From: Antedon mediterranea | Lineage: Eukaryota > Echinodermata > Crinoidea > Comatulida > Antedonidae | Assembly (NCBI RefSeq): GCF_964355755.1 | Contig: NC_092672.1 | Location: 29,818,501 to 29,882,500 of the forward strand | Direction: 5' to 3' | Length of the DNA stretch: 64,000 bases | Shown: piece after piece, positions 1 to 64,000 of the stretch | Numbering within the stretch: the stretch's first letter is position 1 | Layout of the letters: every line of letters begins with the position of its first letter | Notes under the pieces: generated by a model | Seen by the model: only the letters and a program-made list of their open reading frames with translations | Databases searched by the model: none | What the model was told of the DNA's origin: nothing | Made by a program: the position numbers and the translations under genes

Positions 1-2215
1 CAGGTGTCGAGTTGTATTCTATGTCATACCATTGCTCACATACAGGTGTCGAGTTGTATTCTATGTCATACCATTGCTCACATACAGGTGTCGAGTTGTA
101 TTCTATGTCATACCATTGTTCACATACAGGTTTCGAGTTGTATTTTATGTCATACCATTGCTCACATACAGGTGTCAAGTTGTATTCTATGTCATACCAT
201 TGCTCACATACAGGTGTCGAGTTGTATTCTATGTCATACCATTGTTCACATACAGGTGTGGAGTTGTATTCTATGTCATACCATTGTTCACATACAGGTG
301 TGGAGTTGTATTCTATGTTATACCATTGCTCACATACAGGTGTGGAGTTGTATTCTATGTTATACCATTGCTCACATACAGGTGTCAAGTTGTATTTTAT
401 GTCATACCATTGCTCACATACAGGTGTCGAGTTGTATTCTATGTCATACCATTGTTCACATACAGGTGTCGAGTTGTATTCTATGTTATACCATTGCTCA
501 CATACAGGTGTCGAGTTGTATTTTATGTTATACCATTGCTCACATACAGGTGTCAAGTTGTATTCTATGTTATACCATTGCTCACATACAGGTGTCGAGT
601 TGTATTCTATGTCATACAATTGCTCACATACAGGTGTCGAGTTGTATTCTATGTCATACAATTGCTCACATATAGGTGTGGAGTTGTATTCTATGTTATA
701 CCATTGCTCACATACAGGTGTCGAGTTGTATTTTATGTTATACCATTGCTCACATACAGGTGTCGAGTTATATTCTATGTTATACCATTGTTCACATACA
801 GGTGTCAAGTTGTATTTTATGTCATACCATTGCTCACATACAGGTGTAAAGTTGTATTCTATGTCATACCATTGCTCACATACAGGTGTCGAGTTGTATT
901 CTATGTCATACCATTGCTCACATACAGGTGTCGAGTTGTAATTTATGTCATACCATTGCTCACATACAGGTGTCGAGTTGTATTCTATGTCATACCATTG
1001 TTCACATACAGGTGTGGAGTTGTATTCTATGTTATACCATTGCTCACATCCAGGTGTCGAGTTGTATTCTATGTTATACCATTGCTCACATACAGGTGTC
1101 GAGTTGTATTCTATGTTATACCATTGCTCACATACAGGTGTCGAGTTGTATTCTATGTTATACCATTGCTCACATACAAGTTTCGAGTTGTATTCTATGT
1201 CATACCATTGTTCACATACAGGTGTCGAGTTGTAATTTATGTCATACAATTGCTCACATACAGGTGTCGAGTTGTATTCTATGTTATACCATTGCTCATA
1301 TACAGGTGTCGAGTTGTATTTTATGTTATACCATTGTTCACATACAGGTGTCGAGTTGTATTCTATGTTATACCATTGCTCACATACAGGTGTCGAGTTG
1401 TATTTTATGTTATACCATTGCTCACATACAGGTGTCGAGTTGTATTCTATGTTATACCATTGCTCACATACAGGTGTCGAGTTGTATTCTATGTTATACC
1501 ATTGCTCATATACAGGTGTCGAGTTGTATTCTATGTCATACCATTGTTCACATACAGGTGTCAAGTTGTATTTTATGTCATACCATTGCTCACATACAGG
1601 TGTAGAGTTGTATTCTATGTCATACCATTGCTCACATACAGGTGTTGAGTTGTATTCTATGTCATACCATTGCTCACATACAGGTGTCGAGTTGTATTCT
1701 ATGTTATACCATTGTTCACATACAGGTGTCGAGTTGTATTCTATGTCATACCATTGTTCACATACAGGTGTCGAGTTGTATTTTGTGTCATACCATTGCT
1801 CACATACAGGTGTCCAGTTGTATTCTATGTTATACTATTGTTCACAAACAGGTGTCAAGTTGTATTTTATGTCATACCATTGCTCACATACAGGTGTCGA
1901 GTTGTATTCTATGTTATACCATTGCTCACATACAGGTGTCGAGTTGTATTCTATGTTATACCATTGCTCACATACAGGTGTCGAGTTGTATTCTATGTTA
2001 TACCATTGCTCACATATAGGTGTGGAGTTGTATTCTATGTTATACCATTGCTCACATACAGGTGTGGAGTTGTATTCTATGTTATATCATTGCTCACATA
2101 CAGGTGTCGAGTTGTATTCTATGTTATACCATTGCTCACATACAGGTGTCGAGTTGTATTCTATGTTATACCATTGCTCACATACAGGTGTCAAGTTGTA
2201 TTCTATGTCGTACAT
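1..2215. repeat. 42-bp minisatellite array, about 53 units
   Basis: A head-to-tail repeat of period 42 bp begins before the window and ends near 2215. Units differ at a few recurring positions: GTCATA/GTTATA, GCTCAC/GTTCAC, TTCTAT/TTTTAT and GTCGAG/GTCAAG/GTGGAG. Because 42 is divisible by three and the consensus has no stop in any forward frame, all three + frames stay open for long stretches. One minus frame, repeating CEQWYDIEYNSTPV, is also mostly open, with a stop near 1838. No frame shows a consistently synonymous pattern of variation, so I read it as non-coding satellite DNA. Confidence 0.95.
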
Positions 2216-3162
2216 GCAATTGTAATTTACTAACACTTGTTCATGTTATAGCGATTCAAGATTCCAGAAATTGTTCAACTTAAAATGGAATTTCATTTTG
2301 CTTGGTTTAATAAAAGACAATAAAACTACAAAAGAAAATTACATCAGATAGCGAAAACTCTATATAGATCAAAGTTAAAATACTATTAATAGGCCAATGT
2401 CAAAACACTGGTAAAGATATTTGTAGATTGCAAAAACACCATAAGCAAATGTGAAATACTGTTAAACGATTAAAAATAGTTGACATTTAAAAAAAAATAA
2501 AAATTTTCAGTATAAATTTATCGTCGAACTATCTATATATTAATGTTAAAGAGTCGCTATCCAATCGTGTTTAATACTCGTGGCGCTATAATATCTTTGG
2601 TCGTGTCCTAGCCGAAACATCACGCATGTCATCTATTTGAAGGTAATATTTGCATGATAATGAGGGGTTTCACCCAACATGTTACCGACGTTTTATTGAT
2701 AAAAAAACGAATTGTTTCTGCTGTAAAAAGATGTGAAAGTAAAACATTTATGCCGACACCTAGGCTTAGTGCTAGTAGTAGTAGTGAAAATAATAACGAT
2801 GAAGGCATGTATCCAACCATGGTGCAAGTAACAAAAACGAAAAAACCACGATGATCATCGGCACTGCCAGCTAAATTGTTTATTAATTAAGAAGGAGGAG
2901 CTTAATACTTTTAACTTAAAAGTTCTTAGCATTGTAGGCCTTCTTTGATGTTAATTAACCAATTAATTAGTATTTCCTGTCACCCATTGGTGTTTGTTGT
3001 TTTTGTATAATTCGATATCTTGATCTTGAAAATGGTTCCATGATGGTTCCGAAACGTTGTCGATCTTCTTGTTTTTTGTCATTAAATTTCATTGTAAAGT
3101 TATATAGTAAGCGTCTATTAATTTGTTAGTTATAATATTGCAATTTTAATTTTCTTTTTTAG
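2216..3162. other. AT-rich spacer, no recognised gene
   Basis: Unique-looking AT-rich sequence follows the minisatellite. A short + frame at 2654-2854 (66 aa, serine-rich middle, basic end) and an overlapping minus frame at 2629-2820 are present, but neither resembles a known domain. The sequence near 3030-3090 (GGTTCCGAAACGTTGTCG followed by a T-rich stretch) has the look of a transposable-element terminal region. That is an impression, not an identification. Confidence 0.4.
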
Positions 3163-4152
3163 ATTGAATAAATCAATGAAATCGGTGTATGAATCATCTT
3201 ATACAGTTTTCAAGCAAACAGTCATTCAGGAGCGCCTCATACAAAATAAAGAAATGTTAAGGATGCCGGAATTGGTACAATTGTTTATAAAGATTGCTGA
3301 ACATCATGAAGGTATTTAAACAATAAATTACAGGTACATGTACAAAAGTAATACATACTCTGAATAAAACATAATAAAAACAAACACATATTTTAATGAA
3401 CATTCTACTTTTATTCAAATAATTCTGTCCTAGTTTGCTAATATTATTTTTATTATTATGTTGATGTCCATGAAAATTAATATTAACACCAATAAATTCC
3501 TATTTTAGAGCTGATAACCTTAAAAAACGATTGAGAAAGACTTTCCGCAGTTGTGCTTCCAAAAGTCTTATCGTAAAACCCAAGGTGAAATGGTAATTAC
3601 AGAAGAAGAACTTTCAACTGTAAATGTATTAGATCTTATGAGGTCATCTGATGAGGAGTTTTGAACTGGTGATAGCTCTGATGATCCAATGGGAACTGAA
3701 AACACCATTCAAGCGATGCATCTTGATGTAAGTCTGGAGAAAGTTAGAACTGTTTTCAATGCAGGTACAATTGTACACAATGCAATAAAATGAGTTGTAG
3801 GCCTACAACATCTCAAGATATAAATCTGAATGAAGCGATAGAGGTGATTCCATTCCACTTTTACAATTTAATAGCATGGTGCATTGGCGCTACAGTTGAA
3901 CCAAACACAGTAAATTATGTTGATGTAAGCCCTGAGAACCATGTTAAAATTGTATCAATTTGCCAGGACATTGTTAACTTAACATCGAAAAGAAAAAAAA
4001 CAAACTTCATAGTCTTTTGGATAATAGGTAAATTATACAGTAGTATAAGAAACAGGACAAAGAGAGTGTATGTAAATTGTAATGTAAATAAAGTAACGTC
4101 CGTGTTGAGTTACATTGTATTATATGTTGCAATATTTAAAAAGATCAATTAA
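3163..4152 (+). pseudogene. Degenerate coding remnant of unrecognised family
   Basis: Two exon-like blocks and one ORF lie in order on the + strand. The first (3163-3311) follows a T-rich tract ending in AG and stops at a GT; it reads LNKSMKSVYESSYTVFKQ and onward. The second begins at 3509 after TTTTAG. It changes frame within its first 50 bases, then contains TEEELSTVNVLDLMRSSDEEF followed by TGA near 3663. The third (3790-4152, 120 aa) contains IPFHFYNLIAWCIGATVEPN and SICQDIVNLTSKRKK. The hydrophobic-acidic layout resembles uncharacterised repeat-associated proteins seen in marine invertebrates, but I cannot name the family. Frame changes and stops argue for a decayed copy, perhaps of a mobile-element ORF. 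Confidence 0.4.
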
Positions 4153-4439
4153 CTGTAATAATAATAAAGCAGTTAAAATTAACTGTAATAGGTCTAATAA
4201 TAAAGCAGTTGCTTTTCCTCGTATACCCGTATAGACTGTCGCCAAGCAGCCCGTATCCATGAAAACTTAATACCTGTACAGTAAAAGTTCTGTAGCAAAA
4301 TTGTAATTGAGGGCGTCATCAAATTGTATGGAAAAGCCAATGCAAACAACATGTAAAAATAACAATAGTGTTGTCCTAAAAGATGGTTTCTACTATACTG
4401 TATTCCTTCTTATACGCACAATATCCTCCCGTTATCACC

Positions 4440-4740
4440 TTCTCTCTTTTCATACCATAGCCGATCGACCATTAACTCAATTTTACGGGAAACGCTCATT
4501 TATGCGGGCGGTAGTCTTGGAATAGTCTACCTGTGGAAATAAAACATTCTAACACAACCACCCTTATTTCAACAGCTTTTAAAAACTCATCTTTTCAACA
4601 AATATGTTTACCCTCGATAAAGCATTTTCAATCAGTTGAGATCCTTATATATCTTGTGGTTTGTCACTTTCATTGTTTTTTAATTCCTCTTTTTATTTTA
4701 TTTATTTCATGGATTATTCTGTTTTGAATTCTGTTGTAGA
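4440..4740 (+). mobile_element. LINE 3'-end remnant
   Basis: The conceptual translation spans FMRAVVLE / WNSLPVEIKHSN / LLKNSSFQQ, spread over two frames. This matches the C-terminal tail typical of many non-LTR reverse transcriptase ORFs (WNSLP...I, then a short basic stretch LLK.HLF). A related remnant occurs at 33769-33990 and 58618-58839. It is short and frame-broken, a 5'-truncated relic. Confidence 0.5.
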
Positions 4741-5293
4741 ATATAATATTAACTACATTTAATAAAAATATAGTAAATACGTCATTATTGAGAGGCTGTA
4801 GCTAATTAGACTACGAAAATCCATCGAGATCAATGGCCATTTTTGAAATGTAGAGAAGTCTTATGCGTTGCTGATGTCAAAGTTCAATAATCCAAGAACA
4901 AACAAATTAAAATAGTTACTCAATTATTTAGTGAAGCATCCATTCAGTGAATTTAGTGACTGCGGAAGATTCTAAATCTCTTCCGCCAGAACGCCTCTTT
5001 AGTTTGCGCATGCGCATTTAATTCCTATAAGTAAACTATCTTAAACGTTGAGGGCACTTTTGGAACGTGGTTCCTCCAAGGTCACTGTTTTTTTTTTCTC
5101 AATTATGCATTTAAATAGTTAATTAATATTCATTCAGTACTACCGGTAATCTATAGTTTGGCCTAACATTATTAAAAATTCACATTTTTATGATCAAATT
5201 TTGTTCAATACAAATTTAAATTATCTCTTATATTTGTCAACAGAAATCATGCATTCACACGTTTGTATTGTTTGAGTGTTACATTACAAATTG
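4735..5293 (+). other. Conserved 5' flank of the lectin array unit (copy 1)
   Basis: This stretch is repeated upstream of the other units, at about 25050-25490, 35080-35530, 40470-40910, 47050-47500, 49075-49400 and 59890-60350. Blocks held in common include TACGTCATTATTGA, CCATCGAGATCAATGGCC and AGTTAATTAATATT. It precedes exon 1 and so is the candidate promoter region, although no clear TATA box or initiator can be called. In copy 1 its last part is separated from exon 1 by a full-length LINE. Confidence 0.6.
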
Positions 5294-5419
5294 TTTTTTT
5301 TTTTTTTTTTTTTTTTTATTCAGTATATTACACAGAGGCGCCTTACAAGATGGAACCATCTTAGCTTCAAGGCGCCTCAGATTAACAAATACAACATTTT
5401 AAAATAACTAACAGAAACA

Positions 5420-8400
5420 TCAATTAAATCTTCCAGAATTAACAAGAAATTGTTGTACATAATAAAATAATAAAGCATTTTCACAATTCAAAAGAAGATC
5501 GGAACCAAAAATAAAAATTTCACTTAAAAATGTAAAATTAAATGTTAAAGAAAAATCCTTGGCTAAGATATCCTCAATAATTGAGTTAGCGCTTACAAGT
5601 AGAATATCTCTTTGTGTATTATAATTAGGGCAGTAACATAAGAAATGAAGCGGATTCTCAACATTAAAGCCACAAGTACAATTTGGATTGTCCCGAAGTC
5701 CATGTAAGAATAAATGCGAATTGAGACAGCTGAAACCAAGTCGGATTCTAGTGTGAATTTGGTTAATCTTCTTATCACCTGTATCATAATAAGAACGTTT
5801 TTTTGTTTCAAACAAATTGGATTTCAGTAGCAATTTTTTAAACTCAACAAGAAATGAGGAATTTTTTATTTCATTATTTAACTCATTCCAATGTGTTATA
5901 ATAGATGGGACAAAAGATAAACGATATGATGTGGTCTTACAAAATGGAATTATTATATTTCGGATGTTACGCAAGTTATAAACTTCAATATTGTCAGAAA
6001 AATTAAATAAGGAGTAAAGATACACTGGTGTTAACTTATGAATAATTTTAAAAAACAGTATTAAGTTAAGAAATTGTCTACGTTTTTCCAATGATAACCA
6101 GCCTAATTCTTGTCTTAATGCATTATGACTTGTATGTTTCCACGCACCAGTACATATTCTACCTGCAGAAATCTGGATATTTTCTAGTTCATCACTTAAT
6201 TTAACTGGGATATTACACCAAACAGGAGCTGCATATTCCATTAATGGTCTAACGTGTGATATGTAAATGTGACAGAGAGCCTGTCGAGGTAGAATATGTT
6301 TGACACGACGTAGCATATTTAAAGATAAAGACGCTTTGTTAATTACAGATTGGATATGGGAATCCCACTTGAGTTTTGCATTAAGCATTACACCAAGATG
6401 CCTATGATCATTTACAAATTGTAGATTTACATTATTGAAATTTAAACTAACATAGTTATCTAAATGTTTACGTGTAAACAGTATAGCTTTCGTTTTGTTA
6501 GCATTGAATGTTACTTTCCATTTTTTTGCCCAATTATAAATGACATTAAGATCACCATTTAATTTTTGTTCTGAAATATTACGATCTGTACAAATATCAT
6601 ATAACGAAGTATCATCTGCATATAAACTAATATTAGATTTGATATTATCAACCATATCATTTATGAATACAATAAATAAAAATGGACCCAAAACAGATCC
6701 TTGGGGTACTCCTGCTGTAATGGTCACCCAAGGACTGGTAGTTCCTTCAATAATAACACGTTGCTCACGTGAGTTTAAGTAACTTTGGAACCATTTTAGA
6801 AGAGTGCCATTAATTCCATATTGATTTAATTTGTATATAATCCCATTATGCCAAACTTTATCGAAAGCTTTGGAAATATCCAAAAATACCGAGATTACTT
6901 CTTTCCTTAAATCTAAAGCTCTATTAAATGTATCTATAAGATAAAGAAGTTGATACGTTGTCGAGTCACCTGGTGTAAAACCAGATTGGAATTGAGTAAG
7001 AAGTTTATTATCCACAAAGTATTTATATACTATATCAAAAACTGCACGCTCAAAAATTTTTGCAAAGTTGGAAAGTATGGATATAGGGCGGTAGTTCTCA
7101 ATAAGGGATTTATTGCCTTTTTTATGCAGAGGAATGACATTTGATTTTTTCCATTCCACAGGAAAATATCCTTGGCTTATGCAGAAGTTATAAAGCTTTG
7201 TCAAATGGGGTGCAATAATTTCAGCAGATTCTATTAGTATGATACTGTGAATTTCATCAGGTCCCATCGCCTTGTTTTTATCCAGCATAGTTAATAATTT
7301 CATGATCTCATCAACAGATAATTTTAGAGTTGAGAGTCTCGATGCAGTTCTATATGTGAAGTCCGAAGGAAAATCATCATGATTAGGAATAAACGATTGA
7401 GATTTAAAATAATTGTTAAACGCTTTAACTTTCTCACTATTTAAAGTTAGGACATCATCGTTTAATTTGATTGGAGGAATCTTATAATATTGTTTGGAAT
7501 TACAAACTGAATTTATGGTAGACCACCAAGTTTTTGAATCACAGTTTTTATTCATTAATAAATCAAATTGTTTATCCAAAAAAGTTTGTTTAGCTTTTCT
7601 TATTGCTTTAACAACTTTTGCGCGAATTTTCTTAAAACGTTGCATATGCGAATTTGAGTTATTTCGAGTGGAATGGGCGTGATTTCTTTTGCGAATAAGA
7701 GTTCTAATATGCGCATTAATCCAAGGCTTGTCATTAGGACGCACAGTTATAATTTTAGATATAATATAGTTATCAACACAATTATTAAATAAGTCAATCC
7801 AATTATGACAAACATCTTCAACCTTTGAAGATGAATAAACTTCTTCCCAATTTACAGAATTAAGAGCATTACGATATAAATTAAAATCAGTTTTTTCAAA
7901 AAGATATATTTTACGATTGTATGGCTTGTCCCGTGTGATACGAATATCAATATTTGCATATACTGGACTGTGATCACAATTTAAAAGTGGGCACAATGCA
8001 CCAAAATCATTAATATATACATTTTGACTAGTAACTATATGGTCAATACAAGACCGTTGGTCTTTTATACAACGTGTTGGCATATTGATGTGTTGAGTTA
8101 AACCGTTTTGTTGTAAAAATTCATAAAATGATTTTCCAAATCTATTTGTGTTTCCATCATTGTACCAGTTGTTATTTTGAGCATTCATATCGCCCATCAT
8201 TAAAGTTAAGCTGTGTCGAGACAAAACAAAGTTATTAGTACTGTTTTGAAAATAGTCAAGTAGATCCTGATCAGATTGAACATCACTTTGTGGTGGCCTA
8301 TAACATACATAAGTCAAAATCGTCCAGTTTGAAACTTGTATTTCACACCTTATCACATCTGACAAGAGATCATTACAAATATGTATAGAATTAGATATGT

Positions 8401-8710
8401 AAAAAGCACATCCGCCGCCATGGCGGTTTCTATCATTTCTAATAGGTTCTTGATAACCGTCTAGTAAAATGTCATGGTTCAAGATAGTTTGATCTAGCCA
8501 TGTTTCTGTTAAAGCAATAATATCATAGTTATTTAAATTTGCTAGGTGTTGAATTTCAGCTAGTTTACCTGGAACGATTAGACTACGTATGTTAATATGG
8601 CAAACTGTAAACTGTTCCGGACCAGGATTTGGATGTATATCGCCGCACATTAAAAGCATGCACATTAGAACATTATTACGCCCCAAATTTATGATAAATA
8701 AATTATCCAT
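5420..8710 (-). CDS. LINE ORF2: AP-endonuclease and reverse transcriptase
   Basis: 1096 aa, uninterrupted. An exonuclease/endonuclease/phosphatase domain covers about residues 30-255, with HINIRSL, ALTETWLD, MMGDMNAQNNNW and CDHSPV marking the catalytic Glu, Asp-Asn and Asp-His positions. The reverse transcriptase follows (about 470-740): NYRPISILSNFAKIFE, FLDISKAFDKVWHNG, GVPQGSVLGPFLF and the catalytic SLYADDTSLY near residue 698. The C-terminus has a Cys/His cluster (NCTCGF...HFLCYCPNY), a common LINE tail. Near the N-terminus is CGDIHPNPGP, close to a 2A-like skipping motif but with His where the canonical core has Glu. The protein would nick target DNA and prime reverse transcription of its own RNA. 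Confidence 0.9.
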   Translation of the reverse strand: MDNLFIINLGRNNVLMCMLLMCGDIHPNPGPEQFTVCHINIRSLIVPGKLAEIQHLANLNNYDIIALTETWLDQTILNHDILLDGYQEPIRNDRNRHGGGCAFYISNSIHICNDLLSDVIRCEIQVSNWTILTYVCYRPPQSDVQSDQDLLDYFQNSTNNFVLSRHSLTLMMGDMNAQNNNWYNDGNTNRFGKSFYEFLQQNGLTQHINMPTRCIKDQRSCIDHIVTSQNVYINDFGALCPLLNCDHSPVYANIDIRITRDKPYNRKIYLFEKTDFNLYRNALNSVNWEEVYSSSKVEDVCHNWIDLFNNCVDNYIISKIITVRPNDKPWINAHIRTLIRKRNHAHSTRNNSNSHMQRFKKIRAKVVKAIRKAKQTFLDKQFDLLMNKNCDSKTWWSTINSVCNSKQYYKIPPIKLNDDVLTLNSEKVKAFNNYFKSQSFIPNHDDFPSDFTYRTASRLSTLKLSVDEIMKLLTMLDKNKAMGPDEIHSIILIESAEIIAPHLTKLYNFCISQGYFPVEWKKSNVIPLHKKGNKSLIENYRPISILSNFAKIFERAVFDIVYKYFVDNKLLTQFQSGFTPGDSTTYQLLYLIDTFNRALDLRKEVISVFLDISKAFDKVWHNGIIYKLNQYGINGTLLKWFQSYLNSREQRVIIEGTTSPWVTITAGVPQGSVLGPFLFIVFINDMVDNIKSNISLYADDTSLYDICTDRNISEQKLNGDLNVIYNWAKKWKVTFNANKTKAILFTRKHLDNYVSLNFNNVNLQFVNDHRHLGVMLNAKLKWDSHIQSVINKASLSLNMLRRVKHILPRQALCHIYISHVRPLMEYAAPVWCNIPVKLSDELENIQISAGRICTGAWKHTSHNALRQELGWLSLEKRRQFLNLILFFKIIHKLTPVYLYSLFNFSDNIEVYNLRNIRNIIIPFCKTTSYRLSFVPSIITHWNELNNEIKNSSFLVEFKKLLLKSNLFETKKRSYYDTGDKKINQIHTRIRLGFSCLNSHLFLHGLRDNPNCTCGFNVENPLHFLCYCPNYNTQRDILLVSANSIIEDILAKDFSLTFNFTFLSEIFIFGSDLLLNCENALLFYYVQQFLVNSGRFN

Positions 8711-8904
8711 TATCAGTAAAAAAAATAAGTAAAGTACTCACTTTAAAAACGCTAGCACATATGAGAACACTTAGCCAAACGAACATAGTAAACATTGAAA
8801 TAAAAACAAGAGAACACGTTTTTGCTATCTAAAATCAACAAATAATGGTCAAATTCCGTCGGTAAGAAACGTACTGTTAATGACACCGCACAGTCTAAAC
8901 GTTC

Positions 8905-9474
8905 TTAATGTTCAGCAATCAGTCGTTCAAAATCATTTTCATTCTTGATATGCTTGGGTTTTTCTTCACCTTTACACAGGGCCCATATCTTGCATCTGTT
9001 AGTCCAGGCACGTTGAACTCCATCATGGTGTCTTACCTTCCAAAAGAGATTGAAATTTGCTTTTGTTAGGTCTTCCGAGATATAAACCGGCATACCCTTC
9101 AGTTTGGATTTGGCTGCAAACACATTGTTACGGGTCCTGATTGAATTGAACCGAACAATTATTGGCCTAGGCTTGTCAGTAATAGGACCGATTCGATGAG
9201 ATACTTCAATATCGTCGGACTTGAAAGTGATACCCATTTTTACGCGAATAACCTCCGCCACCAAATCATCAGTTGACTTTGTCGAGTCCTGTAAACCGTA
9301 GAATCTAAGGTTATTACGACGTGAATATTGTTCTAAATAGTCCAATCTGGTTTCAATATTACTGATTTGCTCCTGCAGTTTATCAAATGCTTTGTTTAAT
9401 GTCTCAGTAATAGAAGTAGTCAGCTCCTGAAGCAAGTCTTTCTTCAGCTTATCAACATCTAACTTCGGGGCCAT
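8905..9474 (-). CDS. LINE ORF1: coiled-coil/RRM-type RNA-binding protein
   Basis: 189 aa. An N-terminal heptad-rich segment (about residues 5-55, LTTSITETLNKAFDKLQEQI) runs into LDYLEQYSRRNNLRFYGL, the junction typical of L1/CR1-type ORF1 proteins. An RRM-like part (about 55-135) with EVSHRIG and RPIIVRF follows, then a C-terminal domain. It is the nucleic-acid chaperone partner of the ORF2 at 5420-8710, which begins 194 bp further along the same strand. The first Met follows a stretch of 5' UTR without competing long ORFs. Confidence 0.8.
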   Translation of the reverse strand: MAPKLDVDKLKKDLLQELTTSITETLNKAFDKLQEQISNIETRLDYLEQYSRRNNLRFYGLQDSTKSTDDLVAEVIRVKMGITFKSDDIEVSHRIGPITDKPRPIIVRFNSIRTRNNVFAAKSKLKGMPVYISEDLTKANFNLFWKVRHHDGVQRAWTNRCKIWALCKGEEKPKHIKNENDFERLIAEH

Positions 9475-10020
9475 GATTACACTTGCTTTTTTACAGTACC
9501 ACCACTGTTTTACATATCAGGTCACAATCACAGCTGGTAATTTCGGCCAAATTTACTAATTTGCATAAGTGACGCAGATGTTTGGAAACCTTATTGAAGG
9601 ATTTTGATTTGCATATGGCTAGCACAGTAATAGTTAACCTTGCAGCGCTTTCAACGGCGAGCCAATGGCAATAGATGCGGTATCATGGGGGTAAAATACT
9701 CACTGCTTATTTACACCGACAGAGCATTGACCATCATCTTTAAAAGTTTACATGATAAGTCCTAGATTCTATTTACGATGATAATGATACAATCGGGAAA
9801 AAACAAAGATAAATGTCTCTTTGAAAGGTGAAAATCGAGAGCAAAAAAGTTGTACGTGCTCACTCACCCAATGTCTCTCAGTTTGAATATGTATACAAGC
9901 GTAGTAGGATTACAATGTAAGTTTATTAACAGAAAGAAAGTAACAAACATACATACTTCGGAAATAGATGTTCAAGTAACAAGTCAAGCCGTTTTACAAG
10001 ATAAAAACTTAATCGAACTC

Positions 10021-13000
10021 ATGATGTATTTGTTTATTTGTTTTTGTTTTCTTTTCAACTTTTTGAATTCTCATGCGGGTGAGTTTATTCTTTTTTTTTT
10101 TCAAATAGATAGTACTAAAATAACAATTTTTAAATGCTGTGATAGGCCAACTTGATATGCATTCTTGCATCTTCACATTGGTATTTTGTGCATTTCAGTC
10201 AAAAATAAACTTGTATATTTTTTTTGTTCAAATGTAAACATATATATAAAAACACTAATTCATAAAACGATTCCAAATTCAATTACAATATTTATGAAAA
10301 TAGTAAATAATGTATTTAAAACACTAGGCCTAATTCATATAGAGAAAAAAAATATAACATAATATATTATGAGAATATTTATTTTCGTCTGTTTAAAAAA
10401 TGTATGTAAATATTATGATATTTGCAGTCTTCTGCTTTAAAATATAATGAATATATTTCTTTGAATGCAAAGAGAATGAAAACAAAAGTATTCATAATTT
10501 TAGATTCTTTTCTTTATTGAAAATAACTTTAAAAATAAATAATGCGTAAACATTTTGGTATGTATGGTACATGAAGTACAATTTTTAATCAACTTATTTG
10601 AAAGAAATATAAAACGACGATAAAGGCATGCAAATACCTATAACTACTTTTTAAAGAATCATTATTTATAACCAATTAAATAAAAATTGTAGATTTCTCA
10701 CAATAATGTATATAAGTGTTTGATTCCTTACACTTATACTTATCTCATATGTACTATAATCCATAGCTCGTTGACAAATCTACACTTTGTAATGAAATAA
10801 AATTGTGTTTCAGCACTCATATCTTATGGAAAGCCAGCAACATCATTGTCTGTATATCCAGGTTCTTCATCTGTATATTCGACTGACGGGAAGGAAAGAG
10901 AACCAGACTGTTTCCATTCAGGTGATATACAGTCTAGACCATCGTAATCTAAAATAAATAATTATGTACAGCAATTCATATATGGTTATACCATGGAGAA
11001 ATAAGTTATATTTCTCCATCCATGGTTATACGAAACTCGCATGGGTTAGGCCTATTTGGTTTGCGCGAGATGAATATTGATACAAAGGCCAACAATAACA
11101 GGTTCAGCTATTTAAGTGTCAAGAATTGCAATTGTAGGAAATTTTATTTTCAGGCTATACTGGGCCACATAGTACGGCGAATATGTACTATTGGCATTAC
11201 CGCCTTGGCTATACGCTATTTAGGGCTATATAACCTTACGTAAACAGATACAAATTCATAACATAAAATATTTACATTTTTTTTAAAGCATACACACAGG
11301 TTGGTGAATGGCTGAAAGTTGATCTTGGAGCAGACTATACGATTACAACAGTGGTCATCATTAATAGAATAAGTAAACTTTTTTATCACAATTATTAAAG
11401 TCATTTTCACCTTCCATTCCACGTACAATTATCATTTTTATACGTATTTAACTTATCATTTTACCTAATAATATATAAATTAATATTATATATTATAAAA
11501 TAATGTAAAAATATATAAAACAACATTATTGTTTTATATATTTGCACATTCTACCAAAGTACTTATATGTTTCATTGTACGTCTTTTTGCTGTTCTTTCA
11601 AAGGACCTCATTGGAAACAAGTCCGTAGAGGACTTTTATGAGTTATCCTTGGCATCCTTTCTTGTTATATTCATGGTTTTTTATATATGCTATTTTTAAT
11701 TTTAATTGTATGTCTGTGATTTTTTTATGTACTGATGCCGAAATAAATCAAATCAAAATCAAATCAAAATCAAATCACTCAAGGCGCTTGCGGAAAACAA
11801 AAGAAAAACTAATCCGTTAACAAAACAAAAAATACCAAATCTAGTCCAATCAAATCCGCATAACTGCTTTTCGTTTCTATAGTACAAAACTCACATTTGT
11901 TTGTTAGTTATGTGAGCATCTCACTAGACAATAAATATCAGAAAGGTGGGGACGGACGCATTTCGTATATTTGTACTTTATGAAATGATGACTGTGTCTT
12001 TTTCTGTTGTTGCTCTTCTTTCTGTTGTTGCCGCCCAACAATGGGCCAGAATTCAAACCCGTTTGGCTTTATGACACTGTTTTTTTGTCTCCTTCTCTCG
12101 TAAGCCCACTTGTATTCATTCTTTCCTGCATATCATAACATAATAATTAGAATTCTCTTTTCCTTTATTTAAACCATTATTATCTAACATATTAAACATT
12201 TGCTTTATGCTTTTTGCTTTAACAAATGCTTTATGTTAATTTCTGAACAAACAAGACTTATTCAAATTATGTGTCAAATCATGATTTTACCAACAATTCA
12301 TGACCAAAGAACATGGTCGGATTGGTATACATTGTGATGTTTTATTTAACATGTTAAACAATTTCGTCAATGGATTTGGCCCACTGTGTGCCGCAGTCAT
12401 TATTGATCGTTACGGTATCATTTTTTATTTTTACGCGTTACGGTATCATTATCGATCGTTACGGGGTATCATTATCGACATTGATGCCACTATCAGTATT
12501 TATCAATATTATTATGATCATCATTACTTTAATCTTGCGTACATCTTCTTTTTTTTTCTTTTTTTTTTTTTTATTCATTTCAAAAAACACAACCATAACA
12601 CAAACTCATTTAAATGTAAAGTAATAGGTTTAAAAAATTACAGTGATCAAACAATATTAAAAACTATAAATTATTAATTCCATTTTTTTAAAGTGAATAA
12701 TTAATTAATTTGGTAAATGCTGTGTTTTCCACATTTATGTAACTAATCTAACTAATACAATTGTATTAATCAAATTAGCCAGAGATATACATTTAATAAC
12801 ATTATTATTATTTTTTCTTTAACATACAGTAATAATAATAAATAATACTCATATACATACACATACATACACACAAATATATCTTAATCTGTACTATAAC
12901 TAAGGAACTATAATATAATTGTGTTAATTAAAATCAGATACATACATTTAACAACATAAACATTTTTTTCTTTAAAATAATACATATATACATGTTTGTA

Positions 13001-16000
13001 ATTATCTGTATTGTGACCGAGGAACTAATAGTAGGTCTATAATAAATAATTAAAAATATCTAACAAGTGAGAATAATAATTTCTGGTTTACATTTTAATT
13101 TAATACAATAATAATAAAGTAATAAATAAAGAGCAAGCGTAATAATAATAATTCACAAAAGTAAGTCATTTCCTCGAGAAACAGTATAATTAAGTTATTA
13201 AATAATTATAATCTTCTATTAATCTCCACTTTTGTCTGAAATTATACAATGTACTTCTTTTAGAAGCAATGTTTTTTTCTACATTATAATTAAATTTTAA
13301 CAGATTAAAGAAAACCTGGAAGACTGGCTTTTTGTGAGTTAATTTAAAATATAATTTTCTTAATCAACAAAATACATAGATTTAATAGCATATCAGGATT
13401 TTCTGTATTGTAGCCAAATAATATGGAGGTTTTTATCAAGGTTAATCTTTGTTTTTGAAATGTTTTCCCACCAAGTCGTGAATTCATCCCATAGTTTGGT
13501 TGCAATGTTACATTCAACCAAAAGATGGGTCATAGTTTCAATATGAACACATATTACTCGGTACAATATTCATTTTATGTAATCTACTATTAGTTGACAA
13601 GCAATTCACATTAATTTTATACTGAAATATTCTGGTTCTTACCTCCTGAGAACATTTAAATGGTAATACATAGATATTTTCCCATTTATCGCTATCTACA
13701 CCTAATTCATCCTGCAATTTACTTTGAGATGTTGGTATTTTAAAGATTTTTTTAATTAAGGCTCTGTATATATTTTTTGTACTCATACTTTCTAATTCTT
13801 TTTCTTCATTCTTTACGTCCACTATAAATCCTCTCTTTTTATAATTTTTTCGTAAAAACCCTAACTTCATGTTTGTTTTCCACTGTGGGGGTATTGCAGA
13901 TATTGTCATTCTCCAGTGCATAAAATTACTTGTCGATAAGCCTCTCTCTATCCGTACATCTTAACTGAATTAAATATTTATCAACAGCATCTAATTATAA
14001 TAATAAACGAATTGCTGGTGCTGTGGTAACGATTAAAACGGATGATATGAGTACAGAAAACACGTGTGGTCATACTGTAACAATTGCCGATTCGTTACGC
14101 GCTCCATTGATTGAATTTACCTGCAACCCACCAATCAGAGGACGCTACGTGAAACTATGGTTTCCGAATAAAATGGAATTCATTACCATTTGTGAAATTA
14201 AGGTCTACACAGATGATTTAAGCCAAAGTAAGTTGTTAGATAAGCTTTTTTTTATAGTAGGCCTATTATATTTACTTTGTTGTTGTTATTTTCTTTGTTT
14301 AACTGCCCGATATAACGACACCTACACCAGTTTAAAGTTTTCGTCCTGAATTATTTGTTTGGATATACAAAAAAGCAATGTCTATTGATTTTCTGGATAA
14401 TCGATATACTGGTGATGTCAGAAAAGTGAAAAATTGAGTATCTGTATCTTTAATAAGGGATCGAAATATTATATGGCGTGCCCTCTTTTGATCTACCCTT
14501 TTGATAAACGCTTAACTTATCTTTTTATTACTTTTTTTTTCAGTTTTAATAATTTAGTTATGTCAATACTGATGTACGACAAGCAAATGTACAGAAACAA
14601 GAGTGGGAAAGATTTTGCAGTCTTACCATAATTGTATAACTTGATATAATATATTTTACTAAACACAAAAAACAGTTCATTTTTTGTTCATATATGAATT
14701 CCAAAGTAGCCTATTCTACGTGGGTCATTTAATGTTCTCAATTTCTAAAGAGCCTCAGTGTGCGACTCCAATCCAAGTCAGTCCATTGAACAAGACTTAC
14801 CATTTACAAGACATATCTGGCAATGGAAATTACTTAAATGGATCACCTGATCTAGAATTTACTACTGGGATTTATGGCGAGCAAGATGAAGCAGTATTGA
14901 TAAACCGAGATATTGGTTCGCAAATAACATTACTCTATGGACACAAAGGCCCAACTTTTACTTTAGCTTTCTATGTTTTTATGAACGACGGTTCAAAAAA
15001 GGCCTTCGTTTATTCCGACTCATTTGAAATCATATTTGCGTTTCCCGTTAAAAATCTACTTCACGTGTCGGAAGTAGCGGTTCATTACAACGTGTATGGC
15101 GAGGTTATTCGTTGCAATGCCTTGCGTTCTGAAGAGTGGACATTTTTTGCTCTTACTTTCAACGGATTCGAAAGAAAAATACGACTTTGGAGAAACGGGG
15201 AGATTGCTTGTATGGCTGATACGGAATTCTCAGAAATCAATTTTGGAAGCATTGTGTTTGGTGGTGACGAGAGTGTAATGAAGATGGCCAAGCTACAGGT
15301 TTACCATGAGAGCCTTGATGAATATGAGATAAAAGAAGCGAGAGACCTGGACAATGTTATTAGGGGTAAGAATCATTGTCTTTAATAGAAATACACATCA
15401 GTTAATGATTATGATTATCAGTTGAAATCATTGTAATCATCACCATAATCACTATAAGTGTGCTGACCTCACGAGCTTGAACCGTCAAACTCGCTATTCA
15501 GTAGATAAACCCAATCCACGACAAAAAATACTGCAACACAATCACTTGTTGACTGACTCTTTAATACAGCAAATTCAGCCATAAACAGGGTAAACTGAAA
15601 TTAAGCATACTTAAATCCAGCTCCAAGTAGTAATAAACATAACATAAATATAAACTATCTGCAAAACAGATCAAACGTAGCGCCCTCTTACGGAGGTGTA
15701 CATGCCTAAAGAACATATTAAACAAAGTCATCAAATAATCAACAGCGCCCTCATACGGACGTACTACTTCTATAGATACGGCATACAAAATAGAACACCG
15801 CCCTCTACACGGAGACTCGTGTTTATCGCCATGCTGTTCAAGCGATCGTATACGATTCAATCTACGCAGGCCTAGGCCTACGACCACAATGTAGTATAGC
15901 ATTAATAATCTAGGCCACTACTGTGGTTCATATAATTCTAATTATTGTAATATAATACTCTAACAACTTACAAGCAATGTGCGGCCTACTAGTTTAGTAA

Positions 16001-19000
16001 ATTACACACTATCTCGGCACAATAAGGCATTTAGAAGCCGAACTCTAGAACACATGTAGTCAATGCGAAACTTATAACATGGATCCTATTTACATACGCC
16101 CTCTCTCGGAAAGGAACGATGCAGCTAAAATAGGAGCAACACACTCCCCGTCTGGTATCTAAAGGATACCATTCATATCAAAAAGTTAAAACATAAACAA
16201 AGTAACAAAGGAATATGACATAATATTCATTATAATAATGTTCAATGTAACTCTTAAGGAGTCGGCATTATCAGTACCAATTCACTAATCGGTCTTGCAA
16301 AGGTTTTCAGTTCTCCACCTCTATAAACAGTCACTTCCACTCTCCTAACTCGTCCGTCTGATCCTTCAATTGCTTTAACGATTCGTCCCAAAGGCCAATC
16401 ATTTCTGACGGTGTCTTTCTCCTTTAGAAGAACAATATCTCCTTCCTTTATATTCCTCTTTTCATGTTGCCACTTGCTTCTGTTCTGAAGTGTAGGGATA
16501 TAGTCTCTTTTCCATTTTGACCAAAATTTGTTAGCCAAGTGCTGTACCGTTCGCCACTGCTTACCATACAAATCAGCATTACAAAACGCTCCAGGAGGTG
16601 CTGCGAATGGTTGAGACTTTTGAGTAAGTAGAGTGTTTGGTGATATTATTTGTGGTGATTCAGGATCAGTAGAGACTTCTACTAAGGGTCGTGCATTAAT
16701 AATTCCTGATACTTCTGCCATTAGCGTTACCAGGACTATACCATCTATAATCTTCCTTGCTACTCCAATCATACGTTCCCAACTTCCTCCCATACGGGAT
16801 GCATGAGGCGGGTTGAACACCCACTCACATTCACGGGTCAATAGATAGCGTTTAATTTTATCTTGTCCTTCTTTCTGAATACTTTCACCCAAGATATTGC
16901 ACGCACCAACACAATTCGTCCCACAATCTGACCGTTGTTGTTTCGCAGGACCTCTTATCGCAAAGAATCTTCTAAGGGCATTCAAGCAGCTTGAGGTATC
17001 CATACACTCTATAACCTCTATATGGACAGCCCGACTACACATGCAAGTAAACAAAATGGCCCATCGTTTTCCGTTTGCTTGTCCACCCCTTGTGCGCCGT
17101 GTTCGTACCATCCAAGGACCGAATACGTCAAGCCCTACATATGTGAATGGGGGAGCTGATGTTAAGCGTTCCTTAGGTAAATCAGCCATTTTCTGTGTCT
17201 CTTGCTTTCCTCTCTGCTTCTTGCAAACTACACACTTCCCAAGCTCCTTTGAGATTGACCTCTTGCCACCTATTATCCAGAAGCCTTCACTACGTATTCT
17301 GCCATGTGTTAGGTGTCTGCCTTGGTGTTGAACTTGTTGGTGGTAGTGGCGGATGATTAATGTTGTGACATGGTGATGTTTGGGAAGAATCATAGGATGC
17401 GCTCCTTCTTTGGCTAGTCCCATTTCTAAACGTCCTCCAACTCGCATGACTCCCTCGTTATCCAAATAAGGTGTAAGCTTTACTAGCGTACTTGTCTTGG
17501 GAAGATGTTTTCCATTCTTCATGTGATTGATTTCAGCTGTGAATTCATCAAGTTGAGCACATTTCACTACAATCTGTTTTGCCTTAATCAATACAGGTGG
17601 TGGAATCATGCATACATGCCACCCACTACAGTCTTTTTTCTTGGTTTCTGTGAATGTACAAGCAATATGCACAAGACTTCCAATTGCTCGCACAAGATTT
17701 CCCCAATTCGAAAATCTGCTAAATCGCTCGGATCCCAGTGATTTGGCTGACTGAACTTCTGTACCACTGGTAGCTACGACAGGTCTTACTTCGGGATGCT
17801 CTTCAATTTCACTGATGTCACAGACCGTTGTGTTTCTCTCACACGAGTTCTTATTAAGTAGGAATCTTGGTCCTTGAATCCATGCCGAGTTCTGTAAGTC
17901 TTTAGCCTTGATGGATCTTGTAGCTTGATCGGCTGGGTTTATATCTGTTTTAACATATTTCCATTGTTCTGGTTTGGTCGACTGAAGAATCTGATCCACT
18001 CTGTTCGCCACGTACATGTAGAACCTACGGGTTTTATTTCTAATATAACCGAGAACGACCTTGCTATCGGTGTAAAAATGTGTGGCATCCAAGTTAAAAT
18101 CCAATTCAGTTTTAACACATTTTGCGACTTCTGCGGCAAGTACTGCTCCGCACAACTCTAAGCGTGGTATTGATGTCGCAGCTTTAGGTGCTAGCTTTGC
18201 CTTTCCAACAACAACACTCAAGTGAACTTCTCCCACTTTATCAGTAATTCTGATGAGGTAAGACACAGCGCCAATGGCTGTGTTAGAAGCATCAGAGAAT
18301 GTGTGGAGTTCTCTCTGGATGGACTGGTTTGATGGAAATGATGTATAAGGACGAGGGATCAGAACATCTGACAGTTGAACTATGGAGCTTCGCCACTTCT
18401 GCCATGAATCATGTAGCTGTTTCGGTAATGGCTCATCCCAATCTATGCATTGATTTCTTGTCATTTCCCTTAACAGCCTTCTTCCCTCTATAATGACGGG
18501 TGACGCAAAGCCAATTGGGTCATATATGCTGTTGATTTCTGACAGCACTCCTCGCTTAGTGAATGCCTTGCTGCTAACCTCCGTAATAGAGAAAGTAAAA
18601 GCATCTGACTTGACATCCCACAGTACCCCTAATGACCTTTGCATAAGAGGAGCGTCAGATCCGAGATCGAGGTTGCACATGTTACTTGCTACATCTTGAG
18701 ATGAGAAAGCAGCTATCACTTTTGCATCGTTTGAGACAATCTTGTGTAATCGTAAATTAGCTGTGGCTAACATGGCTTGTGTGCGCTTGAGCAGGTCGAT
18801 CGCCTCATCTGAAGTAGCTAAAGACTTCAGCCCATCATCGACATAAAAATTCTTCTCCACGAACTCTCTTGCATCTGCGCCAAACTCGCTCTCTCCTTCT
18901 TGTGCAGTCTTTCTCAGTCCTAGCGTAGCAACAGCTGGAGAAGGTTTGTTTCCGAAGATGTGAACTTTCATCCGATACGTTCTCAATACTTTGCTGGGGT

Positions 19001-22000
19001 CGTTGTCTTCGAACCACAGGAACCGAAGATAATCTCTGTGTTCTTCCACGACTTGAAATGAGTAGAACATTTGCTCAATGTCTGCTACAAACGCCACAGG
19101 ATCCTGCCTGAACCGTATCAATACACCAAGCAACCCATTTACCAGATCTGGTCCACTCATTAACACGTTGTTAAGTGATGTATCTTGGAATTGCGCACTG
19201 GAATCAAAAACCAACCGGATCTTCCCTGGCTTTTGTGGATGGTACACACCAAAGTGTGGTAAATACCAGCACTCTTCATCATGACTGTCATCTTCGACGA
19301 GCTCAGCATGTTGCTTTGAGAATACTTTCTCCATGAACGCTAAGTAGTGAGCTTTCATCTCTGGCTTCTTATCCAGTGTGCGAATAAGAGACTGCATACG
19401 ATTCATTGCTTGCTGCTTGTTGTTGGGTAACCTTTTTCTTTCTTCTCGAAAAGGAAGTGGGGCTATCCAATTTCCTTGTTCACCTCGTTTCATCTCTTTT
19501 CCCATAAGTTGCACGAACTCCACATCTTCTCTGGACATTCCATACTTCTCGTCATCTTCTTTCTGTTGGAATACATTACCACCGAGTACGTCACAGCTGC
19601 GTTGCAGGGTTATTTCCTTCGCACTGATCATTCCTTTACAAGTTGTAAACATGGCGGATGGCCTACCATTTCTCAAAACCTTTATATGGTTTCTGTTGGC
19701 GGTGACAACATTCTTTTGGTGGGCTCCCCCTAAGCAGACGTCGCCAATAACCATCCAGCCTAGATCAAGTCGTTGGCCCCATGGAGAGTGATTTGGTCCA
19801 TTGCGTACTTCTCGGACTTTATGAGCTTGAGCAGCGTCTCGGCCGAGCAGTATGGTAATATTTGCATTCTCATCCAAGGGTGGTATCTTGTCCGCAATAT
19901 CCTTCAAGTGAGGAAAATTGCTGGCTGTCTCTGGAGTGGGAATTTCTGCCTTGTTCCCAGGTATGTCATTACATTCAAGTAGCGATGGGGCTGCTATTCT
20001 TGTTTTACCATCCATGGACTCAATTATCAGCTTCTCCAGTTTTCGGCCTTGAACTTCAGCCGCTCCCGAACAGGTCTTCAAAGTATACGACGTAAGTCTT
20101 GCATTGATGTTAAAAAGGTCGAATACCTCACTCTTGGCCAACGAGCGATTGCTTTGGTCGTCTAGTATTATGTAGGTTTTTATGAAAGTGTTAGGATGGT
20201 CTTCTAAATATATTTTTGCTAAACAAATTTTAGCACACGATCGGCTCAGCCCAATTCCACCGCAGGCATCCGTACATGTAGTACTTACTACTTTGTCTCT
20301 TTCCTTCGTCTTCTGTGACTCTGTCCCCTGCTCCCCGCCATTTGCCTTCTCACCTTTTGCCTTTTGCTTCATTTTTACTTGCTCCCCGCCATTTGCCTTT
20401 TGCTCCACTTTTACTTGTTCCCCGCCATTCGCCTTCTGCGGACGGTCACCATGGAATGCAGTCGGGTGACGATCACTACCGCATTCTCCACACCTGACAT
20501 TTCTATCACAATTCCTAGCCATGTGTGATGTAGATGAGAGACATCGGAAACATACTTGGTTTTCCTTAAGGGATGACTTCTTGGCAGCATAAGTCTTGGC
20601 CAGAAAGTTTCTACAGTCTACCAACGGATGCTGACCATTGTGTAGCGGACACATCCCTTCAGATTTATTCACCTCAGTCATTCTCACATTTACAGTTGAA
20701 CGTAGCGTGGTCTTAGGACGGTAACCTGTCTGTGTACGGTAGTTTCCCGGTGTATCAGTTTTGACCTCATCAACAATTCCTCTTGGGACATCAGGATCAC
20801 GTTGGATGTGAGCCATCTCACTTAGAAACTCTGTGAAAATGTTGAAATTCGGGAACGTTTTCATTTTCCTTTTATGTTTTGCGACCTTTTCTCTCCATTT
20901 ATTAATTATGAAGTATGGTAACTTCTCTACAATTGGTTTAATACCTTGAGGAGTGTTTAACGTAATCAGATGGGGTAGCTCCTGCATTTGAGCAACTGCG
21001 TCTCCACACAAATCAGCCAGTTCTTGGAGTGCGGTCAAATCACCTGCTTTGAATCTTCTGTATTTGGTAAGTCTCAGGATGATTTCAGCTGATATTAAGG
21101 TTTGGTTCCCGAACCTGTCTTCTAGCTCAGTCCAGGCCTCATGATAGGCCTTGTCAACATCTTCAACATGCCTTAGTCTGAATCGATCAACCAAAACTTT
21201 TGCTTCGCCAGTAGTATATTTACACAGGAATGACAGCTTTTCAACAGTGTCCACACAGGCTGTTTTCACCATAGCTTCAAAGGATCTTTTCCACGGAAGA
21301 AACATTATTGGATCCCCAGAATAAATATCCGGTTCTTGCAAGGGTAATCGCTGACGTGCCAGTATTCGAATGTACTCCTGCATATGATTTGGTTCGTAAG
21401 ATCTAGCTCCAGGATTAAGAGTAGACGTTGGTACCTCTACAGCATTGTTTAGATAATTTTCTACCCGCTGACTGGGTTCCATCTTTGGAAGTTCGTTAAG
21501 CACCTCTGCCATTCTTTGACTGGGTACTGCATCTTGGGGTGTGCCTTGCACCTCTTCCATCTGATTATTGCTTTCTAACTGTGAAAGCTCTTCCTCAATA
21601 TCTTCAAAAGATATATGTTGCAATTCTGCTTGAAGGGCATTGGCTCTAGCCTGTGCTGCAGCCATTTCTTCTTCTTTCTCTACTTCGTCTATGTCTAACT
21701 CAGCCTTCAACGCCTCTAACTTGGCGGCACTCTTCTTCTTCGCAAATGTAACACGAGCTTTCGCTACAGCAGCATCAGCACGAGCTTGTGCAGCAGATAC
21801 TTCTAATGATGACACTGACTGCGATGATGCCTTCGATCTATGGCTCCTTGACCCTATTGACCTTGCTTCATCTCTCGCACCATCACGTCTTCTACTAGAA
21901 GTCGACATTGCTTTTCACTGTGCTGACCTCACGAGCTTGAACCGTCAAACTCGCTATTCAGTAGATAAACCCAATCCACGACAAAAAATACTGCAACACA

Positions 22001-23179
22001 ATCACTTGTTGACTGACTCTTTAATACAGCAAATTCAGCCATAAACAGGGTGAACTGAAATTAAGCATACTTAAATCCAGCTCCAAGTAGTAATAAACAT
22101 AACATAAATATAAACTATCTGCAAAACAGATCAAACGTAGCGCCCTCTTACGGAGGTGTACATGCCTAAAGAACATATTAAACAAAGTCATCAAATAATC
22201 AACAGTGCCCTCATACGGACGTACTACTTCTATAGATATGGCATACAAAATAGAACACCGCCCTCTACACGGAGACTCGTGTTTATCGCCATGCTGTTCA
22301 AGCGATCGTATACGATTCAATCTACGCAGGCCTAGGCCTACGACCACAATGTAGTATAGCATTAATAATCTAGGCCACTACTGTGGTTCATATAATTCTA
22401 ATTATTGTAATATAATACTCTAACAACTTACAAGCAATGTGCGGCCTACTAGTTTAGTAAATTACACACTATCTCGGCACAATAAGGCATTTAGAAGCCG
22501 AACTCTAGAACACATGTAGTCAATGCGAAACTTATAACATGGATCCTATTTACATACGCCCTCTCTCGGAAAGGAACGATGCAGCTAAAATAGGAGCAAC
22601 ACAATAAGACTGATTGTGATTATGGTGATGATTACAATGATTTCAACTGATAATCATATATCATTATTTAGTATTACTTCACTGAGTGTCATCATCATCA
22701 TCATAAACGTATTCATTTCATTTATTGTTTTGTTATCGTTATTATCAACATATATATTCATTGTATTCTTGCATGTTGTTTCTGGTGTTTGATTCATAAC
22801 TTCTTTTTGTTCATATCTTTTCTAAAAAGTACTATAGTTTAAGGAATTTTCTAATAACAATGCCGTTTTTACTGTCGCCTTTGTCTTTTTATTCTGACTT
22901 ATAAGTAGTATACATTTTAATTATTTTGCAGGTGATGAATGCTCGAAACCAAACCTTTTCCACGTCCACGTTTCCACAACTGGAAATGCGCCACCATCGG
23001 TTATAAGCCGTTCTTCTTCACACTCGGAGGTCTTCTGCGTATTGAAATGTCGCAGAAACATAAATTGTTTCGGAATTATTTATAATCACGAAACACAAAG
23101 CTGGGAAGAATTTAACGGAAATAATTTGTCAAATATTGAGACAGATTTAATTCGCAAGTACTACGTAGCAGTTCGGTAA
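10021..23179 (+). CDS. Copy 1: secreted FTP lectin - LamG - PAN protein (six exons, intact frame)
   Basis: Exons: 10021-10078, 10814-10921, 11289-11372, 13988-14227, 14751-15365 and 22932-23179, all with GT/AG borders and phase-1 introns; they total 451 codons including the stop. Exon 1 is a signal peptide (MMYLFICFCFLFNFLNSHA). Exons 2-4 (about residues 20-163) form a fucolectin-type F5/8C domain: YGKPATSLSVYP, CFHS, EWLKVDLGADYTITTVVI, NNKRIAG, TCNPPIRGRYVKLWFP, ICEIKVY. Exon 5 (about 164-368) is a laminin-G_3/concanavalin-like jelly-roll: DISGNGNYL, WTFFALTFNG, GSIVFGGDES, LDEYEIKEARDL. Exon 6 (about 369-450) is PAN/apple-like with ECSKP, FCVLKCRRNINCFG. The usual fourth-loop Cys (QSCEEF in copies 3 and 4) is Trp here. 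Domain types suggest an extracellular glycan-binding protein, perhaps an immune lectin. Intron 3 holds two LINE fragments and intron 5 a 7.1-kb BEL element. Exon structure is inferred by comparison among copies. Confidence 0.8.
10993..11019. repeat. Intron 2 hairpin, conserved between copies
   Basis: The perfect 10-bp inverted repeat ATGGAGAAAT/ATTTCTCCAT flanks a 7-base loop in intron 2. The same element occurs at 26521-26547 and 52406-52432, with single mismatches in copy 4 (41793-41819), copy 3 (about 36468-36494) and copy 6. It sits in a longer conserved block that also carries a direct repeat of ATGGTTATA. It may be a relic of a small inserted element shared by the ancestral unit. Confidence 0.6.
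11562..11778 (+). mobile_element. Short LINE/SINE 3' end with (AAATC)n tail in intron 3 of copy 1
   Basis: The other copies run directly from CTACCAAAGTAG into TCAAGCCGCTTG. Copy 1 has about 217 bp inserted between those blocks. The insert reads like a 3' UTR, with GGACCTCATTGGAAAC near its start and GATGCCGAAATAAATC before a tail of AAATC repeats. This is typical of a 5'-truncated non-LTR retrotransposon or a SINE mobilised by one. Confidence 0.65.
12401..12481. repeat. Intron 3 short tandem repeat (GATCGTTACGGTATCATT type)
   Basis: Three to four imperfect copies of a roughly 18-bp unit with core CGTTACGGTATC lie in intron 3. The same cluster is found at 27707-27779, 37656-37725, 42977-43049 and 53584-53653, so it was present in the ancestral unit. 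It contains the palindromes ATCGAT/CGATCG. No function is evident. Confidence 0.65.
12548..13952 (-). mobile_element. 5'-truncated L1-like LINE in intron 3 of copy 1, with 10-bp TSD
   Basis: The insert is flanked by the direct repeat CGTACATCTT at 12538-12547 and 13953-13962; the other copies have this word once, in GTACATCTTAACT. On the minus strand a poly(A) tail appears as T-rich sequence at 12549-12572. The coding remnant 13921-13538 (127 aa) reads SKLQDELGVDSDKWENIY, CSQEVRTRIFQYKINVN and CLSTNSRLHKMNIVP. The frame-shifted sequence after it reads ETMTHLLVECNIATKLWDEF. This is the zinc-knuckle-like C-terminus of an L1/Tx1-type ORF2. Only the 3' end of the element is present. Confidence 0.85.
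15411..15452. repeat. Left arm of a 42-bp inverted repeat around the BEL insertion
   Basis: These 42 bases are the exact reverse complement of 22616-22657. The other units carry only the left arm, with minor changes. Removing the BEL element and one copy of its target duplication leaves a 42-bp-stem, 13-base-loop hairpin in intron 5 of copy 1. Confidence 0.9.
15459..16143 (-). repeat. BEL element 3' LTR
   Basis: 685 bp, TG...CA bounded. It matches 21919-22603 except at three positions, corresponding to TAAACTG/TGAACTG, CAGCGCC/CAGTGCC and GATACGG/GATATGG. The 113-aa minus frame inside both LTRs is a by-product and not treated as a gene. Confidence 0.95.
16144..16153 (-). other. Polypurine tract of the BEL element
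   Basis: Read on the minus strand this is AGACGGGGAG, a purine run immediately before the 3' LTR. It is the expected primer site for plus-strand DNA synthesis. Confidence 0.7.
16254..21908 (-). CDS. BEL/Pao Gag-Pol polyprotein
   Basis: 1884 aa in one frame. Residues 35-115 are an Ala/Glu/Lys-rich coiled coil. A DUF1759 gag-like region follows (about 180-350; ARQRLPLQEPDIYSGDP...FLPWKRSF). A zinc knuckle VCFRCLSSTSHMARNC lies near 453 and a second CGECG motif follows. A Gly/Lys-rich linker with repeated KANGGEQVK units leads to a DUF1758-type aspartic protease (YIILDDQSNRSLA, about 580). The reverse transcriptase has FVADIEQMFYSFQV and the catalytic FYVDDG near 1023, then an RNase H-like region (HTFSDASNTAIGA, FYTDSKVVLGY). 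The integrase has an HHCC zinc-binding part (HYHQQVQHQG...CVVCKK) and core motifs YVGLDVFGPW, RSDCGTN and NPPHASRMGGSWERMI. A DUF5641 tail (WPLGRIVKAIEGSDGRVRRV) ends it. No internal stop is seen, so it may be active. Confidence 0.97.
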   Translation of the reverse strand: MSTSSRRRDGARDEARSIGSRSHRSKASSQSVSSLEVSAAQARADAAVAKARVTFAKKKSAAKLEALKAELDIDEVEKEEEMAAAQARANALQAELQHISFEDIEEELSQLESNNQMEEVQGTPQDAVPSQRMAEVLNELPKMEPSQRVENYLNNAVEVPTSTLNPGARSYEPNHMQEYIRILARQRLPLQEPDIYSGDPIMFLPWKRSFEAMVKTACVDTVEKLSFLCKYTTGEAKVLVDRFRLRHVEDVDKAYHEAWTELEDRFGNQTLISAEIILRLTKYRRFKAGDLTALQELADLCGDAVAQMQELPHLITLNTPQGIKPIVEKLPYFIINKWREKVAKHKRKMKTFPNFNIFTEFLSEMAHIQRDPDVPRGIVDEVKTDTPGNYRTQTGYRPKTTLRSTVNVRMTEVNKSEGMCPLHNGQHPLVDCRNFLAKTYAAKKSSLKENQVCFRCLSSTSHMARNCDRNVRCGECGSDRHPTAFHGDRPQKANGGEQVKVEQKANGGEQVKMKQKAKGEKANGGEQGTESQKTKERDKVVSTTCTDACGGIGLSRSCAKICLAKIYLEDHPNTFIKTYIILDDQSNRSLAKSEVFDLFNINARLTSYTLKTCSGAAEVQGRKLEKLIIESMDGKTRIAAPSLLECNDIPGNKAEIPTPETASNFPHLKDIADKIPPLDENANITILLGRDAAQAHKVREVRNGPNHSPWGQRLDLGWMVIGDVCLGGAHQKNVVTANRNHIKVLRNGRPSAMFTTCKGMISAKEITLQRSCDVLGGNVFQQKEDDEKYGMSREDVEFVQLMGKEMKRGEQGNWIAPLPFREERKRLPNNKQQAMNRMQSLIRTLDKKPEMKAHYLAFMEKVFSKQHAELVEDDSHDEECWYLPHFGVYHPQKPGKIRLVFDSSAQFQDTSLNNVLMSGPDLVNGLLGVLIRFRQDPVAFVADIEQMFYSFQVVEEHRDYLRFLWFEDNDPSKVLRTYRMKVHIFGNKPSPAVATLGLRKTAQEGESEFGADAREFVEKNFYVDDGLKSLATSDEAIDLLKRTQAMLATANLRLHKIVSNDAKVIAAFSSQDVASNMCNLDLGSDAPLMQRSLGVLWDVKSDAFTFSITEVSSKAFTKRGVLSEINSIYDPIGFASPVIIEGRRLLREMTRNQCIDWDEPLPKQLHDSWQKWRSSIVQLSDVLIPRPYTSFPSNQSIQRELHTFSDASNTAIGAVSYLIRITDKVGEVHLSVVVGKAKLAPKAATSIPRLELCGAVLAAEVAKCVKTELDFNLDATHFYTDSKVVLGYIRNKTRRFYMYVANRVDQILQSTKPEQWKYVKTDINPADQATRSIKAKDLQNSAWIQGPRFLLNKNSCERNTTVCDISEIEEHPEVRPVVATSGTEVQSAKSLGSERFSRFSNWGNLVRAIGSLVHIACTFTETKKKDCSGWHVCMIPPPVLIKAKQIVVKCAQLDEFTAEINHMKNGKHLPKTSTLVKLTPYLDNEGVMRVGGRLEMGLAKEGAHPMILPKHHHVTTLIIRHYHQQVQHQGRHLTHGRIRSEGFWIIGGKRSISKELGKCVVCKKQRGKQETQKMADLPKERLTSAPPFTYVGLDVFGPWMVRTRRTRGGQANGKRWAILFTCMCSRAVHIEVIECMDTSSCLNALRRFFAIRGPAKQQRSDCGTNCVGACNILGESIQKEGQDKIKRYLLTRECEWVFNPPHASRMGGSWERMIGVARKIIDGIVLVTLMAEVSGIINARPLVEVSTDPESPQIISPNTLLTQKSQPFAAPPGAFCNADLYGKQWRTVQHLANKFWSKWKRDYIPTLQNRSKWQHEKRNIKEGDIVLLKEKDTVRNDWPLGRIVKAIEGSDGRVRRVEVTVYRGGELKTFARPISELVLIMPTP
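21919..22603 (-). repeat. BEL element 5' LTR (promoter LTR)
   Basis: 685 bp, near-identical to 15459-16143. Its downstream end on the minus strand (21919) lies only ten bases before the polyprotein ATG at 21908. That leaves almost no leader, and I see no obvious tRNA-complementary primer-binding site starting TGG at the usual position. Confidence 0.95.
22616..22657. repeat. Right arm of the 42-bp inverted repeat
   Basis: Exact reverse complement of 15411-15452. It follows the BEL target duplication and seven unique bases. It is absent from the equivalent intron of the other copies. Confidence 0.9.
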
Positions 23180-23867
23180 ACTGATTGCAAGTTTAAAATT
23201 GTGATTTAGGCCTACTATTACCGAAAATAGAGTAAAAGGCTATATGGCTTTCTCCCTCCCTAAAATGTATTGTGCGAAAAAGTACATAGTAATTTCATTC
23301 ACAATTTTAAAATATTTCGAACGCGGCAGCATTGAGACAAATCAAAATTGACTTGGAAAATTAAACATCACAGATCGCTTTATATTACCGATACCGATTT
23401 AATATTTGGGATGACTTAACATTTAGGAGAAAATCTGTCAAAAGATTATTAAATTAAATTATTAAAATTATTAAAATATGTTCTTGGTCAGGCAATTATC
23501 TTTTGATAACGTCATCACGTCTACAAATTTGATTGACCTTGGTAACCTAATGTCACGTGTATTTTGTATAGAAATATTATTATTATTATGAATGGTTTAT
23601 TATTTTACGTGTCATTCAAAGTATATTGCACCCCCTTTCGCTCTTATAGCTGAATTGTATTATCATCAGAAAGATAAAATTTAATAAAACATAACCTGAC
23701 TTGGCATAAAGAAATATGATATATATTAATTGTATTATGCTAGACTCTAACTAAATAAAGTTTTAAAAATAAAACTAATAAAAATAGAAGAAGACATAAT
23801 AAAATAAAATGATAATAATAAATAAATAATGAAATCATAATAAAAATAGAATAATAAAACAATTAAA

Positions 23868-23956
<89 letters not shown>

Positions 23957-25040
23957 ACACATCAGGCACAGAAAAAGAAATAACAATAAAAATAAAGGAA
24001 TCAAAATAAAAGAAACATGAGACAGACAGCAAATATGTCATGACAGTTTCAAAGAAAGGAAGTTGTTCATGTTAATTCAGACTAAATGAAATGTTCAGTA
24101 AATGTAGTCAGTAACATACAACAGTCGTGAGATAATTTCCCGATTGATTGTAATCAAAACGGTACTGGGTATGGTCTATTAGTTTTTCTGCTCCCAACCA
24201 GTACATCCATTCATAGAAGCTTTGATGAAGTAAGCCTACCTGGTGGTAACCATAGAACTGTTCCGAGATAACGACTAAACTTCGGCTTTAGTCGATAGAA
24301 GATTGAAAAAATTGTTAGAGATTATAGCAGATAAATGTGATATTTAAGGTTGTATATTGTTTGTTATTACATTAAATTAGATATATATTGTACCACGATG
24401 ACAGTTGTAGCCGATAGATAAAATAATTAACTAAATACAAATAACAACAAAATAAATCAATCATTTTTTTTTTCATTTGTTCACTTTTGAAAAAATGTAA
24501 AATATCATAACACATTAAGATTAAAGGAAAGGAAATATTCAAAAAGGTTCCAATTCCACGAATTGAAAAAATGACGTTTCGTTTAATATGGCTAATAATA
24601 GAGATTTTTAGACAAGAATTTCTCTTCTCATCAATCAAAGGTTTTAATTCTGTTTTCAATTTTTACAAAAACTTTTATCTTGAATGTTTTTAACTTGATC
24701 GTTTGTATAGTATTCGTTTTATTATAATAGAATTTAAAATACATTTAAAGTCAATTCTAAAGTTTGCTAGTGTCTATTTCTTCAACTTGTTTTCTGCAGA
24801 TTGTCGAAGTTTGTCAACGGGTTTATACTTGTAAACTTTTGAAAACCTTTCTTGATAAACTCGGAGTTTCCTCGAGTTTACAGTTCTTAGGTTTACATCA
24901 TTAGGTAAAACAAAAGTTTATTAAGTAGAAAACGTTTACATTTTTTACTATGTTTTAAGAAATTATATTATATTTTCGCCTAGACTGTTCGATTCACAAT
25001 ATCACGATATAACTTGCTCTTTTGTGTTTCAACTTTATTC
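23180..25040. other. Spacer between copies 1 and 2; (TA)n tract; no gene
   Basis: The AT-rich spacer begins with a block found after other exon 6 sequences (TTAGGCCTACTATTACCGAAAATAGAG). It contains a near-perfect (TA)n tract of about 80 bp at 23872-23951 and then sequence closely repeated at 45010-47030 behind copy 4. A minus frame at 24372-24659, echoed at 46460-46660, has no recognisable domain and is not called. Confidence 0.7.
23872..23951. repeat. (TA)n microsatellite, about 40 units
   Basis: Uninterrupted alternating TA over about 80 bp. The homologous places behind copies 2, 4 and 5 (about 33316-33340, 45740-45760 and 58180-58202) have only short interrupted versions, so the tract expanded locally. 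Confidence 0.95.
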
Positions 25041-25674
25041 TGTTTTGGACTCGTCTGTTGTAGAATATAATATTAACTAAATTTAATGAAAATATAGTAA
25101 ATACGTCATTATTGAGAGGCTGTAGCTAATTAGAATACGAAAATCCATCGAGATCAATGGCCATTTTTGAAATGTAGAGAAGTCTTATGCGTTGCTGACG
25201 TCAAATAGAAATAAATAGTTAATTAATATTGATACATTACAACCGGTACTCTATAGTTTGGCCTAAAATATTAACAATTTTTCATTTTATGGTCACAATA
25301 AATGGTAATTATCTCTTAATTTTTTTAACACATCATACATACTCACGTTTGTATTGTTTGTCTTGTTGTTTGAATATGTATGCAAGCGTAGTAGGATTAC
25401 AATGTCAGTTTATTAACAGAAAGAATGTAACCAACATACATTCTTCGGAAATAGTAACAAGTCAATCCGTTTTACAAGAGAAAAACTTAAGCGAAGTCAT
25501 GATGTATTTGTTTATTTGTTTTTGTTTTCTTTTCAACTTTTTGAATTCTCATGCGGGTGAGTTGATTCTTATTTTTTTCTTCAAATAGGTAGTACTAATA
25601 CAAATTGTTGTTTTGTGCATTTAAGTAAAAAAAAATTGGTATTTTTTTGGCTAAAATGCAACTAATTCATAACA

Positions 25675-25797
25675 AGGCCAACAGCCATTAAGTCGCGTGC
25701 TACAATGCATAGTGATACCGGACCGACACACAGACTGACAGACCGACAGACAGACCGACCGACATAGTGAACTAGAGAGTCGCGTCCACGCGACTAA
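25675..25797. mobile_element. Short MITE/SINE-like insertion with GACAGACCGAC repeats
   Basis: Copy 4 reads ACTAATTCATAAAAACATTCC, whereas copy 2 has about 120 extra bases between those blocks. The insert is GC-richer than its surroundings. It has AAGTCGCGTGCTAC near its left end, a simple run of GACAGAC/CGACCGAC words and the near-palindrome AGTCGCGTCCACGCGACT at its right end. It is probably a small non-autonomous element; the family is unknown. Confidence 0.6.
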
Positions 25798-28307
25798 AAA
25801 CATTCCAAATTCAATTACAATATTTATGAGAATAGTAAATAATGTATTTAAAACACTAATTCATATAGAAAAAAAATATCATGTAATATTAATGAGAATA
25901 TTTATTTTCGTGTGTTTAAAAAATGTATGTAAATATTATGATATTTGCAGTCTTCTGCTTTAAAATATAATGAATATAGTTCTATGAATGCAAAAAGAAT
26001 GAAAAAACGGTCTTCATAATTTTAGATTCTTTTCTTTATTAAAAAATAATGCGTATACATTTTTCTTAGGTACAATTTTTAATAAACGTATTTGAAAGAA
26101 ATATAAAAACTAATAATAAATTTGACATTCATAGCTAATAGAATAGAATTTTGGAACGACGATAAAGGCATCATGCACATATCTCTACTTTTTAAAGAAT
26201 TATTTGTAACCAATTAAATCAAAATAATAGATTTCTCAATAATTTATATAAGTGTTTGATTCCTTATACATATCTCATATATGTACTATAATCCATAGCT
26301 CGTTGACAAATCTACACTTTGTAACGAAATAAAATTTATTTCAGCACTCATATCTTATGGGAAGCCAGCAACATCATTGTCTGTATATCCAGGTTCTTCA
26401 CCTGTATATTCGACTGACGGGAAGGAAAGAACATACTGTTTCCATTCAGGTGATATACAGTCTAGACCACCGTAATCTAAAATAAATAATTATGTACAGC
26501 GATCCATATATGGTTATGCCATGGAGAAATAAGTTATATTTCTCCATCCATGGTTATATACGAAATTCGCATGGGTTAGGCCTATTTGGTTTGCGCGAGA
26601 TGAACATTGATACAAAGGCCAACAAAGAGATTTGGCGTTTTTTCATCGATTTTGGCATAAAACTGATTCCATTCGTGAAACTGTAACAGGTTCAGCTATT
26701 GAAGTGTCAAGAATTGCAATTGAGGAAATTTTATTTTCGGGCTATACCGGGCCACAAAAATATGGCGAATATTTACTATTGGCCGCCTTGGCTATACGGT
26801 ATTTAGGGCTATAACTTTACGTAAACAGATACAAATTCATAACATAAAATATTTACATTTGTTAAAGCAAAAACACAGGTTGCTGAATGGCTGAAAGTTG
26901 ATCTTGGAGCAAACTATACGATTACAACAGTGGTCATCGTTAATAGAATAAGTAAACTTATTTATCGCAATTATTAATGTCATTTTCACCTTCCATTCCA
27001 CGTACAATTATCATTTTTATACGTATTTAATTTATCATTTTACCTAATAAATATAAAAATAATATAATATATTATAAATAATATATAAATATATAAAACA
27101 ATATTATTGTTTTATATATTTGCACATTCTACGAAAGTAGTCAAGCCGCTTGTGGAAAACAAAAGAAAAACTAATCCGTAAACAAAACAAAAAATACCAA
27201 ATCTAGACAAAACTCCACATAACTGCTTTCCGTTTACTATAGTACAAAACTCACATTTGTTTGTTTATTATGTAAGCATCTCACTAGACAATACAAATCA
27301 GTAGGCTGGGGACGGACGCATTTTGTATAATTATTTGTGAAATGATGACTTTTTGGCTTATTCTGTTGTTGTTGCGGCCGAACAATGGGCCAGAATTCAA
27401 ACTCTTTTGACTTTATGACATTTTGTTTTGTCCTTTTTTATAGCCCACTTTTATTCATTCTTTCCTGCATATCCTAACATAATATTTAGAATTCTCTTTT
27501 TCAGTGTATAAACCATTATTATCTAACATATTTAACATTTGTCCACTTAAATTCTTTATGTTAATTTCTGAACAAACAAGACTTATTCAAATTATGTGTC
27601 AAATCATGATTTTACCAACAATTCATGACCACGTGATGTTTCATTCCTTAACCAGTAAAACAATTTCATCAATAGATTTGACCCACTGTGTGCCGCAGTC
27701 ATTATTGATCGTTATGGTATTCATTGTTTATCGTTACGGTATCATTATCAATCGTTACGGTATCGTTATCGATATTGATGTCACTATCAGTATTGATCAA
27801 TATTATTATGATCATCATTACTTAAATCTTACGTACATCTTAACTAAATATTTATAAACAGCTTCATCTGATTTTAACAATAAACGAATTGCTGGTGCTG
27901 TGGTAACGATTAAAACGGATGATAATGAGTACACAAACCACGTGTGGTCATACTGTAACAATTGCCGATTCGTTACGCGCTCCATTGATTGAATTTACCT
28001 GCAACCCACCAATCAGAGGACGCTATGTGAAACTATGGTTTCCGAATAAAAAGGAATACATTACCATTTGTGAAATTAAGGTCTACACAGATGATTTAAG
28101 CCAAGGTAAGTGGTTAGATAGGCCTAGTTTTTTTTTTATAATAGGCCTTTTATTATTTCTTTGTTTAATTGCCCAATATAACGACACCAGCTTAAAGTTT
28201 TCGTCCTGAATTATTTTTTTTGGATATACAAAGATGCAATGACTATTGATTTTCAGGAAAATCGAAATATTGGTGATGTCACAAAAGTGAAAAATGGAGT
28301 ATCTGTA

Positions 28308-30473
28308 CAGTGGGAAAGCCACTTCGCGTTTTGACCGTTAAATCGTGTAAAATCGACTTACTTCCGCATTGACGATTTTGAAGCGCCACCTATCGTTGAA
28401 AACTGAAACCACGATTTTTCGTCGCCTAGCAAATAAGTGCTGTTTTATTTTAAGCTCTCATGAATATTTAAGAACCGCCCAACATTACCTATTATGGTAA
28501 AAGCATTTCCTAATAAGTATTATTGAATAACCAATCGGTTTCCTTCAAAGAAACCGAAGCTAATACAATACATTCGGCGACTGAAGTCGGGACTCGTGAA
28601 ATTTATAAATGTGGTACGATTTGACTACTGTTTTGTTGTCCATTTTCTGAATAGTCGGAGGTGCATCCCAACAAATTAAAAAAACTATAATCAATTGTTT
28701 TATCAAGAATAATATTAGTGTAATCGAGTATGATATATTTCTATCCTGTTCAAAATTTGTTGGTGTATTCTCAGGCCTCGAAAGGTAGGTACATTTTCTA
28801 GCTGTGAGCGTGGTTTCGGCAACGCGAGACACGTGTGTCAGTAAAGGCGATAGCGAGACGTGTGTTGTACTGTGTTGATGCTGATCCGATAGTCGTTAAG
28901 TTGTACTGATTACGAGTATCATTGGTCCTGGCCGGCCTAGCCTGGTGATCTGATCCCCGCAAAAAAAATACTTTTTTCCAATCAGTATTAATATTATTAT
29001 TTTGTTTTTCATTTATTATTTGATTTATTAGGCTCAATAGATGCCTAGCTAGGCTACTAGTAGGCCTAGGCCTAGATTATATAAATAATAATAGTAAATA
29101 CTGTAATTTAATTAATAAAATACAGCTTCCATTTGCCTTACTTTTATATCATCATATAATATTATAATTATATATACAACCAGACATTAACATTTTTTAA
29201 AAAATAATATTTATTATTTTTTCTGACACTTTCAGGAATCGTTGTTGATGATGCAGAGTTTTTGTGACTTCAAACTGAGAGTGAAGTGGATAAAAAGATG
29301 ACACCGGTACCTACCGACATTGTCATACCCAAACTATAATTTAATTATTTAAAACAAAATGTTGAATTACAAATATATATGTATGTTGCAGAGGATTTAG
29401 ATGAATTACAATACAAATATTTATGTTGAATGCAAACCTACTACACTATACTCTGTAAATTATGTTATTGTCATGTGGTAGACCTTAAAAATTGAATATT
29501 TATTGTATGTTAGGCCTATTTTATATTTTATTATTACTGTATTAGTTTAATATTACTATTATTATAATTTATATTATACAGTACTAGTTTGTACATGTTT
29601 TTACCAAAAAAAAATGAATAAATAATTTGTTATTCAATCTAATTGCTTGTTTGTTCATCAATAACAAAACAATTGTAAGCAAGTATATAACAGTTCTTGT
29701 TAGCCGCTTATTTCAGGTCATATTATTAATATTAGCTAGGCCCGACGCGTCCGATCACAACGTCACTAAGTGACTTTCCGCCCCTGGAACAATCGGTCGC
29801 TAATATGGCTAGGCCTCGGACTCGTATAAAAGCTATTATAATAGTTATGATAAATATTCCTCAAAATGTATACTGTGATAAATAAACAAGTAATAATATA
29901 CGTTGTATTGGAATGTATTTATTGATATGAATTCTTATACGCGGACAATTATAAACATCGCGTATATCGTTCGATATAAATAAATTCATAAACACGATGA
30001 CGATGTGTTTACAAAATGGCGGTTTCGCTAGTTTTCGATGGAACAAATAGTGGTACCTTTAGTTTGAATAGTCGGAGCTGCATCCCAACCACCGAATTTT
30101 GTATCTTAATATCGTATTCTGTAGATTATTAATTTTTCTAACAGCGATTTTAAATTCTGGACTGTTCAATTTTTCTAAATATTTTATTTTAATGATTTTC
30201 TAGGGTACAATTTCGAAAAAAAGACATTGGTTGATTTTGCCGTTAAATTACAGATTATCGTTTTGTTAAAATACATTTAATTTTACATGACAATATACTA
30301 AAACCATTTATGAATTTATTTCACTAACAATATTTTTCCGATAATCAGCTAAATTTACAAATATTGTGTTTTTCCAACACCCTAAAATTTAGCAATTTTG
30401 AACTAAATTAGAAAAGTAGGGCGCCCTCTCCGAGTCGAAATTTGACACGATTTGTCGACTGGCTGTCCCACTG
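28308..30473. mobile_element. 2.17-kb TIR DNA transposon in intron 4 of copy 2
   Basis: The ends are CAGTGGGAAAGCCAC and the inverted CTGGCTGTCCCACTG, with looser similarity continuing inward (AAATCGTGTAAAATCGACT against AAATCGTGTCAAATTTCGACT). A 4-bp duplication TGTA flanks it (28304-28307 and 30474-30477). Copy 4 has the empty site (GAGTATCTGTATCTTTAAT). No transposase is recognisable inside; the longest frame (28560-28832, minus, 90 aa) is featureless. A word of about 20 bases, GAATAGTCGGAG(G/C)TGCATCCCA, is repeated at about 28650 and 30067. It is likely non-autonomous, superfamily undetermined. Confidence 0.85.
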
Positions 30474-31956
30474 TGTATCTTTAATATGGGATCGAAGTAT
30501 TAAATAGCGCGCCCTCTATTGATCTCCCCTTTTGTCAAGCGCTTAACTTATCTTTGTATTAGGCCTACTTCTTTTTCAGTTTTAATAATTTTGTACGAAG
30601 CCAATGTACAGAAACGAGAGTGGGAAAAGATTTTGCACTCTTACCATAATTTTATAACTTGATATAATAACTTTTAAATAAACACAGAAAACAGTTAATT
30701 TTTTGTTCATATGAACGTGGGTCATTTGATGTTCTCAATTTCTACAGAGCCTCAGTGTGCGACTCCAATCCAGGTCAGTCCATTGAACAAGACTTACAAT
30801 TTAAAAGACATATCTGGCAATGGAAATTACTTAAGTGGATCACCTGATCTAGCATTTACTACTGGTATTTATGGCGAGCAAGATGAAGCAGTATTGATAA
30901 ACAAAGATATTGGTTCGCAAATAACATTACTCTATGGACACAAAGGCCCAACTTTTACATTGGCTTTCTATGTTCTCATGAACGACGGTTCAAAAAAGGC
31001 CTTCGTTTATTCCGACTCATTTGAAATTATATTTGCGTTTCCTGTTGATCATCTGTTTCATGTGTCAGAGGTAGCGGTTAATTACAACTTGTATGGTGAA
31101 GTTATTCGTTGCAATGTCATGCGTTCTGAAGAGTGGACATTCTTTGCTCTTACATTTAACGGATTCGAAAGAAAAATACGACTTTGGCGAAACGGAGAGA
31201 TTGCTTGTATGACTGATACGGAATTCTCGGAAATCAATTTTGGAAGCATTGTGTTTGGTGGTGACGAGAGTGTAATGAAGATGGCTAAGCTACAGGTTTA
31301 CCGTGAGAGCCTTGATGAATATGAGATCAAAGAAGCGAGAAACCTGTAAAATGTTATTAGGAGTAAGAATTATTGTCTTTAGTAAATAGACATACACATC
31401 AGTTAATGATTATGATTATCAATTGAAATAATTGTAATCATCACCATATTCACTATCAGTGTCATCATCATCATCATCATCATCATAAATGTATTCATTT
31501 TATTTATTGTTTTGTTATCGTTATTATCAACATATGTATTCATTGTATTCTTGTTGTTTCTGGTGTTTGAGTCATAACTCCTTTTATGCATATTTTTTTA
31601 TCCTTTCTAAAATTAGTACTATAGTTTAGAGTAAGGTATTTTCTAATAACAATGCTGTTTTTACTGTCGCCTTTGTCTTTTTATTCGGACTTAGAAGTAA
31701 TATACATTTTTATTATTTTGCAGGTGATGAATGCTCGAAACCAAACCTTTTCCACGTCCACGTTTCCACAACTGGAAATGCGCCACCATCGGTTATAAGC
31801 CATTCTTCTACACACTCGGAGGTCTTCTGAGTATTGAGATGTCGCAGAAACATAAATTGTTTTGGAATTATTTATAATCATGAAACACAAAGCTGTGAAG
31901 AATTTAACGGAAATAATTTGTCAAATATTGAGAGAGATTTAATTAGAAAAAATTAA

Positions 31957-34297
31957 AAAAAGTACTACGTAGCAGTCCGGCAAAACGGTTGTAATTGAAT
32001 AATACTGGAAATAAAAAAGTCAATACAATAAAGTAGAAAGTGAAAAACAAAATAATACTAATAAAACAAATAATAAAGCAATGATTTAACATTTTTTAAA
32101 TGTTGTAAAAAGATACAAAGAACAATGTTTTGATTTTCATCTTTTCTATAACAAGAATATTCATGTTAGTGAGTAAACAATTTTTACATAATTAGGTAAA
32201 ATGTTTACATAATTAGGTAAAACTGTTTACATAATTTGGTAAAAATGTTTACATAATTAGGTAAAAATGTTTACATAATTAGGTAAAAATGTTTACATAT
32301 TATTATAAAGTTAAATTGTTTACATATTATTAGTTAAAGTTTAGGTAGGCTTACGTTCACATCATTAGATAAAACAAAAGTTTACCTTTATTAGGTAAAA
32401 ACAAAAAAAGAACATGTTACCTTATTTATTAAGTAGAAAAGGTTTACATTTTTTACTATGTTTTAAGAAATTGCATGATATTTTTGCCTAGACTGTTCGA
32501 TTCACAATATCGCGTTAAAACTTGCTCTTTTGTGTTTCAACTTTGATCAACTTTATTCTGTTTTGAATTTTGTTGTAGAATATAATATTAACTAAATGTA
32601 ATAAAAAATATAGTAAATACGTCATTATTGAGAGGCTGTAGTACTACGTAGCAGTTCGGTAAACTAATTGCAATTTAAAATTGTGATTTAGGCCCACTAT
32701 TACCGAAAATAGAGTAAAGGGCTACATGCCTTTCTCCCTCCCTAAAAAGACATGGTAATTTCATTTACTATTTTAAAATATTTTCGAATGCGGAAGCATT
32801 GATACAAATCAAAATTGACTTTGAAAAATAAACATCACAGATCGCTTTATATTACCGATACCGATTTAATATTTGGGATGATTTAACATTTGGGAGAGGA
32901 GAAAATCTGTCAAAAGATTATTAAATTAAATTATTAAAATTATTAAAATATGTTCTTGCTCAGACAATTATCTTTTGATAACGTCATCACGTCTACAAAT
33001 TTGATTGACCTTGGTAACGTAATGTCACGTGTATTTTGTATAGAAATATTATATTATTATGAATGGTTTATTATTCTACGTGTCATTCAAAGTATATTGC
33101 GCCCCCTTTTGCTCTTATAGCTGAATTGTATTATCATCAGAAAAATAAAATTAAAAAAAACATAACCTGACTTGGCATAAAGAAATATGGTAAAATGAAT
33201 TGTATTATGCTGAACTCTATAACTAAATAAAGTTTAAAATAAAACTAATAAAAATAGAAGAAGACATAATAAAATAAATGATAATAATAAATAAATAATA
33301 AAACAATTAAAATACATATATAGATATATATATATTTATAAACACATCAGGCACAGAAAAAGAAATAACAATAAAAATAAAGGAATCAAAATAAAAGAAA
33401 CATGAGACAGACAGCAAATATTTCATGACAGTTTCAAAGAAAGGAAGTTGTTCATGTTAATTCTGACTAAATGAAATGTTCAGTAAATGTATTCAGTAAA
33501 CACATTTAAAGTCATTAATTTAAACAATTAGTATTGGCAGATAAATGTGATATTTAATGTTGTATATTGTTTGTTATTGCATTAAATTAGATATATATTG
33601 TACCACGGTAGAGCTTGAACGTTAACATTTCTATTCTATCATTCACAATTTATCAAACATTATCTAGTAAATTGATGTAAGAGTTTGCAAATGACAGTTG
33701 TTAGCTGATAGATAAAATAATTAACTAAATAGCCTACAAATAACAACAATATTATAAATCAATCATTTATGTTGACGGTAGATACCTTTTGGAATAGTTT
33801 ACCTGTCGACATAAACATGCTAATACCAGGGAGTTGTTATCTAATACAACCACCATTATTTGAACAGCTTTTAAAAAACTCATCTTTTCAACAAATATTT
33901 TCACCCTCGATAATCATATATCATGTGACCCGTCACTCTCATTGTTTTTTAATCGCTATTTATTTTATTTATTTCATGGATTACATTTAATTGTATGTGA
34001 AGCACATATAATAGGCTTTATCAGGAATGAAATATTAGCAAAAGTCATGTGATTAAAGTGACCAATCAAAATGTAGAAAGCCGAGTAAGCACGATTACTT
34101 TGACTTTAAATATATAAATTGCTGAAACTTTTATTCGTTAAAAAGTCCACAATTCAGAAATTGTTGAGAATCTATTTATATGGACAATTTTTTCCGTAAA
34201 TAAAGGTACCATACCAGGTTAATATAATTTTATCACCGACATTGTATTTGTCACTATCGTATTCTAACTTAAATCCTAAACTCTAAATATTATACAG
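31957..34297. other. Spacer after copy 2; tandem repeat, exon 6 tail duplicate and LINE remnant
   Basis: At 32180-32330 there are five to six copies of a roughly 22-bp unit, TTTACATAATTAGGTAAAAATG. At 32641-32658 the end of exon 6 (TACTACGTAGCAGTTCGGTAA) appears again without the rest of the exon, a recombination scar. At 33769-33990 lies a LINE C-terminal remnant (FWNSLPVDINML...LLKNSSFQQIF). No intact gene is seen. Confidence 0.7.
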
Positions 34298-34512
34298 GTG
34301 ATGAATGCCCAAAACCAAACCTTTTTCACGTTAAGCCAACTGGAACTGCGCCACCATCGGTTATAAGCCGTTTTTCTACACACTCAGTGGTCGTCTGCGC
34401 ATTAGAGATGTCGCAGAAACATAAATTGTTTCGGAATTATTTTTAATCACGAAACAAAAAGCCGTGAAGAATTTAACGGAAATAATACTGAACCAGATTT
34501 AATTCGTCGTGT
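34298..34512 (+). pseudogene. Orphan exon 6 (PAN-like) remnant
   Basis: After an intact acceptor (TATACAG) the frame reads DECPKPNLFHVKPTGTAPPS. It then shifts at GCATTAGAGATGTCGC (one extra base against GTATTGAGATGTCGC), losing the Cys pattern and ending in TAA. No exons 2-5 precede it. Its duplicate at 59118-59332 has in addition lost the acceptor. Confidence 0.8.
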
Positions 34513-35537
34513 TTAAATTATCGTGTTTCTTTTTATTTGTTTAATAGTTACGTTACCTTTATCTATTAATGTTATATTATGTTTGTGTTGAAATGAGTAC
34601 TACGTCCGGTAAAACTGTTGTTGTTGTAATTGAATAATGCGGGAAATAAAAAAGTCAATACAATAAAGTAGAAAGAGAAAAAGAAAATAATACTAATAGA
34701 ACAAATAATAAAGCAATGATTCAACATTTTTTAAATGTTGTAAAAAGAAACAAAGACAATGTTTTTCTTTTCATCTTTTTTATAACAAGAATATTCATTT
34801 TAGTGAGTAAAAAATGTTTACAAAATTAGGTAAAAATGTTTATATAATTATTATTATAAAGTTAAATTGCTTACATATTATTAGTTAAAGTTTAAGTTGA
34901 CTTAGGTTTACATCATTAGGTAAAACAAAAGTTTATTAAGTAGAAAACATTTACATTTTTTACTATGTTTTAAGAAATTATATTATATTTTCGCCTAGAC
35001 TGTTCGATTCACAAGATCACGATAGAACTTGCGCTAGTGTGTTTCAACTTTAATCTGTTTTGAACTCGTCTATTGCAGAATATAATATTAACTAAACTTA
35101 ATGAAAATATAGAAAATACGTCATTATTGATAGGCTGTAGCTAATTAGACTACAAAAATCCATCGAGATCAATGGCCATTTTTTAAATGTAGAGAAGTCT
35201 TATGCGTTGCTGTCGTCAAATAGAAATAAATAGTTAATTAATATTGATTCATTACTACCGGTAATCTATAGTTTGGCCTAAAATATTAACAATTTCTACA
35301 TTTTATGGTCAAGTTTTGTTCACTATAAATTTTAATTATCTCTTATCTTTTTTAACACATCATGCATACTCACGTTTGTATTGTTTGTCTTGTTGTTTAA
35401 ATACGTATGCAAGCGTAGTAGGATTACAATCTAAGTTTATTAACAGAAAGAAAGTAACAAACATACATACTTCGGAAGTAGATGTTCAAGTAACAAGTCA
35501 GTTCGTTTTTTACAAGAGAAAAAACTTAATCGAACTC

Positions 35538-38500
35538 ATGATGTATTTGTTTATTTGTTTTTGTTTTCTTTTCAACTTTTTGAATTCTCATGCGGGTGAG
35601 TTGATTTTTATTTTTTTCTTCAACTTATAGTAAGTACTAATATAAACATTTTGAAATGCTATGATAGGCCAACTTGATATGTATTCTTACATCTTCAGAT
35701 TGGTGTTTTATGCATTTCAGTAAAAAAGAAACTTTTGCTAAAATGCATTTAAACATAGTAAACATATATTTAAAAACAACTAATTCATAAAAACATTAAA
35801 ATATAATTACAATATTTATGAGAATAGTAAAATGTATTTAAAACACTAATTCATATAGAAAAAATATAATGTAATATTTATGAGAATATTTTTATTTTCG
35901 TGTGTTTAAAAAATGTATGTAAATATTATGATATTTGCATCCTTCTGCTTTAAAATATAATGAATATAGTTCTTTGAAAGAGAATAAAAAAAAAACGGTC
36001 TACATAATTTTAGAATCTTTTCTTTATTAAAGTACATTTTTCTTAAACAATTTTTAATAAACGTATTTGAAAGAAATATAAAACTAATAATAAATTTAAG
36101 ATAGAATAGAATTATGGGTACTTTTTAAAAAATCATCATTTATAACCAATTAAATCAAAATAGTAGATTTCTTAATAATGTATATAAGTGTTTGATTCCT
36201 TATACTTATACTTATCTCATACATGTACTATAATGCATAGCTCGTTGACAAATCTACATTTTGTAATAAAATAAAATCGTATTTCAGCACTCATATCTTA
36301 TGGAAAGCCTGCAACATCATTGTCTGTATATCAAAGTTTTCTACCTGTATATTCGACTGACGGGAAGGAAAGAAACCCAGACTGTTTCCATTCAGGTGAT
36401 ATACTGTCTAGGCCACCGTAATCTAAAATAGATAATTATGTACAGCGATCCATATATGATTATACCATCGAGAAATAAGTAATATTTCTCCATCCATTGT
36501 TATATACGAAATTCGCATGGGTTAGACCTATTTGATTTGCGCGAGATGAAAATTGATACAAAGGCCAACAAAGGTATTTGGCGTTTTTCTACGATTTTGG
36601 CATAAAACTGATTCCATTCATGAAACTGCTATTTATTTAAGTGTCAAGAATTGTAATTGAGGAAATTTTATTTTCGGGCTATACTGGGCCACAACAACAT
36701 GGCGAATATTTATTATTGGCCGCCTTGGCTATACGCTATTTAGAGCTATAACTAAAACAGATACAAATTCATAATATAAATATTTACATTTTTTAAAGGA
36801 CAAACACAGGTTGGTGAATGGCTGAAAGTTGATCTTGGAGCCGACTATACGATTACAACAGTGGTCATCATTAATAAAATAAGTAAACTTATTTATCGCA
36901 ATTAATAATATCATTTTCACCTTCAATTCCACGTACAATTATCATTTTTATACGTATTTAACTTATCATTTTACCTAATAATATATAAAAATAATATAAT
37001 ATATTATAAATAATATATAAATATATAAAACAATATTATTGTTTTATATATTTGCACATTCTACCAAAGTAGTCAAGCCGCTTGTGGAAAACAAAGAAAA
37101 ACTAATCCGTAAACAGAACAAAAATTACCAAATCTAGACAAAACTCCACATAACTGCTTTCCGTTTACTATAGTACAAAACTCACATTTGTTTGTTAGTT
37201 ATGTGAGCGTCTCACTAGACAATACAAATCAGTAGGCTGGGGACGGACGCAATTTGTATAATTATTTGTACTCTATGAAATGATGACTTTTTGGCTTTTC
37301 CTGTTGTTGTTGCCGCCAAACAATGGGCCAGAATTCATTTATGACATTGGTTTTTTTCTCCTTCTTTCTTATAGCCCACTTTTATTCATTCTTTCATATC
37401 CTAACATAATAATTAGAATTCTCCCTTTATATAAACCATTATTATCTAACATATTTAACATTTGTCCACTTAAATTATTTATGTTATTTTCTGAACAAAC
37501 AAGACTTATTCAAATTATGTGTCAAATCATGATTTTACCAACAATTCATGACCAAATAATATGGGTGGTTTATTATACTTTGTGATGTATCATTCCTTAA
37601 CCAGTAAAACAATTTCGTCAATGGATTTGGCCCACTGTGTGCCGCAGTCATTATTGATCGTTATGTTATTCATTGTTTATCGTTACGGTATCATTATAGA
37701 TCGTTACGGTATCGTTATCGATGTCACTATCACTATTGATATCAATATTATTATGATCATCATTACTTAAATCTTACGTACATCTTAACTTAATTAAATA
37801 TTTATAAACAGCTCCATCTGATTTTAACAATGAACGAATTTCTGGTGCTGTGGTAACTATTAAAACGGATGATATGAGTACAGAAACCACGTGTGGTCAT
37901 ACTGTAACAATTGCCGATTCGTTACGCGCTCCATTGATTCAATTTACCTGCAACCCACCAATCAGAGGACGCTACGTGAAACTATGGTTTCCGAATAAAA
38001 TGGAATTCATTACCATTTGTGAAATTAAGGTCTACACAGATGATTTAAGCCAAGGTAAGTTGTTAGATAAACCTTTTTTTTAAATAGTAGGCCTATTATT
38101 TTTAATTAGTTGTTGTTGTTATTTTCTTTGTTTAACTGCCCGATATAACGACACCTACACCAGTTGAAAGTTTTCGTCCTGAATTATTTTTTTGGGATAT
38201 ACAAAAAGGCAATGTCTATTGATTTTCTGGAAAATCGATATATTGGTGATGTCACAAAAGTAAAAAAATAGAATATCCGAATCTTTAATAAGGGATCGAA
38301 ATATTAAATATCGCGCCCTCTTTTGATCTCCCCTTTTTGTCAAGCGCTTAACTTATCTTTGTATTACTTCTTTTTCAGTTTTAATAATTTAGTTATACTC
38401 ATGTACGACAAGCCAATGTACAGAGACGAGAGTGGGAAAAGATTTTGCACTCTTACCATAATTTTATAACTTGATATAATATATTTCAATAAACACAGAA

Positions 38501-39798
38501 AACCGTTAATAATTTGTTCATATGATACCAAAATTAGCCTATTCTACGTAGGTCATTTGATGTTCTAAATTTTACAGAGCCTCAGTGTGCGACTCCAATC
38601 CAAGTCAGTCCATTGAACAAGACTTTCCATTTACAAGACATATCTGGCAATGGAAATTACTTAAGTGGATCGCCTGATATAGCATTTACTACTGGTATTT
38701 ATGGCGAGCAAGATGGAGCAGTATTGATAAACAAAGATATTGGTTCGCAAATAACATTACTCTATGGACACAAAGGCCCAACTTTTACATTGGCTTTCTA
38801 TGTTTTCATGAACGACAATTCGAAAAAGGCCTTCGTTTATTCCGACTCATTTGAAATTATATTTGCGTTTCCTGTTGATCATCTGTTTCATGTGTCAGAG
38901 GTAGCGGTTAATTACAACTTGTATGGTGAAGTTATTCGTTGCAATGTCATGCGTTCTGAAGAGTGGACATTCTTTGCTCTTACATTCAACGGATTCGAAA
39001 GAAAAATACGACTTTGGCGAAACGGGGAGATTGCTTGTATGACTGATACGGAATTCTCGGAAATCAATTTTGGAAGCATTGTGTTTGGTGGTGACGAGAG
39101 TGTAATGAAGATGGCTAAGCTACAGGTTTACCGTGAGAGCCTTGATGAATATGAGATCAAAGAAGCGAGAGACCTGCACAATGTTATTAGAAGTAAGAAT
39201 TATTGTCTTTAGTAAATAGACATACACATCAGTTAATGATTATGATTATCAGTTGAAATCATTGTAATCATCACCATATTCACTATCAGTGTCATCATCA
39301 TCATCATCATAAATGTATTCATTTTATTTATTGTTTTGTTATCGTTATTATCAACATAATTATATATTCATTGTATTCTTGTTGTTTCTGGTGTTGGAGT
39401 CATAACTTTGTTTATGTATATTTTTTATCCTTTCTAAAATTAGTACTATAGTTTATAGTAAGGTATTTTCTAATAACAATGCCGTTTTTACTGTCGCCTT
39501 TGTCCTTTTATTCTGATTTAAAGGTAATATATATTTTTATTATTTTGCAGGTGATGAATGCTCGAAACCAAACCTTTTCCACGTCCACGTTTCCACAACT
39601 GGAAATGCGCCACCATCGGTTATAAGCCGTTCTTCTACACACTCGGAGGTCTTCTGCGTATTGAGATGTCGCAGAAACATAAATTGTTTTGGAATTATTT
39701 ATGATCACAAAACAAAAAGCTGTGAAGAATTTAACAGAAATAATTTGTTAAATATTGAGACAGATTTAATTCGCAAGTACTACGTAGCAGTTCGGTAA
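35538..39798 (+). CDS. Copy 3: secreted FTP lectin - LamG - PAN protein (intact, compact)
   Basis: Exons: 35538-35595, 36288-36395, 36799-36882, 37812-38054, 38578-39192 and 39551-39798, giving 452 codons with stop. All junctions are GT/AG and phase 1. Exon 1 encodes the signal peptide; exons 2-4 the fucolectin-like domain (YGKPATSLSVYQSFLPVYSTDG, CFHS, EWLKVDLGADYTITTVVIINK, NNERISG, GRYVKLWFP, ICEIKVY). Exon 5 is the LamG jelly-roll and exon 6 the PAN-like module with all five Cys (ECSKP, FCVLRC, INCFG, SCEEF). The Arg that follows IIN in copies 1, 2, 4 and 5 is Lys here. No transposon is evident in its introns, making this the cleanest reference member. It should enter the secretory pathway; glycan binding is inferred from the family. 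Confidence 0.85.
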
Positions 39799-40919
39799 AC
39801 TAATTGCAAGTTTAAAATTGTGATTTAGGCCTACTATTACCGAAAATATAGTAAAAGGCTACATGGCTTTCTATCTCCCTAAAATTTATTGTGCAAAAAA
39901 GTACATAGTAATTTCATTTTTACTATTTAAAAATATTTCGAACGCGGCAGCATTGATACAAATCAAAATTGACTTGGAAAATAAAACATCACAGATCGCT
40001 TTATATTACTGATACCGATTTTATTTAATATTGGGGATGATTTAACATTTGGGAGAAAATCTGTCTAAAGATTATTAAATTAAATTATTAAAATTATTAA
40101 AATATGTTCTTGGTCAGGCAATTATCTTTTGATAGCGTCATCACGTCTACAAATTTGATTGACCTTGGTAACGTAATGTCACGTGTATTATGAATGGTTT
40201 ATTATTCTACGTGTCATTCAAAGTATATTGCGCCCCCTTTCGCTCTTATAGCTGAATTGTATTATCATCAGAAAAATAACATTTAAAAAAACATAACCTG
40301 ACATAAAGAAATATGATATATATTAATTGTATTATGCTGGACTCTATAACTAAATAAAGTTTTTACATAATAAAATAAAATGATAATAATAAATAAATAA
40401 TGAAATCATAATAAAAATTGAATAAAATAGAACTTGTTCTATTGTGTTTCAACTTTATTCTGTTTTGAACTCGTCGGTTGTAGAATATAATATTAACTAA
40501 AGTTAATGAAAATATAGTAAATACGTCATTATTGACAGGCTGTAGCTAATTAGACTACGAAAATCCATCGAGATCAATGGCCATTTTTGAAATGTAGAGA
40601 AGTCTTATGCGTTGCTGACGTCAAATAGAAATAAATAGTTAATTAATATTGATACATTACAACCGGTAATCTATAGTTTGGCCTAAAATATTGACAATTT
40701 TTACATTTTATGGTCACAATAAATGGTAATTATCTCTTAAATTTTTTAACACATCATACATACTCACGTTTGTATTGTTTGTCTTGTTGTTTGAATATGT
40801 ATGCAAGCGTAGTAGGATTACAATGTAAGTTTATTAACAGAAAGAATGTAACCAACATACATACTTCGGAAATAGTAACAAGTCAATCCGTTTTACAAGA
40901 GAAAAACTTAATCGAACTC

Positions 40920-43900
40920 ATGATGTATTTGTTTATTTGTTTTTGTTTTCTTTTCAACTTTTTGAATTCTCATGCGGGTGAGTTGATTCTTATTTTTTTC
41001 TTCAAATAGGTAGTACTAATACAAATTGGTGTTTTGTGCATTTCAGTAAAAAAAATTGGTATTTTTTTGGCTAAAATGCAACTAATTCATAAAAACATTC
41101 CAAATTCAATTACAATATTTATGAGAATAGTAAATAATGTATTTAAAACACTAATTCATATAGAAAAAAAATATCATGTAATATTAATGAGAATATTTGT
41201 TTTCGTATGTTTAAAAAATATATGTAAATAATATGATATTTGCGCTCTTCTGCTTTCAAATATAATGAATATAGTTCTTTGAATGCAAAAAGAATGAAAA
41301 AACGGTCTTCATAATTTTAGATTCTTTTCTTTATTAAAAAATAATGCGTATACATTTTTCTTATATGAAATATTTGAAAGAAATATAAAACTAATAATAA
41401 ATTTAAGATTTATAGTTAATAGAATAGAATTTTGGAACGACGATAAAGGCATCATGCACATATCGCTACTTTTTAAAGAATCTTTATTTATAACCAATTA
41501 AATCAAAATATTAGATTTCTAAATAATTTATATAAGTGTTTATACTAAATATAATACTTATCTCATAGGCCTATATGTACTATAATCCATAGCTTGTTGA
41601 CAAATCTACACTTTGTAATGAAAAAAATTTTTTATTTCAGCACTCATATCTTATGGGAAGCCAGGTTCTTCACCTGTATATTCGACTGACGGGAAGGAAA
41701 GAACATACTGTTTCCATTCAGGTGATATACAGTCTAGACCACCGTAATCTAAAATAAATAATTATGTACAGCGATCCATATATGGTTATACCATGGAGAA
41801 AAAAGTTATATTTCTCCATCCATGGTTATATACAAAATTCGCATAGGTTAGGCATATTTGGTTTGCGCGAGATGAAAATTGATACAAAGGCCAACAAAGG
41901 GATTTGGCGTTTTTTCATCGATTTTGGCATAACACTGATTCCATTCGTGAAACTGTAACAGGTTCAGCTATTTAAGTGTCAAGAATTGCAATTAAGGAAA
42001 TTTTATTTTTGGGCTATACCGGGCCACAAAAATATGGCGAATATTTACTATTGGCCGCCTTGGCTATACGGTATTTAGGGCTATAACTTTACGTAAACAG
42101 ATACAAATTCATAACATAAAATATTTACATTTGTTAAAGCAAAAAAACAGGTTGGTGAATGGCTGAAAGTTGATCTTGGAGCAAACTATACGATTACAAC
42201 AGTGGTCATCGTTAATAGAATAAGTAAACTTTTTTATCGCAATTATTAATGTCATTTTCACCTTACATTCCACGTACAATTATCATTTTTATACGTATTT
42301 AAATTATCATTTTACCTAATAAATATAAAAATAATATAATATATTATAAATAATATATAAATATATAAAACAATATTATTGTTTTATATATTTGCACATT
42401 CTACGAAAGTAGTCAAGCCGCTTGTGGAAAACAAAAGAAAAACTAATCCGTAAACAAAACAAAAAATACCAAATCTAGACAAAACTCCACATAACTGCTT
42501 TCCGTTTACTATAGTACAAAACTCACATTTGTTTGTTAATTATGTAAGCATCTCACTAGACAATACAAATCAGTAGGCTGGGGACGGACGCATTTTGTAT
42601 AATTATTTGTGAAATGATGACTCTTTGGCTTTTTCTGTTGTTGTTGCGGCCAAACAATGGGCCAGAATTCAAACTCTTTTGACTTTATGACATTTTGTTT
42701 TGTCCTTTTTTATAGCCCACTTTTATTCATTCTTTCCTGCATATCCTAACATAATATTTAGAATTCTCTTTTTCGTTGTATAAACCATTATTATCTAATA
42801 TATTTAACATTTGTCCACTTAAATTATTTATGTTAATTTCTGAACAAACAAGACTTATTCAAATTATGTGTCAAATCATGATTTTACCAACAATTCATGA
42901 CCACGTGATTTTTCATTCCTTAACCAGTAAAACAATTTTGTCAATAGATTTGGTCCACTGTGTGCCGTAGTCATTATTGATCGTTATGGTATTCATTTTT
43001 TATCGTTACGGTATCATTATCAATCGTTACGGTATCGTTATCGATATTGATGTCACTATCAGTATTGATCAATATTATTATGATCATCATTACTTAAATC
43101 TTACGTACATCTTAACTAAATATTTATAAACAGCTTCATCTGATTTTAACAATGAACGAATTGCTGGTGCTGTGGTAACGATTAAAACGGATGATATGAG
43201 TACACAAACCACGTGTGGTCATACTGTAACAATTGCCGATTCGTTACGCGCTCCATTGATTGAATTTACCTGCAACCCACCAATCAGAGGACGCTACGTG
43301 AAACTATGGTTTCCGAATAAAAAGGAATACATTACCATTTGTGAAATTAAGGTCTACACAGATGATTTAAGCCAAGGTAAGTTGTTAGATAGGCCTAGTT
43401 TTTTTTTTATAATATGCCTTTTATTATTTCTTTGTTTAATTGTCCAATATAACGACACCACCTTAAAGTTTTCGTCTTGAATTATTTTTTTTGGATATAC
43501 AAAGAGGCAATGACTATTGATTTTCAGGAAAATCGAAATATTGGTGATGTCACAAAAGTGAAAAATGGAGTATCTGTATCTTTAATATGGGATCGAAATA
43601 TTAAATAGCGCGCCCTTTATTGATCTCCCCTTTTGTCAAGCGCTTAACTTATCATTGTATTACTTCTTTTTCAGTTTTAATAATTTTGTACGAAGCCAAT
43701 GTACAGAAACGAGAGTGGGAAAAGATTTTGCACTCTTACCATAATTTTATAACTTGATATAATAACTTTTAAATAAAGACAGAAAACAGTTAACTTTTTG
43801 TTCATATGAACGTGGGTCATTTGATGTTCTCAATTTCTACAGAGCCTCAGTGTGCGACTCCAATCCAGGTCAGTCCATTGAACAAGACTTACTATTTAAA

Positions 43901-45009
43901 AGACATATCTGGCAATGGAAATTACTTAAGTGGATCACCTGATCTAGCATTTACTACTGGTATTTATGGCGAGCAAGATGAAGCAGTATTGATAAACAAA
44001 GATATTGGTTCGCAAATAACATTACTCTATGGACACAATTAAGGCCCGACCTTTACATTGGCTTTCTATGTTCTCATGAACGACGGTTCAAAAAAGGCCT
44101 TCGTTTATTCCGACTCATTTGAAATTATATTTGCGTTTCCTGTTGATCATCTATATCATGTGTCAGAGGTAGCAGTTAATTACAACGTGTATGGTGAAGT
44201 TATTCGTTGCCATGCCTTGCGTTCTGAAGAGTGGACATTCTTTGCTCTTACTTTCAACGGATTCGAAAGAAAAATACGACTTTGGAGAAACGGGGAGATT
44301 GCTTGTATGGCTGATACGGGATTCTCAGAAATCAATTTTGGAAGCATTGTGTTTGGTGGTGACGAGAGTGTAATGAAGATGGCCAAGCTACAGGTTTACT
44401 ATGAGAGCCTTGATGAATATGAGATAAAAGAAGCGAGAGACCTGGATAATGTTATTAGGAGTAAGAATTATTGTCCTTAATACACATCAGTTAATGATTA
44501 TGATTATCAGTTGAAATCATTGTAATCATCATCATCATAAACGTATTGATTTTATTTATTGTTATCCTTACTATCAACATTCATTGTATTCTTGTTATTT
44601 CTGGTTTTTGAGTCATAACTCCTTTTTATGCATATTTTTTTATCCTTTCTAATAAGTACTATAGTTTATAGTAAGTATTTCTAATAACAATGCCGTTTTT
44701 ACTTTCGCCTTTGTCTTTTTATTCTGACTTATAAGTAGTATACATTTTGATTATTTTGCAGGTGATGAATGTCCGAAACCAAACCTTTTCCATGTCCACG
44801 TATCCACAACTGGAAATGCGCCACCATCGGTTGTAAGCCGTTCTTCTACACACTTGGAGGTCTTTTGCGTATTGAGATGTCGCAGAAACATAAATTGTTT
44901 TGGAATTATTTATAATCACGAAACACAAAGCTGTGAAGAATTTAACGGAAATAATTTGTCAAATATTGAGACAGATTTAATTCGCAAGTACTACGTGGCA
45001 GTTCGGTAA
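40920..45009 (+). pseudogene. Copy 4: FTP-LamG-PAN gene with one in-frame stop in exon 5
   Basis: Exons: 40920-40977, 41641-41721, 42140-42223, 43134-43376, 43843-44460 and 44762-45009, all with intact splice borders. Exon 2 is 24 bp short: eight codons (ATSLSVYP) are gone, leaving GKPGSSPVYSTDG, still in frame. Exon 5 has a 3-bp insertion, so GGACACAAAGGC became GGACACAATTAAGGC and creates TAA at 44040-44042. The frame reads on without further damage to the normal stop at 45007. The product would be a truncated protein of about 230 aa with the FTP domain and the first third of LamG, unless the stop is polymorphic or an assembly error. The PAN Cys residues are intact. Confidence 0.8.
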
Positions 45010-47060
45010 ACTGATTGCAGATTTAAAATTGTGATTTAGGCCTACTATTACCGAAAATAGAGTAAAAGGCTAAATAGCTTTCTCCCTCCCTAAAATGTAT
45101 TGTGCGAAAAAGTACATAGTAATTTCATTTACAATTTTAAAATATTTCGAACGTGGCAGCATTGATACAAATCAAAATTGACTTCGAAAATAAAACATCA
45201 CAGATCGCTTTATATTACCGATACCGATTTTATATTTGGGATGATTTAACATTTTGGAGAAAATCTGTCAAAAGATTATTAAATTAAATTATTAAAATTA
45301 TTAAAATATGTTCTTCGTCAGGCAATTATCTTTTGATAACGTCATCACGTCTACAAATTTGATTGACCTTGGTAACGTAATGTCACGTGTATTTTGTATA
45401 GAAATCTTATTATTATGAATGGTCCGGTTTATTATTATACGTATATTATTTTATAAGTAAATTGCGTCCACTTTCGCACTTAAAAAAACATCTGTTTTTA
45501 AAGGTTAGTTAATGACATTTTAAAAATAGCTGAATTGTATTCATCATCAGCAAAAAAAAAAAAAAAACAAACAAAACAAATATTTAAAAAAACATAACCT
45601 AACCTGGCATAAAGAAATAAAAAATAAAAAATAAAACTAACAAAAATAGATAAATAAAAATAAATAAAATAGAATGATAATAATAAATAAATAAATAATA
45701 AAATCATAATAAAAATATAATAATATAACAATAAAAATACATATATATATAATATATATATAAACACATCAGACACAGAGAAAGAAATAACATTAAAAAT
45801 AAAGGAATCAAAAGAAAAGAAACATGAGACAGACAGCAAATATGTCATGACAGTTTCAAAGAAAGGAAGTTTTTCATGTTAAGTCTGACTAAATGAAATT
45901 TTCAGTAAATGTAGTCAGTAAACACATTTATTTAAAGTCATTTAAACAATTAGTCAGATAAATGTGATATTTAAGGTAGTATATTGTTTGTTATTACATT
46001 GAATTAGATATATATTGTACCACGGTGGAGCTTTAACATAAAAACATTTCACTTTTAAGCTAAAAAGGCATCTATTATCCACATATAATCACTGAATCCT
46101 AAATAATATTAATTCAAATTTCATTGATATTTTCAATCGGTTGTTTTTGTTTACTTTGGTTTTTTTAATGATTTTTTGATATTTTTTATTTTTTGGCAGC
46201 CCACCACAAATTTACACTTTCTGGGGTTCGCCTCTCTTATTTAAAATTGTTTTTTTTTACAAACACTGTTAATAGAAAAAAGAAGAGAAATAAATGTTCG
46301 GAATAATAATAACGAAAGTTTAGCAACTTTGTGTAAACATTTTGATTGGCATTTACAATTTATCAAAAATTATCTAGTAAATTGATGTAAGAGTTTGCAA
46401 ATGACAGTTGTAGCCGATAAATAAAATAATTAACTAAATACAAATAACAACAAAATAAATCAATCATTTTTTTTTATTTGTTCACTTTTGAAAAAATGTA
46501 AAATATCATAACACATTAAGATTAAAGGAAAGGAAATATTCAAAAAGGTTCCAATTCCACGAATTGAAAAAATGACGTTTCGTTTAATATGACTAATAAT
46601 AGAGATTTTTAGACAAGAATTTCCCTTCTCATCAATCAAAGGTTTTAATTCTGTTTTCAATTTTTACAAAAACTTTTATCTTGAATGTTTTGAACTTGAT
46701 CGTTTGTATATTATTCGTTTTATTATAATAGAATTTAAAATGCATTTAAAGTCAATTCTAAAGTTTGCTAGTGTCTATTTCTTCAACTTGTTTTCTGCAG
46801 ATTGTCGAAGTTTGTCAACGGGTTTATACTTGTAAACTTTTGAAAACCTTTCTTGATAAACTCGGAGTTTCCTCGAGTTTACAGTTCTTAGGTTTACATC
46901 ATTAGGTAAAACAAAAGTTTATTAAGTAGAAAACGTTTACATTTTTTACTATGTTTTAAGAAATTACATTATATTTTCGCCTAGGCTGTTCGATTCACAA
47001 TATCGCGATAGAACTTGTTCTATTGTGTTTCAACTTTATTCTGTTTTGAACTCGTCGGTT
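45010..47060. other. Spacer after copy 4, homologous to 23180-25040
   Basis: Same order of blocks as behind copy 1, including the minus-frame echo at 46460-46660 and a short TA-rich tract near 45740. An extra A-rich stretch lies at 45551-45590. No gene is seen. Confidence 0.7.
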
Positions 47061-47511
47061 GTAGAATATAATATTAACTAAAGTTAATGAAAATATAGTA
47101 AACACGTCATTATTGACAGGCTGTAGCTAATTAGACTATGAAAATCCATCGAGATCAATGGCCATTTTTGAAATGTAGAGAAGTCTTATGTGTTGCTGAC
47201 GACAAATAGAAATAAATAGTTAATTAATATTGATACATTACAACCGGTAATCTATAGTTTGGCCTACAATATTAACAATCTTTACATTTTATGGTCCCGT
47301 TTTGTTTACAATAAATGTTAATTATCTCTTAAATTTTTTAACACATCATACATACTCACGTTTTTATTGTTTGTCTTGTTGTTTGAATATGTATGCAAGC
47401 GTAGTAGGATTACAATGTCAGTTTATTAACAGAAAGAATTTAACCAACATACATACTTCGGAAATAGTAACACGTCAATCCGTTTTACAAGAGAAAAACT
47501 TAATCGAACTC

Positions 47512-47962
47512 ATGATGTATTTGTTTATTTGTTTTTGTTTTCTTTTCACCTATTTGAATTCTCATGCGGGTGAGTTGATTCTTATTTTTTTCTTCAAATA
47601 GGTAGTACTAATATAAACATTTTGAAATGCTATGATAGGCCAACTTGATATGTATTCTTACATCTTCAGATAGGTGTTTTGTGCATTTCAGTCAAAAAGA
47701 AACTTGTATTTTTTTCTAAAATGCATTTAAACATAGTAAACATATATTTAAAAATAATTAATTAATAAAAACATTCCAAAAATTCAATTACAATATTTAT
47801 GAGAATAGATAATCTATTTAAAACACTAGGCCTAATTCATATAGAAAAAAAATATACTTATTGTTGATCACGAAACAAAAAGCTGTGAAGAATTTTAACG
47901 GAAATAATTTGTCAAATATTGAGACAGATTTAATTCGCAAGTACTACATAGCAGTCTGGTAA
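47512..47962 (+). pseudogene. Exon 1/exon 6 fusion remnant of a deleted array unit
   Basis: Exon 1 (47512-47569, MMYLFICFCFLFTYLNSHA) has a normal GTGAGT donor and is followed by about 300 bp of intron 1. The sequence then jumps near 47871 directly into the second half of exon 6 (GATCACGAAACAAAAAGCTG ... AGTACTACATAGCAG). Exons 2-5 and the first half of exon 6 are missing. An extra T in GAATTTTAACGG shifts the remaining frame. This marks an internal deletion of one whole unit. Confidence 0.85.
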
Positions 47963-48329
47963 AACTGTTGTTGTAATTGAATAATAATAAAAGTCAATAC
48001 AATAAAGTAGAAAAAGAAAGTAAATAATAAGTAAAATAATACTAATAAAACAAATAAAGCAATGATTTAACATTTTTTAAATGTTGTAAAAGGAAACAAA
48101 GAGCAATGTGTTTATTTTCATCTTTTCAATAACAAGAATATTCATGTTAAAAATGTTTACATAGTTAGGTAAAAATGTTTACATAATTATTATTATAAAG
48201 TGAAATTGTTTACATATTATTAGTTAATGTTTAAGTAGGCTTAGGTCTACATCATTAGGTAAAACAAAAGTTTACATTTATTAAGTAAAAATAAAAAATA
48301 ACATATTAGTTTATTTATTAAGTAGAAAA
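47963..48329. other. Spacer with TTTACATAATTAGG-type repeats, no gene
   Basis: AT-rich spacer similar to parts of 31990-32440 and 34630-34960, with degraded copies of the 22-bp repeat near 48145-48190. It ends in AAGTAGAAAA (48320-48329), which is duplicated after the Penelope-like fragment. Confidence 0.6.
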
Positions 48330-48927
48330 AACTCTTTAATTAGTAACCTTGATATCTCAATAAGAATTTTCTTCTATGTCTGCATGTGCTAAATAATTCG
48401 TTTCTTTGATTAAGAGAGCAAATATCAGGCTTATAATATAATGAAATATTTCACTTGCAGACATAGGTTGCAGCGTTTACTTATATTGGAATAAGGCCTA
48501 CATTTGGCTAATACTCGCCATTTAATATTATATTTAATGTTGTCATCTTTAAGTTTCCAAACATGTTGGCTAAGCACTGTACTATTTTTATACTTTTCAT
48601 TACGGAAGGAGCTTGTATGCCCATTGTATCTACACTTAAAAGTATTTTCTGTCAGTCCAACATATGTTTCAACTTTGTTAGTGTAATTTCTTGTGACAGT
48701 GGCCTGGTATACTACACCACTTGTTAAGCATTTCCCATATAAAGGGCAAATCAAATACAAATATATAAACTGAAAGATACACAAATTATGATAAATAAGT
48801 TAACAAACGTTTCATAACTAAACGACTTTTTTTATTAAACATGTAAATATATATGAGATTCTGTAATTGTTGTTTATGTATAACATTGAATGAATAAAGG
48901 TGGTAGTTAACCACAAAAGAAAAAAAA
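48330..48927 (-). mobile_element. Penelope-like element 3' fragment (GIY-YIG part)
   Basis: The minus-strand frame 48784-48431 reads CPLYGKCLTSGVVYQATVTR, ETYVGLTENTFKCRYNGHTS, SFRNEKYKNSTVLSQHVW and KRCNLCLQ. This is the endonuclease-side C-terminus usual in Penelope-like retroelements. A frameshift after KYFII moves the ending (LNQRNELFSTCRHRRKFLL) to another frame. The direct repeat AAGTAGAAAA flanks the fragment (48320-48329 and 48928-48937). The RT part is absent, so it is 5'-truncated and dead. Confidence 0.8.
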
Positions 48928-49405
48928 AAGTAGAAAAGTTTTACATTAATTTTACTATGCTTTAAGAAATTACATTATATTTTCGCCTAGACTGTTTGAT
49001 TCACAATATCACGATAGAACTTGCTATATTGTGATTCAACTTTGACAAAACTTTATTCTGTTTTGAACTCGTCGGTTGTAGAATATAATTTTAAATAAAT
49101 TTAATGAAAATAGTAAATAGGTCATTATTGACAGGCTAGCTAATTAGACTACGACAATCCATCGAGATCAATGGCGATGTTTTAATATACAGAAGTCTTA
49201 TGCGTTGCTGAAGTAAAATTTCTATAACCCAAGAATAGTTACTCAATTATTTAGTGAAGCATCCATTCATTGACTGCGGCTGTAAGTAACGAAGATTCTA
49301 AATTTCATCCGCCAGAGCGCCTCTTAAGTTTACGCATGTGCACTTAATTCCTATAAGTAAACTATCTTAAACGTTGAGGGCACTTTTGGAACGTGGTTCT
49401 TCCAA

Positions 49406-51188
49406 TAAAAGAATAGATAGAGTTAAATCGACTAAATTCCTTGGAGTACATATTGATGAATTTCTCACATATTATAAGAATCACATCAATGTTACAGCTA
49501 GGAAAATATCTCGATATGTAGGCATACTATATAAAGTAAGACATTTTTTACCAACCTATGCTCTCTGGACAATATACAAATCACTCATTGAACCAGTATT
49601 AAATTATTGCAACATACTATGGTGTAGTACATTTCCAAGTTATCTAGATGAGTTAGTTATTTAAACTCCAGAAAAGGGCATTTCGAGCTATAACATGGTC
49701 ATAGTTTAATGATTCAATGACTGAATGTTTCTATAAATTTAAACTTCTTAAAATTGCGGATATCAATAGGTACCAAATTGAGCTTTTCATGTATAATGTT
49801 ACTACTAATCAGGACGTGCGTTTTTCATCGCTCTTTATTAAAAATGGTTCTTACCATTATTATAATGTAAGTAAACGTATGGCTTAAAGCAAATAAGCTG
49901 TTACTGAATGTCAGCAAAACTAATTACGTTGTTTTTAGAACTACCCAAAAGAACTTTGACAAAAACCAGTTTAAAATAAAAATGAATAATGTGTTATTAC
50001 ATAGAAAAGAAAATGTGACATTTCTAGGTGTAATTTTAAACGAAAATCTTAACTGGAAACATCACATACAGCTTATTAGGAAAAAAATGTCTAGGGCAAT
50101 TGGTATACTTTTAAAAGTAAGAGAATTCTTTCCTCATAAAGTCCGTATTAGTCTTTATAACACCTTAGTATTACCTCACCTTCAGTATGGTAACTTAATA
50201 TAGGGAAATACATACAAGAGCAAATTAGAAGTAATACTAAAACTCCAAAAGAGAGCAGCTGTAAAATGCATTACCTTCTCTAAATCCAGACAAGCCTCAG
50301 AGCCACTGTTTAAGAAACTAAAAATAATAAACGTTTATGATATTTACAAAGTAAACGTCATAGGATTTATGGCAAACGTAAAATTCAATGAATTACCACA
50401 TCACATTTTAAATATTTTTAATTACTGTGACAGTATTAGGCCTACTCATAACCTCAGAACAGAAACTGAATTCGAAATTCCCTTCACAAGACTAACTTGC
50501 AGTCAACAGTTTATACACATATATGGACCAAAATTGTGGAAAGAATTCACTTGTAATGGTGGTAATAAACCGGTTATCTTAAAGAAACAAAATAAATGTA
50601 TAAAAAAACAGGTCAAAAAATACTTTTTATCACTCTATGCTGATTAACAACACCTTTGTTTATTTAAGTTCTATATACTTGTTCTTATGTAAAAGGGTCC
50701 TACAAAAAAACGAAGCTACAGCTTTTTTATGCAGGATCCCTGTTTTCAGTTGTACTGTAATTATGATGTACTGTAATTGATGACTAAATAAATGTGGAAT
50801 AAATAATACAAGATCTAAAGACAAAATGAGATTAAGAAAACGTAATCGTACTTCCACTAGTTTTACTGTGTCATGTGTGGGACCTAAATTGTGGAATGAC
50901 TTGAATTACGAACTACAAAGTACCAAATCAATATTTATATTTAAATCATTGTTTAAAGAACATTTATTATCATTTTACAAATAATTTTAAAATAATACTT
51001 GTTGCAGGATTTAGCTTTTTTTATTATTTATGTTTTAGTTTTTAGGCTAGTTAGGGACGTAGGGGGACACAACTAATCAAGCTCTTTTGAGTTTTTATGT
51101 GTTTCCTTTTCATCTTTTTTTTTCTATGTTCTCATATATTGTTGTATATTTTCATGATTGATGATGAATAAAGAATATTTGAATTTGA
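49406..51188 (+). mobile_element. 5'-truncated LINE, itself interrupted by a second LINE
   Basis: The conserved flank (TTGGAACGTGGTTC.TCCAA / GGTCACTGT, contiguous at 5060-5085) is split here. The outer LINE begins at 49406: STKFLGVHIDEFLTYYKNHI, ARKISRYVGILYKVRHFLP and IEPVLNYCNILWCSTFPSYL. A frameshift then leads to KLQKRAFRAITWS. It resumes at about 50804 with NTRSKDKMRLRKRN and VGPKLWNDLNYELQST, ending in a 3' UTR with TGATGAATAAAGAATATTTG. Only the thumb/connection end of the RT ORF remains. Confidence 0.85.
49868..50803 (+). mobile_element. Inner LINE 3' fragment nested in the outer one
   Basis: The frame starts VNVWLKANKLLLNVSKTNYV and continues MNNVLLHRKENVTFLGVILN, KKMSRAIGILLKVREFFP and LVLPHLQYGNLI, then a TAG. 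It resumes KLQKRAAVKCITFSKSRQAS, THNLRTETEFEIPF and IYGPKLWKEFTC, ending in TAA at 50644-50646. The motif order duplicates that of the outer element, which shows two insertions. It is truncated and carries at least one stop. Confidence 0.8.
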
Positions 51189-51524
51189 AGGTCACTGTGT
51201 GTTTTTAAATTATGCATTTAAATAGTTAATCAATATTCATTACAATCGGTAATCTATAGTTTTGCCTCAAATATGAACAATTTAAATTTTTACATTTATG
51301 ATCAAGTTTTGTTCACTATAAATTTAAATTATTATATTGTTAACACATCATGCATACAAACGTTTGTATTGTTTTAGTGTTACATTAAAAATTATTTTAA
51401 TATGTATGCAAGCGTAGTAGGATTACAATGCCAGTTTATTAACAGAAAGAATGTAACCAACATACATACTTCGGAAATAGTAACAAGTCAATCCGTTTTA
51501 CAAGAGAAAAACTTAATCGAACTC

Positions 51525-54500
51525 ATGATGTATTTGTTTATTTGTTTTTGTTTTCTTTTCACCTATTTGAATTCTCATGCGGGTGAGTTTATTTTAATTT
51601 TTTTCTTCAAGCAGGTAGTACTAATATAACAATTTTGAAATGCTATGATAGGCAACTTGATATGCATTCTTACATCTTCAGATTGGTGTTTTGTGTATTT
51701 CAGTCCAAAAAATGTGTTTTTTTTGTGCTAAAATGCATTATTAAAGCACAGTAAACATATATTTAAAAATAACTAATTCATAAAAACATTCCAAATTCAA
51801 TTACAATATTTATGAGAATAGTAAATAATGTATTTAAAACACTAATTCATATAGAAAAAAAATATAATGTAATATTTATGAGAATGTTTATTTTCGTGTG
51901 TTTAAAAAATGTATGTAAATATTATTATGATATTTGCAGTCTTCTGCTTTAAAATATAATGAATATAGTTCTTTGAAAGAGAATGAAAAAAAACGGTCTA
52001 CATAATTTTAGATTCTTTTCTTTATTAAATTACATTTTTCTTATGTACAATTTTTAATAAACGTATTTGAAAGAAATATAAAACTAATAATAAATTTAAG
52101 ATTTATAGCTAATAGAAAAGAATTTTGGAACGACGATAAAGGAATGAACATATCGCTACTTTTTAAAGAATCATTATTTGTAACCAATTAAATCAAAATA
52201 GTAGATTTCTTATCTCATTTATGATTTACTCATATCTTATGGAAAGCCTGCAACATCATTGTCTGTATATCAAAGTTTTCTACCTGTATATTTGACTGAC
52301 GGGAAGGAAATAGAACCAGGCTGTTTCCATTCAGGTGATATACTGTCTAGGCCACCGTAATCTAAAATAAATAATTATGTACAGCGATCCATATATGGTT
52401 ATACCATGGAGAAATAAGTTATATTTCTCCATCCATGGTTATATACGAAATTCGCATGGGTTAGGCCTATTTGGTTTGCGCGAGATGAACATTGATACAA
52501 ATGCCAACAAAGGGATTTGGCGTTTTTTCATCGATTTTGGCATAAAACTTATTCCATTCGTGAAACTGTAATTCAGCTATTCAAGTGTCAAGAATTGCAA
52601 TTGAGGAGATTTTATTTTCGGGCTATACTGGGCCACAGAAATATGGCGAATATTTACTATTGGCCGCCTTGGCTATATGCTATTTAGGGCTATAACTTTA
52701 CGTAAACAGATACAAATTCATAACATAAATATTTACATTTTTTAAATCACAAACACAGGTTGGTGAGTGGCTGAAAGTTGATCTTGGAGCCGACTATACG
52801 ATTACAACAGTGGTCATCATTAATAGAATAAGTAAACTTATTTATCGCAATTAATAATGTCATTTTCACCTTCCATTCCACGTACAATTATCATTTTTAT
52901 ACGTATTTAACTTATCATTTTACCTAATAACATATAAAAATAATATAATATATTATAAATAATATATAAATATATAAAACAATATTATTGTTTTATATAT
53001 TTGCACATTCTACCAAAGTAGTTAAGGCACTTGTGGAAAACAAAACAAAAATTACCAAATCTAGTCAAAACTCCACATAACTGCTTTCCGTTTACTATAG
53101 TACAAAACTCACATTTGTTTGTTAGTTATGTGAGCGTCTCACTAGACAATACAAATCAGTAGGGTGGGGACGGACGCATTTTGTATAATTATTTGTACTC
53201 TATGAAATGATGACTTTTTGGCTTTTCCTGTTGTTGTTGCCGCCAAACAATGGGCCAGAATTCATTTATGACTTTGGTTTTTTTTCTCCTTCTTTCTTAT
53301 AGCCCACTTTTATTCATTCTTTCATATCCTAACATAATAATTAGAATTCTCCCTTTATATAAACCATTATTATCTAACATATTTAACATTTGTCCACTTA
53401 AATTATTTATGTCATTTTCTGAACAAACAAGACTTATTCAAATTATGTGTCAAATCATGATTTTACCAACAATTCATGACCAAAGAATATGGGTGGTTTA
53501 TTATACTTTGTGATGTATCATTCCTTAACCAGTAAAACAATTTCGTCAATGGATTTGGCCCACTGTGTGCCGCAGTCATTATTGATCGTTATGTTATTCA
53601 TTTTTTATCGTTACGGTATCATTATCGATCGTTACGGTATCGTTATCGATGTCACTATCACTATTGATATCAATATTATTATGATCATCATTACTTAAAT
53701 CTTACGTACATCTTAACTTAATTAAATATTTCTAAACAGCTCCATCTGATTTTAACAATGAACGAATTGCTGGTGCTGTGGTAACTATTAAAACGGATGA
53801 TATGAGTACAGAAACCACGTGTGGTCATACTGTAACAATTGCCGATTCGTTACGCGCTCCATTGATTCAATTTACCTGCAACCCACCAATCAGAGGACGC
53901 TACGTGAAACTATGCTTTCCGAATAAAAAGAAATTCATTACCATTTGTGAAATTAAGGTCTACACAGATGATTTAAGCCAAGGTAAGTTGTTAGATAAAC
54001 CTTTTTTTTTAAATAGTAGGCCTATTATTAACTTATCTTTGTATTACTTCTTTTTCAGTTTTAATAATTTAGTTATACTCATGTACGACAAGCCAATGTA
54101 CAGAGACGAGAGTGGGAAAAGATTTTGCACTCTTACCATAATGTTATAACTTGATATAATATATTTCAATAAACACAGAAAACCGTTAATAATTTGTTCA
54201 TATGATACCAAAATTAGCCTATTCTACGTAGGTCATTTGATGTTCTAAATTTTACAGAGCCTCAGTGTGCGACTCCAATCCAAGTCAGTCCATTGAACAA
54301 AACTTTCCATTTACAAGACATATCTGGCAATGGAAATTACTTAAGTGGATCGCCTGATATAGCATTTACTACTGGTATTTATGGCGAGCAAGATGGAGCA
54401 GTATTGATAAACAAAGATATTGGTTCGCAAATAACATTACTCTATGGACACAAAGGCCCAACTTTTACATTGGCTTTCTATGTTTTCATGAACGACAGTT

Positions 54501-56826
54501 CGAAAAAGGCCTTCGTTTATTCCGACTCATTTGAAATTATATTTGCGTTTCCTGTTGATCATCTGTTTCATGTGTCAGAGGTAGCGGTTAATTACAACTT
54601 GTATGGTGAAGTTATTCGTTGCCATGCCTTGCGTTCTGAAGAGTGGACATTCTTTGCTCTTACATTCAACAGATTCGAAAGAAAAATACGATTTTGGCGA
54701 AACGGGGAGATTGCTTGTATGGCTGATACGGAATTCTCGGAAATCAATTTTGGAAGCATTGTGTTTGGTTGCGACGAGAGTGTAATGAAGATGGCCAAGC
54801 TACAGGTTTACCGTGAGAGCCTTGATGAATATGAGATCAAAGAAGCGAGAGACCTGTACAAGGTTATTAGGAGTAAGAATTATTGTCTTTAGTAAATAGA
54901 CATATACATCAGTTAATGATTATGATTATCAGTTGAAATAATTGTAATCATCATCATATTCACTATCAGTGTCACCATCATCATCATCATCATCATCATA
55001 AATGTATTCATTTTATTTATTGTTTTGTTATCGTTATTATCAACAAATATATTCATTGTAGTCTTGTTGTTTCTGGTGTTTAATAATAACAATAACAACT
55101 TTATTTAAAAACGGATGCAACACTTGAATCACCATATTGGTGTTTTTCACAAGGCCGTTACTTACTACAAAACTATTTATACTATTACACAAGTTATTAA
55201 TTACAGTACAAAAACAACAACAACAAAAAAAAAAAAAAAAAAAAAAAAGATTTCATGAAAAAATATAGAGTTTCAAGTATATTTTATCTTTGGTCATTTA
55301 TCATTTTTTTAAATATATGTATATTAGGAGCTGTAATTGCATTTGAGTTTATAGCATTTAAACTATTCCATAGCTTTGCGCCAGAATACGAGAAACTTTT
55401 CTTTTTATACTCAGTGTTTGCCTTATGTAAACTTAGAATATCTTTTGATCTAGTATTATATGTTTGTTTGCGTTCATAGAATCTGTTTCTTAAGTAGGAT
55501 GGTGTCAAGTTATTCATTATTTTATACATTGTGACTGCTTCGTTGTAATATTGTTTTTCTTCTAAATTAGGCCAATTTAAATCTTTGAGCGCCTGTGAGC
55601 TAGAGTCATACCTAGATGTATGTGTAATTATTTTAGCCGCTCTATTTTGGAGTACTTGGAGTTTATATTTGAGGGTTTGGTTACAACGACCCCATACTAC
55701 ATTGCAGTAGTCAAAATGGTGGGCTATGATAGATTTGTACATTAATGACTGAATATTTTGAGGGAAAATATTGCTGCATTTTTTTAGATAGTACAGACCT
55801 GATATTACTTTATTTTTCACCTGATCTATTTGTTTATGCCATTTTAAATTTTCATCGATAATAACACCTAAATGTTTACAGTTATTTACCTTTTCAAGTT
55901 TTGTACCGTCTATATTAATATTAATATCCATGTTAATCAATTTATTTAATTTTTGATGTGTTCCTAAAATTATATATTCAGTCTTTTTAATGTTTAGACT
56001 TAATTTGTTACTTGCTAACCATAGTTGTACATGTTTTAGATCAGTATTTACTTTGCTTATTATATCGTGTATGTCTTTAGATGCATAATATAACGCAGTG
56101 TCATCTGCGTACATGCTTACATTTACATGAGAAACTGAGTTAGGTAGATCATTAATATACATGATAAATAGAAGGGGACCTAATATTGATCCCTGAGGGA
56201 TTCCACAAACACTATTAGACTTTACCGAATCAACATTGTTAATATTAGTAATATGTGTACGATTTGTTAAATAATTTTCAAACCATTTGATAACATGATT
56301 AGCAAAATTAAAATTGTGTAGTTTTTTTTATTAGTATCTGGTGATTAACAGTGTCGAAAGCTTTTTTGAGATCAAGCATTATTAGTCCTATGTATTTACC
56401 ATAACGATCCTTTTATGCATATTTTTGTATCCTTTCTAAAATTAGTACTATAGTTTATAGTAAGGTATTTTCTAATAACAATGCTGTTTTACTGTCGCCT
56501 TTGTCTTTTTATTCGGACTTAGAAGTAATATACATTTTTATTATTTTGCAGGTGATGAATGCTCGAAACCAAACCTTTTCCACGTCCACGTTTCCACAAC
56601 TGGAAATGCGCCACCATCGGTTATAATCCATTCTTCTACACACTCGGAGGTCTTCTGCGTATTGAGATGTCGCAGAAACATAAATTGTTTTGGAATTATT
56701 TATACTCATGAAACACAAAGCTGTGAAGAATTTAACGGAAATAATTTGTCAAATATTGAGACAGATTTAATTAGAAAAAATTTTAAAAAGTACTACGTAG
56801 CAGTCCGGCAAAACTGTTGTAATTGA
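51525..56826 (+). pseudogene. Copy 5: FTP-LamG-PAN gene with two lost splice acceptors
   Basis: Exon positions: 51525-51582, about 52230-52334, 52748-52831, 53740-53982, 54258-54872 and 56552-56826. Frames of exons 1, 4, 5 and 6 are open. The end of intron 1 is deleted, so exon 2 follows TTTATGATTTACTC with no usable AG. The exon 3 acceptor AAAG is AAAT at 52744-52747. In exon 4 the Trp of KLWFP is Cys. Exon 6 is a variant that ends AVRQNCCN instead of AVR. Intron 5 holds a LINE fragment. An in-frame AG within exon 3 (CTGAAAG/TTGATCTT) could partly rescue splicing, but would lose EWLK. Probably non-functional, or expressed without a proper FTP domain. Confidence 0.7.
55082..56408 (-). mobile_element. 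5'-truncated LINE in intron 5 of copy 5
   Basis: The other copies run from TTTCTGGTGTTTGAGTCATAACTCC to TTTTATGCATA. Here that join is replaced by about 1.3 kb. On the minus strand the RT begins at LKKAFDTVNHQ, breaks frame near 56325, and continues GIPQGSILGPLLFIMYINDLP, VSMYADDTALYYA (catalytic YADD) and LWLASNKLSLNIKKTEYIIL. The open part 56162-55284 (292 aa) ends in a normal tail (YNTRSKD, KLWNSL). The 3' end is A-rich with a T/A/G microsatellite. Eleven host bases (GAGTCATAACT) were lost at the insertion. Confidence 0.85.
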
Positions 56827-59117
56827 ATAATACTGGAAATAAAAAAGTCAATACAATAAAGTAGAAAGTGAAAAACAAAATAATACTAATAAAACAAATA
56901 ATAAATCAATGATTTAACATTTTTTAAATGTTGTAAAAAGAAACAAAGAACAATGTTTTGATTTTCATCTTTTCTATAACAAGAATATTCATGTTAGTGA
57001 GTAAACAATTTTTACATAATTAGGTAAAAATGTTTACATAATTAGGTAAAACTGTTTACATAATTTGGTAAAAATGTTTACATAATTAGGTAAAAAAGTT
57101 TACATAATTAGGTAAAAATGTTTACATATTATTATAAAGTTAAATTGTTTACATATTATTAGTTAAAGTTTAGGTAGGCTTATGTTCACATCATTAGATA
57201 AAACAAACGTTTACATTTATTAGGTAAAAACAAAAAAAGAACATGTTACCTTATTTATTAAGTAGAAAAGGTTTACATTTTTTACTATGTTTTAAGAAAT
57301 TGCATGATATTTTTGCCTAGACTGTTCGATTCACAATATCGCGTTAAAACTTGCTCTTTTGTGTTTCAACTTTGATTAACTTTATTCTGTTTTGAATTTT
57401 GTTGTAGAATATAATATTAACTAAATGTAATAAAAAATATAGTAAATACGTCATTATTGAGAGGCTGTAGTACTACGTAGCAGTTCGGTAAACTAATTGC
57501 AAGTTTAAAATTGTGATTTAGGCCTACTATTACCGAAAATAGAGTAAAGGGCTACATGGCTTTCTCCCTCCCTAATGTGCAAAAAAGACATGGTAATTTC
57601 ATTTACTATTTTAAAATATTTTCGAATGCGGAAGCATTGATACAAATCAAAATTGACTGGGAAAATTAAACATCACAGATCGCTTTATATTACCGATACC
57701 GATTTAATATTTGGGATGATTTAACATTTGGGAGAGGAGAAACTCTGTCAAAAGATTATTAAATTAAATTATTAAAATTATTAAAATATGTTCTTGCTCA
57801 GACAATTACCTTTTGATAACGTCATCACGTCTACAAATTTGATTGACCTTGGTAACGTAATGTCACGTGTATTTTGTATAGAAATATTATATTATTATGA
57901 ATGGTTTATTATTCTACGTGTCATTCAAAGTATATTGCGCCCCCTTTTGCTCTTATAGCTGAATTGTATTATCATCAGAAAAATAAAATAAAAAAAAAAC
58001 ATAACCTGACTTGGCATAAAGAAATATGGTAAAATGAATTGTATTATGCTGGACTCTATAACTAAATAAAGTTTAAAATGAAACTAATAAAAATAGAAGA
58101 AGACATAATAAAATAAAATGATAATAATAAATAAATAATGAAATCATAATAAAAATAGAATAATAAAACAATTAAAATACATATATAGATATATATATAT
58201 TTATAAGCACATCAGGCACAGAAAAAGAAATAACAATAAAAATAAAGGAATCAAAATAAAAGAAACATGAGACAGACAGCAAATATTTCATGACAGTTTC
58301 AAAGAAAGGAAGTTGTTCATGTTAATTCTGACTAAATGAAATGTTCAGTAAATGTATTCAGTAAACACATTTAAAGTCATTAATTTAAACAATTAGTATT
58401 AGCAGATAAATGTGATATTTAAAGTTGTATATTGTTTGTTATTGCATTAAATTAGATATATATTGTACCACGGTAGAGCTTTAACGTTAACATTTCTATT
58501 CTATCATTCACAATTTATGAAACATTATCTAGTAAATTGATGTAAGAGTTTGCAAATGACAGTTGTTAGCTGACTAAATAGCCTACAAATTACAACAATA
58601 TTATAAATCAATCATTTATGTTGGCGGTAGATACCTTTTGGAATAGTCTACCTGTCGACATAAACATGCTAATACCAGGGAGTTGTTATCTAATACAACC
58701 ACCATTATTTGAACAGCTTTTAAAAAACTCATCTTTTCAACAAATATTTTCACCCTCGATAATCATATATCATGTGACCCGTCACTCTCATTGTTTTTTA
58801 ATTGCTATTTATTTTATTTATTTCATGGATTACATTTAATTGTATGTGAAGCACATATAATAGGCTTTATCAGGAATGAAATATTAGCAAAAGTCATGTG
58901 TAGAAAGCCGAGTAAGCACGATTACTTTGACTTTAAATATATAAATTGCTGAAACTTTTATTCGTTAAAAAGTCCACAATTCAGAAATTGTTGAGAATCT
59001 ATTTATATGGACAATTTTTCCCGTAAATAAAGGTACCATACCAGGTTAATATAATTTTATCACCGACATTGTATTTGTCACTATCGTATTCTAACTTAAA
59101 TCCTAAACTCTAAATGA
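56827..59117. other. Spacer after copy 5; tandem repeat and LINE remnant
   Basis: Matches 31957-34297. The TTTACATAATTAGGTAAAAA repeat lies at about 57005-57130, the exon 6 tail duplicate at about 57471-57490 and the LINE C-terminal remnant (FWNSLPVDINML) at 58618-58839. No intact gene. Confidence 0.7.
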
Positions 59118-59332
59118 ATGATGAATGCCCAAAACCAAACCTTTTTCACGTTAAGCCAACTGGAACTGCGCCACCATCGGTTATAAGCCGTTTTTCTACA
59201 CACTCAGTGGTCGTCTGCGCATTAGAGATGTCGCAGAAACATAAATTGTTTCGGAATTATTTTTAATCACGAAACAAAAAGCCGTGAAGAATTTAACGGA
59301 AATAATACTGAACCAAATTTAATTCGTCGTGT
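59118..59332 (+). pseudogene. Orphan exon 6 remnant, duplicate of 34298-34512
   Basis: Same frameshifted PAN-like sequence as its partner. The acceptor word TATACAGGTGATG has become TGAATGATG, so even the splice site is gone. Confidence 0.8.
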
Positions 59333-60357
59333 TTAAATTATCGTGTTTCTTTTTATTTGTTTAATAGTTACGTTACCTTTATCTATTAATGTTATATTAT
59401 GTTTGTGTTGAAATGAGTACTACGTCCGGTAAAACTGTTGTTGTTGTAATTGAATAATGCGGGAAATAAAAAAGTCAATACAATAAAGTAGAAAGAGAAA
59501 AAGAAAATAATACTAATAGAACAAATAATAAAGTAATGATTCAACATTTTTTAAATGTTGTAAAAAGAAACAAAGACAATGTTTTTCTTTTCATCTTTTT
59601 TATAACAAGAATATTCATTTTAGTGAGTAAAAAATGTTTACATAATTAGGTAAAAATGTTTATATAATTATTATTATAAAGTTAAATTGCTTACATATTA
59701 TTAGTTAAAGTTTAAGTTGACTTAGGTTTACATCATTAGGTAAAACAAAAGTTTATTAAGTAGAAAACATTTACATTTTTTACTATGTTTTAAGAAATTA
59801 TATTATATTTTCGCCTAGACTGTTCGATTCACAAGATCACGATAGAACTTGCGCTAGTGTGTTTCAACTTTATTCTGTTTTGAACTCGTCTATTGCAGAA
59901 TATAATATTAACTAAACTTAATGAAAATATAGAAAATACGTCATTATTGATAGGCTGTAGCTAATTAGACTACAAAAATCCATCGAGATCAATGGCCATT
60001 TTTTAAATGTAGAGAAGTCTTATGCGTTGCTGTCGTCAAATAGAAATAAATAGTTAATTAATATTGATTCATTACTACCGGTAATCTATAGTTTGGCCTA
60101 AAATATTAACAATTTCTACATTTTATGGTCAAGTTTTGTTCACTATAAATTTTAATTATCTCTTATCTTTTTTAACACATCATGCATACTCACGTTTGTA
60201 TTGTTTGTCTTGTTGTTTAAATACGTATGCAAGCGTAGTAGGATTACAATCTAAGTTTATTAACAGAAAGAAAGTAACAAACATACATACTTCGGAAGTA
60301 GATGTTCAAGTAACAAGTCAGTTCGTTTTTTACAAGAGAAAAAACTTAATCGAACTC

Positions 60358-61691
60358 ATGATGTATTTGTTTATTTGTTTTTGTTTTCTTTTCAACTTTT
60401 TGAATTCTCATGCGGGTGAGTTGATTTTTATTTTTTTCTTCAACTTATAGTAAGTACTAATATAAACATTTTGAAATGCTATGATAGGCCAACTTGATAT
60501 GTATTCTTACATCTTCAGATTGGTGTTTTATGCATTTCAGTCAAAAAGAAACTTTTGCTAAAATGCATTTAAACATAGTAAACATATATTTAAAAACAAC
60601 TAATTCATAAAAACATTCCAAATTTAATTACAATATTTATGAGAATAGTAAAATGTATTTAAAACACTAATTCATATACAAAAAATATAATGTAATATTT
60701 ATGAGAATATTTATTTTCGTGTGTTTAAAAAATGTATGTAAATATTATGATATTTGCACTCTTCTGCTTTAAAATATAATGAATATAGTTCTTTGAAAGA
60801 GAATAAAAAAAAACGGTCTACATAATTTTAGATTCTTTTCTTTATTAAAGTACATTTTTCTTAAACAATTTTTAATAAACGTATTTGAAAGAAGTATAAA
60901 ACTAATAATAAATTTAAGATAGAATAGAATTATGGGTACTTTTTAAAGAATCATCATTTATAACCAATTAAATCAAAATAGTAGATTTCTTAATAATTTA
61001 TATAAGTGTTTGATTCCTTATAATTATCTCATGTACTTAAATGCATAGCTCGTTGACAAATCTACATTTTGTAATAAAATAAAATCGTATTTCAACACTC
61101 ATATCTTATGGAAAGCCAGCAACATCATTGTCTGTATATCAAAGTTTTCTACCTGTATATTCGACTGACGGGAAGGAAAGAAACCCAGACTGTTTCCATT
61201 CAGGTGATAATATACTGTCTAGGCCACCGTAATCTAAAATAGATAGTTATGTACAACGATCCATATGATTATACCATCGAGAAATGAGTAATATTTCTCC
61301 ATCCATTGTTATATACAAAATTCGCATGGGTTAGACCTATTTGATTTGCGCGAGATGAAAATTGATACAAAGGCCAACAAAGGTATTTGGCGTTTTTCAT
61401 CGATCTTGGCATAAAACTGATTCCATTCATGAAACTGCTATTTATTTAAGTGTCAAGAATTGTAATTGAGGAAATTTTATTTTCGGGCTATACTGGGCCA
61501 CAACAACATGGCGAATATTTATTATTGGCCGCCTTGGCTATACGCTATTTAGAGCTATAACTAAAACAGATACAAATTCATAACATAAATATTTACATTT
61601 TTTAAAGGACAAACACAGGTTGGTGAATGGCTGAAAGTTGATCTTGGAGCCGACTATACGATTACAACAGTGGTCATCATTAATAAAATAA
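60358..61691 (+). pseudogene. Copy 6: 5' part of an FTP-LamG-PAN gene, cut by a LINE
   Basis: Exon 1 (60358-60415), exon 2 (61096-61203) and exon 3 (61608-61691) are present; exons 4-6 are not in the window. The exon 2 acceptor TTTCAG is TTTCAA here. An in-frame AG eight codons inside the exon (AAGCCAG/CAACATC) could be used, dropping the start ALISYGKP of the FTP domain. Exon 3 ends IINK, as in copy 3. From about 61960 intron 3 is occupied by a LINE that reaches the window edge. Whether the rest of the gene lies beyond is unknown. Confidence 0.7.
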
Positions 61692-61959
61692 GTAAACTTA
61701 TTTATCGCAATTAATAATATCATTTTCACCTTCAATTCCACGTACAATTATCATTTTTATACGTATTTAACTTATCATTTGACCTAATAATATATAAAAA
61801 TAATATAATATATTATAAATAATATATAAATATATAAAACAATATTATTGTTTTATATATTTGCACATTCTACCAAAGTAGTCAAGCCGCTTGTGAAAAA
61901 CAAAAGAAAAACTAATCCGTAAACAGAACAAAAATTACCAAATCTAGACAAAACTCCAC

Positions 61960-64000
61960 ATCAATCAATCAATCAATAATTTTTATTTCTCAAATAAAAA
62001 CACAAAAAAACAGTTAACATTTTCTAAAAATAATAGATAATAAATGAGAAAAAGGGGTACCCCACAGGAAGCTTAAGCTTTAAAATGTGGGGTCCTGGCA
62101 ACATAATTAAAAGTAAGGTAAGGTAAGAAATATATATAATATATGATAATGAACATAAAAAGACATTTAACTTAACAAATGCAGTTATTATTTGACTTAA
62201 GACAGATATATGATCAACTTAAATAATAATAGTAGAAACAAGGTATTCATGTAGTTTGAACTTAAATGAAGATATAAAATTAATAATTTTAATTTCATCA
62301 AGTAAAGAATTCCAAATTTTTGGTCCTTGAAGAGTTATATCATGCTTGCCAACCTCCGTATTAAAAAAATCATAAGCATAATCAAATTTATTTCTGGTAT
62401 TATAATTATGAACTGAACTAAAAGTTTGAAAATAAGTATCAAAAATTCTGGGCAGTTGATTATGTTTGAATTTAAACATAAATAAAGCAACATTTTTTGT
62501 AAGTAAGTCGTAAATATTAAGTGTATTAGATAAGACAAAAAGAGGAGCAGAATGGTGGAGGTAATGAACATTATAAACTGATCTTAAAGCTCTTTTTTGC
62601 AAAATATAAATACGGTTTAAATTAATTTTTGAAGTAAAACCCCAAACGGTTATACCATAAATTAAATGTGGCAAAAAGAGTGATTTATAAATTAATAGTA
62701 AAACGGAGGAAGGCAAGGCATGTTTGAGTTTATTGAGGACACCGACCACTCTTGATAGTTTTAATGAAATTGTATTAATATGAGAAATAAAAGATAAGTA
62801 TTCGTCAATAAAAATGCCAAGAAATGTTGTTGCTAACTAAATTAGTTCTTTCAATTTCGCTGATGCCGTAATATAATTTAGGAATGTTGGGGGGGATTAG
62901 TTTATTAACTGAACGAAAAATAATAAATTTGGTTTTTTTAATATTTAACGAAAGCTTATTTGATTTTAACCAGTTTGCAATTTTAGTAAGTTCTTGATTC
63001 ATTAAAATAATAGCTTGGTAGATGTCCTTATGATTAATAAATAAACTTGTATCATCTGCAAACATAACAATTTCAGCACAATCACTAATATAATTTAAAT
63101 CATTAATAAATAACAGAAATAAAAGCGGACCAAGGATGGATCCCTGTGGAACACCACACGAAACTGGCCGCAGCTCAGAGACAATATCATTGATTGATAT
63201 ATATTGATGTCTGTTACTTAAATAATTTTCAAACCACTTAAGTGGTATACCTCTTATACCATAGAAACGTAACTTATTAATTAAAATATCATGAGAAATA
63301 CAATCAAAAGCCTTTGACAGGTCAATAAAAACTCCTAAAGTAAATTGTTTATTGTCAATAGCAGACAAAATATTATGGATTGAATGATGGATGGCATGTA
63401 TTGTAGAATGTTGGGAACGAAAACCAAACTGAGAATTGCTGAGGATGTTAAACTTTGTAAGAAATGAAATAGTTTGATCATAAACTATTCTTTCAAGTAG
63501 TTTAGAAATAGTTGGCAAGATGGAGATGGGCCTATAGTTATTGATATTTGAGACCTCACCACCTTTATGGATGGGTACAACTTTAGCAATTTTCATTGCA
63601 TTTGGAACCACACCCTTTACTAAAGACATGTTCATTATGAATGTTAGTGGTATAGCTAATGCCAATGGACATATCTTTAGTATATATGGACCAATGTTAT
63701 CAAAACCAGGAGCTGTTGATTTTAAATTATTTATGTATGTTACTAATTCTTGTTCACATACAGGTTTGAAAAATAATGATGAAGGAAAATTACCCTGAAG
63801 GAAATCATTGTAAGGTTGAACAATGCCATTGAATGGAGTATTCGAAAAAGAATTTGCAATATTTGAGAAAAATGAATTAAAAGCTTCGGCTTTTTCTTTG
63901 TCATTTGTATATTCACATTGACCATTTATTAGTTTAGCTGGGAATGAATTTTTCCTTTTTCTACCCATTACATTATTAATTTCGCGCCATGTACTTTTCA
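61960..64000 (-). mobile_element. LINE inserted in intron 3 of copy 6, running off the window
   Basis: On the minus strand the element ends in a (TTGA)n tail, seen as TCAATCAATCAATCAATAA at 61961-61979. Its RT ORF is split by one frameshift near 62820 (63968-62805, then 62749-62219). The 5' part lies outside the window. The junction with the array is at AAACTCCACA, which in the other copies is followed by TAACTGCTTTCCG. Confidence 0.9.
62219..63968 (-). pseudogene. LINE reverse transcriptase, one frameshift
   Basis: The first frame (387 aa) contains KAEAFNSFFSNIA, STAPGFDNIGPYILK, NYRPISILPTISKLLERIVY, GVFIDLSKAFDCISHDIL, GVPQGSILGPLLFLLFIND and the catalytic IVMFADDTSLF. The frame is lost just after the conserved LGxxxD position, where the shifted reading gives FLGIFIDEYLSF. 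The second frame (176 aa) continues VVGVLNKLKHALPSSVLLLI, YNTRNKFDYA and LQGPKIWNSLL. A single-base loss near 62820-62840 explains the split. The frame at 63968 starts inside the protein; upstream coding lies outside the window. Confidence 0.85.

Follow-up and report, generated by a model that had tools for sequence, protein, structure and literature searches.

Tandem genes within a window of 64,000 nucleotides from Antedon mediterranea (the window being the whole stretch of DNA that was analysed) probably encode a secreted, soluble recognition protein of the chimeric F-type lectin kind; we place the probability of this reading at roughly 0.55. Judged by its exon sequences, the gene is not a lone invention: this genome has a wider FTP-(kringle)-LamG-PAN family, of which it forms a kringle-less branch.

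The same six-exon gene, mapped from copy 3, is repeated head to tail, always on the + strand; five of its units lie wholly inside the window, which also takes in one half of the sixth (Table 1). The earlier note had described a tandem family of six such units between positions 10021 and 61691. The exon map bears out these limits, exon 3 of copy 6 being the last exon inside, and the six exons do follow in order in successive units; the sixth unit, however, lies only half within the window, and its exons 4-6 are found just past the edge, at window-equivalent positions 65421-67407. Copy 3 has AG/GT at every exon junction and phase-1 introns throughout, and splicing yields an open frame of 451 aa. 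The window matches itself over up to 5,623 bp at 97%, its repeats are far beyond chance, and in copy 5 a repeat breakpoint lies at 52222/52228. The BEL/Pao element of copy 1 has LTRs that are 99.6% identical and a 5-bp direct repeat at its ends; retroelements occur throughout the array region. An Rfam scan of the window gave no match. In a search of the genome (354 Mb, 18 contigs), whose counts are lower bounds, close LamG matches on C3 extend over 29703329-29958106, about 255 kb with 15 units, so that the array continues past the window. An additional intact six-exon copy, encoding 457 aa, is located on another chromosome (C5).

Table 1. Features of the array inside the window (window positions; each numbered unit starts at its first exon on the exon map).
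Feature	Positions	Strand	Details
Copy 1	10021..23179	+	Exons 10021-10078, 10814-10921, 11289-11372, 13988-14227, 14751-15365, 22932-23179; open frame 450 aa
BEL/Pao LTR retrotransposon, ~7 kb, in copy 1 intron 5	15459..22603	-	LTRs 15459-16143 and 21919-22603
Copy 2, broken	25499..31983	+	Frameshifted in exon 4; exons 5 and 6 contain stops
Isolated decayed PAN-exon remnant	34298..34506	+	
Copy 3, intact	35538..39798	+	Exons 35538-35595, 36288-36395, 36799-36882, 37812-38054, 38578-39192, 39551-39798
Copy 4, broken	40920..45009	+	Exon 2 in-frame deletion; exon 5 stop codon
Collapsed remnant	47512..47962	+	Exon 1, then 3' part of exon 6 within 0.3 kb
Copy 5, broken	51525..56811	+	AG lost at acceptors of exons 2 and 3
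Isolated decayed PAN-exon remnant	59119..59306	+	
Copy 6, exons 1-3	60358..61691	+	Exon 2 acceptor is AA, not AG

The protein encoded by copy 3 consists of a signal peptide, an FTP domain, a LamG_3-like exon and a PAN exon, in that order. The order proposed in the earlier note is upheld by Pfam and PDB matches, those for LamG and PAN coming through relatives in the same genome: scanned by itself, copy 3 places only its FTP domain above the Pfam cut-offs, while its LamG and PAN exons fall below theirs. The FTP domain passes with two profiles, PF22633 (F5_F8_type_C_2; 46 bits, cut-off 27.8) and PF00754 (34.1 bits, cut-off 28.2), and a phmmer search of the PDB finds FBP32 (E 3.6e-16) and the eel lectin 1k12 (E 9.8e-9). 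Against Laminin_G_3 (cut-off 27.6) the score of copy 3 is 15.5 bits and that of the C5 copy 19.6 bits; against PAN_1 (cut-off 21.4) copy 3 scores 16.1 bits. The LamG exon of copy 3 is 34-44% identical to exons on other chromosomes, and this exon (exon 5) matches the best of the relatives' Laminin_G_3-passing exons with an E-value of 2e-19. Homologous exons above the Laminin_G_3 cut-off are present in the relatives L034 (40.4 bits), L035 (36.6), L036 (36.9) and L041 (36.4), and the exons that follow LamG exceed the PAN_1 cut-off in L034 (24.1 bits), L035 (24.3) and L036 (27.2). A profile of seven PAN exons recovers TgMIC4 (3.1e-6) and the HGF N-domain (4.7e-4). The corresponding profile of seven LamG exons recovers only PTX3 from the PDB, and that weakly (best E 0.084), and for this reason the LamG label is taken from Pfam through the relatives. 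AlphaFold models of single LamG and PAN exons, made from the window copies only, had mean pLDDT values of 31.8 and 46.4, which are too low to use.

No 19-residue window starting after residue 16 of copy 3 exceeds 1.17 on the Kyte-Doolittle scale; the leader, followed by no further strongly hydrophobic segment, suggests that the product is a soluble secreted protein. The intact proteins are short (450-457 aa), and EGF, Sushi, vWA and collagen parts are absent from the Pfam scan of copy 3. In copy 1, one cysteine of the PAN module is replaced by Trp.

Related genes occur elsewhere in the genome. The LamG-exon loci number at least 46, a count that leaves out a scrap of 31 residues at C3:29698285 and, at C3:29952150, the second piece of an exon that is split. 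A same-strand FTP exon is present no more than 5 kb upstream in 41 of the 46, and a kringle within 2.5 kb upstream of LamG in 13 (tallies that used 46 of 82 FTP exon 4 matches and 15 of 76 kringle matches, picked by position). All 16 close loci, namely the 15 C3 units and the C5 copy, have the FTP exon and none has a kringle, while the 30 remote loci include 25 with FTP, 13 with a kringle and five with neither. In L034 and L036 the Kringle exon before LamG scores 79.9 and 76.0 bits (cut-off 34.3), with the FTP exon further upstream. These and other FTP-kringle-LamG-PAN genes have the same exon order as the window gene, and their FTP, LamG and PAN exons are related to it in sequence; they differ in the kringle exon inserted between FTP and LamG, and their LamG is about 33% identical to that of copy 3. 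A second kringle-less array, of eight units, lies on C6 at 19.72-19.79 Mb. Two stretches of it, with 99.98% identity across 4,500 bp, contain consecutive FTP, LamG and PAN exons; in the two units that were read, exons 2-6 align without a stop. Its LamG passes Pfam (L041, above), whereas its PAN exon (PAN_1 17.7 bits, cut-off 21.4) and single FTP exons do not reach the cut-off. It is the LamG loci together with their FTP and kringle context that make the window gene one branch of a wider family, and this wider family rules out a unique three-domain protein.

The C3 array is largely decayed. Among its 15 units, four count as intact, their frames and splice sites being undamaged (copies 1, 3 and 9 and a distal unit near C3:29957489) and ten are broken, two of the latter judged from matches. 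Inside the window copies 1 and 3 alone are free of frame or splice lesions, and six working genes are thereby ruled out. Further along the array, copy 7 has an exon 4 frameshift and stops in exons 5 and 6, copy 8 has frame lesions in exons 4 and 6, copy 10 has an exon 4 frameshift, and the unit near C3:29703329 is frameshifted in exon 1. The two units counted as broken from matches, each on a partial read, are those near C3:29930053, with one TAA in exon 5 (LamG), and near C3:29952150, where LamG is split between frames. The unit near C3:29945157 is in neither tally; its exons 4-6 are open, and exons 1-3 were not found in the 6.4 kb read upstream. Units 2 and 7 have two lesions in common, a frameshift in exon 4 and a stop close to where exon 5 ends; from the common frameshift it follows that a broken unit was itself duplicated. 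Assembly errors could be a partial cause of the broken frames, but the lesions common to units 2 and 7 speak against this. Since most of the array units are broken, selection for repertoire size is doubtful.

The array units recombine: in unit 9, which is intact, exons 1-3 are of one type and the later part is of another. Of the sites at which units 3 and 10 differ, those in exons 1-3 of unit 9 comprise 17 that are unit 3-like, none that is unit 10-like and one that is neither, while in exons 4-6 the respective numbers are 4, 46 and 1 (Fisher p 1.8e-12 for the contrast between the blocks). Exon 4 is mixed, with three unit 3-like and five unit 10-like sites, and exon 5 stands at 0/31. Counted from the ATG, the switch comes after about 1,750 bp, which places it in intron 3, inside the FTP domain; no clear preference is seen over the first 750 bp. 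The switch also appears when unit 9 is set against units 8 and 10 (p 4.8e-15). Among the other units compared with 3 and 10, unit 2 likewise gives a mosaic signal (p 1.7e-4), and units 1 and 5 give none (p 1.0 and 0.32). The distal unit is only 58-59% identical to copies 1, 3 and 9 in FTP compared with 94-98% in PAN. Measured against the C5 copy, synonymous distance is 0.80-0.89 for FTP and 0.31-0.40 for LamG; within the array the relation is reversed, at 0.01-0.06 and 0.12-0.19, respectively. Such domain-specific distances point to mosaic histories.

The C5 copy has diverged under constraint, with a whole-gene dN/dS of 0.33-0.38 against copies 1, 3 and 9. LamG is under purifying selection: its ratio is 0.21-0.32 in all six pairs. 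The ratio for FTP is 0.94, 1.29 and 3.29 within the array and 0.31-0.36 against the C5 copy; that for PAN is 0.31-2.48 and 0.61-0.71. The within-array counts are small (1.0-5.5 synonymous changes in FTP), and with so few changes a dN/dS above 1 within the array is not proof of positive selection. Fisher tests of FTP and PAN together against LamG gave p-values of 0.004, 0.050, 0.041, 0.150, 0.119 and 0.037 for the six pairs, which are not independent. The description of the genes as fast-changing thus holds for FTP within the array, on few changes, and fails for LamG throughout and for FTP in comparison with C5; a family that is fast-changing throughout is ruled out by the constrained LamG.

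According to PMC5712786, the fucose motif of F-type lectins is HX24RXDX4(R/K), and deviation from it may mean another specificity or loss. All five intact proteins lack a match to HX24-26RXDX4(R/K). In the alignments they retain the His and the second Arg, and the first Arg is R or K, often Lys; residues inserted before the second Arg lengthen the spacing, and the exon 3/4 junction falls at this place. The sequences that correspond to the cation motif h2DGx are STDGK, ATDGV and ATDGI, in which DG is kept and the neighbours deviate. The FTP domain would most likely bind a glycan through this modified site; fucose, another sugar or nothing are all compatible with the sequence.

In the proposed scheme the array grew through segmental duplication, and its units, the majority of which are broken, recombine between exon blocks. 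LamG may serve as a conserved scaffold or as a second binding face, and PAN may bind a protein or sugar partner or aid oligomerisation. The protein would most likely be used in coelomic fluid or mucus to bind foreign glycans, whether microbial or not, and an immune role for tandem lectin-like genes is plausible. Of the possible uses, we would rank a recognition lectin of fluid or mucus ahead of a matrix or adhesion protein, and the latter ahead of gamete recognition.

The alternative that we would weigh most seriously, doubtful as it is, is a protein of the extracellular matrix or of adhesion, for which cnidarian Polydom with its pentraxin-PAN-FA58C core offers a comparison. The same three kinds of module stand together in Nematostella Polydom (PMC12549020). 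LamG is the most constrained module and the fucose motif is non-canonical, which would also suit such a protein, but the proteins are short and copy 3 has none of the EGF, Sushi, vWA or collagen parts. Tandem expansion with much decay would be unusual among structural matrix genes, and this weighs against the matrix or adhesion reading too. It is less probable still, and on the whole unlikely, that the array is mainly a graveyard, in which one gene was spread among transposons by segmental duplication and one or two copies matter. The ten broken units against four intact ones, the duplication of a unit already broken and the pervasive retroelements are what such a history would leave; yet four units still read through, the C5 copy has diverged under constraint, and the kringle-less C6 array has eight units, with exons 2-6 stop-free in the two that were read.

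Gamete recognition, after the manner of oyster sperm bindin (an F-type lectin and, by a reference title in PMC5712786, a combinatorial fucose lectin), is quite improbable. Within the array the FTP ratio is near or above 1, on few changes, as such a role would lead one to expect; FTP is nevertheless constrained relative to the C5 copy, as is LamG throughout. Bindin is a sperm protein of echinoderms, and a match of the usual echinoderm type to the Bindin profile is also present in this genome (107 bits, E 2.3e-28; the stretch that matches contains one stop), which further disfavours gamete recognition. This match also supports an echinoderm as the source of the DNA; a feather star would suit the eleven large contigs of the assembly, in which a search for COX1 found no match. 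Lowest in our estimation, marginally below gamete recognition, is the notion that the array is a cassette reservoir, whose broken and intact units swap exon blocks while LamG stays constrained as the scaffold. New specificities would then arise from recombined halves of the binding domain, through switches between domains and, within FTP, in intron 3; block exchange would have produced both the distal mosaic unit and the intact unit 9.

Returning to the secreted recognition lectin, the window gene product would be a chimeric F-type lectin, and as such of a known kind. In both the profile and the PDB sequence searches its FTP domain resembles that of F-type lectins such as eel agglutinin (1k12) and FBP32 (3cqo); the window protein departs from HX24RXDX4(R/K) and has a single FTP followed by LamG and PAN. 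F-type lectin domains are often joined to other modules, as stated in PMC5712786, where Xenopus Xla-PXN-FBPL is described as a single chain that joins an F-type lectin domain to a pentraxin, itself a concanavalin-like module; that protein has several FTP domains, in contrast with the one FTP, LamG_3-like and PAN of the window protein. Polydom, as described in PMC12549020, shares the three kinds of module but arranges them in another order, in a longer matrix protein with Sushi and CUB, and has FA58C where FTP is found here. Word searches of the literature for FTP or fucolectin with PAN, apple, LamG or kringle, whose scope excluded most subscription journals, found no description, and the module combination is not described in passages of PMC3269628 and PMC12549020; automatic annotations may well list such proteins. 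Nor did these searches find the FTP-LamG-PAN order in print; Xla-PXN-FBPL and the pentraxin-PAN-FA58C core of Polydom are the nearest published proteins that were met. To speak of an undescribed system, as the earlier note did, is too strong, given the known F-type lectins joined to other modules (PMC5712786) and the wider family in this genome.

What emerges is a multi-copy, secreted, lectin-like family whose module set is FTP, an optional kringle, LamG and PAN, and for which a name was not found in print. With at least 46 LamG loci, two arrays (one largely decayed, the other near-identical in the two units read) and recombination between blocks, it offers a good case for the study of module gain and loss in recognition proteins. 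Should these proteins turn out to bind glycans and to be inducible, they would add a distinct branch to echinoderm innate immunity.

Features of the window and of other loci in the genome assembly (C1, C2, C6 and C10, its contigs)
Feature	Location	Strand	Details
42-bp unit array	window 1-2208		52.6 copies, 94% matches
Non-LTR retrotransposon	window 5420-9516	-	RVT_1, 115 bits
BEL/Pao LTR element	window 15459-22603	-	Peptidase_A17, 152 bits; inside intron 5 of copy 1
Segmental duplicate pair, 5.6 kb	window 31573-37151 and 56400-61961		97% identity
22-bp tandem repeat	window 32173-32299, 57001-57128 and 48148-48189
Kringle-less FTP-LamG-PAN gene array	C6:19719617-19786484		eight units (L041, L042)
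Dense F5/8C exon clusters	C2:23972498-24000327 and C10:24495604-24502786
Bindin profile match	C1:15552879-15553076	-	single; 107 bits

The segmental duplicate in the window extends across a unit boundary, taking in the last part of a unit and the first part of the unit after it. At two of its three sites the 22-bp tandem repeat lies 3' of a PAN exon, and at the third it lies 3' of the collapsed remnant, in which exon 1 is followed within 0.3 kb by the 3' part of exon 6; in the array of the 42-bp unit, more than one reading frame is open.

The BEL/Pao element is flanked on both sides by a perfect 5-bp repeat, and its LTRs are 99.6% identical, indicating that the insertion in copy 1 is young. 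In the non-LTR retrotransposon, the endonuclease-reverse transcriptase frame is open and is preceded upstream by a 203-aa frame; close to the N-terminus lies GDIHPNPGP, which is similar to a 2A-like sequence.

Elsewhere in the assembly, the Bindin match contains one stop. The C2 and C10 clusters, which rank among the strongest F5/8C matches listed, form separate F5/8C arrays. In the kringle-less array, two retrieved stretches are 99.98% identical across 4.5 kb, reflecting either a very recent expansion or an effect of assembly.
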